From Watersipora subatra (lineage: Eukaryota > Bryozoa > Gymnolaemata > Cheilostomatida > Watersiporidae): a stretch of 64,000 bases of DNA. The stretch is taken from assembly GCF_963576615.1 (NCBI RefSeq), contig NC_088715.1:56020190-56084189 (forward strand). Reading direction: 5' to 3'. The notes beneath the pieces are model-generated. The model saw only the letters and a list, made by a program, of their open reading frames with translations. It did not search any database and was not told where the DNA came from. The translations under genes and the position numbers were made by a program. Shown piece by piece: positions 1 to 64,000 of the stretch. Position 1 is the first letter of the stretch; each line of letters opens with the position of its first letter.

Positions 1-174
1 TAATGGTGACATACTGTTTTTTTCTGTTTGATGACATCTGCTGTAGGTTGTCCGACTTTTTGTACTGCTGTTTCACCAAATACCATTGCATTGTTAGCAC
101 GTTTAAATATATTTGGTAAAAAATTAATAACTTCGGATTGCTGGACATATTGTCTAGGTTTACTGACACGCATT
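1..174 (-). CDS. Partial reading frame conserved in both arms (left copy)
   Basis: An ATG at 172-174 opens a minus-strand frame that runs off the window's left edge. It begins MRVSKPRQYVQQSEVINF and includes GETAVQKVGQPTADVIKQ. The same frame, complete to a stop, is at 54664-54846 in the other arm with a handful of amino-acid changes and no indel. I do not recognise the protein. It could be an exon of a gene or a transposon fragment. Confidence 0.3.
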
Positions 175-878
175 GATTAGATCGAGCAAGGATCAACGGG
201 TTAAAACTCGGTTTCGTATCATGGATTTTTACAAGTTTGTATTTATATTTAACAACTATGATATTATCTTACATGTATTTACATAGCATTGTCTAATTTA
301 TTTGAAAATTAGAGCTTTAACTAGCAAATGTGGTTGCTGTCTAATGACACAGGCTTGGGTAATATTTCATACCAAGGGTTAGTACAAAGCCATTTGCATA
401 GCTATTCATCCATAACATCTCGTGTATTGCTTTTCATTTGACCAGCACTTTATGTATTTCTATATCAAATTCATTGACATACAAACCGGTGGTGACTCAC
501 GGTTCTTTCATCTATGTAGGCCTTGGCGGTCATCAAGGTCCTCTTCCTTGCATTGTCTTCCGGAAGATTTTGGCGATGAGTAGATCATAAATGTCAGTTG
601 AACGCTTCTTCCCTGTCATTAGACACCTACCCAACCTAATTTTGAACAGCTGGTAAGTCATCATTGACTACTTGACTTGATGGGCTTTGTACTTAATGAC
701 CTCCCATATACTCTCAACACATTAGTCATAACTTATAATAAACTTTCATGGGTAGCAAAATCGTAAATGATACAGAATTTGAAGCGAACACGAGTCAATA
801 CACAAACCGGCTATAGGAAATCAATTGATTCTTCAGAAGATTGTGTCAGTCTACCCCAAACCTTCAAAATAAATATAT

Positions 879-880
<2 letters not shown>

Positions 881-920
<40 letters not shown>
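881..920. repeat. (AT)n microsatellite
   Basis: Forty bases of pure AT dinucleotides. The matching site in the right arm (about 53918-53938) is only half as long, so this tract has changed length since the arms separated. Confidence 0.95.
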
Positions 921-922
<2 letters not shown>

Positions 923-2078
923 CAATAACCAATGAATAGATTTAAGAATTCAAGCAATTTATGTTTACACAAATTCTGTACCATTCACTATCTCACTACC
1001 CACTTTCGCCTTGAAATTCTAGAAAATTAGAGATGCGAGCTTGCAAGGTGGTTTTTTATGTATCACTAAATGCCCAAAGATGCGAAAGGCCAGTTACGGA
1101 AACTACATCACTTGGTTTTCCCGTCAGGTCTGTTTCAGATTTGTTTTAAAAAGGTTGGCTGGAAATGAGAGTATAAGCAAATCGAGAAGTTTCCAGCCAG
1201 GAAGAGATGATTTAAAAATTAAAATGAAGAAAAAATAGAATTAGCTCTAATATAAGATCAGAACGTTTTTTTCAAGAATGTTTTATTAAGCTGAATTCAG
1301 TTATATTAAATTTATACTTTAAGTTTGTTTATGCGATGCCACAAAAGTGTAGCGTACCAAGCGTGTTTCATCAGGTCTCTCTCTCACAATCATTAGTGCT
1401 ATGATTCTCTGAAAGGTAAGAACTCCATACGGTATGCTACTGTATGGACTGCTGCATACTGCCACTACTCAAAATTATGTTGTGCATAATACTGCTACAT
1501 TTTAATGCAGACCATAACCTTTACATAGGTATTTGTAGCCTTGGGGGCATGGGTATAGAGCATGAATAGATAAAATCATGTATTTTTTCATTGTAATATC
1601 TCTTATTGGTAGTTTTTTAGAGGATGGCAACACAATAATTTATCTTTAGTTAATTTATATAAAAAACATTTTTGAGATAGGACTTTAAGAAAATTAACTT
1701 GCGAGCTTTTGTCCCAGAATGCATTTTGCTCTCATATCAGACATGACTGTACAGTAGGCGCGGCTAAAATGAGATGATCAGTTCTAGGAACGTTTACATG
1801 ATAAGGATTTTTCATTATAAGAATGTTAACATACATGTAAATTGTCTAAACCATTTCAGGACCTTTCCAAACTCGCTCATGTGAGAATCCGACTTAAATT
1901 CTTTTGAATGTATTGGCGGTGCCTTAACTGTATTATTGGTTTTCATTGACAACTTTTCATGATCAACCTCATTGGTTTAATAGACCATGATTGTGGTAAT
2001 TTGACAATAATTTGATGAAGAGCGCATAGTTTGACGCGACAGCGACTTACAACAATTGACTAAGAAAAAAAGTTTCAC

Positions 2079-2087
2079 TATAAAAAA
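2079..2087 (+). promoter_or_regulatory. Candidate TATA box
   Basis: TATAAAAAA lies 80 bases upstream of the ATG at 2159, with pyrimidine-rich initiator-like sequence about 25-35 bases downstream. The motif is kept in the right arm. Transcription is not shown by sequence alone. Confidence 0.4.
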
Positions 2088-2158
2088 GCGATAGTACCTT
2101 TTCGTCATCTATTCGTTCTTAAGAGCTCAAGATTGCAACTCCAACTTATGACATTCAG

Positions 2159-2341
2159 ATGCACCGACCAATAGCCTTAAAGTATTTATCAACAATTGCA
2201 CTGCTATATGTACCTATTCTCTGTTCCGTTGTCACTTCAGACAAATTATCACAAGAGTCAGAATGTCATGGAAATTGTATGTATTATATGTATAATGCTT
2301 TATGTACAGTGTTGGGAAAAAATCTTTGTCTGCCTGTTTAA
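2159..2341 (+). CDS. Short secreted-peptide-like frame ending inside a Tc1-like element
   Basis: Sixty codons start at an ATG behind a candidate TATA box. The N-terminus (about residues 1-24) has the hydrophobic core of a signal peptide, with IALLYVPILCSVV visible. A short mature part holds four cysteines (ECHGNC, then LC and LC). The last ~11 codons and the stop come from the inverted repeat of the Tc1-like element that begins at 2307, so the original reading frame was cut there. Removing the element leaves a pyrimidine-rich acceptor and a further frame at 3340, so this was probably the first exon of a longer or spliced gene. The right-arm copy has an extra A early in the frame and is broken. 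AATAAA occurs at about 2359. The family is unknown, and whether the frame is used today is uncertain. Confidence 0.4.
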   Translation: MHRPIALKYLSTIALLYVPILCSVVTSDKLSQESECHGNCMYYMYNALCTVLGKNLCLPV

Positions 2342-3316
2342 GTAAGTGTAGCACTGCAATAAATTCATCATAATTTGGAAATATTTTGCACTGCATACAT
2401 AAAACCCTGTATCAAAACAATCCTAATGAGCTGAAAAATAGAAATAACTAGATTTTAAAATTGCCAAATATCTTCTATTGTATCAACCGCTGCCTACTAC
2501 TTCGCACTGCATACCAGAAAATATGTCATCGCAAATTTTGTTATTATCTCTTCTTTAATTATTTTCTAAATTGAAAATAACAGTCTTTTACTGTTATGGG
2601 CCCAGAAAAAAGCCATTGGGGTTGTTTTGCATTTTAATATTTTATCTGGTAGCCTTTGCAGACTATAACCATTCTGCAGCCTTAGGCATGCTGTGAACAA
2701 GCCTCACGAGCGCTTGAGTGTTCATAATCTGAAACCAGCAATCATGTTGGACAGCTGGTTTTTTCAAACGCCTTGATCGTGGTAGATCTTTGGTGGTTTG
2801 ATGCTGCATTCATTTCTTTTCCACTTAATTTTCTTTTGATTGAAATACTCTAAGCTTCTTCGCTATTTTTCCATTGCTCAGATTGCCCATCGTATGCAGG
2901 CGAATGATGAGGTCGTTGACACATTTCTTATCCATGGTTGATGTTGACGCTGGTATGAATTCTGGGATCTCTAGCTGTTCCTCTTTTAACAAGCAAAACT
3001 GTAAACCTTTGCTGCACATGCTGTCCAACAGGATCTCTATTGTTGTGATAATATTCCACTTGAAAATTAATAATGTCATATTGCGTTTGAAAATGAGTTA
3101 ATAAGCACTGATTCACATTGATTGGCCTAAAAATGATTATTGATCCCTGATTAACCGTAATTTTATTACTGATGGTGTCAACAAGATGTAATGTTAATTT
3201 ACTTTTAAATGATGCATGGTTTGTCAGGGTTCAATCCCTCTACATGACTACTACAACAAATTTACCTAAAATGGGCAGTGAGGTTTGAGGTGGACAAATA
3301 CTTTCTGACACCGCTG
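2307..3316 (-). mobile_element. Tc1/mariner-like element, internally deleted (left arm)
   Basis: TA target duplications flank a 1,010-base unit. The termini are imperfect inverted repeats: CAGTGTTGGGAAAAAATC at one end, and CAGCGGTGTCAGAAAG read inward from the other. Both continue into a TTTGTC(C/T)(A/G)CC-like word. It is shorter than a full Tc1 element (usually 1.3-1.6 kb). It encodes only a decayed transposase N-terminus on the minus strand. The partner copy is at 51510-52520. Confidence 0.8.
2672..2935 (-). pseudogene. Tc1-like transposase DNA-binding fragment
   Basis: From the ATG at 2935 the minus strand reads a helix-turn-helix-like segment (VNDLIIRLHTMGNLSNGKIA). A frame change leads to a basic linker and a second segment with QALVRLVHSMPK. 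This order matches the paired-like DNA-binding half of Tc1 transposases. No DDE catalytic domain is present, and frameshifts separate the pieces, so it is inactive. Confidence 0.65.
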
Positions 3317-3339
3317 TATGTTGCTTTCTTTTCTCGCAG

Positions 3340-3465
3340 GTGTGGCGAGACAGACTAACACTCAAATCAAACTTTAGAACTCGCCCGATGATACACTTTA
3401 AGTTATATGGAGTTTTTTACGCGGTACGAAGCAAAAACTTCACAAAATTGCCCGACTTTTTCTAG
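3340..3465 (+). CDS. Candidate terminal exon, 41 codons, conserved in both arms
   Basis: A strong acceptor (TTGCTTTCTTTTCTCGCAG) is followed by an open frame that begins VWRDRLTLKSNF and ends at TAG. Comparing with the right-arm copy at 51361-51486, I count seven substitutions, five of them synonymous, and no indel. That favours past coding constraint. It lies directly after the Tc1-like insertion and may have joined the signal-peptide exon at 2159, although the phases do not fit in an obvious way. The product is not recognised. Confidence 0.35.
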   Translation: MWRDRLTLKSNFRTRPMIHFKLYGVFYAVRSKNFTKLPDFF

Positions 3466-3651
3466 AATTTATGCTATAGGAGGTATACGTTATAGGAGCA
3501 TCTACTTTACTCTAAAAGACCATGTGAGTTTGTGAGGTACAAATATCATGTTTAAAGTGTGCAATAGCTCCCATGTAGGATACTTTTGCTCCCTCATCAC
3601 TAATTGAACTTGAAAGTTTATTGTGTATTATCTAATTTTTATCACTTTTAG

Positions 3652-3768
3652 CCTTGCTTGTCCTCTAGCGCAAAGCCGACCTATTGCTCCTAGATGTGAC
3701 TCTGGCACTTATGGAATAAAAGTGCAAGCTGAGTTATCAGTAAATTTTTTGACAGAACTGTTCATGAA
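3652..3768 (+). CDS. Candidate internal exon
   Basis: An AG acceptor after ATCACTTTT and a GTGAGT donor bracket an open 117-base segment containing PLAQSRPIAPRCDSGTYGIK. The right-arm copy keeps the frame but its donor GT is changed to AT. A faint likeness to the Argonaute N-terminus was considered and not accepted. No family assignment is made. Confidence 0.25.
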
Positions 3769-6700
3769 GTGAGTGTGAGAGTGCTTTAATTTCAATGCTG
3801 TAGTTTATCCCATTTTCTTTCCACTTAACATGGAATGTTTGATTAGTACGATATTTTAGGCAGTTTGAGGCCGCTTGTTTTTGGGACAATGTTTAATTAT
3901 GACTGCTGATGTACTGGTGGTTAAGACATTTGAAAAGCTGATAATGGTGTTTTTATAAAACCCCGACAACAAATTCAGAGTAATTTTTTGCTTTGTAGCA
4001 TATTTGACTCAATAGAACAAGTGTTATCGCTGAAGCATTCTCTTAAGGTGAAAACAAATTAGAGCGGTATTGCGTTAGAGCTAATTAAAATTCACTCAGC
4101 GTGTTCATGCAGAGCGATAAAGCTAGAATTTCTCTACACAACTTTATTGCTAACGAGATGCATTTCGATTGGTTAGTTCTTACCAGAATGTAATTTTACG
4201 GCGGGTAATTATTTCTTACCGATGTTCAACAACGTACATCAGCTCCAATTTTCTATTTTGTTACGAAACATCTTCAGAACGAACACTCAATTGTTCATGA
4301 ATTTAATAATAGCACTCCCAGTTCTGTCCATCATAACAAAATTTAAAAAAATCCGAGTTGAAAACCAACATCCGGAGTCAATCGTTGCGCCGGTTGACCA
4401 TCTTGAGAATGGTAAATATTTAATATATTAAATATAAAAAACCACTACAAAATAAAATATGTATAAAAAATTGTAAAAACAATACAGCTAAAAATACAAG
4501 AATCGTTTTTCTTTTGTCTTCTTGTAGTGTAGGCAGTGTACACTCTTTGAAAGGGAGATAGGTTTAATAACAAATGTGGAGGTTGTTTATGTTGTAGCTT
4601 AGACGACGACATTTTGACTGGCCTAAATTTATCAACAACTCCGAAAAAACTAATGATACGGATTTTTATTGGCAGTTTGTGAGCGTGCCCATTATATCAT
4701 TTGCTAGTAAATCGCTCAAGTGTGTTTATGCACGCACCAGCGATATCTTCGCCCTCATGACGCTTGCAATAAAATCGCCTAGTGTGTTTGGACCTTAAAA
4801 GCTCCTTGCTATATTTTCACAAAAGGCGAATATACCTAAACCTATACATATACTGATAAGGTAACTTACCTCCTCAAATAGAGTTGGCGTTCATTAAAAA
4901 GATGGCGCTCGATTTTCAAAGCAATCTCCTGATGTGGTCCCAAATAGCGGTGCCAATCAAATCAAGGTGCATTCAAATATAGGTTTAACGGTAGCTCACT
5001 TTCAACATTTTTTCCAATACCAAATTGAAGGTGGTCAGAGACTCTGTGCATAAAGTCCTCATCAACTTATTTTTTTATACAATGTTAAAATCTTTGTTCT
5101 TTTGTAGAAGTTGTTTAATCTGGAGAACGAAGATGAGCTCACCACGCAGAACTATTGTTCTTTAATCATGTTCTCACAGAACTAATCATATTGGCCTACA
5201 AGTGTTTTGAAAAACTGAAGGGTAAGTTGATGAGTCCTCTACTTTTTGTAGTCCTAATCTTCTGATAATTAAATTGGGTTTTGATGACTAAAGTGAGCTC
5301 TGGAGACTGCAGTCATTACATTGGGTAGTTGGCTACACTAAAATACTATAGCACTGACAATCCGCAAAAACAGTAAAACAATAGTTATGAAGCAAAATAA
5401 CCATGTAAGGAGTGGCATGTACAATTGATATTTAAATTGTACAAATACAATATCAAAGTATTAAAATATTAACCATTTTTTAAAGATTGAATGTATTTCT
5501 TAATGAGTGTAGCCTGGGTTTTCCGAATGGAAAAAGTCTAAAACACAATCAGATTTTGGTCTAGTCCATTAACTGAGTGCGTACAACAGCCTGCGCAGTG
5601 CAGCTCAGCACAATGTACGCTTATAACCAAGAGCAATGCGCTAAAACATCTTTGTACAAAACATTTCTTATTAGTGAGTAGGCAATTAGTTAGCCGGTCA
5701 TATGTGTACCTAACAGGAAAAAACCAATCGCCATCCTGCATCTAACTAATAGAAAACATGTTAACAGCCAACAGCGACCAAAGTTTTTTGAGAATCATTA
5801 TTTTTGTTTTTACAGTTTATTATTGCAATAAACAGCTGTGTTAGACCTTTACAGCTACCAAGGTTTTAGAAATGGGCAATAAATAAACCTTTGGAAAATG
5901 GACTACTGATTGCTACCTATTGTATCAGCAAAAGAGGATGAGAACCTGACCAAGCTCATACTGCAACACACTTTTTAGATTTTTTGTCGGTAACATTAGG
6001 CGTAAAACCTTCTGCTGATTAATGTGTATGTTAAAAAACTCTGATAGGCGGTGTGGTTCATAAATAAGGTCATCTTAATCTGAGGGCACACTTCATTGGT
6101 GAAAATTAGGTTTTTAATAAGAGCCATCACATGTAGGACAAATTAATGTACCAAAGTCTGTTCTATTCTAATAAAAAGTGTATTACGTTATTCAATAGAA
6201 AAATGATATGGTAATGATGCTACCACTACCAGGCACAATAGCCTTTTGGCTTTTACTTTGAAACAATTTTTATTTACCCTTTATGGCCACAATGTTTGCG
6301 CTTTAATTCTGGAATTGTCTGTTTGTGTAATAATGTTCTATCTACCAATCTTTCATAGAAATAAAAGTGTCCTCAAGAACCCTGGCCATCATTTTTAGCT
6401 GTTTTTTATGAAATCTAGAGGCATTTGAAACGTTCTCTCTTCCAACAGCGTCAATAATTTTTTAACCTTGTCTTAGCATTTTACAACATATTGAAGGGTA
6501 AAGTAACAATTTGTTCAAAACTTCATGAACTTGTAGTATGGCTCTTACTCTGTTTTTTTTTACACTAAGCCTGCTTATAAAAATGCTGATGAAATGCAGT
6601 TGCATTTAAGTTCTGCATAAATTGTCTAAATTGTTTTTTATCACGGCTTCATTAACAAATTAAAGACTTGGTAAATTTTGATCTTGCAGCCATTTTTCCT

Positions 6701-7740
6701 AATTGTGCATCCTTCATGCCTTGTTGTAATGATGCTCAATTACAACAAGGCATAAAGTAAATGTAATACGAAGCAGTTTCTGCACTGATTTCTTATGTCT
6801 TAATTTTATGTTGAAGCTGTTTCAGTGTGAACTCTTAAACTACCAATAGTACAGCTCGTTTGGCAGTGTGTTTCTGTATGGCCAAGTGCTGCATGATGCG
6901 GCTTTAGCAAGCTTTTGTACAAATTGTTTCCGATTACTGATTAATTAGTAAATTATCTTATTACATCTATACCTGATTGAAAAAAGCTATTATTTGCATA
7001 TGTTGAGCAAATAAGAATGCGTTTACAACCTGAGCATAGTTTTGCTTTGCAAAAACTTGTTTTATGAAATCTTCTTACTGATGACCAGTAATTTCAGAAG
7101 CAATACAGCCATAAATGGTTACTAACTTCAGATCTATAGACTAAGCAACTTTATTGAGCATTAGTACTAATGAGAGTAATTATGTTCATCAGATTAATTA
7201 ACATGTAAACTAATAATATTCATAAATCATCCGACTAGAGTTTTGTGCTTACCTCACAGTAATTTCAAAATGGACGAAAAGTGGTCCCTCTCACTCGACA
7301 ACTCGTTTGTAATATTTTTGGGGGCATGAACTAACATAAAAACTTATGCTGACAAACTTGCTATAAAAATATTGTTAATAAACAATTGGGGTGTAAAGTT
7401 ATAACCATTTATACACTCTTTTAGAAAATAAGTTTCACGAAACACTTATGTCGCGGTAGAGAGATCCATTTGGTAGTAAAGGAGTTGAAGTTATCAGCAG
7501 GTAGATCATATGGGTTGCGGTCACAGAAACCATGGTTAAGTCGCAAATCACGAAGTTGAATTATTCGACTTTGAAGTTGCACCAACTGAACTTATAATAT
7601 TGGTAACAAATTTTGTAACCTGTAGGTCTGTACCAATCAAAGAGTGATCTTTCTGAATCTGAAGTCAGTTTAACCAATAAAAGTATTTTACCATTGAAAA
7701 AAAACTTAAAACCGCTGCTATGCTAAACAAGAAGTACTGA
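3769..7740. other. Left-arm stretch without a supported gene
   Basis: I see no convincing gene here. A short splice-flanked segment at 5179-5221 (acceptor TTCTCACAG, donor GTAAGT) is open in one frame and kept in the right arm, but it is too short to trust. A segment near 4880-4910 resembles the terminal region of the element at 31879-33183. Confidence 0.5.
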
Positions 7741-8310
7741 AAAATGGTGTCCGCTAAAAATAATTGTTTCTTTTTTGCCGATTTTAAAGGTAACTTTGAC
7801 ATTTTGGACGCTTGTAATGAGTACTTTGGTATTCTAACTGATGTCAAAAGCAGTGAAAGTAAAGGGAGTTGTGGTGATATTTTCCTAACGATTCTTACAA
7901 GATTACTACAATATTTAATAATAAGAATAATTATTCAATTTTTGTGAAATTATAATCAGATTTAGTTATGAGAATAATTATTCGAGTTTGCAAGGTCGAA
8001 GTATATAGTGACCGATGGTGTGCAATATGTTACTGTTGTTAATTTTCTAAAGATTTGGTTGATGATTTGGGTGTGCCCAATATCGCGATACAATCAAGCT
8101 GTTTTTTATATCGGCAAAAATAAGTAATACACTTTCTTATAAATATACAGCTATTTCTTTGACAACCAGCTAAAATCTGTTTAGATTTTTAAATTCAGCA
8201 TAGGTTTTTGGATCCAAGTACAGAAATCTAGATAAATCACAATATCTTGATATTGGTTGCTATGTCATGTTGAAATGTAAACAAAACTTTACATTGGTTT
8301 TCGTTTCTCA
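7741..8310 (+). repeat. Interspersed repeat, copy in left arm
   Basis: This segment recurs at about 26755-27040 (+), 28815-29330 (-) and 46385-46955 (- , right arm). The shared part includes an open stretch reading DACNEYFGILTDVKSSESKG, and it ends with a conserved TGTAAACAAAA word. The two spacer copies are embedded in a TIR-bearing element, so this arm copy is probably a derivative of the same family. Confidence 0.7.
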
Positions 8311-8982
8311 AACTTTAATACCAGTTTTCTTGGAACTATGTTTTTGCACTAATGGTAAACGTTCTTCAGTTTTTTGACCATATAATCTGCTGTAATTAGG
8401 CTAGAATCAAAATTTTGTTTGCTAAATCTTGTAATCCCGACTTACCATGAATTCTGTGATCATGACACATTAATAGTTAATGCACTGTTTGGAACTTATA
8501 GTGCTATTGTAGAACTACAATAAAAAATATGTCATCACTAACAGAAATTAACTACCAGTTTTGATTTTGTATAGGTGTCTTGTTTTCTATTACAGATTTT
8601 AATGTGTTTGCAGGACAAAATGAAGCAACTGCAAGAGGTTTATTATAGAATTTATTTCAAATTATGTTCTTATGATAGAACTTTCCGTAACAAACTTTCA
8701 TTTGGCTAATACTTGTATCCATTTTTGACTAAAATAAGTCGAACCAATTTGTTTCACTCCTACTACCTGCCCTAAATTGGTGCAAATGGTCATCAGAAAT
8801 GTGCTTTCTTTGCGCTGCTAAAATGGCCCATTAAATGTACTTTAATTTGATGAAAACTCAAATATTGGTTAATTATTGGCCTTTCCAAAATACCGTAAAA
8901 TACTCATCTGATTTGCATGTACGACTTAGCTGCCCAAGTTGTCAATGCATGGTACTGGAGCTTGTTATCATTTTGCTTGTTG

Positions 8983-9893
8983 AAGGTTGACTTGCAACAA
9001 AATTTCATTATGGTGATTTGATATCAAAAGATTCACCATGGCTTACTCTGCTGTGTTGTGGGTGCAAAATATGGAGAACTGTGATTACAAGCTCTTAAAA
9101 GCTAAAAAAGAAACAGATAATCTCCGCGATCCCGAAACCGCCGTAGATTGGAATCAATTCATTTCTCTGACATAGTAAAATGATTTGGTTATTGTTTTGA
9201 CACGTGATCTTCTCACATGAATTGTAAGTTCTGTAAAAGGCTCAATATAAAACTTCTTGTAGCACTAGTTTATGACATAAACTTTGGGTTTCGCCAAAGA
9301 GCTCTTACCAATTATAGATGCTCGCTAGTTTACAATTTTGTTTTGGGTTGATCTAATCGTCTAGTCGCAATCTGATCATGTGACCCATGCTTCCTGCCAA
9401 ACAGCGCGCATAATTTTCGCAGCATTTTTTGACTATCACAGGTGACCAACAGGCTTGTCATGCTTATCAGATGATGATATGCAATCCTTCGAGCTAAGGT
9501 TAAAAATTAAACTATTTTTTACGGTAGGTTTTGAGATATCAGTGCTCAAAGTGACATCAATACAGTGATGAGGAAACAGATGCTTGAAGACAATAGACAT
9601 CGTTTCATTGAATGCGTGAAGTGTAATTGTGAAAATATTTGAATGAATGAGGTTGCATGAAAGTGTAAACAGAAGCCATCTTGTTGAGCTACGTTCCATT
9701 TGACCCATTTTTGGAACGGGATTCTAATCTTCGGCAATTTCGTGATGGCGGCGATTAACTTTTCGCTTTTGAGCTTTTAAGAGCATGTTATCACATTTCT
9801 ACATATATTGCACATGCAACACAACAGAGTAAGACATGGTGAATCTTTTGATACCAAATAACTGTAGCGTGAATTTTGTTGCAAGTCAACCTT
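8983..9893. mobile_element. MITE family A, left-arm copy
   Basis: A 911-base unit begins AAGGTTGACTTGCAACAAAA and ends with the inverse. Imperfect inverted terminal sequences extend about 130 bases. Other copies are at 18764-19644 and 44799-45708. There is no transposase. Short open frames inside are not conserved in function between copies. A TTAA-like flank is seen only at the spacer copy, so the target duplication is unresolved. Confidence 0.85.
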
Positions 9894-10746
9894 TAAGCAT
9901 TAGTAATCTTTTAGAAAAATGACAAGATTTTCTTTTGGAAACATACCTTTCAAGCAACAACGGTATGCGAGTGCCACTGTACGTAATTTTGATTAATATT
10001 CTTAAACGTCATAATCATTCTTAGTATTGACTAAGTATAATTGCTTTTTAGTTTGTGTATTTTCTTATGTAATTATTATCTGTGAATGTTTAGCTGAAGC
10101 TTGTGCAGAGCTGTCATCAACAACAATTTAGTTGAATGTCATTTACTAGTTATTCCGTTTTACAAATTGGACTATGCCTTGTGAAATAACTGCTTTATTT
10201 TAATTGTGTATACAGCTCCTATTCACCCTTGCATGTTTATAGTTGTCATGTTCTTGCATTCTGGTTGCCTGTCCACTGACGATAGCACTTGTACAGACTA
10301 TATGTAAGCATAGTGTCTGGGATAGGAACTGAAACTCACAGTTAAAACCTATGGTGATCAGCTCTAAACTTTACTTTGCAATAATATCTAAAAGCCAAGT
10401 CCAGATCAGGGTCAGACTACTGACTATCAATTTTACGAATGAGTAATTGCTTTTGAAATACCACTCAATATTTGAAGTCCTTTTTTTTAATAGGATATGA
10501 ATGTGTTTACATTGCTTAACTCGCGTTCTTCTATTGCCTACAAATCACAATGGTGACAAATATCAAAGCGGGGATTGAGAGTCATAAGCTAAAATATCAG
10601 ATGCACTTCTGCTTGCTCAGTTTTTTCCTTTTTTTGCAGCAAGCAATGAGCTTTCAATTGATTAGCTATGAAAAGAGTTTAATTTAAATCGGAAAATCAT
10701 TCATTCAAAAAATGTGATATTTCAATTTTGTTATTACTAATTGCAG

Positions 10747-10884
10747 GGTGTTGCTATAACATGTTCTGCACCCACTCTGGTGCTAGACAAGTTATCTAAA
10801 GAATTGGCGATTCAAGGTTACAAAAGCTTACATATTTGGGGAGGTTTCTGGTCAGAGGAGAGCGGACAAAGGAACTTAGTGAAG
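10747..10884 (+). CDS. Candidate exon A of an unidentified split gene
   Basis: An acceptor TTGCAG and donor GTAAAT flank exactly 46 open codons, phase 0 at both ends. The frame begins GVAITCSAPTLVLDKLSKEL and contains HIWGGFWSEESGQRN. The next candidate exon at 14354 is also phase 0, so the two join without a frame change. The right-arm copy (43806-43942) is 97-99% alike but lacks one T in the GGTTTCTGG region, which breaks the frame. I do not recognise the protein, and upstream exons were not found with confidence. Confidence 0.5.
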
Positions 10885-11857
10885 GTAAATTAGGGTGTCA
10901 AAACACCAAAATATTGAGTGACATAGAATGAACCTTGGTGAAAAACCATATTTTTTTAGATGTATTTTACAAATATTGAGATAAAAAATTTTGTGCTAGT
11001 CCGAAAATTTCAATAATATGTATTTGGACAATGTATCTAATAGTATGCAACAAGCTATAGCTTTTTTTAAACTCTGAATGACACTCGTATTGCTTAACTT
11101 GCATTTTTGTACCATTTACAATCTCTGTTTGTGAGAAATGTACCTTTTGTTCCAAATCCTGTTCGGCCTGTCATAGCTGTTTTCTGCAGTCACCATTCAA
11201 TTTTCGGGATTAACGGGGACCAGGGTCTTTTGTGGACAGTGAAAACCCACAAAATAAAAAGTAATGTTTTTAAGTATATACATAAATAAGCCAAACTTTA
11301 AGGCCAAAACACTTGCATTGTTTCATAAGCATAATGTATTTGTTTCCTATGTGAAAAGTAAACTTAAGTTCCTTTCATTGACTTTTAGGTCATATGCTAA
11401 CTTAAATCCAAGTATTTTAACTCAAATTATGAATTTTTTGTAGTATGGGCATAGGTCAGATTTTTATCTGGTTGAAATAGCTGTACAGAAAATTTTGCTA
11501 TAATGTACATGTATACCTATTATAACGCAAATTCCTCTCAATGTAATGAATTTATGTAAAGCTTTTGTTTGACCAACATAAGTAATGCCATATAGGGTAA
11601 AGTGTCAAGTTGGTGAAAGTTCCCAAAATTATTAACAAAATTTTCATAGTTGTCCTTAAAAATATCGCTTACATTCTTGCCAAACTTGAGCAATGATAAG
11701 ATGCATAGGGTTCGCTATTATAGATACCAATACATTGTTAAACTAGTTTGTCATTAGAGATTGTCATTTTTGTCAAAAATATGTAAAATGATTCGCCTCG
11801 CAAGAAATCAGAAATATTTGAAGGGGATCTATCAGTGAAAGCTTTGGAGTGTTAATA

Positions 11858-12788
11858 CAGACGGTTTCCTACTTACGAACATTCGAGTTACAAACAATGG
11901 TACATACGAACAGGTCTGCGCGTATATTCATCGATAATACCGACGGTATTACCGATTTATTAGCGGCAGAAAGAGGCGCTACATAGAAGCATCACCCAGC
12001 ATCCACCTTCCTCTGCCCAGTTCGTTGCAGTGCATAAGTGCGTAAACGTATCTCCAGTGCGCAAAGAACTTTTTTATTTTTCCTGTATGTATTGTAAAGG
12101 AGTTTGCCGACCTTTACTTGGCACGATCTAGACTAATAAATAAAAAGAAGAGAGTGTGTGTAGTCCCATTCAGCTTTTTTATTAGCGAAGGAAATTTCAC
12201 TATTCGAGGAGCGTACATCTATCTGCTCTGCTCAAATAAATGAGAGCGCTCCGTTATATTCAGTAATATCAACTGTTCCGTCCTAACGGCAAACGGTGAG
12301 AACACCGGCTAACAAGGTGAATAAATAGGACCGCTAGCGAGTTGGTATGACAACAATAAAAGTGACGATAAATGATAGTGTTATAACATGATATCAGATA
12401 TAACAATAGCATAACGAGTGAAACAACGGTATAATAAAAGGACAACACATAAAAAGGACAACAAAGATAAGTTCTAGCATAACGATTAAATCAACGATAT
12501 AATAAAAAAGGACAACACATACGATCAATAAGAAATGCTGTGTCATGGCCTGGCGTCCACCACAGTATTCTCTCCATTTTATTAAAAAGTTTTTTCAGTA
12601 CAAACCAATTTACAGGTTACTTATACAAGCCTTAAACATACTAATATAAACCTTCAATATACTTATATACATGTAGGCCTTAAGCATAAGTTATAATACA
12701 AAATATAGCACTGAAGCAACTTACGAACAAATTCACTGTACAAACAATTGTTCGGAACGTAACTCGTTCGTAGGTTGGGGACCGTCTG
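11858..12788. mobile_element. TA-flanked DNA transposon, non-autonomous (left arm)
   Basis: A 931-base unit sits between TA dinucleotides. Its inverted ends read CAGACGG, a short variable run, then CTACTTACGAAC (left) or CAACCTACGAAC (right). No coding sequence is present. TA duplications and this kind of end suggest a Tc1/mariner-type MITE. The middle, about 12060-12570, is shared with 58640-59035 outside the inverted repeat. The partner is at 41885-42831. Confidence 0.8.
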
Positions 12789-13621
12789 TATACCAAGCTG
12801 AATGTCATGATATCTAGTCTCATCAAAATCTATCTTGCTCTCAAGCTCTTCCCGACGATGGATAAATGATAAGTCATACAGACACTGATTTTACTTTGTT
12901 AGCTAGCCGCAACAAGTAGCAGTCTGTCTCTTGTGGCTTTTATTCACCTCACCTTCTGTTTGATCTCCAAATTCATGTTTACTACCTTCAAAACTGAATG
13001 TTTTTTAATTGTCCAATCAGTTGATATGAGCATCAGAATTAAATTTTTTGCTGAGCTAGAATTTATTTTGATCATCTCAAATAGTCTACGAAGATGAACT
13101 GTTATAAACGAGCGCATTTGCACAGACATGCTAATGGCAAAGAGTAGCTTTATCATATAAGCAGAGACTAAATGGTGTAAACAAAAGCTGAAAATCTGCT
13201 TTAATAGAAACTTCTAAACTATTTAAAGAATTTCAATAATGTCTATATAATTAATGAATAATGTATAATCCTAAATATTTAGGATTTGTTTGGAGTGCAT
13301 GAGAGGACAACTCTGCTTTGCAGAGTAACCTGGCAGTAACCCTATGCTTAATTTGTACACGTATGCATTGCAGTGAAAGGCATATTCATACACACCAACC
13401 TTACAGTGTTAAAGGCCAACTGAATGAAAAGGGACTTTTATACAATTCATAGTCAATCTGTGCATGGAAAAAATTGACCGTGTAGACAGTTAGGAATTTT
13501 ACTCAGCTCAAGATTTGAATCAACTTGGCTTGTACCAACAAATACCCTGGCAGTGTAGAGTGCTGTAAAAGATTATCAGTTGCAATAATTATGCATTCAA
13601 ATATTGTAAATTATTACAAGG

Positions 13622-13692
13622 TTAATTAGCATAGTTTTTGTAGTGTCAGTCTAGCAAGGTAAATGTTGCCAGTTCAAATCCAGCGGGATGCA
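13622..13692 (+). repeat. tRNA-like SINE head (left arm)
   Basis: TAGCATAGTTTTTGTAGTG resembles a polymerase III A box. AGTTCAAATCC about 40 bases on fits a B box. It does not fold as an intact tRNA. The right-arm copy is at 40978-41050 in the opposite orientation. Confidence 0.45.
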
Positions 13693-14353
13693 ATATTTTT
13701 TCCATTATCCAACGGTGGCTTTATATGGACAGACACGGTTCTCATCACAGTACAGGCTGAATGTGTAAAATTTTGTAGATTTTGGTGCATTTTGCTTAGA
13801 AATAAGAGGAATGGCAACGCTGTAATTATTAGGTTGTAAAATAAAGCTTTTCTTAACCCAACTATTCATTACATTTTATATTTAAAAGATACCATTCTTA
13901 CCTAATAGTTTGACAAAAAAGCTTTAGCTTAAAAGAAAGCATTAATGATAATGTTTGTTGTTTTTTACTTTTATTGAGTTAACTTGTGTTAACAACATCG
14001 AAACAAGAATTTTTTAAGGCTTACTAGGTTTATTTCTTTTAGGCAAAACATCAACATAGTGAGAACTGCAATCTCTTTAGGGCAAACATAATTATGCAGA
14101 GTTTCAGTAGGAAAGCATCTTCTGTGTGACCTACATTTAGTACAGCCACCAATATAGCTAGCTGCAAAAGCCTACTCTTCAAGTTTCTGGCCAATCTCCT
14201 AAGCGTTCTAAAACAACATGATGGAGCACACTTTTTAGTCAGTATTGTTTTAAAGCTGGTTTGATATCTTGGGAAAGTCTGTAAAATGAGTAGTGTTCAA
14301 CATTCTCCTAATTTTTAACTATACTAACAGGTTAATGACTGGTTTCTTTGCAG

Positions 14354-14533
14354 GTAGAGCAGCATATTTACCAGTGGAGGCAAAGTGGTCTAGGTTGCCT
14401 AACCTTCAAACAACAAGTTGATGTTCAATTTCCAAAAAGGCATCCAGTGACTGGAATGACATCCAACCTTAAAGTTCTTTCTGTAGCTGGGCGTGTCTAC
14501 AATCAGCAAAGTTCTCTTGCGAATCGCTTCTAA
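14354..14533 (+). CDS. Candidate terminal exon B of the unidentified split gene
   Basis: A branch-point-like CTAAC, a pyrimidine tract and TTTGCAG precede 59 codons and a TAA. The frame starts VEQHIYQWRQSG and contains LTFKQQVDVQFPKRHPVT and SVAGRVYNQQSSLANRF at the end. It joins exon A (10747-10884) in phase 0. The right-arm copy (40135-40323) is open with about six replacements, and its stop has moved three codons downstream. No known domain is recognised. It looks like a real final coding exon rather than a transposon frame. Confidence 0.5.
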   Translation, partial: VEQHIYQWRQSGLGCLTFKQQVDVQFPKRHPVTGMTSNLKVLSVAGRVYNQQSSLANRF

Positions 14534-16100
14534 GATTTCTAGCTAAAATCATATTTTAAACGTTCTGCAGAGCCATTAGTTACAGCTACCACAACTTCAC
14601 ACATTATACTCGAGGTGCCAGGAGATGGTCACACAATTTGCAAGACAATTATAGAGCTCAGTGTTTTGAAGCTCTACAGCTTTATTTGACAGAAATAAAA
14701 TAGTCCACTTTTGTTGATAAATGTTTTATGGTATTCTTGTGAATGCTTTGATTTTTAATCTTTTGGTAATGTAACAGCTGTTTGGCCTGCTTTTGATAGG
14801 TTGCTCCATTTGCACTAAAGACTTTTAGATTTATACAAACTCATTGTGTTTTAAGAATATTTTATTTGTCACCGTTGCACTCACTTGAGCAATTTGTTTG
14901 ACGTACTTATATTGAGCTTTCCTTTTCTGTAAACTCAACTCCTTGACGGGGTTGCTTAAAGAGTCAATTTTTTTCCTTTTGAGTAAGTTTGGGCTTTTTT
15001 TAAAGAAATATGCTGACCAATGTTGATAAATGCGAGTTAGATATACATGCATGCAATCTGCACAGTGTGTTCAATGTTACTGCATGGTTTCATCGAAAGC
15101 TCTTATCTGAAACCTTTTATAATCCAAAGGGCCCCACATATGCTATATTTCCCAGTTTTGCCTCAGTAGCAATGAATTGACTAAATCAAATTGTATAAGT
15201 AATAAATGTGGCCACAGGTATGCAAATCTCCCATGTTTGACATTTATGTTTTAAAAATTGGGTGTCTCTGACTCTACCAGGCATATTTGGCAGCATGAAT
15301 ATATGCACTGTTTTAATTAATATACGTTTTAAGTTTTCTATTTGACAACTAGGATGGTTTCAATACCAATTACTTGATGTCAATACCATCCTAGCTTTTA
15401 TAGCAACTTATTACAACTTTTTTTAAATGGACAAAGTGCTTGTTTTTGCCATGCATGCCCACTAACAAGCTATTAAGGGAAAGCATAAGTTTTCAATTTT
15501 ATGAATAATATGTGTGATAAACTTTAGATCAAAGCACACACAGATGTGCCTGCAAATCGGTTTTCTTAGGTTCTGTTGGCAAAATCCCTGAAATGGGGTT
15601 TCAGGGATTAGTTTGCCTTTTTAACCAATTGATAGAAAATTAAATGATGCAATAAAGGTTCATTACAAGTAAAAAGAACCAAACTAAATATCATAGTTAG
15701 CTAAATTTATATAAAAAGAAAAGAAGTAGAGCTTGGAACTAGGACTATCTAATTCAAGATATAAAAACATAATAGGAGGCCCTGAATTTAATGAGAAGAT
15801 AACTTCTCTTGCAAAAGAGAAGACAACTCAAAATTTTGTATAAAAATTTTCAAATTTTACGCTAATGGGAGGTCCTCCATTTCAAACTACAGAGCCTCCT
15901 AACCTGCAAAATTTTCCAAAATGTTGAACTCTCCGGCAAAATTTATGCAAAATGCAAAATAGATACGTATGCGATCAGCATGACGAGTAGAGTTGTTTAA
16001 GCATGTTTCTAGCGAAGCCTCCTATCAGAAGCCTCCTATTATCCAAAAGCCCTATATCGTGGATATATTTTCCAAAGTGGCCTCCTATTCAATCTAATTT

Positions 16101-16104
<4 letters not shown>
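14534..16104. other. Left-arm inner end, no gene seen
   Basis: This is AT-rich sequence matched in the right arm, with no convincing exon. Just before the spacer, AGGAGGC/GCCTCCT words recur several times (about 15770-16090). They may belong to an unrecognised repeat. Confidence 0.5.

Positions 16105-16136
<32 letters not shown>
16105..16136. repeat. (AT)n tract at left arm/spacer junction
   Basis: Thirty-two bases of AT dinucleotide mark the exact end of homology between the arms. The right junction also lies in an AT-only block (38336-38582). Confidence 0.95.
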
Positions 16137-16138
<2 letters not shown>

Positions 16139-16556
16139 TGGGAAGCTCGTGGTAAGGTCAATGAAAATGACCGCGCTAAGATCCTCTGGGACTTCTACAT
16201 CCAAACTGACAAGCATGTCCTAGCAAACCAACAAGATATAGTGGTGGTAGACAAGGAGAACAAGAGGGCTACTATAATAGATATATCAGTACCCAAATGA
16301 CTACAATATAGCCAGCAAAGAAAAAGAAAAGGTAGAGAAATATCTTCCTCTTGGAGAAGAAATTGAAAAATGCTGGAATGTAAGAACAACTGTAATCCCA
16401 GTTGTCATTGGGGCATTGGGCGCAATAACACCGGCGCATAAAATGTGGCTTGCCCAAATACCAACAACAATCAACTCAGGTGAGTTGCAGAAAAGTGCGC
16501 TATTGGGAACAGCTAAGATCTTGAGGCGAGTGCTCAAACTCCCAGGTCTCTGGTAG
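16136..16556 (+). pseudogene. LINE C-terminal fragment (non-LTR retrotransposon)
   Basis: The plus strand reads AKILWDFYIQTDKHVLAN, then QDIVVVDKENKRATIIDISV, a one-base frameshift near 16295, then VVIGALGAITPAHKMWLAQI and KSALLGTAKILRRVLKLPGL before TAG. This is the conserved C-terminus after the reverse transcriptase in a LINE group common in fish and invertebrates. The (P/Q)D...D spacing fits a restriction-like endonuclease, which is inference. The element is 5' truncated, and its 3' end runs into a TA microsatellite. Confidence 0.85.
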
Positions 16557-16614
16557 GAGACCCGAATTAGAGCAGAATTTACCACCCATACGGGGTATCC
16601 GGGATGAGGAAACA

Positions 16615-16618
<4 letters not shown>

Positions 16619-16679
<61 letters not shown>

Positions 16680-16690
16680 TGTATATATAC
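16619..16690. repeat. (TA)n microsatellite
   Basis: A long TA dinucleotide run follows the 3' end of the LINE fragment. It may be the element's own simple-sequence tail or its target. Confidence 0.95.
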
Positions 16691-16849
16691 ATATGATATT
16701 GAAACAGTTAAATTGGAATTATTTCTATCACTTCCAGCTTTAGTTCTTTTTATAGATATATAAGAGCATAATAAGAGCATAGGAAAAAAAGAAAATATAA
16801 TAGTCTAGTTTCCATCTAATAGCTACTGCTAGGTTAAACATTTATTTTT

Positions 16850-17430
16850 GTATATGCATTTTTATCTACATATCCATCTAAATCATTGTACATTGTGATA
16901 TATTTCTTTGTCCTCCAGTCTGCTTGCCTGGGCTCCTCTTTTTTCCATTTCAATATTTCATTTACATATCTATAGAGAAATACTCTCTACAAGTGGAAAA
17001 CCTTAAACAAGTTTCCCAAGTTTAGTTTTGCTTTCAGAAACCTCCTTAGTCTTTAGAAATATTCATGAAGTGTTTTCACTAGAATGTCTCTAATGCTAGC
17101 CGCCTTTAAAATTCCAGCGTATTTACATTCATCATTTTTCTCTATTCTTTGCATTTCAAACCTCTCTAATTATACCACCGTTCTTCCCTCCAATAAGTTT
17201 TTTTTCTCAACATGATTGTAGCACACTGATCTAGTTTAGACTGCATTCCATTGTTAGAACTGCATACCTTCACAATAAATATAAATGTTTCCATATCAGT
17301 CCATATCATTCCATGGTTTCCCGTACAGTTTTAGATCAGCTATATAAACAAAATAGTTAATTTTATCCTTTGTTTTATATGCTGGTGTTAGTCTTCCTGG
17401 TACAATAGCAAGGGGAACCTCGTGATCGCA
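16850..17430 (-). pseudogene. LINE reverse transcriptase fragment
   Basis: Read on the minus strand, pieces in several frames give PGRLTPAYKTKDKINYFVYI followed by ADLKLYGK, then CKYAGILKA, then WRTKKYITMYNDLDGYVDK. These match the palm and thumb of LINE reverse transcriptases. The YxDD catalytic box is degraded to YIAD. Stops and frameshifts are frequent, so it is dead. It lies opposite in orientation to the LINE fragment at 16136 and is probably a separate insertion. Confidence 0.7.
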
Positions 17431-18763
17431 AACTACCATAGGGTTTGGGATAGTTGAACTCTTTCATGCATATGTGATATAGCCTGTGTGATATACATGT
17501 ACATGTATACATTGTCTTTTAATGTGCATCTAAAATTTAATGGCATATTCATAATTCATTAGTGCATTTGCTGCGATGTTTGACAGAATCTTCTCTAATA
17601 TATTCTCTGCTCTCTGGTTATACAACTTTCAGAATCTCTCTCTTTGTCATATGTGCTAGATAGAACCATAGATATATAAACCTAGATTGGCCAATAGGGA
17701 AAAAGCCTGTCAGACTTAAATAGCATGACGTAACGTCATTGTATTGTACCTCATGCTTGACTGCACTATTGTTATCAATGGAGCTAATGAGAAGAAGCTG
17801 ACAAAATCACATTTATTTTCACATAAAAACGTTCTTGGATACATAATCCAGTAAACTAAAGCAATTATGTGATAATATCTGATAACCACCATAGATTAAA
17901 ACTATAAAAGCTATGAATTGTTGCACACAAATCATGAGCCATCAGGGCTATATTTGCCACCCTCTCCTATCCCCATTCTCTATTTTCTCCTTTTCCAAAA
18001 AAGAAGTGAAAAGGAGAAAAGAGAGAAGGGGGAAAGGAGAGAGGGGGGGGGGAGGGGTGGCAAATAGCTCACCCACCCGAAGAGCCAGACCCTGGCTAAG
18101 TAAAAAACTAATATCATTTTGAACTAAACATGACTAAATGTGATGAGCCTGTGAAGTTTTGATCTGATCAGGGAAATAGACTCAATGGCTTTCTTAGCTA
18201 GAGCTAGAACATGACCAAGGAATGCAGGGTCGGACCAGACTCAGGGTCAGCAATGAGGGCCAAGATCGGGTCGGACCGGGTCAGCACGTGCGATTTATTA
18301 TTCATTTAAGGTTAAGAGATAGTTCTATTACAGCCTAATGTAGTGACATCAATAAACTACGATAAAAGAAACCATTATCACACCAATCATTATATTTTGT
18401 GGCTTGGTTTATAGATGCAGTCTACAATTTATGGCTAGACATTGGTGGATCAATGCTATTCAATGGGCGATAGATTAATGGCATGATTTGGCTAGTGTTT
18501 TTATTACAGATTTTATTTTCAACTGCTACTATAATCAACAAAAGATTAGTTAAGAAATTTTTTACAAATATAGGAATAGATAACCCAGCATAGTGGAAAG
18601 AAAAAATCCATCACTTCCCTAAAACTTCTGGTATTAGTGAAAGAAACTAAAAATAAAATAAATTTGCTGGATTGAAGGTTCTTAGACGCGCTTTTAAGTT
18701 CCTCAGGACGCCATCGTTGTAAATGCCTCAATAGTATTGAGATGAACCCTTCTTTTTAGCTTA

Positions 18764-19644
18764 AAGGTTGACTTGCAACAAAATTCACATTACAATTACT
18801 TGGTATCAAAAGTTTCACCATGTCTTACTCTGTTGTGTTGTAGGTGGCAGATACGTGGAAATGTGATTACAAGCTCTTAAAAGCTCAAAAACGAAAAGCC
18901 GCCGTAGATTGGAATCTGTTTATTTCTCTGACGCAGTCATTACAGTTTGGTTATCGTTTTGTCACGTGATGTTCTCACGTGAATTGAAAAGCCAATAAAA
19001 AGCTCAATATAAAACTTATCGTAGCACTAGTTTATGACAAACACTTCGGGTTTTACCGAATACCCCGTATCAAATATAGTTACTCGCTACTTTACAGTTT
19101 TGTTTTGGCATTATTCAATCGTCAAGTGGTAATCTGATCACGTGACCAAATACTGAGAAAATAATTTTTGCAGCACTTTTCTATTATCACAGGTGACCAA
19201 CAGGCTTTTCAGGATTATCAGACAATGATATGTACTCCTTCGAGCTGAGGTTAAAAAGTTTACTGATTTTTTACCATAAGTTATAAGATATCAGTGTTAA
19301 AAGTGACACCATTACGATGACGATAAAACAGACGCATAAGAACAATAGACATGGTTTTATTGAATGCGTGAAGTATATTTGTGAAAATATTTCGACAAAT
19401 GAGGTTGCATGAAAGTGTAAACAGAAACCATTCTGTAACAACTACGTCCCATTTGAGCCGTTTTGGAAAGCGAATCCAAACTATGGCGGTCTCGTGTGGC
19501 TGCGATTAACTGTTCGTTTTTTAGCTTTTAAGAGCTTGTAATCACATTCCCATATATTTCACATCTACAACACAACAGAGTAAGACATGGTGAATCTTAT
19601 GATACCAAATAATCGTAATGTGAATTTTGTTGCAAGTCAACCTT
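18764..19644. mobile_element. MITE family A, spacer copy
   Basis: An 881-base copy with the same ends as 8983-9893. TTA/TTAA-like bases are present at both ends. It is nested inside the 3.2-kb transposon and therefore inserted later. Confidence 0.85.
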
Positions 19645-19910
19645 AACTTGCTTTTGCATATTGTACAAATAACTTGGTATTTTCCTTTTGTGACTGGCTT
19701 CTTCATGAACTCCTTGACCACCGGCATGTTATTTTTTGCCAAAAATTGTTGTGAAACCTATAATCCAAAGACTATTGTAGCAGATGTAAAAATATAGTCT
19801 GAACTCACCTTGTTTTATTCCGCATGGTCCTTCCGCGCAAGGACTACATGCGACTTCATTTCAATCGCACTTAAAAAGCGATATACAACCACTGTTGTTT
19901 AGCCATAAGC

Positions 19911-20400
19911 CTACCCATGTCTTTGTATAGGAAGACCTGAGGCTCGGGTGGCCTGACCCAGGCACCTCTGACGCGATGGGTCAAAACCAGACAAGCTACC
20001 CGTGCCAGCTCTATTCCTAGCTTCATAATGCGCCCTAATCGAAATATATCTCTTTGCTATCTCACGAGCCAGGCTACTAGTATGATTACACTTAAACAAT
20101 AGCATGATGTTGAATCTCAGCAAATTCTCCATAGTGGCAATTAGTGCTAGCCTGGGAAAGTTTTTCACTAATCCAACACTACTAAGCAACACTCTCCACG
20201 CTTTCTCCCTGTGGTTGCAAACCTCAATCACCACAGGCGAAGACAAAGTCAAGCCACCACGATTATTAACCTTGATTAGGGAATTGGTTGCTTGGTTTAC
20301 ATCATAGTTGGTAACATCCACGATGCTAGTGATACAATTATTACACTTCAGCTTTGGTGACCTAGACAGCTACATAGCCAGCAGTAAAGTAATCATTCTG
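19911..20400 (-). pseudogene. DNA transposase C-terminal fragment
   Basis: The open part (20321 to 19911, about 136 codons) contains NQATNSLIKVNNRGGLTLSS, EVCNHREKAWRVLL and RFNIMLLFKCNHTSSLAREI. Just upstream in other frames are YFTAGYVA and a CNNC knuckle. The order AGYVA, CxxC, then NRGGLTxPS, occurs near the C-terminus of several eukaryotic cut-and-paste transposases; a P-element/THAP-type relation is my best guess. Frameshifts make it non-functional. Confidence 0.5.
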
Positions 20401-21299
20401 TCTCATTTTTTACTTAAGACATGCTTGCATACTCATCATATTTAGTCTTGTCTAGTTCAGCATGATATTAGTCTATTTACCTAGCCAGGGTCTGGCTCTT
20501 TGAGTGGGTGGGCTATTTGTCCCCCTCTCCTTTCCCCCTTTTCTCTTTTCCCCTTCTCACTTTTTCTTTGGAGAAGGGGAAAATAGAGAATGGGGATAGG
20601 AGAGGGTGGCAAATATAGCCCGGATGGCTCATGATTTGTGTGCAAAAATTCATAGCTTTTATAGTTTTAATCTATGGTGGTTATCAGATATTATCACATA
20701 ATTGCTTTAGTTTACTGGATTATGTATCCAAGAAGGTTTTTATGTGAAAATAAATGTGATTTTGTCAGCTTCTCTTCATTAGCTCCATTGTTAACAATAG
20801 TGCAGTCAAGCATGAAGTACAATACAATGAAGTTACGTCATGCTATTTAAGTCTGACAAGGAAACTGATGGGAATAGCTATTATTGGCCAATCTAGGTTT
20901 ATATATTTATGGATAGAACCTTATCAGCACTCAGTCAGACATAAACTTTGTATAACTTTTGAAGTTTATCATATAAGTCTTTAAAGTTTGTTGCATTATC
21001 TTTTTCATTTCAACTAGCATTTTTTAAACATAATTGGAGTCTAATGTTGCCATTGAAGTTTAAACATTATTCATTTTCCTATCACTGTTTTTTATCCTAT
21101 TACTTAGTTTCCAATCTTTATTATTAATATTAATTTTTCACTTAACCATCTTTGGCAGACATTGTTCTAATAAAATTTCAACTACAAAATACTACCATAT
21201 TCTGTCATATTTTTTATCAATCTGTTAAATACATGTATTCGCAGAAGTTACACATTGTCTAATGTACATGTATCTAAAGAAAAGAACCTGTTCTACACA

Positions 21300-21522
21300 A
21301 AATCATTTCTTCATAATATAAAGCTTGAAAGTTACGGTTGTTTGACAAAGTTTGAAATTAATTAATTAATTTATTAATTTATTAAGACTACACAAAACAC
21401 TTCTCTCATGATATATATTTTGAAAGTTAGAATGGCAAATGTTGTTATATATGTTAAATACGAATCAATTTTTTGTCCAATGACTTTTTTATTACCCTAG
21501 CAACGCCGGGTAGCACAACTAG
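21300..21522 (+). mobile_element. Helitron-like 3' end 1
   Basis: A hairpin-forming CAACGCCGGGTAGCAC is followed by AACTAG and then T, which fits the Helitron terminus (short GC hairpin, CTRR end, T at the target). The upstream ~200 bases are shared with the next copy. The 5' boundary is not defined. Confidence 0.55.
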
Positions 21523-21780
21523 TATATATATAGATAGTCATAGGTCATAGCATAATGTCACGAAAAGCTGTTCACTCACGTTATTAAATGTACTGGCTGA
21601 TAGCGCTCAGGCTAATAGCAAGCAACTCTCATTACTTCTCATTGTTTAAAAAACAAAACATTTTTTTCATGATATGTAGTTTGTAAGTTAGAATGACAAA
21701 TTTTGTTATATTTTAAAAACAAATCAATTTTCTGTCCAAAGACTTTCCTATTACCCGGGCAATGCCGGCTAGCACAGCTA

Positions 21781-21781
<1 letters not shown>
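21523..21781 (+). mobile_element. Helitron-like 3' end 2
   Basis: ACCCGGGCAATGCCGGCTAG and then CACAGCTAG end at 21781, directly followed by a long TA run. The body repeats that of the preceding copy, so two related non-autonomous elements lie in tandem. Confidence 0.55.

Positions 21782-21846
<65 letters not shown>
21782..21846. repeat. (TA)n microsatellite
   Basis: A pure TA dinucleotide run directly after the second Helitron-like terminus. Confidence 0.95.
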
Positions 21847-21853
<7 letters not shown>

Positions 21854-21954
21854 TTAGATAAGTGGTCAGGCCTACTTCGAACAGAACTCTACGCTTTAAA
21901 AATGCGTATATGTATATATATAGCTATTAAAATCTTTGAATAATTAATCTGTAC

Positions 21955-22020
21955 CAATGAAGATTTGATTTCGGACCCAACTGTTCACCAGTCCAACGCC
22001 CTACCCATTTGGCCACAGAG
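21955..22020 (-). repeat. tRNA-like SINE head
   Basis: The minus strand reads GTGGCCAAATGGGTAGGGCG, an A-box-like start, and GGGTCCGAAATC, a B-box-like word about 35 bases later. It is not a complete tRNA; the acceptor stem is not evident. A tRNA-derived SINE head is the simplest reading. Confidence 0.5.
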
Positions 22021-22241
22021 ACTAGGTAGTTTGCTTGCCGATATAAGTCGTTATATGAGAGATATTACCCAACAATTTTGCATACCATACCGTATATAAA
22101 CGGCATAAAATCTGTCTGTATATTTATGTGCTTGTGTATGCGAGCGAGTGTGTGCATGCGTGAGTGTGTTTGCCTACCTTATAGACCAAATACAAGTATA
22201 TGTATAGATATATACTTGTATATAAATTACATATATATTTT

Positions 22242-22276
<35 letters not shown>

Positions 22277-22284
<8 letters not shown>

Positions 22285-22624
22285 ATCTAAATATATAAAT
22301 GTGAAAGTCTATCCTTCAGTACTTCCAGCTATAGCTATTATTAGAATAGCTGTAGCTGGACAACGCTGCCACAATGTCATGGTATGGCGTCGTTAGAAGC
22401 CTAGTGCTTATTAGCAAGCTTATTGGAACTTCCATTGGCATTGTGTCAGGCTAATAGCAAGTGGCAAGCAACTCTCATTACTTCTCATTGTTTATAAGCT
22501 GATTCTTAATACCATTTTTCATTGGTAATGTGCCAGGCTAATTGAAGGTAGTAGGCAACTCTCATCATTTCTCATTGTTTATAAGCTGTTTTTTAATACC
22601 CGGCAATGCCGGAGGCACAGTCAG
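22277..22624 (+). mobile_element. Helitron-like element 3
   Basis: It starts after a TA run with AATGTGAAAGTCTATCC and ends with CCGGCAATGCCGGAGGC and CAGTCAG before T. Segments containing CAACTCTCAT and TTCTCATTGTTTATAAGC are internally duplicated and also occur near 21620. The terminus is a weak match (CAG rather than CTAG). Confidence 0.4.
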
Positions 22625-23580
22625 TCTATATCTATATATGAAATAGAATATATAATATAATCATGCTTGCTGCAGCGATATCAATGAGTTGTTGTTGATG
22701 AAGTCTATCAGTCAACCTATTACTAGGTTGACTGCTTCTCTGCCAATATTCCTGCCTTGGTGAATATTACTACTTGTCTCTACGTTTTGTAATCGGAATA
22801 GGTTCTGTTTTATTCTCAATCTGCAGTAAACACAAAAGAAGAAAATTTTTTTTAATAAGTGTAGAGGAAGTACAAAAACAATAGCTGAAGTATTTAATGA
22901 AAACAATCAGTTTTTAAACAAAAGAATTAACTAACGCAGTTAATTATGGAAAAACGTATCTGCACTGCAAATCAAATACATACCATAATGTCCAGATCAG
23001 AATCATTATCGTCATCAAAATTGGTATTAGAGGTTGATGGAGTTGATTTCAATGTAAAAAGACTGTAGGGGAGATTTTTGCGATGACGATGCCATGCCGA
23101 ATAACTTGTGAAAACCTTGAATAATTTTGTAAAAAGTTTGATTCATTGGCAATGGGGTTAACTCAAAGTCCCGGCGATGATTTAAAAATAGTTTTGGAAC
23201 TCAGCTACATTTAGTATTTATGCCTAGCGGCTAGTTTTTAATTTGAGGCAGTAGTTATTCTCCCTTGTGATTAAAAAACTTTCGCGAAAGCGCGACTTTT
23301 TATATCCATCGAATATTTTCATCCTGTAGGGTATATATATTTACCAAATGTTGTGTATGCTTATATGTGTGTGGTGTGTCCAGTTATTCTTTCTAGCACG
23401 GCGCTCACACATTACGATACCTCTGTTAAGAAATATTTTAGGAACTAAGTATATGTAACACAGTGCTTCTTCGTCTTTTTTCATTAGGGCAAATTTGTTC
23501 CATCTCACGATATCAACAATAATTGATCTCGAACTTAAAATTAGGCTATTTGTATACTGATCATATACGTCATAAAATGT
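22625..23580. other. No gene or repeat recognised
   Basis: AT-rich sequence without a convincing frame, splice pair or repeat. Confidence 0.5.
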
Positions 23581-23589
23581 ATTATAAAT

Positions 23590-23685
23590 ATTATATATAT
23601 ATAATATATATAAATATATATAACAATAAATATATTCTGTAATGTATATATGACTATTATTACTGTTATCAGTATTATTACTGTT

Positions 23686-23729
<44 letters not shown>

Positions 23730-23892
23730 AGTGCGTATAAGTAAATATATATAAGTATAAATACATATATATATATAAATATACACTATATATATTTATT
23801 TATTTACACTATTTATTTATACATACTGGTATATATATTTATAAACAGTAATAATAATGATAACAGTAATTATAATAGTCATATATATATTA
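23590..23892. repeat. AT-rich palindrome
   Basis: The segment around 23645-23690 (with TGACTATTATTACTGTTATC) recurs inverted at 23845-23890. TA microsatellites and TATTTAT words lie between. It could form a large cruciform, and a MITE remnant is possible. Confidence 0.75.
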
Positions 23893-24362
23893 TATATGTA
23901 TTATTTATTTATACTACAGTGATGGCCCTGCCGATGCCTTTATATGTGCTTGCTTAGCTTTGAGTTGTGGTTTATTGCACACTTTGCTTTTTGGCCTTTC
24001 TTCTTGGAGATTTGCCAGATTGTCTTTGGTAAGACATTGGTCTATGTGCTCGTTTACATATAAAGGAAATGTGACGATTTTGGTGATGTATAAATATGAT
24101 TAGACAAAAAATGTTGTTTAAAATGTACATTGACAATTGTATAAACATCATTATATCATTATACAATAAAAGCAAGCTTTCTAATTAAATCAGTTTTAAT
24201 CAGTTTTTTCCTGTTGTTTACTTCCAATAAAGCTTAGTACAAAATTTACGTATCTAAAAATGACCAACTAGTTTAGCAAACCGTTAAACATTGGTATCAT
24301 TTATAACTTAAAACAGTTATGTCATCACACCCTTTTTAAGTACTCTGGTTGCTAAGCAGTGT

Positions 24363-25559
24363 TCAGATGGCAGGTATTAACAAGTTCTTGCAGTTATTTT
24401 CATCATTCCTTTCATCAGCAAGTTGCCTATTCCTCTCGGCGAGAAGAGACTCAGGGTGATTGATGCTTTTGCAAAGGCCACAAGCTTGATGTTTTCTGAA
24501 TGATGAAACTGAGTAATGCTGACGCCACTCATGGTACCTGTTGTAGGCAGCATCATCTGTCATCAGGTGCTGGAGATATTTTCCTAAAGCCTCTACTGAT
24601 GAGAAATTGTAGACGTGAATAAAAGAATTTGGAGGAGCAATGTCCGTATATTCTTGCACTGATAAACCTCCGAGAGCAACGGGAACAAAATTTCCTTCAC
24701 TCTTCAAATTTTTCCAGAATTTCTCGGTTATATACTCCGTACATAAGGAATTCTCAAATGCTAAGTAGAACCGGTAGGGATAGTGTTTGTCAGCCTCGCA
24801 TTTGGTGTCAAATCGTGAAGGACAAGGTCGTTGTTTGGTGCAGCCACCAAATATGTCTACATTTATGTACTTCTTTAGCTGCCTCATAAAGGGCAGTCTG
24901 TTATACTGTTTTGAACCGCAGTGAGAGACGTATGCAAATGCCCCTTTAGTTTTACTCTTTGAATAGTTGATAGCTGGTTGTTGCTGAATAGGTTTACGCT
25001 CTTTCTCTGTGCGCCCGTAAAAAAACTGCACAGGTGTGGAATTGCGTAAGTAGGTCATGCTTCCATTAAAGTTGTTGACAATTTTGTTGAATCTATGCCA
25101 AGGGTAAGCTGGCGGCTCCATGCTTGTTACAAACCAGAGTTGTCGTTGACGGATAGCTCTTGGAAATTGTAACAAACTCTGCGTTGTGTTTGGAACGAAT
25201 ATAAGAGCGTCGGCTTGCAGAGCATAACTGATGTTATCTGGACTGTAGATGAGGTCACAGTTTGAATATTCACATCCATTAAAGTGGATCTTTGAAAGCA
25301 CCCAAGGTCCTCCCTTGTCTATACTTAGTATTACTTTCCTTACCTCAATTTTCGCTGTCTGGGCAGTTTGATTTGTAACAATTTGTTTTAACTGATCTCT
25401 ATCCAAATGCTGATCCGGTTTCTTAGATGATTGCCATTGATCCAAAAGCTGATATCTTGCCTGAAAAGTCTCTGTTTGGTCTCTTCTGTAAACGATAGGG
25501 ATGATAGCAAGTATAATTGTAATACTAATAATACTGAATGCCTTGGATGAGTTGTTCAT
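24363..25559 (-). CDS. Alpha-1,3-fucosyltransferase family protein (GT10), intronless
   Basis: 398 residues from the ATG at 25559; an upstream in-frame TTG would add five but is not a likely start. It is a type II Golgi protein by layout: a short cytosolic tail, a membrane anchor at about residues 7-24, a stem, then the catalytic domain. The N-terminal half shows FNGSMTYLRNST (about 164-175) and WFVTSMEPPAYP (about 142-153), which correspond to conserved GT10 blocks. The C-terminal half carries the family signature FYLAFENSLCTEYITEKFW (about 264-282), which binds GDP-fucose, and a late CGLC pair. Seven NxS/T sites suggest glycosylation. Length and motif order match animal alpha-1,3-fucosyltransferases that add fucose to GlcNAc of N- or O-glycans. 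The exact acceptor cannot be read from sequence. It is the only intact long gene in the window, with no stops or frameshifts. Confidence 0.93.
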   Translation of the reverse strand: MNNSSKAFSIISITIILAIIPIVYRRDQTETFQARYQLLDQWQSSKKPDQHLDRDQLKQIVTNQTAQTAKIEVRKVILSIDKGGPWVLSKIHFNGCEYSNCDLIYSPDNISYALQADALIFVPNTTQSLLQFPRAIRQRQLWFVTSMEPPAYPWHRFNKIVNNFNGSMTYLRNSTPVQFFYGRTEKERKPIQQQPAINYSKSKTKGAFAYVSHCGSKQYNRLPFMRQLKKYINVDIFGGCTKQRPCPSRFDTKCEADKHYPYRFYLAFENSLCTEYITEKFWKNLKSEGNFVPVALGGLSVQEYTDIAPPNSFIHVYNFSSVEALGKYLQHLMTDDAAYNRYHEWRQHYSVSSFRKHQACGLCKSINHPESLLAERNRQLADERNDENNCKNLLIPAI

Positions 25560-26264
25560 TTTTCTGTTCTTCAAACCTACTCCTTTTTACTAGCAGCTGC
25601 TTATCAATGGTATCATGGCGTGCATTACAGCAATTGAGTGGAGTTAATACGCTATATCTATATAAAGATTTTAAAGCATACATTCATATCTTTTAGTGAG
25701 ACCAAAATGTGTAAACAGCGAATGTTGTTATCTCGCTGCTTTCACCATACTTATCTCGTCAATACTTGCGGGTATTTGAGATGAACCGTTCACCTAAGTA
25801 AACATAGACCTAATTACGCTGATATTTAGATGAGTGTGTTAAGTAAGCTGTAAAAAAGTTTAAGAAACTGGCTCATTGGAACATGGTAAAAAAGTTGAGT
25901 AAATTGATCAGTATCGAAACCTAATATGGGAAATATTAAGACTAAGGTAAACCAAGACAAGTTTTCCAAATTGCAAACAGGGCCGTAATATGTTGCAGAA
26001 ACCAATTGTCTGACTTTATTCCTGACCATGCTTGGAGGAGCAGTTTCATTTGAAACAACTGGTACCAGCAAAAAATACACGGATAATGATTAAAATTAAA
26101 GAAATATCAGGCAACCCTGGGACTTATTGCATGAGAATATTATTAGTAATATTCCTGCACCAAAAGTTTTTCATGTATAGGGTAAAGGAACTTATTCTTA
26201 AAACTTTTTCATGTGTAAAAAATGTGACAGCAATCAACATGACATCATCTATGACAATAATAAT

Positions 26265-27323
26265 CCCACGACCAAAAGAGCGGAGCAAAGTTTGAGAGTT
26301 TTTTATGATAAATGCATGTGCACACAACTTACGAAAATTATTCATCAACAACGTCGCAAACCCTCCTTTCGAAATCCCATCAACAAATTTAACCATCGTT
26401 TTGTAAAGTCGTTTAAGTATAATAACAATACAAAACACATATAAACCTATTCAAATATATTACCAAGTCTTTGAAAAGTGTCAACAGTATCTTAAAACTT
26501 ACTCATCTGAACAGATTATACACAAGTAGACATATTTATTTGGCCAAAAATTGTTATTAAAACTTGCTAAGCCTTACTTTTATCAAAACTGAGACCGGAA
26601 ATTGAAACGCCGAGCGACAGAGAATAGAACGATTAAGTCGTGCGCATTTCACGCGCATTGTTGCGTGTGAAATGCGCACGGCAATTCAACAATGCGCATC
26701 GTGCACATTGTTGAATAGCCAAAGGTTTCTGTAATTAACGTAGGAGTACTGAAATCGTTTCATTTTTGCCGATTTCAAAGTAACTGACATTTTAGACACT
26801 TTTGAGTACTTTGGTATTCTAACTGATGTCCAATGCAGTGTAAGTAAAGGAAATGACCATGATATTTTGTTCTAACTATTCTTATGAGGTTATTACAATA
26901 TTTAATTATAAGTTTGGATGACTACAGAGCAATGACTACGTATTTCATATTTTCTAAAAATCTATATAAATATTACAACTTTGTGATATTATTAGCTATG
27001 ACGCTTTGAGATGTAAACAAAATTGTGCATTGGTTTTATATTATTACTATATTAATAATATTGGTTATTCTTATAATAGCAGTGCATTTTACTTCTAATA
27101 TTGGCCAATATTGCATTTTTCTTATTGCAGGGGGAGTGATATAAACATATAATCTTTTCCTTTCATTATTGCTATTTTTTGTATATAATAACACCCACAC
27201 CCAGTACATTTCAGCTACCATTGCGGTTATCCTATTGCACTGCAGTGCCAATTGACTGCTAATATTGCATTTCTCAACCATCAGTACATTTTCTTTTTTT
27301 TTCATTATCACTCTGGTCGTGGG
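26265..27323 (+). mobile_element. TIR element B, copy 1
   Basis: It begins CCCACGACCAAA and ends TCTGGTCGTGGG (inverse). The interior matches the copy at 28547-29818 in inverted orientation, including AAACACATATAAACCTATT and the interspersed repeat also present in the arms. There is no transposase. Confidence 0.7.
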
Positions 27324-27967
27324 CTGTATGACAGGGGAATTTCTAGTAATAGTAATAATAGTGTATAATAATAAACACCCTAGTCATTGAGAGGGTCTGT
27401 TAGTCTTCGTAGGTGGTATGTTTTTCTACATTTTTTAGCAAACCTTACAAGCTTATGCTTAATGCTTTCTGCCAGATCTTCAAATATTTAGTTTAAAAAT
27501 TTTATCTAATTCCTGAAAAACAGTCCTTCGAAAACCCACCTACCAGCTATCTGAATGAAAAGAAAAAAAATACCAAGAAGCACACTTCCTGCTTCCTGCT
27601 AATCAGCTGATAATTTATGAAATTAAAACTTGTTAATTTTAACTAAATTAAATGGTGAGGGCAACAACAAAGAAAACTGAAGCAGTAGTCTGTAACAAGT
27701 GAGTCTCTGTTGAAAATAAGATAAATCACTGATATAAAAGCAGATAAGGAAAAAATGGCTACTAAAGATGAAAGAAACATCAATCATGTCTGAAAAGACG
27801 ATGGTGAGCGTAACTAAATCTACCAATGATGTTTTATATGCGCTTGACTGCTCAGTTGTTTAGATCGTGGGTAATAAAGAGGTAGACATTTTTAGTGACA
27901 TCTCTAAGATCAGTGGTTATCATCTAAAAGAGTATTGGAAAAGTGTCACAATTAGGGACAAATCGAG
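27324..27967. other. Sequence between TIR element B copy 1 and the broken reading frame
   Basis: The first ~25 bases mirror the bases left of 28547, so the inverted match extends past the terminal repeats. The rest shows no gene. Confidence 0.5.
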
Positions 27968-28501
27968 TTGGCATCTGAGTCTGCGAGTCTGCATCTGACT
28001 TTGGAATGCACCCTCGTCGAAGGCTTCGAAGGTTTCGCTAACGCTGAGATGATAACTGAGGGTGAAGAACTGCTGTATTACTTTATAAACTTTTCGGCTG
28101 ATGATACTATTGCCATTTATTCTCCTAGTGGCAGACTAAAGGCATATCTTTCTGGAGACACCTTCTTTAATAAAGTGCATAAAGCACACCTGCAATTAAA
28201 TGAAAAAGTTTCTGAAGAACTAAAAACACTCCTCCGTGTAAATAGATAGGGTAAGAATGTGGAAACATAAATCTTGTCCGCAGATGGTTTAAGGTTCATG
28301 GTCTTGATTAGGCAACGCAAGTGGGCTGTGTCTGTTTACATTCCGATGTCAACGTACGGGTCTTTAAACTTTGCAATTGTTGCCACAGTTGCCCTTGAAG
28401 CATTTTGTCAAACTTATGGTTTTGATAAGAAAGTTCACCCCGAAATCCCGTATCGTTACGCAACAGCAAATCGAGATGCTAAATATATTTTAGGTAGTTA
28501 G
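27968..28501 (+). pseudogene. Broken reading frame of unknown identity between inverted elements
   Basis: One frame runs about 178 codons and is interrupted by only two stops close together (TAG at 28247 and TAA at about 28268). Codons on both sides look protein-like: ITEGEELLYYFINFSADDT and IYSPSGRLKAYLSGDTFFNK before, LRFMVLIRQRKWAVSVYIPM and ALEAFCQTYGFDKKVHPE after. A GT...AG pair spans the stops but would make an intron of about 40 bases, so two nonsense changes are more likely. The first codon here is TTG, and a stop lies just upstream, so the true start was lost or lies in another exon. No family is recognised. Position between two inverted TIR elements suggests captured or cargo sequence. 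Confidence 0.45.
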
Positions 28502-28546
28502 CAAAAATACAACTATTATATCACTAGAAATTTCCCTGTCATACAG

Positions 28547-29818
28547 CCCACGACCAAAGTGATAATGGAAAAAGAAAGGGTACTGCCGGGTGAGAAATGC
28601 AATATTAACAGTCAAATGGCACTGCAGTGCAATAGGAGAACTGCAATAATAGCTGTAATGTACTGGGTGTTATTATTTACAACAAACAGCAATAATGAAA
28701 GGAAAAGATTATATGTTCATATCTCTCCCTTGCAATAGGAGAAATGCAATATTAGAAGTAAAATGGCAAGCTGCTGTGTAATGTACACAGGCTGGGGCGA
28801 GGGGGGTCTGTATATCATTGGTCATAGCAACCAATATCAAGAAGTTGTGATATTTATCTAGATTTCTGTATTTATGTCTAAAAAATTATGCTGAATTTAA
28901 AAATTTAAACAGATTTTAGCTGGTTGTCATAGAAATAGATGTATACCTATAAGAAAATGTAGGCCTATTACTAAATTTTGCAGATATTAAAAACAGCTTG
29001 GCAGTACCGCGATGTTGGGCACAGTCGCATTATCATCGCCAAAATCTTTAGAAAACTAATAACAGTAACATATTGCCCAACATCGGTCACTATATACTTT
29101 GATGTTATAAATTTGAATGATTATTCTTATAACTAAATTTTATAATAAATCGAATAATTATTCTTACAATTAAATATTGTAATAATCTTATAAGAATCGT
29201 TAAAAAATATCATCATCATTTCCTTTACTTTCACTGCTTTGGACATCAGTTGGAATACCAAAGTACTCATTATAAGTGTCCAAAATGTCACAGCCCGGTA
29301 AAATCAGCAAAAAAAAGAAATGATTACATTTGCAAGGCTTTTACGTTTATTACAGTTGGACCTTACCTTCGGCAGTTGGAAAATGCCATAGACTGGTGAA
29401 ATTTGCACATTTTTCTTGTAAAATGAGCACGACTTTATGGTTCTACTCTCTGTCGCATGGCCTTATCAGTGTTTCATTGGCCAGTCTTAATTTTGATTAA
29501 AAAACGCTTGTGAAGTTGTAATGGCGATTTTAGACCAAATTAATCTTTCTAGTTATGTATAATCCGATCAGATGGGTAAGTTTTAGGATATTGCGTCAAC
29601 TTTTCAAAGACTTGGTAACATATTTAAATAGGTTTATATGTGTTTTGCATCATTATTATACTTAAACAAACCTACACAAAAATGGTTAAATTTTTTGATG
29701 TGATTTTGGTACAAGGGTTTGGTCGTGGCTGTCAATGGATAATTTTTCGGGAGTTGTGTGCGCATAAGCATTTATCATAAAGCTCCCAAATATCGCTTCG
29801 CTCGTGTTTGGTCGCGGG
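28547..29818 (-). mobile_element. TIR element B, copy 2 (inverted)
   Basis: It begins CCCACGACCAAAG and ends TTTGGTCGCGGG. It is the reverse complement of copy 1 plus about 200 extra bases. The two copies face each other around the broken frame at 27968. Confidence 0.7.
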
Positions 29819-29958
29819 ACAATTATTTTAATAATTCATATGTGCATCTTCATTCACTTTTGCCTATGTCAGAACAATATACTACCCTAATAAAATTAAA
29901 GAAGCAGTCTGTTTCCTGTTTATTGTGTCTGTGACCTGGAAATACATAGTATTATAGA

Positions 29959-31878
29959 ACTGCCGGTTTCCTTTACTCTTCACAAGGCAGTCAAAGACCA
30001 ACACCGAGTGTTAAGTGCCAATGAAATATATATTTACTAGATAAATATATAAGTTTCCATGCATTACAGGCAATAAACCACATTCAAAGTATGCAGAAAG
30101 GGTGCGCTTACTGCTCTTCCAAAATAATCCAACCTTCTTTTTATGGTTATACTTCTGTTTCAGGCTCCCCTATTCCTTTGTTCTACTCTTGGTTTCTCTT
30201 TCACGGTCTTCTCTTTTTTTCTCGATCTCTCGGTTTTTTCTCAGTAGCCCGGGGTGCCTTAACAGTGGCCAAGCCTTCCTTGTGTCTTGAAGACTCGGCC
30301 CTAAGTAAGGAAAAACTTGATCGCGGCGACCAGAAGGCCTATCGATACGGCTTTTGCCACAGCGTTCCGCTGCAGCACTCTTCAGAAGTGGACGCCTTGG
30401 AGCTGTTCTCTCTGAGCTAGGAGGAGAGAGATGATGTGACCAAAGCCACTGCTGACAAGCACTGAACTCCAACCTGGCCACCTTGATCTTTGCAAACACT
30501 CGGTCTGCTCCTTTCAGGCATTGATACATTGGCTCATTTGCAGCCCATGGGGCCAATCGGGCCGCCGGCTCTCTAGGGCGGTCGACCATGGTCAGTGTTA
30601 ATTAGCAAGCCAGCATCTCTAGATCAACCGACTGACTCTCTGGCATGCAGAAAGGGTTGCCAGTGGGCTTGGTCGACTAAGTACATTGCATGGTTTCGGT
30701 GCACATACCTGGGACCCCTACAGCCTCCCAGGGGTCCTCAGGGGTCCCAGGGGTCCTCAGCACTCAAGAATCTTCTACTTTTGAGACCAGTTCCTTTCTT
30801 GTTAAAGCTGCGGCACTTGTTATGCCATTTGCTGCATGAGCCGGGCCAGCTGACCAACTGCCTGGTCTTGCACCATGACTGCCTGTTCATTCTAGGCTTT
30901 TTCCACAGCCCGGATGTCAGTCGAATCTCTGTCCTTGGGCTCAATTTTCAAGAACTCTGTCACTGCACACATGGCCTCCATTAGATTGGCTAAGGGCATA
31001 ACCAGCAGATGTCGCTGCAGGTCGCCATAGTTGACCAAGCTACAAAAATGCTCCTTGACCAAGTCAGCTCCATAGGGGTCTGGCAGGTTGCTGAATGTTA
31101 CTTGAACCAGCCTTTCTACTTGGCAGGCATACTTTTGAAGAAAGGGTGCTGCGGCTTGCCTCACAGGGCTCAGGTTATTGAAAGCCTGCTTGAGCAAAAG
31201 GCCAAACCAGGCAAGAAACGCGATGAAGAAGGCTTCCACGTGTTCAACCTGTTTGCATTCATTGGCCTCTTCTTCAGAGCATCCCAGAGTTGCAGTAACC
31301 TAGCTTCCTCAATCAAAGACTTGGCTATGGATACCGTCTACAACCGGCTAATAAAGTACTCTTCATCTCTAGTTCCTGAATACTGAAGTGCCTTGAACTG
31401 ATGGACTGGGGACCAAGGTCGTGGTGCCATTGCGAGTCATTCAAGGATCTCTGCCAGCCGATGCGTCTCTTGGTCCACGCTTCTTGAACGTTGGCCATCC
31501 ACATTTTATTTAATCAAAAAAGCTTGCTGAACTCCAGTTGGCACTGCTCATGAACCACGGCTTACCAGGATCAAGGAAATTTGTCTCCCATTTAAAAAAG
31601 CTTACCAAACTCCGAAGCACTGTTGCTCTTGCAACACAGCCTACTGAGTTCAACAAAATCTTTTTCCACTACTCACTTTAGCAGTGCTCACCACACTGCC
31701 TGCCAGAGATCAGGAATGCTCCTGCTTCTTGATTCAGTCTTGTAGAGCTGAAATCTTCAAATTCTACTGCGGCCACCAGAACAAAAAAAACTGATGGTTC
31801 CTTTTACTTTTCACAAGGCAGTCAAACAATAACACCGAGTGTTAAGTGTCAATGAAATATTTATTCAATAAATAAATA
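29959..31878 (-). mobile_element. Gag-only retroelement flanked by short direct repeats
   Basis: About 90 bases at 29959-30052 recur directly at 31788-31878 (shared words CACAAGGCAGTCAAA and ACACCGAGTGTTAAGTG). Between them lies distinctly GC-richer DNA with a decayed Gag frame on the minus strand. Inside the right repeat, TGGTGGCCGCAGTAGAA on the minus strand could be a primer-binding site, since its complement ends in CCA. No polymerase genes are present. The repeats are short for LTRs, so a non-autonomous LTR element is likely but not proven. Confidence 0.6.
30738..31500 (-). pseudogene. Gypsy-type Gag remnant
   Basis: The best-preserved part (31239 to 30892) reads ...RQAAAPFLQKYACQVERLVQ, then VKEHFCSLV and LQRHLLVMPLANLMEAM, ending in EFLKI. 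This is the pattern of the capsid C-terminal region of Gypsy Gag proteins. Upstream pieces in other frames (EEARLLQLWDALKK) extend the match. Several stops and frame changes are present. No zinc knuckle or protease was seen downstream with confidence. Confidence 0.6.
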
Positions 31879-33183
31879 CCGTAAAACCTTTAATTGAAAG
31901 CAAAAGTGCTCTATTTTTCTGTTTTCCTTTATAATAGTGACAGTCAGTTGGAGGTGGTGTTCAAATAAAGGCTAGCGTTGTATTTTTAAAAAGACTCGTC
32001 AAAGTTTTGATAAGACAAATTTAGCCCTTTTACGGGCAAAGTGAATATTGCCTATATTTTGCCCTCTCTGTCCAATGAAGTGATATTAAACCTTCTAAAT
32101 GCAATGAATCTGCTAACATAACACTAACTTGTCAAAGACCTCTCAATGAATATGCATTGATAATTGAATAAATACCTCTACCAAATGGTATCTATTGCTT
32201 ACGATTAAACTGTTGATATTATAGACTGTGTTCTGCTTTGCAATTTGTCGGAGCTTTCAAATTTCATTTCATTCTAAATTTGACAATAATTCTTTATTTT
32301 ATAATTATATTTAGCGATGTTGCATTAGAGTTCATTGCACTCATTGATATCTTTGCTACAGTTTGAAGCAAGAACTGGCTTTTTATGTGTAATAGAGGAG
32401 GAGTTGTGAGTGTCAATCCACTGTAAGCTGTGTTGAGATAACCGCAAGGAAGCTATTAAATAGTAATTATGCTATAAATCTGCAAGTTTATAAGTTATAT
32501 AACAATAAATGATCAAATGCTACAAATATATGTATTCATAAACAAGTGACATAAATGAACTATACTTGTGATACATGCAGAAACAAAAAATAGTGTTTTT
32601 AAAACAAAATTATTTGCATCGTTTGCTCGGATAGCTGCATTCTGATGGGTGCTCTTGATGAAACAAACATCTTCTGGCTGTTCAATACCTTCCACAATGT
32701 CTTCTAACCACAACTCTTTTTCTGCACTGTTGAACTAGTAGATATTAGTGCTTAAACAATCTTTTAGCACAGCAATACTTTTACCTGTTGCATTTAGCAC
32801 AAATGCAATTTGTAAAATCTTTGCTCGCTAAATGCAACCTTTAGCCTAAAACTAGTGGTTCATCTAATATAGAAGATATAAACCATTTTTAGGTACATGT
32901 ACTTCAAATATCAAGACTGCGTTAAACAAGTAGGTGCTATTAGCCTGAGACAGTTATTAATTATTTTTATGGTGTTACTTTAAAAAAACTAAAAGCCTTG
33001 GAGTTGGACAACAAGAGAATGAATTGTTATTGATGTAAACGATTCAATATTAATACAATTTGCAGACAATTTTCTACTGATCAGTTGATATCATGGCTTC
33101 ATAAAAATCAAAGATTGTCAGAGTGGCGGTCCAATGAAGTTGGCGTTCAAATAGAGGGTGGCGTTCAATTAAAGGCTCTACGG
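31879..33183. mobile_element. TA-flanked DNA transposon with AACCTTTAATTGAA ends
   Basis: The left end reads CCGTAAAACCTTTAATTGAA and the right end, inverted, CCGTAGAGCCTTTAATTGAA. TA lies on both sides and the length is 1,305 bases. Subterminal words (GTTCAAATA(A/G)AGG, GGCGTTCA) repeat inside both ends. No transposase frame was recognised. It abuts the Gag-only element exactly at 31878. Confidence 0.75.
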
Positions 33184-33392
33184 TATATTGCATTTAAAGC
33201 ATTAAGAGATGGTACGCATACCGCTCAGCCAAAAGTGATCAAATCTTCTTCCTTTTATACTTTTAGTTTCGTTTCAGGCGCCACCCCTTTTACTTTGTTT
33301 GAAGCACAGTTTCTCTTTTATGGTCTTCTTGGTGTCTCCTTGGTGATGGTATTACTACTATTATTATTGTCTTTGTTAATATCCTCAGTTCT

Positions 33393-33905
33393 TCAGCCGG
33401 TGATACATTGGTATTGGGCTAGGGTCCCTAACCTGGGATATTCAACAAATTTTTCACTGCTAGCTGATCCTAATAGGGCAGAAAATTGTACTCTATCTAC
33501 TTCCTTCTTGTCTATGTCCAGCAGCTGCATTTGCTCGTGCTGGTTTACCACTGCTCCTAGTGCTCCCACGATGATTAGTACTACCGTCACTAATGTTCTC
33601 TATACTCTTCTTATTTCTCTTGCCAGGTCTTGATACCTCTCCACTTTTTCTTTCTTTTTTCTGTGTTCTTTGCATCTCTTGGCACGGCTGTGTAAATGAT
33701 GCATGTGTGGTCAATCTCTTTGTCTTGCACAACGATGTTTGGTCCGCGGACTGGTATGATTTGATCTGTTTGTATAGAAAGTCCGACACTGTCTTTGCTT
33801 TGACGGTTTTTTTCACCCTCTCCACCTGATGAAGGTACTAATTCCTCTTGTAATCTAATCCATACCGCTTACACAGATTCCAATGAATCAACTGTGTAGC
33901 CTTGT
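33393..33905 (-). pseudogene. LINE C-terminal fragment, second lineage
   Basis: The minus strand reads (in pieces) HWNLCKRYGLDYKEELV, QTDQIIPVRGPNIVVQDKE, YTAVPRDAKN, YQDLAREIRR, VLIIVGALGAVVNQHEQM and FSALLGSA. This is the same post-reverse-transcriptase domain as at 16136, but from a different lineage. Frameshifts and a stop are present. Trinucleotide (ATT/TTA) runs follow at the 3' side near 33350-33372. Confidence 0.75.
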
Positions 33906-34318
33906 TGTGTCGTTTCTTATATTCGCTCTATTATTATAACTATTATTATTATTGTTACTATTATTATTCAGATTTGCCATATTTTCTCAAAATTTTGTCG
34001 TGTCTGGCTTTGTTTGTGGATATATAACGTAGTTTGCTGTAACCACTACATAGTTTATTTTACTATACTCTGCGCATGACCACTGCGTGATCCAACATGC
34101 ATTTCCCATAATCGCGCCATTGATGTTGAATGCTCATGTCCATTGAGGAAATTTCCAAGAGTTTTATTTTAGTCTTCAACCAATCACTGATCTTCAGTAA
34201 GAATCAATCCTATTTCAGATGTTATTCAATCAGGATACTTAATATTTTGCAAAGACATTACCTGTAAATAAACTTAGTTATATTCAAGTGACAGAGTGAC
34301 TTCGTTCATCTTATTGAC

Positions 34319-34450
34319 ACAGTGACATTGGTGCCATCCCAAAGTGACATTGGTGCAACCCCAAAGTGACATTGGTGCCACCCAAAGTGACATTGGTGCT
34401 ACCCCAAAGTGACATTGGTGCCACCCAAAAGTGACATTGGTGCCACCCAA
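34319..34450. repeat. Minisatellite, unit ~21-22 bp
   Basis: Six units of AAAGTGACATTGGTGCCACC with small changes (GCCATCCC, GCAACCCC, GCTACCCC). Upstream (about 34030-34310) lies LTR-like sequence with AATAAA. TTGGTGCC resembles a retroelement primer-binding site, so this could be a multiplied 5' end of a Gypsy element. That is inference. Confidence 0.85.
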
Positions 34451-34718
34451 AGATCAATCTCTAAACTTTTGAAACAGCAAAGACTATTGTTGATAAATCC
34501 TTGCGCTGTGTTCTATGAAATATCTGCAATACGAGATTATATGCTTGTGCATCTCTGCAGAGTGATTAGCGTTAATGTAAAATTAGAAGTGAGCTCCCCT
34601 GTTTCTGTAGATATTCTACTCCGTTACTTCGAATTATGAAATACAAGATGTTCAATGTATCAATTTGCCGTACGATACTAAGAGTCTCACTCAATAGACG
34701 GTAAAGTAACTGATTAGT

Positions 34719-34802
34719 GTACATATACGGTGTATATATATATATATATATATACACCGTATATATACACCATATATAAACATATATATGGTGTACATAT
34801 AC
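34719..34802. repeat. Nested AT palindrome
   Basis: GTACATATACGGTGTATATA and its inverse flank two smaller inverted words (TATACACCGTATATATAC, CACCATATATAAAC). The segment could extrude as a cruciform. Confidence 0.9.
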
Positions 34803-35516
34803 ATTATGTTTCCACGAAGCGCATGTTGCGCAAGTTGAACCAATCCGCAAAATATCCGCATCAGAGAAACGGCATAAATCTGCAAGCTAAGCGAGTTTTG
34901 CTACTCACAAAACATTATCAAATCTCTCATGCTTGCGAATGATAAAAACAGCACTTGTGAATGATGCGCATTAAAATATCGCCCAAGCTAATCCATTCGA
35001 AACATTTTCACGCTTTAGTAATTTTTGATTCGATTTGAGTAGTACCAATACGCCAAAGTTTGGAGTGAATGGTGCTAAGCATAAAAATACTGAGTAGCTT
35101 TTTATGGGATCATTTATTAGGTTAATACTTGACCTATGGTGACAAGCGCTCATGTTGAATGCGCTTGATGCCATAGGTCAAGGTCATGCACCGTGCGGAT
35201 GTTCATTGAAACGCTTAACTTCAAAGTAACTTAACTAATTGACCGCTTTAAATGCAAGACAAAATGCAAAACAAATAAGAAATGAGAGTCAGAACTTACA
35301 AAAGATCCTCAATAATCTTCAAGAGAAGAGGAAGAGAGTTGGAAAAACAGCTGAAAGTCGAGCAGGAAAAAACTAGCAGTAGAAGATAATTAGAGAAAAG
35401 AAACATCCAGCAGAAGATATAAAGGCGTAACATGCCATGAATAACATAAACTACAAATACGGAAATTACAAACTCGAATTTGATATAACTCAAACTTCAT
35501 AGAGTTCAAAGTTCAA

Positions 35517-35855
35517 ATGGCTATGTCAAAAGTTCATGACAGTAGTAGCACGCTTCCAAAGTCCCAAAAATTACCGACTTTTAATTATAGTAAAGACGAT
35601 ACACTTGAGCGTTATCCACAGAGAATGGAGGGTTTTGCGACCGTTAATAAATGGGATGAAATGTGTGGGCTACCTTTATGTGTAATTTTCAATGAGCAAG
35701 AAAATGGAGGTGTATACTCTCGCTTATCTCACAGTGATGGAGGTAATTACAACACCTTTAAAATAGAGTTACTTTATGGATGTGACCTCGGTAGGGAAGG
35801 TTATACGAAAACGTTTAGAAAAGAAAAGCCTGATAGCACTAAATCTCCGCATTAG
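35517..35855 (+). pseudogene. Gypsy Gag, N-terminal fragment
   Basis: From the ATG at 35517 the frame reads KLPTFNYSKDDTLERY and WDEMCGLPLC, then VYSRLSHSDGGNYNTFKIEL and GYTKTFRKEKPDSTKSP. This is a known Gypsy Gag pattern (capsid N-terminal part). The frame ends early, and later Gag sequence to about 36460 is broken by stops. It is the first gene of the decayed element that continues to about 38040. Confidence 0.75.
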
Positions 35856-36959
35856 CTTTTAGCTGCATTGAACACATTGCTCAAGAAACGGGTAAATTCA
35901 GCAGCTGTCATGGCTGTTCCATCAGCTTTGGAACACACTGTATGTGAACCGCTCTTTATAGTGTGCTCAAAGAATTTAGCCATTTATTTAAAAGAACCGC
36001 AATCTGATTCGAGCGAAGGACTAAATAAAGTTGCGGATAGATATTAAATTGCTCATGAAAGTAAACTTACCGAAGGTTAAAAAATAATGTCAAACAAAAA
36101 TATTGTACTCAAGGTCAACTCCCGAGCTAATCTGTTCTATGTCGTAACAGCACTGAGTTTAGACATAAATCTCACTACCGTAAAGTTCTAAAACGAAAGT
36201 GTCTCAAGTGAAAACACTCTTTCATTTACCCAATTTTTATTCACAAAATGCCATCAAATGTGACCAAAGTAAGCAATTGATTAAGATTGATGCAAGCAAA
36301 GAAGGATGAAGATCAGGTTGAATATGATAGCGAGTCTTGGGATTCAGATGTTAAAGATTTGGAAGTTGTCAAGGGCTGCAAAAGTAATCAGGAAGTTAGA
36401 GTCTGATAGATTTAGGTCGCAGTGGTAGAGGGGTTATTGATAAGCTTATGAAACCTGAAAAGCTGTGAGATAGCTATTGTAATTTAGTGTTTATGATTGG
36501 AATTAAAATATATATCTAGTGAGTGAAACTTCAAATAGACATCCCACATGTCTTTGGTATTGTAAAATCTTACAGTATGAAATGTTCTATTTATGACTCG
36601 ATAGTGGACAGTTTAAAATCAGCTGATAAAGGTGAATATAAAGTTAATAGTGTAGGAGCAGGGATGACACAACTCTAATCGACATCTAGTAAAAAGCTTT
36701 TCTCCTTTAAAAATTAAAGAAATCACTGAAATGAAAGTAGATCGAGAAGATATTGCCAATGTGTGAAGAGAGAAAAAACTCAATACAGTCATTATTGAAA
36801 AAAAGTAGACGTAACTAGTATAGGCGCAGGAAACTGGCTTTAACATAAACAAGATGTGTTGTATTGCTCCCTTGTGGTCTAAAAAAGAAATCATTGAAAC
36901 AGTTGGTTTGGCTTGAGCCATTTAGGAAGTGTGTGATGAAGCAGCCTCAGCCATTTTTT

Positions 36960-37800
36960 TCAGTGGTCATCTGAGCGTGGCAAAAACCTGCGATCCTATT
37001 TTGTCATGCTTTTATTGGCTCCGTTTTTCAGCGAAGGTGGTCAAATTCTGTAGGTGATGGGACATTTGTTAAAAGACTATACCTAATAATAAAGTGAGTA
37101 AGGTACCCCTACAAAATATGTCATTGAAAGATGTTCTATTCAAAAAAGTAGCAGTAGATTTAATTGAACCAATCTATCCTCTTAGTGAGGAAATCCAATG
37201 TTAAAGCTTGACATTAGTTGACTTTGCAGCTTGGTATCTAGAGGGGGTTCTATTAAAAACTATTGATATTTAAACTGTTTTAAAAGCCATGGTTGATATT
37301 CTTAACTGACTAGGTGTTCCAGATAAGGTTCTAAGTGACATGGCTACTCAGTTTGTGTTCACATGTATGAAAGAAGTTGGACCGCCGTTAAGTATAAAAC
37401 AGATGATAATGACTTCTTATCATACAATGCGCAATAGTTGTGTCAAGAAGTTCAATGGTACCTTTAAGCAGACGCTGAAGAGATAATACAGCAAGCACCC
37501 AAGCAATGTTATAAATATGTTAATGCTCTGCCGTTGGTTCACCATTAAGTTATACAAGAGGCAAGTAGTTTTTCGCTATTTGAGTTATTCCATGGTCATG
37601 CTGTGTGCGAAACTACCAAAATTTTTTATGAGTTGTGAACTTTGGAAAATCTTGAAGCAGAGGTAATGAGTACATAGCAATATGTGTTTGAGCTGAGGGA
37701 TAAACTTGAAAACACCCCCAGCAAACAAAAACATCTATAGAAGACTCAGAGCTGAGATAAGCATGATCACGGTCATACAAGTATGAGGGAGTGCCTGTGG
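36960..37800 (+). pseudogene. Gypsy integrase remnant
   Basis: The zinc-binding entry reads GHLSVAKTCDPILSCFYW. The core reads KKVAVDLIEPIYPLSEE, TLVDFAAWYLEGVLLKT, LGVPDKVLSDMATQFV and KKFNGTFKQTLKR. The first two catalytic aspartates are visible; the position of the third acidic residue (normally EKFNGT) is Lys. Several in-frame stops are present. The C-terminal chromodomain-like part is only faint. Confidence 0.8.
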
Positions 37801-38335
37801 TCCAGTGTTCAAGTTCTAATCTTGTTGCCAACAGTTGAAGATTAGTTGTTGTTGCAGTGGATGAGTACTTTTGGCATTGTTGATCTGGTCAGCTTGAATG
37901 GCTATGCTATGGGGGCAAGTGAAAAGAGGACAATCTTTCATGCCAATCTTTTGAAGCAGTATTATTCTGAGGTCATTGTTAGTGGGGGTGTCCTAAAGAA
38001 GGTTAGTTGCTGTTGATATTGTTGATGAAAATGAGAACGTCAGCTTTTAGTTAGAACCTAGAATGTTACATTTTTAGAATTACGATGCTCTGCAAAATTG
38101 AATGGAAATACTACAGTAGTCACACAAATCAGTAAAATTGGTAATGTTATCTTGATTGATTTTACACTCTCATTATATTAAAATTACTTTTACTTTTTCT
38201 GTACATTATTCAAGTTTTATTTACAAACCGTTTGCTGTCAGTTCAAGTTTGCTGATTTAGAACTGTCAAAAAAAGAATGCTTATAATTTTCAGTAACTTG
38301 CTAGAACAGAAAAATGGTCTTATACTAATATAAGA

Positions 38336-38552
38336 AATATATATATAATATATATATAAAATATATATATAATATAAATATATATATAATATATATTATA
38401 TATAATATATATAATATATATTATATATATATAATATAAATATATATATATATATATAATATATATATTATATATATAATATATAATATAATATATATAT
38501 TATATATATAATATATATAATATATATACATTATATATATAATATATATATG

Positions 38553-38582
<30 letters not shown>
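38336..38582. repeat. AT-only block at spacer/right arm junction
   Basis: About 245 bases made solely of A and T in TATATAAT-type words, directly before the right arm begins. It mirrors the shorter AT tract at the left junction. Confidence 0.95.
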
Positions 38583-38583
<1 letters not shown>

Positions 38584-40134
38584 GTCAAATTAGATTGAAT
38601 AGGAGGCCACTTTGGAAAATATATCCACGATATAGGGCTTTCGGATAATAGGAGGCTTCTGATAGGAGGCTTCGCTAGAAACATGCTTAAACAACTCTAC
38701 TCGTCATGCTGATCACATACGTATCTATTTTGTATTTTGCATAAATTTTGCCGGAGAGTTCAACATTTTGGAAAATTTTGCAGGTTAGGAGGCTCTGTAG
38801 TTTGAAATGGAGGACCTCCCATTAGCGTAAAATTTGAAAATTTTTATACAAAATCTTGAGTTGTCTTCTCTTTTGCAAGAGAAGTTATCTTCTCATTAAT
38901 TTCAGGGCCTCCTATTATGTTTTTATATCTTGAATTAGATAGTCCTAGTTCCAAGCTCTAATTCTTTTCTTTTTATATAAATTTAGCTAATTATGATATT
39001 TAGTTTGGTTCTTTTTAGTTGTAATGAACCTTTATTGCATCATTTAATTTTCTATCAATTGGTTAAAAAGGCAAACTAATTTGGGTTTCAGGGATTTTGC
39101 CAACAGATCTTAAGAAAACCGATTTGCAGGCACATCTGTGTGTGCTTTGATCTAAAGTTTATCATACGTATTATTCATAAAATTGAAAACTTATGCTTTC
39201 CCTTAATAGCTTGTTAGTGGGCATGCATGGCAAAAACAAGCATTTTGTCCATTTTAAAAAAGTTGTAATAAGTTGCAATAAAAGCTAGGATGGTATTGAC
39301 ATCAAGCAATTAGTATTGAAACCATCCTGATTGTCAAATAGAAAACTTTTAAAATGTATATTAATTAAAACAGTGCATATATTCATGCTGCCAAATATGC
39401 CTGGTAGAGTCAGAGACACCCAATTTTTAAAACATAAATGTCAATCATGGGATATTTGCATACCTGTGGCCACATTTATTACTTATACAATTTGATTAAG
39501 TCAATTGCTTGCTACTGAGGCAAAACTGGGAAATATAGCATATGTGGGGCCCTTTGGATTATAAAAGGTTTCAGATAAGAGCTTTCGATAAAACCATGCA
39601 GTAACATTGAACACACTGTGCAGATTGCATGCATGTATATCTAACTCACATTTATCAACATTGGTCAGCATATTTCTTTAAAAAAAGCCCAAACTTACTC
39701 ATAAGGAAAAAAATTGACTCTTTAAGCAACCCCGTCAAGGAGTTGAGTTTACAGAAAAGGAAAGCTCAATATAAGTACGTCAAACAAATTGCTTAAGTGA
39801 GTGCAACGGTGACAAATAAAATATTCTTAAAACACAATGAGTTTGTATAAATTTAAAAGTCTTTAGTGCAAATGGAGCAACCTATCAAAAGCAGGCCAAA
39901 CAGCTGTTACATTACCAAAAGATTAAAAATCAAAGCATTCACAAGAATACCATAAAACATCAACAAAAGTGGACTATTTTATCTCTGTCAAATAAAGCTG
40001 TAGAGCTTCAAAACACTGAGCTCCATAATTGTCTTGCAAATTGTGTGACCATTTCCTGGCACCTCGAGTATAATGTGTGGAGTGGTGGTAGCTGTAACTA
40101 ATGGCTCTGCACAATGTTTAAAATATGATTTTAG

Positions 40135-40323
40135 CTAGAGATCTTTGAAGCAATTCGCAAGAGAACTTTGCTGACTGTAGACACGCCCAGCTACAGAAAT
40201 AACTTTAAGGTTGGATGTCATTTCAGTCACCGGATGCCTTTTTGGAAATTGAACATCAACTTGTTGTTTGAAGGTTAGGCAATCTAGACCACTTTGCCTC
40301 CACTGGTAAATATGCTGCTCTAC
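40135..40323 (-). CDS. Candidate terminal exon B, right-arm copy
   Basis: The copy of 14354-14533 with an intact acceptor. The frame is open with replacements such as G to D and R to C. The stop is displaced three codons by loss of the original TAA. Its upstream partner exon (43806-43942) is frameshifted, so this gene copy is probably non-functional. Confidence 0.35.
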   Translation of the reverse strand, partial: VEQHIYQWRQSGLDCLTFKQQVDVQFPKRHPVTEMTSNLKVISVAGRVYSQQSSLANCFKDL

Positions 40324-40977
40324 CTGCAAAGAAACCAGTTATTAACCTGTTAGTATAGTTAAAAATTAGGAGAATGTTGAACACTACTCATTTTACAGAC
40401 TTTCCCAAGATATCAAACCAGCTTTAAAACAATACTGACTAAAAAGTGTGCTCCATCATGTTGTTTTAGAACGCTTAGGAGATTGGCCAGAAACTTGAAG
40501 AGTAGGCTTTTGCAGCAAGCTATATCGGTGGCTGTACTAAATTTAGGTCGCACAGAAGATGCTTTCCTACTAAAACTCTGCATAATTATGTTTCCCCTAG
40601 AGATTGCAGTTCTCACTATGTTGATGTTTTGCCTAAAAAAATTAACCTAGTAAGCCTTAAAAAATTCTTGTTTCGATGTTGTTAACACAAGTTAACTCAA
40701 AAAAAGTAAAAAACAACAAACATTATCATTAATGCTTTCTTTTAAGCTAAAGCTTTTTTGTCAAACTATTAGGTAAGAATGGTATCTTTTAAATATAAAA
40801 TGTAATGAATAGTTGGGTTAAGAAAAGCTTTGCTTTACAAACTAATAATTACAGCGTTACCATTCCTCTTATTTCTAAGCAAAATGCACCAAAATCTACA
40901 AAATTTTACACATTCAGCCTGTACTGTGATGAGAACCGTGTCTGTCCATATAAAGCCACCGTTGGATAATGGAAAAA

Positions 40978-41050
40978 TATTGCATCATACAGGATTTGAA
41001 CTTGCAACATTTACCTTGCTAGACTGACACTACAACAACTATGCTAATTG
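40978..41050 (-). repeat. tRNA-like SINE head (right arm)
   Basis: Reverse-complement partner of 13622-13692, with the B-box-like AGTTCAAATCC kept. Confidence 0.45.
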
Positions 41051-41884
41051 ACCTTGTAATAATTTGCAATATTTGAATGCATAATTATTGCAACTGATAA
41101 TCTTTTACAGCACTCTACACTGCCATGATGTTTTTTAGTACAAGCCAAGTTGATTCAAAATCTTGAGCTGAGTAAAATTCCTAACTGTCTACACGGTCAA
41201 TTTTTTCCATGCACAAATTGACTATAAATTGTATAAAAGTCCCTTTTCATTCAGTTGGCCTTTAACAATGTAAGGTTGGTGTGTATGAATATGCCTTTCA
41301 CTGCAATGCATACATGTACAAATTAAGCATAGGGTTACTGCCAGGTTACTCTGCAAAGCAGAGTTGTCCTCTCGCGCACTCCAAACAAATCCTAAATATT
41401 TAGGATTATACATTAATCATTAATTATATAGACATTATTGAAATTCTTTAAATAGTTTAAAAGTTTCTATTAAAACATATTTTTAGCTTTTGTTTACACT
41501 ATTTAGTCTCTGCTTATATAATAAAGCTACTCTTTGCCATTAGCATGTCTGTGCCAATGCGCTCGTTTATAACAGTTCATCTTCGTAGACTATTTGAGAT
41601 GACCAAAATAAATTCTAGCTCAGCTAAAAATTTAATTCTGATGCTGATATCAACTGATTTGGCAATTAAAAAAACATTCAGTTTTTAAGGTTGTAAACAT
41701 GAATTTGGAGATCAAAAAGAAGGTGAGGTGAATAAAAGCCACAAGAGACAGACTGCTACTTGTTGCGGCTAGCTAACAAAGTAAAATCAGTGTCTGTATG
41801 ACATCATTTATCCATCGTCGGGAAGAGCTTGGGAGCAAAATAGATTTTGATGAGACTAGATATCATGACATTCAGCTTGGTATA

Positions 41885-42831
41885 CAGACGGTCCCCAACC
41901 TACGAACGAGTTACGTTCCGAACATTTGTTTGTACAGTGAATTTGTTCGTAAGTTGCTTCAGTGCTATATTTTGTATTATAATTTATGCTTAACATGTAT
42001 TTATTTATTATTGATGCCTACATGTATATAAGTATATTGAAGGTTTATATAAGTATGTTTAAGGCTTGTATAAGTAACCTGTAAATTGGTTTGTACTGAA
42101 AAAACTTTTTAATAAAATGGAGAGAATACTGTGGTGGACGCCGGGCCATGACACTGCATTTCTTATTGATTGTATGTGTTGTCCTTTTTTATTATATCAT
42201 TGTTTTAATCGTTATGCTAGAACTTATCGTTGTCCTTTTTTATGTGTTGTCCTTTTATTATATTGTTGTTTCACTCGTTATTCTATTGTTATATCTGATA
42301 TCCCATCATAACACTATCATTTATCGTCACTTTTATTGTTGTCATACCAACTCGCTAGCGGTCCTATTTATTCACCTTGTTAGCCGGTGTTCTCACCGTT
42401 TGCCGTTAGGACGGAACGGTTGATATTACTGAATATAACGGAGCGCACTCATTTATTTGAGCAGAGCAGATAGATGTACGCTCCTCGAATAGTGAAATTT
42501 CCTTCGCTAATAAAAAGCTGAATGAAACTACACACACTCTTCTTTTTATTTATTAGTCTAGATCGTGCCAAGTAAAGGTTGGCAAACTCCTTTACAATAC
42601 ATACAGGAAAAATAAAAAAGTTATTTGCGCATTGGAGATGCGTTCACACACTTATGCACTGCAATGAACTGGGCAGAGGAAGGTGGATGCTGGGTGATGC
42701 TTCTACGTAGCGCCTCTTTCTGCCGCTAATACGTCGGTAATACCGTCGGTATTATCGATGAATATACGCGCAGACCTGTTCGTATGTACCGTCGTTCGTA
42801 ACTCGAATGTTCGTAAGCAGGAGTCTGTCAG
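41885..42831. mobile_element. TA-flanked DNA transposon, right-arm copy
   Basis: Partner of 11858-12788. The end at 41885 keeps CAGACGGTCCCC; the other end has decayed (GAGTCTGTCAG). Confidence 0.8.
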
Positions 42832-43805
42832 TATTAACACTCCAAAGCTTTCACTGATAGATCCCCTTCAAATATTTCTGATTTCTTGCGAGGCGAATCA
42901 TTTTACATATTTTTGACAAAAATGACAATCTCTAATGACAAACTAGTTTAACAATGTATTGGTATCTATAATAGCGAACCCTATGCTTCTTATCATTGCT
43001 CAAGTTTGGCAAGAATGTAAGCGATATTTTTAAGGACAACTATGAAAATTTTGTTAATAAATTTGGGAATTTTCACCAACTTGACACTTTACCCTATATG
43101 GCATTACTTATGTTGGTCAAACAAAAGCTTTACATAAATTCTTTACATGGAGAGGAATTTGCGTTATAATAGGTATACATGTACATTATAGAAAAATTTG
43201 CTGTACAGCTATTCCAACCAGATAAAAATCTGACCTATGCCCATACTACAAAAAATTCATAATTTGAGTTAAAATACTTGGATTTAAGTTAGAATATGAC
43301 CTAAAAGTCAATGAAAGGAACATTAATTTACTTTTCACATAGGAAACAAATACATTATGCTAATGAAACAATGCAAGTGTTTTGGCCTTAAAGTTTGGCT
43401 CATTTATGTATATACTTAAAAACATTACTTTTTATTTTGTGTGTTTTCACTGTCCACAAAAGACCCTGGTCCCCGTTAATCCTGAAAATTGAATGATGAC
43501 TGCAGAAAACAGCTATGACAGGCCGAACTGGATTTGGAACAAAAGGTACATTTCTCACAAACAGAGATTGTAAATGGTACAAAAATGCAAGTTAAGCAAT
43601 ATGAGTGTCATTCAGAGTTTAAAAAAAGCTATAGCTTGTTGCAGACTATTAGATACATCGTCCAAATACATATTATTGAAATTTTCGGACTAGCACAAAA
43701 ATTTTCATTTCAATATTTGTAAAATACATCTAAAAAAAATATTGTTTTTCACCAAAGTTCATTCTATGTCACTCAATATTTTGGTGTTTTGACACCATAA
43801 TTTAC

Positions 43806-43942
43806 CTTCACTAAGTTCCTTTGTCCGCTTTCCTCTGACCAGAACCTCCCCAAATATGTAAGCTTTTGTAACCTTGAATCGCCAATTCTTTAGATAACTT
43901 GTCTAGCACCAGAGTGGGTGCGGAACATGTTATAGCAACACC
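43806..43942 (-). pseudogene. Exon A, right-arm copy, frameshifted
   Basis: 137 bases instead of 138: one T is missing in the codon after TGGGGAGG. Splice sites are intact. The frameshift leads to an early stop. Confidence 0.5.
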
Positions 43943-44798
43943 CTGCAATTAGTAATAACAAAATAGAAATATCACATTTTTTGAATAGATGATTTTCCGA
44001 TTTAAATTAAACTCTGTTCATAGCTAATCAATTGCAAGCTCATTGATTGCTGCAAAAAAGGAAAAAACTGAGCAAGCAGAAGTGCATCTGATATTTTAGC
44101 TTATGACTCTCAATCCCAGCTCTGATATTTGTCATCATTGTGATTTGTAGGCAGTAGAAGAACGCGAGTTAAGCAATGTAAAAACTTATTCATATCCTAT
44201 TAAAAAAATGGACTTCAAATGTTGAAGTGGTATTTCAAAAGCAATTACTCATTCGTAAAATTGATAGTCAGTAGTCTGACCCTGATCTGGACTTGGCTTT
44301 TAGATATTATTGCAAGGTAAAGTTTAGAGCTGGTCACCATAGGTTTTAACTGTGAGTTTCAGTTCCTATCCCAGACACTATGCTTACATATAGTCTGTAC
44401 AAGTGCTATCGTCAATGGTCAGGCAACCAGAATGCAAGAACATGACAAATATAAACATGTAAGGGTGAATAGGAGCTGTATACACAATTAAAATAAAGCA
44501 GTTATTTCACAGGGCACAGTCCAATTTGTAAAACGGAATAACTAGTAAATGACATTCAACTAAATTGTTGTTGATGACAGCTCTGCACAAGCTTCAGCTA
44601 AACATTCACAGATAAAAATTACATAAAGAAATACACAAACTAAAAAGCAATAATACTTAGTCAATACTAAGAATGATTATGAAGTTTAAGAATATTAATC
44701 AAAATTACGTACAGTGGCACTCGCATACCGTTGTTGCTTGAAAGGTATGTTTCCAAAAGAAAGTCTTGTTATTTTTCGAAAAGATCACTAATGCTTAA

Positions 44799-45708
44799 AG
44801 GTTGACTTGCAACAAAATTCACACTACAGTTATTTGGTATCAAAAGATTCACTATGTCTTACTCTGTTGTGTTGCATGTGCAATATATGTAGAAATGTGA
44901 TAACATGCTCTTAAAAGCTGAAAAGCGAACAGTTAATCGCCGCCATCACAAAATTGCCGAAGATTACAATCCCGTTCCAAAAATTGGTCAAATGGAACGT
45001 AGCTCAACAAGATGGCTTCTGTTTACACTTTCATGCAACCTCATTCATTTAAATTATTTCACAAATACACTTCACGCATTTAATAAAACAATGTCTATTG
45101 TCCTCAAGCATCTGTTTCCTCATCACTGTATTGATGTCACTTTGAGCACTGATATCTCAAAACCTACCGTAAAAATTTGTTTAATTTTTAACCTTAGCTC
45201 GAAGGAATGCATATCATCATCTGATAAGCATGAAAAGCCTGTTGGTCACTTGTGATAGTCAAAAAATGCTGCGGAAATTATGCTCGCTGTTTGGCAGGAA
45301 GCATGGGTCACATGATCAGATTGCGACTAGACGATTAGATCAACCCAAAACAAAATTGTAAACTAGCAAGCATCTATATTTAGTAAGAGCTATTTGGTGA
45401 AACCCAAAGTTTATGTCATAAACTAGTGCTACAAGAAGTTTTATATTGAGCCTTTTACGGAACTTACAATTCATGTGAGAAGATCACGGGTCAAAACAAT
45501 AACCAAATCATTTTACTATGTCAGAGAAATAAATTGATTCCAATCTACGGCGGTTTCGGGATCGCGGAGATTAACTGTTTCTTTTTTAGCTTTTAAGAGC
45601 TTGTAATCACAGTTCTCCATATTTTGCACCTACAACACAGCAGAGTAAGCCATGGTGAATCTTTTGATACCAAATAACCGTAATGAAATTTTGTTGCAAG
45701 TCAACCTT
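44799..45708. mobile_element. MITE family A, right-arm copy
   Basis: Partner of 8983-9893 with the same ends. An open frame of about 116 codons inside is not conserved in the left copy and is treated as chance. Confidence 0.85.
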
Positions 45709-46384
45709 CAACAAGCAAAATGATAACAAGCTCCAGTACCATGCATTGACAACTTGGGCAGCTAAGTCGTACATGCAAATCAGAAGAGTATTTTACGGTA
45801 TTTTGGAAAAGCCAATAATTAACCAATATTTGAGTTTTCATCAAATTAAAGTACATTTAATGGGCCATTTTAGCAGCGCAAAGAAAGCACATTTCTGATG
45901 ACCATTTGCACCAATTTAGGGCAGGTAGTAGGAGTGAAACAAATTGGTTCGACTTATTTTAGTCAAAAATGGATACAAGTATTAGCCAAATAAAAGTTTG
46001 TTACGGAAAGTTTTATCATAATAACATAATTTGAAATAAATTATATGATAAACCGCTTGCAGTTGCTTCATTTTTTCCTGCAAACGCATTAAAATCTGTA
46101 ATAGAAAACAAGACACCTATACAAAATCAAAACTGGTTGTTAATTTCTGTTAGTGATGACATATTTTTTATTGTAGTTTTACAGTAGCACTATTAGGTTC
46201 CAAACAGTGCATTAACTATTAATATGTGTCATGATCACAGAATTCATGGTAAGTCGGGATTACAAGGTTTAGCAAACAAAATTTTGATTCTAGCCAAATT
46301 ACAGCAGATTTTATGGTCAAAAAACTGAAGCACGTTTACCATTAGTGCAAAAACATAGTTCCAAGAAAACTGGTGTTAAAGTTT

Positions 46385-46955
46385 GAGAAACGAAAACAAA
46401 TGTACAGTTTTGTTTACATTTCAAAACGACATAGCAACCAATATCAAGATATTGTGATATTTATCTAGATTTCTGCACTTGGATCCAAAACATTATGCTG
46501 AATTTAAAAATCTAAACATATTTTAGCTGGTTTTCAAAGAAATAGCTGTATATTTATAAGAAAGTGTATTACTTAATTTTGCAGATATTAAAAACAGCTT
46601 GATAGTATCGCTATATTGGGCACACCCAAATCATCAACCAAATCTTTAGAAAAATAACAACAGTAACATATTGCACACCATCGGTCATTATATACTTCGA
46701 CCTTGCAAACTCGAATAATTATTCTCATAACTAAATCTGATTATAATTTCATAAAAATTGAATAATTATTCTTATTATTAAATATTGTAGTAATCTTGTA
46801 AGAATCGTTAGGAAAATATCACCGCAACTCCCTTTACTTTCACTGCTTTTGACATCAGTTAGAATACCAAAGTACTCATTACAAGTGTCCAAAATGTCAA
46901 AGTTACCTTTAAAATCGGCAAAAAAGAAACAATTATGTTTATCGGACACCATTTT
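46385..46955 (-). repeat. Interspersed repeat, right-arm copy
   Basis: Partner of 7741-8310. Confidence 0.7.
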
Positions 46956-49900
46956 TCAGTACTTCTTGTTTAGCATAGCAACGGTTTTAAGTTTTTTTTA
47001 GAGGGTAAAATACTTTTATTGGCTAAACTGATTTCAGATTCAGAAAGATCACTCTTTGATTGGTCCAGAACTACAGGTTACAAAATTTGTTACCAATATT
47101 ATAAGTTCAGTTGGTGCAACTTCAAAGTCGAATAACTCAACTTCGTGATTTGTGACTTAATCATGGTTTCTGTGACCGCGACCCATATGATCTACCTGCT
47201 TATAACTTCAACTCCTTTACTACCAAATGGATCTCTCTACCGCGACATACGTGTTTCGTGAAACCTAATTTCTAAAAAGAGTGTATAAATGGTTATAACT
47301 TTACACTCCAATTGTTTATTAACAATATTTTTATAGCAAGTTTGTCAGCATAAGTTTTTATGTTAGTTCATGCCCCCAAAAATATTACAAACGAGTTGCC
47401 GAGTGAGAGGGACCACTTTTCGTCCATTTTGAAATTACTGTGAGGTAAGCACAAAACTCTAGTCGGATGATTTATGAATATTATTAGTTTACATGTTAAT
47501 TAATCTGATGAACATAATTACTCTCATTAGTACTATTGCTCAATAAAGTTACTCAGTCTATAGATCTGAAGTTAGTAACCATTTATGGCTGTATTGCTTC
47601 TGAAATTACTGGTCATCAGTAAGAAGATTTCATAAAACAAGTTTTTGCAAAGCAAAACTATGCTCAGGTTGTAAACGCATTCTTATTTGCTCAAAATATG
47701 CAAATAATAGCTTTTTTTTAATCAGGTATAGATGTAATAAGGTAATTTACTAATTACTCAGTAATCGGAAACAATTTGTACAAAAGATTGCTAAAGCCGC
47801 ATCATGCAGCACTTGGCCATACAGAAACACATTGCCAAACGAGCTGTACTATTGGTAGTTTAAGAGTTCACACTGAAACAGCTTCAAAATAAAATTAAGA
47901 CATAAGAAATCAGTGCAATAACTGCTTCATATTACATTTACTTCATGCCTTGTTGTAATTGAGCATCATACTGCGTGCACAATTAGGAAAAAATGGCTGC
48001 AAGATCAAAATTTACCAAGTATTTAATTTGTTAATGAACCCTGATAAAAAACAATTTAGACAATTTATGCAGAATTTAAATGCAACTGCATTTCATCAGC
48101 ATTTTTATAAGCAGGCTTAGTGTAAAAAACAGAGTAAGAGCCATACCACAAGTTCATGAAGTTTTGAACAAATTGTTACTTTACCCTTCAATATGTTGTA
48201 AAATGCTAAGACAAGGTTAAAAAATTATTGACGCTGTTGGAAGAGAGAACGCTTCAAATGCCTCTAGATTTCATAAAAAACAGCTAAAAAATGATGGCCA
48301 GGGTTCTTGAGGACACTTTTATTTGTATGAAAGATTGGTAGATAGAACATTATTACACAAACAGACAACTCCAAAATTAAAGCGCAAACATTGTGACTAT
48401 AAAGGGTAAATAAAAATTGGTTCAAAGTAAAAGCTAAAAGGCTATTGTGCCTGGTAGTGGTAGCATCATTACCATATCATTTTTCTATTGAATAACGTAA
48501 TACACTTTTTATTAGAAGAGAACAAACTTTGGTACATTAATTTGTCCTACATGTGATGGCTCTTATTAAAGACCTAATTTTTACCAATGAAGTGTGCCCT
48601 CAGATTAAGATGACCCTATTTATGAACCACACCGCCTATCAGAGTTTTTTAACATACAAATTAATCAGCAGAAGGTTTTACGCCTAATGTTACCGACAAA
48701 AAATCTAAAAAAGTGTGTTGCAGTATGAGCTTGGTCAGGTTCTCATCCTCTTTTGCTGATACAATAGGTAGCAATCAGTAGTCCATTTTCCAAAGGTTTA
48801 TTTATTGCCCATTTCTAAAACCTTAGTAGCTGTAAAGGTCTAACACAGCTGTTTATTGCAATAATAAACTGTAAAAACAAAAATAATGATTCTCAAAAAA
48901 CTTTGGTCCCTGTTGGCTGTTAACATGTTTTCTATTAGTTAGATGCAGGATGGCGATTGGTTTTTTTCTATTAGGTACACATATGACCGGCTAACTAATT
49001 GCCTACTCACTAATAAGAAATGTTTTGTACAAAGACTTTTTTAGCGCATTGCTCTTGGTTATAAGCATACATTGTGCTGAGCTGCACTGCGCAGCCTGTT
49101 GTACGCACTCAGTTAATGGACTAGACCAAAATCTGATTGTGTTTTAGAATTTTTCCATTTGGAAAACCCAGGCTACACTCATTAAGAAATACATTCAATC
49201 TTTAAAAAATGGTTAATATTTTAATACTTTGATATTGTATTTGTACAATTTAAATATCAATTGTACATGCCACTCCATACATGGTTATTTTGCTTCATAA
49301 CTATTGTTTTACTATTTTTGCGGATTGTCAGTGCTATAGTATTTTAGTGTAGCCAACTACCCAATGTAATGACTGCAGTCTCCAGAGCTCACTTTAGTCA
49401 TCAAAGCCAAATTTAATTATCAGAAGATTAGGGCTACAAAAAGTAGAGGACTCATCAACTTACCCTTCAGTTTTTCAAAAAACTTGTAGGCCAATATGAT
49501 TAGTTCTGTGAGAATATGATTAAAGAACAATAGTTCTGCGTGGTGAGCTCATCTTCGTTCTCCAGATTAAACAACTTCTACAAAAGCACAAAGTTTTTAA
49601 CATTGTATAAAAAAGTAAGTTGATGAGGACTTCATGCACAGAGTCTCTGGCCACCTTCAATTTGGTATTGAAAGAAATGTTGAAAGTGAGCTCCCATTAA
49701 ACCTATATTTGAATGCACCTTGATTTGATTGGCACCGCTATTTGTGACCACATCAGGAGAGTGCTTTGAAAATCGAGCGCCATCTTTTTAATGAACGCCA
49801 CCTCTATTTGAGGAGGTAAGTTACCTTCTCAGTATAGGTATAGGTTTAGGTATATTCACTTTTTTTGAAAATATAGCAAGGAGCTTTTAAGGTCCAAACA

Positions 49901-51360
49901 GGGCGATTTTATTGCAAGCGTCATGAGGAGGGCAAAGATATCGCTGGTGCGTGCGTAAACACACTTGAGCGATTTACTAGTAAATGATATAATGGGCACG
50001 CTCACAAACTGCCAATAAAAATCCGTATCATCAGTTTTTTCGGAGTTGTTAATAAATTTAGGCCAGTCAATATGTCGTCGTCGTCTATGCTACAACATGA
50101 ACAACCTCCACATTTGTTATTAAACCTATCTTCCTTTCAAAGAGTGTACACTGCCTACACTATAAGAAGAAAAAAGAAAAACGATTCTTGTATTTTTACC
50201 TGTATTGTTTTTACAAATTTTTTATACATATTATATTTTGTAGTGGTTTTTCATATTTAATGTATTAAATATTTACCCTTCTCAAGATGGTCAACCGGCG
50301 CAACGATTGACTCCAGATGTTGGTGTTCAACTCAGATTTTTTTTAATTTTGTTTGTTATGATGGACAGAACTGGGAGTGCTATTATTAAATTCATGAACA
50401 ATTGAGTGTTCGTTCTGAAGATGTTTCAATCGTAACAAAATAGAAAATTGGCGCTGCTGTACGTTGTTGAACATCGGTAAGAAATAATTACCCGCCGTAA
50501 AATTACATTCTGGTAAAAACTAACCAATCGAAATGCATCTCGTTAGCAATAAAGTTGTGTAGAGAAATTCTAGCTTTATCGCTCTGCATGAACACGCTGA
50601 GTGAATTCTAACGCAGATTAGCGCCTAATTTAGCACCAGATTAGCGCCAATATCGCCAGATTAGCGCCAATATCGCTGTAATTATCGCCTAATTTGTTTT
50701 CACCTGAAGATAATGCTTCAGCGATAACACTTGTTCTATTGAGTCAAATATGCTACAAAGCAAAAAATTCCTCTGCATTTATTGTCGGGGTTTTATAAAA
50801 AACACCATTATCAGCTTTTCAAATGTCTTAACCGCCAGTACATCAGCAGTCATAATTAAACATTGTCCCAAAAACAAGCTGCCTCAAACTGAGAAAATAT
50901 CGTACTAATCAAACATTCCACGTTAAGTGGAAAGAAAATGGGATAAACTACAGCATTGAAATTAAAGCACTCTCACACTCATTTCATGAACAGTTCTGTC
51001 AAAATCTTCACTGATAACTCAGCTTGCACTTTTATCCCATAAGTGCCAGAGTCACAGCTAGGAGCAATAGGTCGGCTTTGCGCTAGAGGACAAGCAAGGC
51101 TAAAAGTGATAAAAAATAGATAACACACAATAAACTTTATTTGTCTACAAAAAATAGAGCATAAATGCTGAGACATTGTGACAAAACGTGGTAACCTGAC
51201 CAAAATTTGGAACAGAGTTCAATTAGTGATGAGGGAGCAAAAGTATCCTACATGGGAGCTATTGCACCCTTTAAACATGATATTTGTACCTCACAAACTC
51301 ACATGGTCTTTTAGAGTAAATTAGATGCTCCTATAACATATACCTACTATAGCATAAATT
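46956..51360. other. Right-arm stretch without a supported gene
   Basis: Partner of about 3466-7740. It includes the mutated copy of the 3652 exon (about 50990-51110, donor lost) and the private repeat at 50613-50693. Confidence 0.5.
50613..50693. repeat. Right-arm-specific minisatellite
   Basis: CAGATTAGCGCC(T/A)A units repeat about four times. The left arm at about 4060-4085 has a single related unit, so the expansion happened after the arms separated. Confidence 0.8.
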
Positions 51361-51486
51361 CTAAAAAAAGTCAGGCAATTTTGTAAAGTTTTTGCTTCGT
51401 ACCGCGTAAAAAACGCCATATAACTTAAAGTTTATCATCGGGCGAGTTCTAAAGTTCGATTTGAGTGTTAGTCTGTCTTGCCACAC
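51361..51486 (-). CDS. Candidate terminal exon, right-arm copy of 3340-3465
   Basis: Same acceptor and 41-codon frame, beginning VWQDRLTLKSNF. Five of the seven differences from the left copy are silent. Confidence 0.35.
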   Translation of the reverse strand: MWQDRLTLKSNFRTRPMINFKLYGVFYAVRSKNFTKLPDFF

Positions 51487-51509
51487 CTGCGAGAAAAGAA
51501 AGCGACATA

Positions 51510-52520
51510 CAGTGGTGTCAGAAAGTCTTTGTCCACCTCAAACCTCACTGCCCATTTTAGGTAAATTTGTTGTTGTAGTCATGTAGAGGGATTGAACCCT
51601 GACAAACCATGCATCATTTAAAAGTAAATTAACATTAGATCTTGTTGACACCATCAGTAATAAAATTAGGGTTAATCAGGGATCAATAATCAATTTTAGG
51701 CCAATCAATGTGAATCAGTGCTTATTAACTCATTTTCAAACGCAATATGACATTATTAATTTTCAAGTGGAATATTATCACAACAATACGGGTCCTTTTG
51801 GACAGCATGTGCAGCAAAGGTTTACAGTTTGGCTTGTTAAAAAAGGAACAGCTAAAGATCCCAGAATTCATACCAGCGTCAACATCAACCATGGATAAGA
51901 AATGTGTCAACGACCTCATCATTCACCTGCATACGATGGCCAATCTGAGCAGTAGAAAAATAGCGAAGAAGCTTAAGAGTATTTCAATCTAAAGAAAATT
52001 AAGTGGTAAAGAAATGAGCGCAGCATCAAACCACCAAAGATCTACCACGATCAAGGCGTTTGAAAAAACCAGCTGTCCAACATGATTGCTGGTTTCAGAT
52101 TATGAACACTCAAGCGCTCGTGAGGCTTGTTCACAGCATGCCTAAGGCTGCAGAATGATTATAGTCTGCAAAGGCTACCAGATAAAATATTAAAATGCAA
52201 AACAACCCCAATGGCTTTTTTCTGGGCCCATAACAGTACAAGACTGTTATTTTCAATTTAGAAAATAATTAAAGAAGAGATAATAACAAAATTTGCGATG
52301 ACATATTTTCTGGTATGTAGTGTGAATGAGTAGGCAACGGTTGATACAATAGAAGATATTTGGCAATTTTAAAATCTAGTTATTTCTATTCTTCAGCTCA
52401 TTAGGATTGTTTTGATACAGGGTTTTATGTATGCGGTGCAAAATATTTCCAAATTATGATGAATTTATTGCAGTGCTACACTTACTTAAACAGGCGGACA
52501 AAGATTTTTTCCCAACACTG
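51510..52520 (+). mobile_element. Tc1/mariner-like element (right arm)
   Basis: Partner of 2307-3316, with TA on both sides. The decayed transposase fragment runs on the plus strand from an ATG at 51891 to about 52158. Confidence 0.8.
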
Positions 52521-54663
52521 TACATAAAGCATTATACACATAATACATACAATTTCCATGACATTCTGACTCTTGTGATAATTTGTCTGAAGTGACGACG
52601 GAACAGAGAATAGGTACATATAGCAGTGCAATTGTTGATAAATACTTTTAAGGCTATTGGTCGGTGCATCTGAATGTCACGAGTTGGAGTTGCAATCTTG
52701 AGCTCTTAAGGACGAATAGATGACGAAAAGGTACTACCGCTTTTTTATAGTGAAACTATTTTTTCTTAGTCAATTGTTGTAAGTCGCTGTCGCGTCAAAA
52801 CTATGCGCTCTTCATCAAATTATTGTCAAATTACCACAATCATGGTCTATTAAACCAATGAGGTTGATCATGAAAAGTTGTCGATGAAAACCAATAATAA
52901 TGCAGTTAAGGCACTGCCAATACATTCAAAAGAATTTAAGTCAGATTCTCACATGAGCGAGTTTGGAAAGGTCCTGAAATGGTTTAGATAATTTACATGT
53001 ACAAATGTATGTTAACATTCTTATAATGAAAAATCCTTATCATGTAAACGTTCCTGGAACCGATCATCCCCTTTTAGGAGCGCCTACTGTACAGTCATGT
53101 CTGATATGAGAGCAAAATGCATTCTTGGACAAAAGCTCGCAAGTTAATTTTCTTAAAGTCCTATCTCAAAAAATGTTTTTCATATAAATTAACTAAAGAT
53201 AAATTATTGTGTTGCCATCCTCTAAAAAACTTTCAATAAGAGATATAACAATGAAAAAATACATGATTTTATCTATTCATGCTCTATACCCATGCCTCCA
53301 AGGTTACAGATACCTATGTAAAGGTTATGGTCTGCATTAAATTGTAGCAGTATTATGTATAACATAATTTTGAGTAGTGGCAGTATGCAGCAGTCCATAC
53401 AGTAGCATACCGTATGAATTTCTGACCTTTCTGAGAGTCATAGCACTAATGACGGTGTGAGAGAGACTTGATGCAACACGCTTGGTACTCTACACTTTTG
53501 TGAAATCGCATAAACAAACTTAAAGTATAAATTTAATATAACTGAATTTAGCTTAATAAAACATACTTGAAAAAAATGCTCTGATCTTATATTAGAGCTA
53601 ATTCTATTTTTTCTTCATTTTCATTTTTAAATCATCTCTTCTTGGATTCAAACTTTTCGATTTGCTTATACTCTCATTTTCAGCCAACCTTTTTAAAACA
53701 AAATTAAAGCAGACCTGACGGGAAAACCAAGTGATGTAGTTTCCGTAACTGGCCTCTCGCATCTTTGGGCATTTAGTGATACATCAAAAACCACAGTGCG
53801 AACTCGCATCTCTAATTTTCTAGAATTTCAAGGCGAAAGTGGGTAGCGAGATAGTGAATGGTACAGAATTTGTGTAAACATTAATTGCTTGAATTCTTAA
53901 ATCTATTCATTGGCTATTGTTATATATATATATATATCAATACATTTATTTTGAAGGTTTGGGGTAGACTGACACAATCTTCTGAAGAATCAATTGATTT
54001 CCTATAGCCTGTTTGTGGATTGACTCCGGTTTGTGTATTGACTCGTGTTCGCTTCAAATTCTGTATCATTTACGATTTTGCTACCCATGAAAGTTTATTA
54101 TAAGTTATGACTAATGTGTTGAAAGTATATGGGAGGTCATTAGGTACAAAGCCCATCGAGTCAAGTAGTCAATGATGACTTACCAGCTGTTTAAAATTAG
54201 GTTGGGTACATGTCTAATGACAGGGAAGAAGCGTTCAACTGACATTTATGATCTACTAATCGCCAAAATCTTCGCCAAAAGACAATGCAAGGAAGAGGAC
54301 CTTGATGACCGCCCAGGCCTATATAGATGAAGGAACCGTGAGTCACCACCGGTTTATATGTCGATGAATTTGATATAGAAATACATAAAGTGCTGGTCAA
54401 ATGAAAAACAATACACGAGATATGGATGAATAGCTATGCAAATGGCTTTGTACTAACCCTTGGTATGAAATATTACCCAAGCCTGTGTCATTAGGCAGCA
54501 ACCACATTTGCTAGTTAAAGCTCTATAATTTTCAAATAAATTAGACAATGCTATGTAAATACATGTAAGATAATATCATAGTTGTTAAATATAAATACAA
54601 ACTTGTAAAAACCCATGATACAAAACCGAGTTTTAACCCATTGATCCTTGCTCGATCTAATCA

Positions 54664-54846
54664 ATGCGTGTCAGTAAACCTAGACAATATGTCCAGCAAT
54701 CCGAAGTTATTAATTTTTTACCAAATATATCTAAACGTGTTAACAATGCAATCATATTTGGTGAAACAGCAGTACAAAAAGTCGGACAACCTACAGCAGA
54801 TGTCATCAAACAGAAAAAAACAGTATGCCACCATTATTCGGGCTAA
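54664..54846 (+). CDS. Reading frame conserved in both arms (right copy)
   Basis: Sixty codons from an ATG, containing KPRQYVQQSEVINFLPNI and ETAVQKVGQPTADVIKQKK, with a stop at 54844. The left copy (1-174) keeps the same frame with about four replacements. The family is not recognised. Confidence 0.3.
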   Translation: MRVSKPRQYVQQSEVINFLPNISKRVNNAIIFGETAVQKVGQPTADVIKQKKTVCHHYSG

Positions 54847-55380
54847 AACTATAAAAGTTCGCACGATTTTAAACACTGATTAAACATTTACAGATAATAT
54901 TCATCCATAGCACACTCATCATCCTTTCATGACTCAAAATATACTGGAAATTTATATTTATTGTCATAAAATTCTACATTTGTATCACAGTCATTTATGA
55001 CCTACCAACGAATGAGTCGTATTGATTGTTTCGCGATATCATTCTAATAAAATGTGTTATTATAATGAAGGAAGTAGATAAAGATAAGTGAAAAATGTTA
55101 CAAATGGAAGAGAAATTTAGAATCTAACATCCTGCGAAAGAATTAATTTTATTAGTTTTTGCTTTTGCTTAAAAACATATTTTGTAAACAGAACCATGTG
55201 GAAGCCTGTATTCCGCCGTTAAGGTTTCTGCCACAGCCTACGCGATTCCGTAATACCAGCTGTGAGGGTTCAGAGGGCTAACATTGATGAGATACTGCGT
55301 TATTTACTCTTTTGGTTAGTATTGTTCCTTATACCTAAATTGTAAAAACAAATGAAAAATAATTTTCTTTTGTTTTGCAG

Positions 55381-55620
55381 GTACAACTACAAAAACATTG
55401 ACAACAAGCGTGATAATCTCAAATCAGAAGATTGGAGACTAAAATTATAAAAACACTACACCATTCTATGTCATTTTAATTGAACAAGTTGAACTGACTG
55501 AAACATGCTACATCTCCGGTGTTTTTTTTTGTAAAACCTAACTTAAGACATGACACCAGCATAGTCAGCGTGATATTTAAGTGCAACTATAATTATTTCC
55601 CGAGTTGCATTAGTCCATAG
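55381..55620 (+). pseudogene. Decayed copy of the exon at 57175
   Basis: It follows TTTTGCAG and resembles 57175-57414, but has TGA at the seventh codon and later indels. Confidence 0.45.
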
Positions 55621-56354
55621 CAAGCATAGTTGCTGAATATTGCACATCTTTCAAGTGGAGTAAACCCAGCACTTATACATTCTGCTCAAAGAGTTCTTGT
55701 GCCAAATCTCAAACTCAGCAGACAGAATTCTAGCCAACAAGATAAAAATACTCAAACTTTTAAATATCAAGATTTGAGAGAAGATAATTCTCGAATTTCC
55801 AGTGAGTATAATACTACTTTGTACTAACAAAAGTCAACCACAATACCATGAGAACAGTACTACACAGTGTGGGTAAGGTTAGTCGGCTAGGCTATTGAAA
55901 ACTAGATGAAATCATAATTGTTATATACAGGGTTTAGCTTTATAAGAGGGTCAGTATGGTGTAATCTCAAGAGTTCAAAACTTTCAAGTTAGAAACAAGT
56001 TGGAAAACATTGAAATCAATGTTCAGAGGCTAAGCATGACACTAAACCACAAAAATGTTAATTTTAATGTCATGACTAGAGCTTAATCAATTGCTAATTA
56101 TGATCTTTGTTATGTGGGCCTACAGAGAAAGGCTATTTTAAATAGTATTCCATAGGCTCTTATTATAATTATTTAAAACAACATGATTTTTAAATTTCTT
56201 GTTGGCATGAATAACAGTAAAAAAATAACAAGAAAAAAAGGCGTTCAGCTAATGACTAAGTCACAGTTGTTGTCAAAATTATAGACCATATAATTGAACC
56301 CTGAAAAACAAAATTGAAAAAAGAGGCAGATTGTTTTATCTTGTCAGTACATAC

Positions 56355-56410
56355 CTGCAACGAAAGCAAGTCGGGCATCATAGCACCATTACGAAACACA
56401 ATTGCAGAAT
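56355..56410 (-). pseudogene. Micro-exon, unit 1 copy (frame-shifted)
   Basis: The minus strand has acceptor TTTTTTTCCTGTAG and donor GTATGT around 56 bases. It reads SAIVFRNGAMMPDLL. It is one base shorter than the unit 2 copy, which changes the exit phase. Confidence 0.45.
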
Positions 56411-57174
56411 CTACAGGAAAAAAAGACAATTGATGGTTAGCATGCATTCTTGTTGACCAAGACAAGTTCGACAGTAAATCACAAGTTAGACAAAGACTAT
56501 GAGTAAACCATGTAACAAGTGCCAGCGAGGTGTTGACAGTGGCTGATGGGATTAGCCATTTCTCTGAACCAAACAATCACCAGCCACGCTATTACATAAT
56601 GCCATACACTCAGCTAAACACAAATGGATGTTTAAATAATGCTAGCTACTAGAATATGACCTTCAGTTCTTGAACTGGGTAATGTCTGGCTCTGAAAGCT
56701 AAAGCTCGCAAGATACAAAAGGTGTCCCACAGCACATTGGAGAACTATCAAGCAAATTTAGTCATTGATTTTGCTAATGCTACACACAAATTTGTTGCTA
56801 ACTAGCATATTAATGTGTATACAGAGAGCTTAATTATTTTGCATGTATCTGTATCATGGTTCAAAAGCTAAGCTTGCTGAAAAATTATTTAGTAATTCAT
56901 ATCTACCAAAGCATTACGAATTATAGCAACTCTCGACTACTGCTAATCGCTTGAAATTTCTACAGTTTCTTCGACTTTTATGACTACAGAGGTTTTCTTG
57001 GTTTGCGATTAGGTTATCTGGAGTGTTTTTGTCCCTGCATACACGTATCTTTCTTGATCACTCAAACCTTATCTCTATCTCTTCTTCGAGTATATAGAAC
57101 AATTTAAGTATTATTCAATATATATACTTAAATTGTAATTTTACAGGTAAAAATAACTTTTTATCATTTCGCAG

Positions 57175-57414
57175 GTAGAACTACAAAAACATTGGCGACA
57201 AGCGTCAGAATCTCAAATCAGAAGAACGGAGACTAAAATTATAAAAACACTACTTGGCTTCATGTCATATTTAATTGAACTAGTAGAACTGACTGAAACA
57301 TGCTATATCTATGGTGTTTTATGTGTACAACCTAATTTATTACAAGACACCAGCTTAGTCATCATGATATTGAAATGCAATTATAATTATTTCCATAGTT
57401 GCTGTAGTTCATAG
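57175..57414 (+). CDS. Candidate terminal exon, 79 codons
   Basis: TTTCGCAG precedes an uninterrupted frame that starts VELQKHWRQASESQIRRTET, with a hydrophobic middle (GFMSYLIELVELTE) and a cysteine-rich end (SCCSS), then TAG. The first duplicate (55381) is broken by stops, so this copy may be the retained one. The opening VE...WRQ echoes exon B at 14354 (VEQHIYQWRQ) but not enough to claim homology. The product is unknown. Confidence 0.35.
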   Translation, partial: VELQKHWRQASESQIRRTETKIIKTLLGFMSYLIELVELTETCYIYGVLCVQPNLLQDTSLVIMILKCNYNYFHSCCSS

Positions 57415-58144
57415 CAAGCCTGGTTGTTGAATATCACACATCTTTTAGTCCCAGTAAACCCAGCATTAATCCATTCTGTTCAAATAATTCATGCGCCAAA
57501 TCTCACACGCATCAGTCTAAATTCTAGCCAACAAGATAAAAATACTCAAACTTTTAAATATCAAGATTTGAGAGAAGATAATTCTCGAATTTCCAGTGAG
57601 TATAATACTACTTTGTACTAACAAAAGTCAACCACAATACCATGAGAACAGTACTACACAGTGTGGGTAAGGTTAGTCGGCTAGGCTATTGAAAACTAGA
57701 TGAAATCATAATTGTTATATACAGGGTTTAGCTTTATAGGAGGGTCAATATGGTGTAATCTCAAGAGTTCAAAACTTTCAAGTTAGAAACAAGTTGGAAA
57801 ACATTGAAATCAATGTTCAGAGGCTAAGCATGACACTAAACCACAAAAATGTTAATTTTAATGTCATGACTAGAGCTTAATCAATTGCTAATTACGATTT
57901 TTGTTATGTGGGTCTACAGAAAAAGCTATCTTAAATAGTACTCCACCCCTTCCTATTATAATTAGTTAAAACAATGATTTTTAAATTTCTTGTTGGCATG
58001 AATAACAGTAACAAAAAAACAAGAAAAGAGGGCGTTCAGCTAAAGACTAAGTCACAGTTGTTATCAAAATTATAGACCATATAATTAAACCCTGAAAATA
58101 AAATTGAAAAATGAGTCACACTGTTTTATCTTGTCAGTACATAC

Positions 58145-58201
58145 CTGCAACCAAAAGCAAGTCAGGCTTCATAGCATCATTACGAAACACGATTGCAGAA
58201 T
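58145..58201 (-). CDS. Micro-exon, 19 codons
   Basis: The minus strand has acceptor TTTTTTTCCTGTAG and donor GTATGT around 57 bases that read SAIVFRNDAMKPDLLLVA. Its length is a multiple of three, so skipping would keep the frame. The gene is not recognised, and flanking exons were not identified. Confidence 0.45.
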
Positions 58202-58639
58202 CTACAGGAAAAAAAGACAATTGATGGTGAGCATGCATTCATGTTGACCAAGACCAGTTAAACAGTCCATCACAAGTTATGGTGCGTTTACACTGGCCAG
58301 GACCGACTCCGATTAAGTGCCAATACCCTGACTCAGACCGGTACCTCCGACATTTCACGTATGGGTGCCGACACCGACCACCCTTTACATTGCAATGATC
58401 GAACTATTTTTTTCGGTACTAATAGCCAATCACAGCGCTTCGCCGTTCTGACCTTCACCCGACCACGCAAAGACGAGTACACATAAAAATCAACGCGCTT
58501 GATGTGGAAAATTATATACTAGTATTACACTATTACTACTGCTCCTACTACTACCGCTAGAAGCAACTACTGATTGCCGAATGGAATCTTCCGATGACGA
58601 TTAGATTTTGTTGATGGCAGGATCGGCTGCGGGAGCTCT

Positions 58640-59035
58640 GACAGTCTGTATTATATGTAATTATATGTTTGTATATATTTTAAGTCTATAAATATTTTAT
58701 TATATGTGTCTTCCTTTTTATTATAGCCTTGTTACTCGTTAGGCTATCAATTGTCGTCGTTTATGTTGCCATATCAACGCACTAGCGGGCCTAATTATTG
58801 GCCATTTAAACATTGTTACCTGGTGTTCCTACTCAGTCCCGTTAGCCGTAACGGGCAATTTTATTGTATAGAAGGGAGCAACGCACACTTAGTAGACAGA
58901 GCAAATGGCCGTATGCTCCTCGGCTAGTAAATTTCCTTCGCTAATAAAACATTGAATAAAATCACACTCAATTTATTTCTGTATGAAATAATTTAGATCG
59001 TGCCAAGTAAGGGCTGGCAAATTCCTTTAAAGTAG
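58640..59035. repeat. Repeat shared with the inverted-repeat arms
   Basis: Inverted match to about 12060-12570, with shared words ATTAGCGAAGGAAATTT and TTACTTGGCACGATCTA. It shows that this family is dispersed and not limited to the arms. Confidence 0.8.
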
Positions 59036-59049
59036 TACATGTAGTAGAA

Positions 59050-59080
59050 CTAGTACTAGTACTAGTACTAGTAGTAGTCA
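59050..59080. repeat. (ACTAGT)n simple repeat
   Basis: Four ACTAGT units followed by AGTAGT. Confidence 0.9.
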
Positions 59081-60480
59081 TACAACTGGCTATTCACTTT
59101 TAATTACTTTAAATAAAAGCTCACTATCAGAAAGAGCACTAGGGAAAGTTTAATAACAGTGTCCTAGCCTCTCATTAAACCTAGCCCTTTTGTTTCAGAA
59201 ACTTAGAACTGTCATTAAAGCTTAGGCTCATTTAATCAGAGGCTCTTAGCTTCTGATTGGCTGATGAGCTGCTAGGATTCACCAACACCGACTTTCAAAT
59301 CAGTACCAACACCGATCTCTTTGCTCACACCGACCGATGCCGACACCTACTCATCAAATTGGTCTGTGCTCGACAAAATGGGTGACAAAATCGGCCAGTG
59401 TAAACAAACCAATAGACAAAGACGCACGAGTAATGCATGTAACAAGTGCCAGCGAGGTGTTGACAGTGGCCGATGGGATTAGCCTGAACTAAACAACCAC
59501 CAGTCATGCTATTACATAATGCCATACCCTCAGCTATATACAAATGGATGTTTAAATAATTTTAAATAATGCTAGCTACTAGATTATGACCTTCAGTTCG
59601 TGAACTGAGTAATGTCTGGCTCTGAAAGCTAAAGCTCACAAGAGACAAAAAGTGTCCTGCAGCACACTGGAAAACTATAAAGCAAATTTTAGCCATTGAT
59701 TTTGCTAATGCTACACACAAATTTGTTGCTAACTAGTATATTAATGTGTATACAAAGAGCTTAATTATTTTGCATGTATCTGTATCATGGTTGATTAGCC
59801 AATCAAAAAAATATTCAAAAGCTAAGCTTATGGCAAAATAGTCATTTTCCCTAAAGTAATATCTGCGACTGGGAATATTAATAATATCATTCGATAGTAT
59901 AAACATCCATGGTAAAAGATTTTTCTCATGTCATGCGTATCTAATATCCTTCACGAAGCCTTGCTAGCAAAGTTGATGCTACATGTAGTTCTAGCATTAT
60001 ACAATGTTGCTCATTTTACATCCATTTTTCGTCCTAAATTTCTATACTGAAAAATGAACTACTGCTAACTTTTGCCTTGCAATGGAAGCTTTGATAAGCA
60101 TATGGTACGGAAATAACTTTTGTATGAATATTACAATATAAATTATATACCATTTCACTATTCAATTCTTAAATATCCTTCTGTAAACCATATTATTGAA
60201 ACAGTTGCTGTACATTTTTGAATCCCTTGACATCTTTAAAAAGTTGAAAAACTTATCATGCGCGACCTTGAAGCTTTAATGTAAAGCATGCATCTAGCAA
60301 CCAGTTAGCAAGACAACATTTTTCTGTAATCCATATCTACGGAAACATTACCAAGGATAGCGACTCTCAATTCCTGCAAATCACTTGACATTTCTACAGT
60401 TATCTGCAGCTTTTAAAACTACATATGTTGTCTTGGCCTGCGCGGTCAGGTGGGTTTTTGTACCTGCATATTTTTTGCTC

Positions 60481-62529
60481 CCTATAACTTTATATCTAAG
60501 CATTCATAACAGCCTTTATCTTCTTTGATTTTCTGCTTTTCAGTTGTTATATGACTAACACATATATTAAGTCAGAGTGACTACGTTAAAAACATGAATA
60601 TAAAATAAATGCTAGGCTACAATCATTCAGGCTTCTAATAAAAGTCCTAATTTTTTGTTACTTTGGATGAGTGACAACCATAAATTCTTTAGTTCAATGT
60701 AGTCTCCAAAGTACATGGTAAGCCAGAGCTAAAGCATAAGCACACATACCTGCTACCTTCACTATCTGTCCTATTTCTTAAATAGAGTTTTAGCCTATCC
60801 TTGTTCGTCTAAATCAGAAACTAAAAGCTAAAAGCCTGACTGAAACGAGATGGAATGAGTTAGATTTACTTAGGCCTGGTTCGAACCAATATGGCATCTA
60901 AGACACGTGACACAGAGTACCTGTTATGCAAGCGATCGCTTATGGACTACAAGCTCAGAGTGCGCGACTATTATGTCCTACAGAAAGAAATGTCGTCATT
61001 TGCGCAATTAAATTAATTTGATGCCCATACGCAGCTACACAATTTGTTTGCTTTCCAGCTGTTGGATACATAATGAGTCGAGATTACGCAGCTGTCCCCA
61101 GGTCTGAACCCGGGCTCACCTTAGCATGCGCAGACAAAGGAGTGCCACACTGATAATTTCAAGATAAGATAAACTTCACTACAGGATTTGTAAATTTTTG
61201 ATGGTTTTAATTTATACGCTACCACGTGCACAATAATATATATATACAATATATCATTATATTTTTAAAACAATAACTGCAAGAGACTTGCCAAATCATG
61301 AGTTCAAAAGGCAATGATGAAAGCGGGGATGAATTTGAGCACAAATTTAAAAAACAATATTTGCATAGTGCATGAAATGCTTTAGAAAAAAATATATTTG
61401 AAGCATATAGGTGCCTTTTAATGCTTTTTAAATGCTTTCTGGAAGGCTCACCTATCTGGTATGTCTATGAAATTTATTTTAAGACTGCAGGGCTTTCTGC
61501 AATGCTTTAAAACAGTATACAGTTCACAAGCTATCGGCATGCTTAATCCATCATGGCTAACTGATCGTCAATGACAGTAGTTTAAAAACACTGCTACATT
61601 AAGCGGCAGTAAAAGCTTTTGTTAAATCTTTTCTTTTGCAGTTTAATATATATGATATCTGAGTAAATACAACACCTTTAAAATTTATTGAAAGCCTTTT
61701 ACTAAAAGCATTGGAGTAAGTAAGAACGTCAAAGTTCAGAGTGTCAGTGAAATGGCATTGCCTTAATTAGTGTGTCTCTATCAAAGCCGGGCACTGCTAC
61801 ACTTTTGCTGTGTCATTTGCTGTTAATTTCTCTCATCCTTTGTCGAGCTGGAGACACTCCATAGGTATTACGTAATTACTCTCGCATTGAGGGTCTGCTG
61901 CGCCAAATTGGACATTCACTGATCCCCATAGCTCGTTGCTCTGGCAGTGATTATTTCTAATCACAATCATTCTAAACATAGATGTTTGGATTCATCAAAT
62001 TGAAAAACATTTAAAATCCCTAATTGGAAATTATGCAACTCCTAATAAAACATACATGATAATAATTGAAAACTACCGTATGATGGAACAATCTTCTGCC
62101 AACACAATCTGTTTGAACTATTATAGCAATAACAAGTAATAGTTATTAGCGGAGAACATTGGCTAAGAGAACATTTCAGGGGTTGATGTAGATCTGGCCA
62201 TCCATAGGAGCCTATTTGAGAATTGAACAATGAACCACAGTTTGAATGCCAAGAGTTCTAATTGAACAGGCAACGGCTGTCTAAAAAGATAATGAAACTT
62301 ATGAAAGGTTGGGAAGTTAAAAAGGAGCCTAGCTTAATCATTCTCCACGTTTGTGATGACAGCTCACACCTAAAAAACAGAAGAACATTGTTTGGTTTAA
62401 TCCAAACTTGTAAATACTAATGATTGGATCCGATAAGCGCCCCTAGCCCATATAGGTTGCTGTTTTTTTTAGGTTTGGCTAACAGCTGAAGCCAAATAAG
62501 TAACTAATGTATTATTATTATTGTACCGG
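60481..62529. other. No supported gene
   Basis: AT-rich sequence. GGTTCGAACC at 60888 and GGGTTCAGACC (minus strand, about 61105) resemble B boxes but lack convincing A boxes. I see no exon. Confidence 0.5.
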
Positions 62530-62616
62530 AAAATTTGGCTAATATCTTATTATTGGGTTATATAACATCTATAATAGATGTTATATAACTCAATTATAAG
62601 ATATTGGCCAAATTTT
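62530..62616. repeat. Long near-perfect hairpin
   Basis: Two arms of about 43 bases, AAAATTTGGCTAATATCTTA and its inverse at the outer ends and GTTATATAACATCTAT at the centre, with almost no loop. It may be a palindromic MITE or an unstable palindrome. Confidence 0.9.
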
Positions 62617-63018
62617 ATGGCAACAATTTCATTAAGAGTTGAAAAACATGTTTTCTTGAGTTGTTTGTGATAGATAGCCAAGCTACTTAATTGCAACGCA
62701 AATAAATGGCATTTTGTGCATTTCAAAAGCATAGTAGCAAGAGCTAATGCTTTCACTTCTACATATACAATTAGGTAGTTGGTATAATGAATCAATTTGG
62801 GAGTGGCTACCGGTTTCTGTCTAGATTGCGTAATAGCAAATGTGCTGAGGTTCTACCGTTCTGCTATGTCATACTCTGAACGTTTGCTGAGCCCTATAGT
62901 TTGTTGTTGATCTGTATTTCATTTTCATAACAATAATTTTATGAACCTATAAATCTGGAATATTTGATATAAAAATATTTCATTAAAGGCTTTTATAAAT
63001 AGACTTGGAAACAATATT

Positions 63019-63430
63019 TCAGTTTGTTTTTATAACTTTTTTGTGCATTGATAAAGCGATGTAAAGTACAATCACTACAAAGCTAAAACAATCCTCCTCA
63101 ATATTTCTTACTCTTACAAAAATATTACTTTCACTACCATCAGAGTCAGTGCTGCTATTTTTTGTCGGTTTAATGAAAAAAAAGTAAATCTGAATTAGAT
63201 ATAATATCATCAACATAAGTAATTATCTGTTGTCTAATGTAAGTTATGTATCTTGGTCTACTAAAATTCACTAAATGCCTCTCATCTTCAGCTCTGTTGT
63301 GATACTCTCCTTTACTGTTAAAGCATACGTAGCTCACTGACTCCAGCAAAACAATGCTACTAGCATAACTCATCAACGACAAAAACAGATACAAAAACCA
63401 CAGCATAATTGCTTTATAATAGCATACCAT
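63019..63430 (-). pseudogene. Possible small membrane protein, frame split at A8
   Basis: From the ATG at 63430 the minus strand encodes a hydrophobic N-terminus like a signal peptide (IMLWFLYLFLSLMSYASS), a polar stretch with EYHNRAEDERHLVNF, and then runs into a stop just after an 8-base T run. A second frame overlapping the T run continues with KPTKNSSTDSDGSESN and a hydrophobic segment (FSFVVIVLYIALSM), then a basic tail. A single-base slip in the homopolymer would make one ~137-residue type I membrane protein, so a sequencing error or a young pseudogene are both possible. No family is recognised. Confidence 0.35.
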
Positions 63431-63942
63431 AACATACCTTAGGCAAGACTAACTAATGACGAAAAACATCATGAATACTTTAACAGATGATTGAATGTGA
63501 GCCAGTGCTAAAACTAATATTAATGACATATTTAATGACAGACTTAATCCTACTCTGCTTATGATAGGTAATCCAATTCACATGTATCTCGGAAGGTTCT
63601 TACATAAAACTTACACAATAATGTTGGTTTTTTCGGTTGGAAATTTCCAAACAAAAATTTAAAATTACCTTGTGATTCAATGCTAATTTTATACAACAAA
63701 TTTTGGACAACATTGTCAATACCATAAAAGTCCTAAATATCATTGGTTATGTTGTCAACGGATAATAAAATTAGGCTACTATGCAATTACTGGGAAGTTC
63801 GCGAAAATGCGCAGTCGACCATATATTTCACATAAATGAGCATACGGCAGTGAAAGAGTATACGACACTGTATATTGTTAGTCATATGTATATTTAGTGA
63901 TCGAATCTTAGGAAAACCAGAAACATGAGTGTACCAGGACCT

Positions 63943-63990
63943 TTGAAATTGAAATTGAAAATTGAAAATTGAAATCCATTGAAAACTACC
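63943..63990. repeat. (GAAATT)n / (GAAAATT)n simple repeat
   Basis: Short runs of TTGAAA and TTGAAAA words at the window's right end. Confidence 0.85.
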
Positions 63991-64000
63991 AACTAAAAAT

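Follow-up and report, generated by a model that had tools for sequence, protein, structure and literature searches.

Inverted arms at the Watersipora subatra locus

The analyzed window is a 64,000-nucleotide stretch of the Watersipora subatra assembly GCF_963576615.1 (783.7 Mb), located on NC_088715.1 at C8:56020190-56084189. Comparison of the window with itself by BLAST revealed three collinear inverted matches, 1-3610 with 54836-51216 (94.6% identity), 3613-4069 with 51138-50683 (95.2%) and 4085-16135 with 50611-38553 (96.0%); overall, positions 1-16135 are mirrored by 54836-38553. The full arm-versus-arm alignment contained 545 substitutions in 16,016 aligned sites (3.40%); 56 gaps, the longest of 75 bases, were counted in an alignment that extends slightly beyond the inner ends. 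Self-BLAST and the full alignment thus establish that the giant inverted repeat with a spacer of about 22.5 kb, described in an earlier note on this DNA, is real and was correctly placed. The divergence of about 3% given there also holds as a figure, but it is not confined to one stretch of about 340 bases: the substitutions (3.4%) are spread over the arms.

The window truncates both arms. The earlier note had proposed a search for the outer ends beyond it, and these were reached at about -23,790 (left) and about 77,470 (right) in window coordinates, where they coincide with the ends of a dispersed element. The features of the locus, with the copies of this element named A and B, are as follows:

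About -23,790 (C8:55996399) to 16103 (C8:56036292), + strand: entire copy A, about 39.9 kb, starting 23.8 kb ahead of the window
1..16103, + strand: right-hand 16.1 kb of copy A (self-BLAST, extended flanks)
15773..16087, unstranded: five TAGGAGGC/GCCTCCTA motifs in the right end of copy A (starts 15773, 15894, 16017, 16031, 16080)
16077..16103, + strand: right terminal repeat of copy A, agreeing with the left end at 19 of 27 bases when read inwards
16104..16136, unstranded: TA array bordering the right terminus of copy A
16137..38336, unstranded: spacer with other repeats, read as host DNA between insertions A and B
24366-25586, - strand: GT10 fucosyltransferase frame of 407 codons, in the spacer
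38337..38583, unstranded: AT-rich array bordering the right terminus of copy B, with an uninterrupted TA run in the 27 bases adjoining the element
38584..38610, - strand: right terminal repeat of copy B
38600..38914, unstranded: five TAGGAGGC/GCCTCCTA motifs at the right end of copy B (starts 38600, 38649, 38663, 38786, 38907)
38584..64000, - strand: first 25.4 kb of copy B, inverted (self-BLAST, extended flanks)
38584 to about 77,470 (C8:56058773-56097659), - strand: entire copy B, about 38.9 kb, ending 13.5 kb past the window

The inner arm ends lie in the TA arrays at 16104-16136 and 38337-38583. The local order of copies A and B is that of the assembly, and a further copy, C, lies 60 kb beyond copy B.

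A dispersed element with constant ends

The arm sequence was found on many chromosomes. A 2-kb piece of it matched at least 40 scored genomic places (the best 40 of 1,427 candidates), in 30 of which it was matched over its full length at 96% identity or more. Genome-wide, 181 left and 167 right element ends were detected, with no hits for the reversed control patterns. Of the 63 right ends listed, 57 have a partner left end, which in 56 cases lies 36.2-52.9 kb away; a pair at C4:52747606 spans 13.3 kb. The genome holds roughly 170-180 copies of one element, and the pairable copies are nearly all near full length. Free of interruption, the element measures about 38.8 kb, and it is longer where other DNA has been inserted.

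The element has constant ends, to which the A and B arms run like the other copies examined. Its termini are imperfect inverted repeats, and their agreement at 19 of 27 bases was reached by only 47 of 1,000,000 random pairs. Clusters of TAGGAGGC motifs are subterminal: none of the 16 occurrences of the motif in the local 264 kb is more than about 330 bases away from an element end. Nineteen ends, taken from 16 end fetches or from the window and its flanks, were compared; every one stops at the same base and adjoins a TA array, as a pure TA run of 12-85 bases, while pure TA runs of at least 12 bases occupy 0.68% of the local 264 kb. TA is present on both sides of the compared ends, but within arrays, where a target duplication cannot be distinguished. 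The arrays could themselves be part of the element. Self-comparison showed no match of 700 bases or longer between the two ends of a copy; the ends agree as short inverted repeats and lack the long terminal direct repeats of an LTR retrotransposon derivative. Among the 19 flanks, two, the left and right flanks of one copy on C2, share 74 identical bases in inverted orientation, a likeness that goes beyond simple sequence and is unexplained.

Two copies, C8:54329066 and C2:44586758, are both about 48.3 kb long. Sampling of 20 pieces of 200 bases placed the extra DNA of both between positions 31 and 3,863 of copy A. The insert in C8:54329066 begins after position 383 and contains two identical 200-base pieces about 7.3 kb apart, and is for this reason read as a recent LTR retrotransposon. 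The C2:44586758 insert samples did not match the 6.8 kb read of the C8:54329066 insert. A longer, autonomous form of the element, considered for these copies, was rejected on these two observations, and the equal lengths look like coincidence.

Coding content

Searches of the scanned ORFs and of six-frame translations of copy A, with stops rendered as X (E ≤ 1), gave no match to a transposase, integrase or reverse transcriptase; copy A likewise matched no DDE/D transposase, and none of the DNA polymerase, integrase, capsid or herpesvirus proteins of Polinton/Maverick elements, Teratorn or endogenous viruses. In the window (longest 148 of 239 ORFs), weak matches to PRA1 (E 0.0038), RING_XB3 (E 0.0056) and Matrix_Borna (E 0.0086) involved one ORF each, as did those to DUF4772 (0.0023) and DUF7880 (0.0056) in the longest 140 of 188 ORFs. 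PRA1 was matched again among 95 arm ORFs (84 of 129 short ones and 11 longer ones), and PHROGs returned two unnamed matches (0.0022 and 0.0083). The stops-as-X translations matched DUF4772 (1.1e-4, below its cutoff), xRRM (0.13) and YmgL (0.42), none of them in the arm. Convincing transposase or viral domains were thus not found by these searches, which a multi-exon or novel transposase could escape. Scanning the window against Rfam and for tRNA genes gave no hit.

The longest internal frame spans 171 codons in copy A and 199 in copy B, and a PDB search with it returned nothing below E 0.23. A hand count found no stop within it in about 104 of the 150 genomic matches that were scored. It sits in a nested inverted pair that is also present elsewhere, and inspection by eye showed no consistent codon-position pattern in the differences between copies.

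Origin of the inverted arms

The two arms are almost certainly two insertions of one dispersed element in opposite orientation. The earlier note's suggestion of a very large mobile unit was right as to mobility and wrong as to a single unit with a 22.5-kb cargo, since each arm is a unit of its own. Two of its other readings, an old inverted duplication and the inverted joining of two haplotypes, account for near-identical inverted arms with TA arrays at their inner ends, where self-complementary arrays could mislead an assembler, and 3.4% is a possible allelic distance. Both are contradicted by the dispersal of the arm over many chromosomes and by outer ends that are element termini shared with other copies. 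The relationships among copies also argue against both, because copy A differs from three copies elsewhere by 0.9-2.5% but from copy B by 3.4%, and only two derived sites are exclusive to A and B in a comparison of five copies, against 27 and 125 private ones. These two are part of 11 derived sites shared by just two copies, six of which join copy B with a C2 copy; the five copies stand in a near-star relation, and some copies of the element are within about 1% of each other. Neither of copies A and B gave rise to the other.

The divergence between A and B is even along the arms, and more so than in simulated alleles at recombination/mutation ratios of 0.03-3 (joint P 0.011 at 0.03; 0 of 390-400 runs at 0.1-3), which speaks against joined haplotypes; ratios of 0.01 (0.15), 10 (0.06) and 30 (0.55) were compatible with the evenness. 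How many copies exist, where they end, which derived sites they share and how evenly they diverge led us to reject both readings: an inverted segmental duplication of a single locus, broken at TA arrays, is extremely improbable, and an assembly artefact from two haplotypes is next to inconceivable. The idea of TA arrays as fragile breakpoints of such a duplication was abandoned, as the arrays adjoin all 19 ends compared. Palindromes of the parthenogenetic or bdelloid kind were weighed as a possible precedent.

Mode of movement

We consider it highly probable that the element is a giant, apparently non-autonomous DNA transposon that inserts into TA arrays. It is probably non-autonomous because no transposase-like gene was found. 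A transposase supplied in trans would bind the TAGGAGGC motifs along with the terminal repeats and use TA as its target; movement in trans by such a TA-targeting enzyme is somewhat more likely than not. Copy A would have entered one TA array and copy B another, 22.5 kb away and in the opposite sense, trapping the spacer as host DNA between them.

An autonomous element, encoding a transposase that is split into small exons or belongs to a family absent from Pfam, would represent a giant animal DNA transposon of a new kind. Thirty-nine kilobases offer ample room for such a gene, and the longest internal frame is stop-free in most of its scored matches, but the empty transposase, integrase and reverse-transcriptase searches, the lack of a codon-position pattern and the occurrence of that frame in a nested pair found elsewhere make autonomy unlikely. 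Similarly doubtful is the broader proposal of a new TA-array-targeting lineage of giant animal transposons of about 39 kb, served by a non-Pfam-like transposase in internal spliced exons or by an unrecognised partner element. Spread without any transposase, in which TA-array recombination excises the 39-kb segment as a circle that re-enters other TA arrays, would fit the arrays at all compared ends and the near-absence of recognised coding content. It requires neither matching inverted-repeat ends nor TAGGAGGC clusters, yet both are present, the element ends carrying the sole clusters in 264 kb, and we regard it as very improbable.

Comparison with known elements

Tc1/mariner transposons insert at TA and are bounded by terminal inverted repeats. 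The element resembles them in both respects and differs in its size of about 39 kb, its imperfect ends and the failure to find a DDE transposase.

In the brown alga Ectocarpus, the giant DNA transposons belong to KDZ, EnSpm and Sola-1, and some families are presumed wholly non-autonomous (PMC12477816). Like these, the element spans tens of kilobases and carries nested insertions of other elements, and several Ectocarpus families likewise have no transposase gene. Unlike the Ectocarpus giants, with accessory genes and named superfamilies, it holds almost no recognised gene and would target TA arrays. Teratorn, with a piggyBac-like transposase and herpesvirus genes, and the Terminons, with a reverse transcriptase and a telomeric location, are also mobile at about 40 kb or more, but none of these domains was found in our element (PMC6431247). 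A literature search yielded no description of the element of about 39 kb, which is not proof that it is undescribed.

An element this large in which hardly any gene can be recognised is unusual. Longer cargo is said to make DNA transposition less efficient, and selection is said to act against long elements through recombination between their dispersed copies (PMC6431247); at roughly 170-180 copies, an element of about 39 kb with hardly any recognisable gene offers a direct test of both ideas. The locus also illustrates that a giant inverted repeat in one window requires neither duplication nor misassembly; what decides is where the arms end and what the genome contains elsewhere. Pairs such as A and B would be natural substrates for inversion, and an inversion-prone locus, the last of the earlier suggestions, is possible as a consequence of recombination between them.

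Two copies of a dispersed element form the inverted repeat

The earlier note had read a giant inverted repeat from the sequence, and this repeat is present as described: window positions 1-16135 and 38553-54836 match as reverse complements over three collinear blocks. The arms differ by 545 substitutions over 16,016 aligned sites and by 56 gaps, the largest of 75 bases, with the differences distributed along their whole length. Their inner ends fall within TA arrays, and neither arm is complete within the window. Self-comparison of the region with 100 kb on either side (matches of at least 700 bases) revealed that the repeat extends past the window, with three copies of the repeated unit, hereafter the element, on contig C8. 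None of the matches listed among these copies extends beyond the element ends and their TA arrays.

Copies of the element on C8 (window coordinates; negative values lie left of the window)
about -23,790 to 16,103, reference orientation: copy A, containing the left arm (self-comparison)
38,584 to about 77,470, inverted: copy B, containing the right arm (self-comparison)
about 137,346 to about 179,100, same orientation as A: copy C (self-comparison; end from the right-end search)

The searched assembly comprises 783.7 Mb in 239 contigs, with the window at C8:56020190-56084189. A 2-kb arm piece (window 10000-12000) gave 1,427 first-look candidates; of the best 40 places scored, 30, A itself counted, matched over the full 2,001 bases with at least 96% identity. 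These 30 are distributed over C1-C9 and the small contig C110, and copy B ranked 29th among them. Allowing up to 3 mismatches, the left end of the element (36 bases, oriented as in A) occurs 181 times genome-wide and the right end (33 bases) 167 times, and reversed control patterns of both ends do not occur at all.

Ends were paired using the first 100 listed places per end, all mismatch-free. As no left ends were listed there, 8 right ends from the rest of C6 and 29 from C7-C11 were set aside, and 100 left ends (C1 to C6:53.3 Mb) were set against 63 right ends from the same range. A left end in the correct sense was found for 57 of the 63, with one span of 13.3 kb and 56 of 36.2-52.9 kb, nine of them at 38.5-39.1 kb. 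The ends lacking a partner among those listed (43 of 100 left, 6 of 63 right) neither show nor exclude truncation, since the list holds only mismatch-free partners. A second route used 22 copies selected because a left end and the interior piece were both listed; their lengths range over 37.9-55.3 kb, with six at 38.7-38.9 kb. We set the uninterrupted length at 38.8 kb. The genome would hold roughly 170-180 copies, by arithmetic about 0.9% of its sequence if most are full length.

Copies A, B and C all lie within about 203 kb (C8:56.00-56.20 Mb). Such a cluster is unexpected at about 170-180 copies per 784 Mb; local hopping or array-rich DNA may lie behind it.

Element ends and their TA arrays

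Seven of eight right-end stretches (copy C and seven others fetched) stop at an identical base followed by a TA array; the eighth, L039, does not contain the end, located about 190 bases ahead of it. In all seven left-end stretches fetched from other copies, a TA array is followed by an identical first base. With A, B and C included, each of 19 ends (ten left, nine right) directly adjoins a pure TA run, 12-85 bases long. TA runs of at least 12 bases account for 0.68% of the local 264 kb, element-flanking arrays counted in; the arrays could belong to the element itself rather than to the target.

When up to 320 bases of each of the 19 flanks were compared with A/T-only stretches masked, few matches beyond TA-rich simple sequence were found. 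A 176-base piece (95%) is common to the left flank of the C4:55103276 copy and the right flank of A, and a 42-base match links one of these flanks to the fetched stretch L045. The flanks of the C2:56021298-56060029 copy, L070 and L040, have 74 identical bases in inverted orientation, perhaps explained by a target within an older inverted repeat.

The terminal 27 bases of the two ends agree as inverted repeats at 19 positions, a level reached by 47 of 1,000,000 random pairs drawn from the window. Within 264 kb there are 16 occurrences of the 8-mer TAGGAGGC or its complement, none more than about 330 bases from an element end: each of three left ends has two, and each of the two right ends included in this stretch has five. 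Inverted ends and subterminal binding sites are expected of TIR transposons, and the ends and TAGGAGGC clusters of the element would be such features.

Independence of copies A and B

Five copies were compared at 4,932 common sites: A, B and the best three matches to the 2-kb piece of A, two on C4 and one on C2. Copy A differs from these three by 0.93, 1.20 and 2.53%, versus 3.39% from B. Private changes number 27 in A, 125 in B and 14, 20 and 89 in the others, and only 11 sites are common to exactly two copies (B and the C2 copy 6, A and B 2, B and one C4 copy 2, A and the other C4 copy 1). This pattern is close to a star, in which each copy diverged separately and B the most; as judged from these alignments, A and B are independent of each other.

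The distribution of A-B differences was also compared with that of simulated alleles. With gap-adjacent sites dropped and clusters merged, the 438 remaining events show no excess unevenness over a Poisson distribution at any of six window sizes (P 0.10-0.25). Few or none of the simulated alleles reached this evenness when the recombination/mutation ratio was 0.03-3 (joint P 0.011 at 0.03; 0 of 390-400 runs at 0.1-3). The test supports independence without deciding it, because ratios of 0.01, 10 and 30 were not rejected (0.15, 0.06 and 0.55) and the differences were more clustered than Poisson before cleaning.

Coding content and mode of spread

Domain searches covered 148 ORFs of the window, among them those of the spacer and right flank, 140 from the rest of copy A, 95 further arm ORFs and a six-frame translation of copy A in which stops were written as X (E≤1). 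In copy A they yielded no convincing match to a transposase, reverse transcriptase, integrase or viral domain. The strongest weak match, DUF4772 (1.1e-4, yet below its cutoff), sits in one of two nested 1.28-kb segments that form an inverted pair. The longest frame lies in the other half of this pair, with a length of 171 codons in A but 199 in B. For the B version, 150 genomic matches were scored out of 629 candidates, about 104 of them stop-free by hand count; some belong to longer frames (269-336 codons), and inverted pairs occur on C9 and C4 as well. Our reading is that it represents an older, nested element and not the enzyme of the 38.8-kb element.

Two separate insertions of a giant, putatively TA-array-targeting DNA transposon would produce the inverted repeat with all its features. 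Since the element has no recognised enzyme of its own, we infer that it is moved in trans by an enzyme from elsewhere, and it appears to work like a giant non-autonomous DNA transposon. The main alternative is that a missed spliced or novel gene inside the element supplies the enzyme; by eye, the sites at which copies differ follow no consistent codon-position pattern. Spread by recombination between the TA arrays that border every end inspected is a lesser alternative. The transposon reading is kept here without a superfamily, because no enzyme was found: the DDE/D transposase characteristic of Tc1/mariner was searched for in copy A and not detected, a difference from that group.

A 2.03-kb segment, 99.6% identical, lies at different element positions in A and C, and one 48-kb copy holds an apparent recent LTR retrotransposon; element copies thus serve as insertion targets themselves. 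In Ectocarpus, giant DNA transposons are reported to reach more than 30 kb; some are presumed to be wholly non-autonomous, and copies have nested insertions in common (PMC12477816). A giant-transposon review covers Teratorn, Terminons and limits on DNA-transposon length (PMC6431247). Two tandem-like repeats were also seen inside the element: window 55330-56488 with 57123-58279 (89.7%) and 56487-56861 with 59413-59792 (88.4%).

Spacer and flanking DNA

The 22.5 kb between A and B is host DNA.

Features of the spacer (window coordinates)
16137 to about 16617: LINE-like piece adjoining copy A, TA arrays on both sides
about 17708-20858: 3.1-kb repeat whose 440-base inverted ends are 91% alike (self-comparison)
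24366-25586, minus strand: GT10 fucosyltransferase frame, 407 codons (Pfam match)

Several stretches related to the GT10 frame, with about 79-88% identity, are spread across about 1.1 Mb (C8:55.92-57.02 Mb), and others lie on C2, C5, C9 and C11. For the middle of the 3.1-kb repeat, the best 40 places scored of 9,622 candidates are mostly 89-94% identical. From its reading frame, we take the piece at 16137-16617 to be a putative LINE 3' end with a TA tail; its 176-base counterpart, 95% similar, adjoins the left end of the C4:55103276 copy. LINE-like sequence was noted by eye in the fetched stretches L072 (C1:62837551-62837909) and L016 (2775-3590); no match between L072 and the right flank of A was listed in the 19-flank comparison.

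Window 30001-32000 has a G+C content of 46.7%, versus 28-38% in other 2-kb bins, and holds overlapping frames of 130-143 codons; no Pfam match was found in its scanned frames. A tandem array with a 20-base step lies 5 kb left of A (window coordinates -29417 to -27657, in L016), and its repeats are nearly 100% identical to each other.
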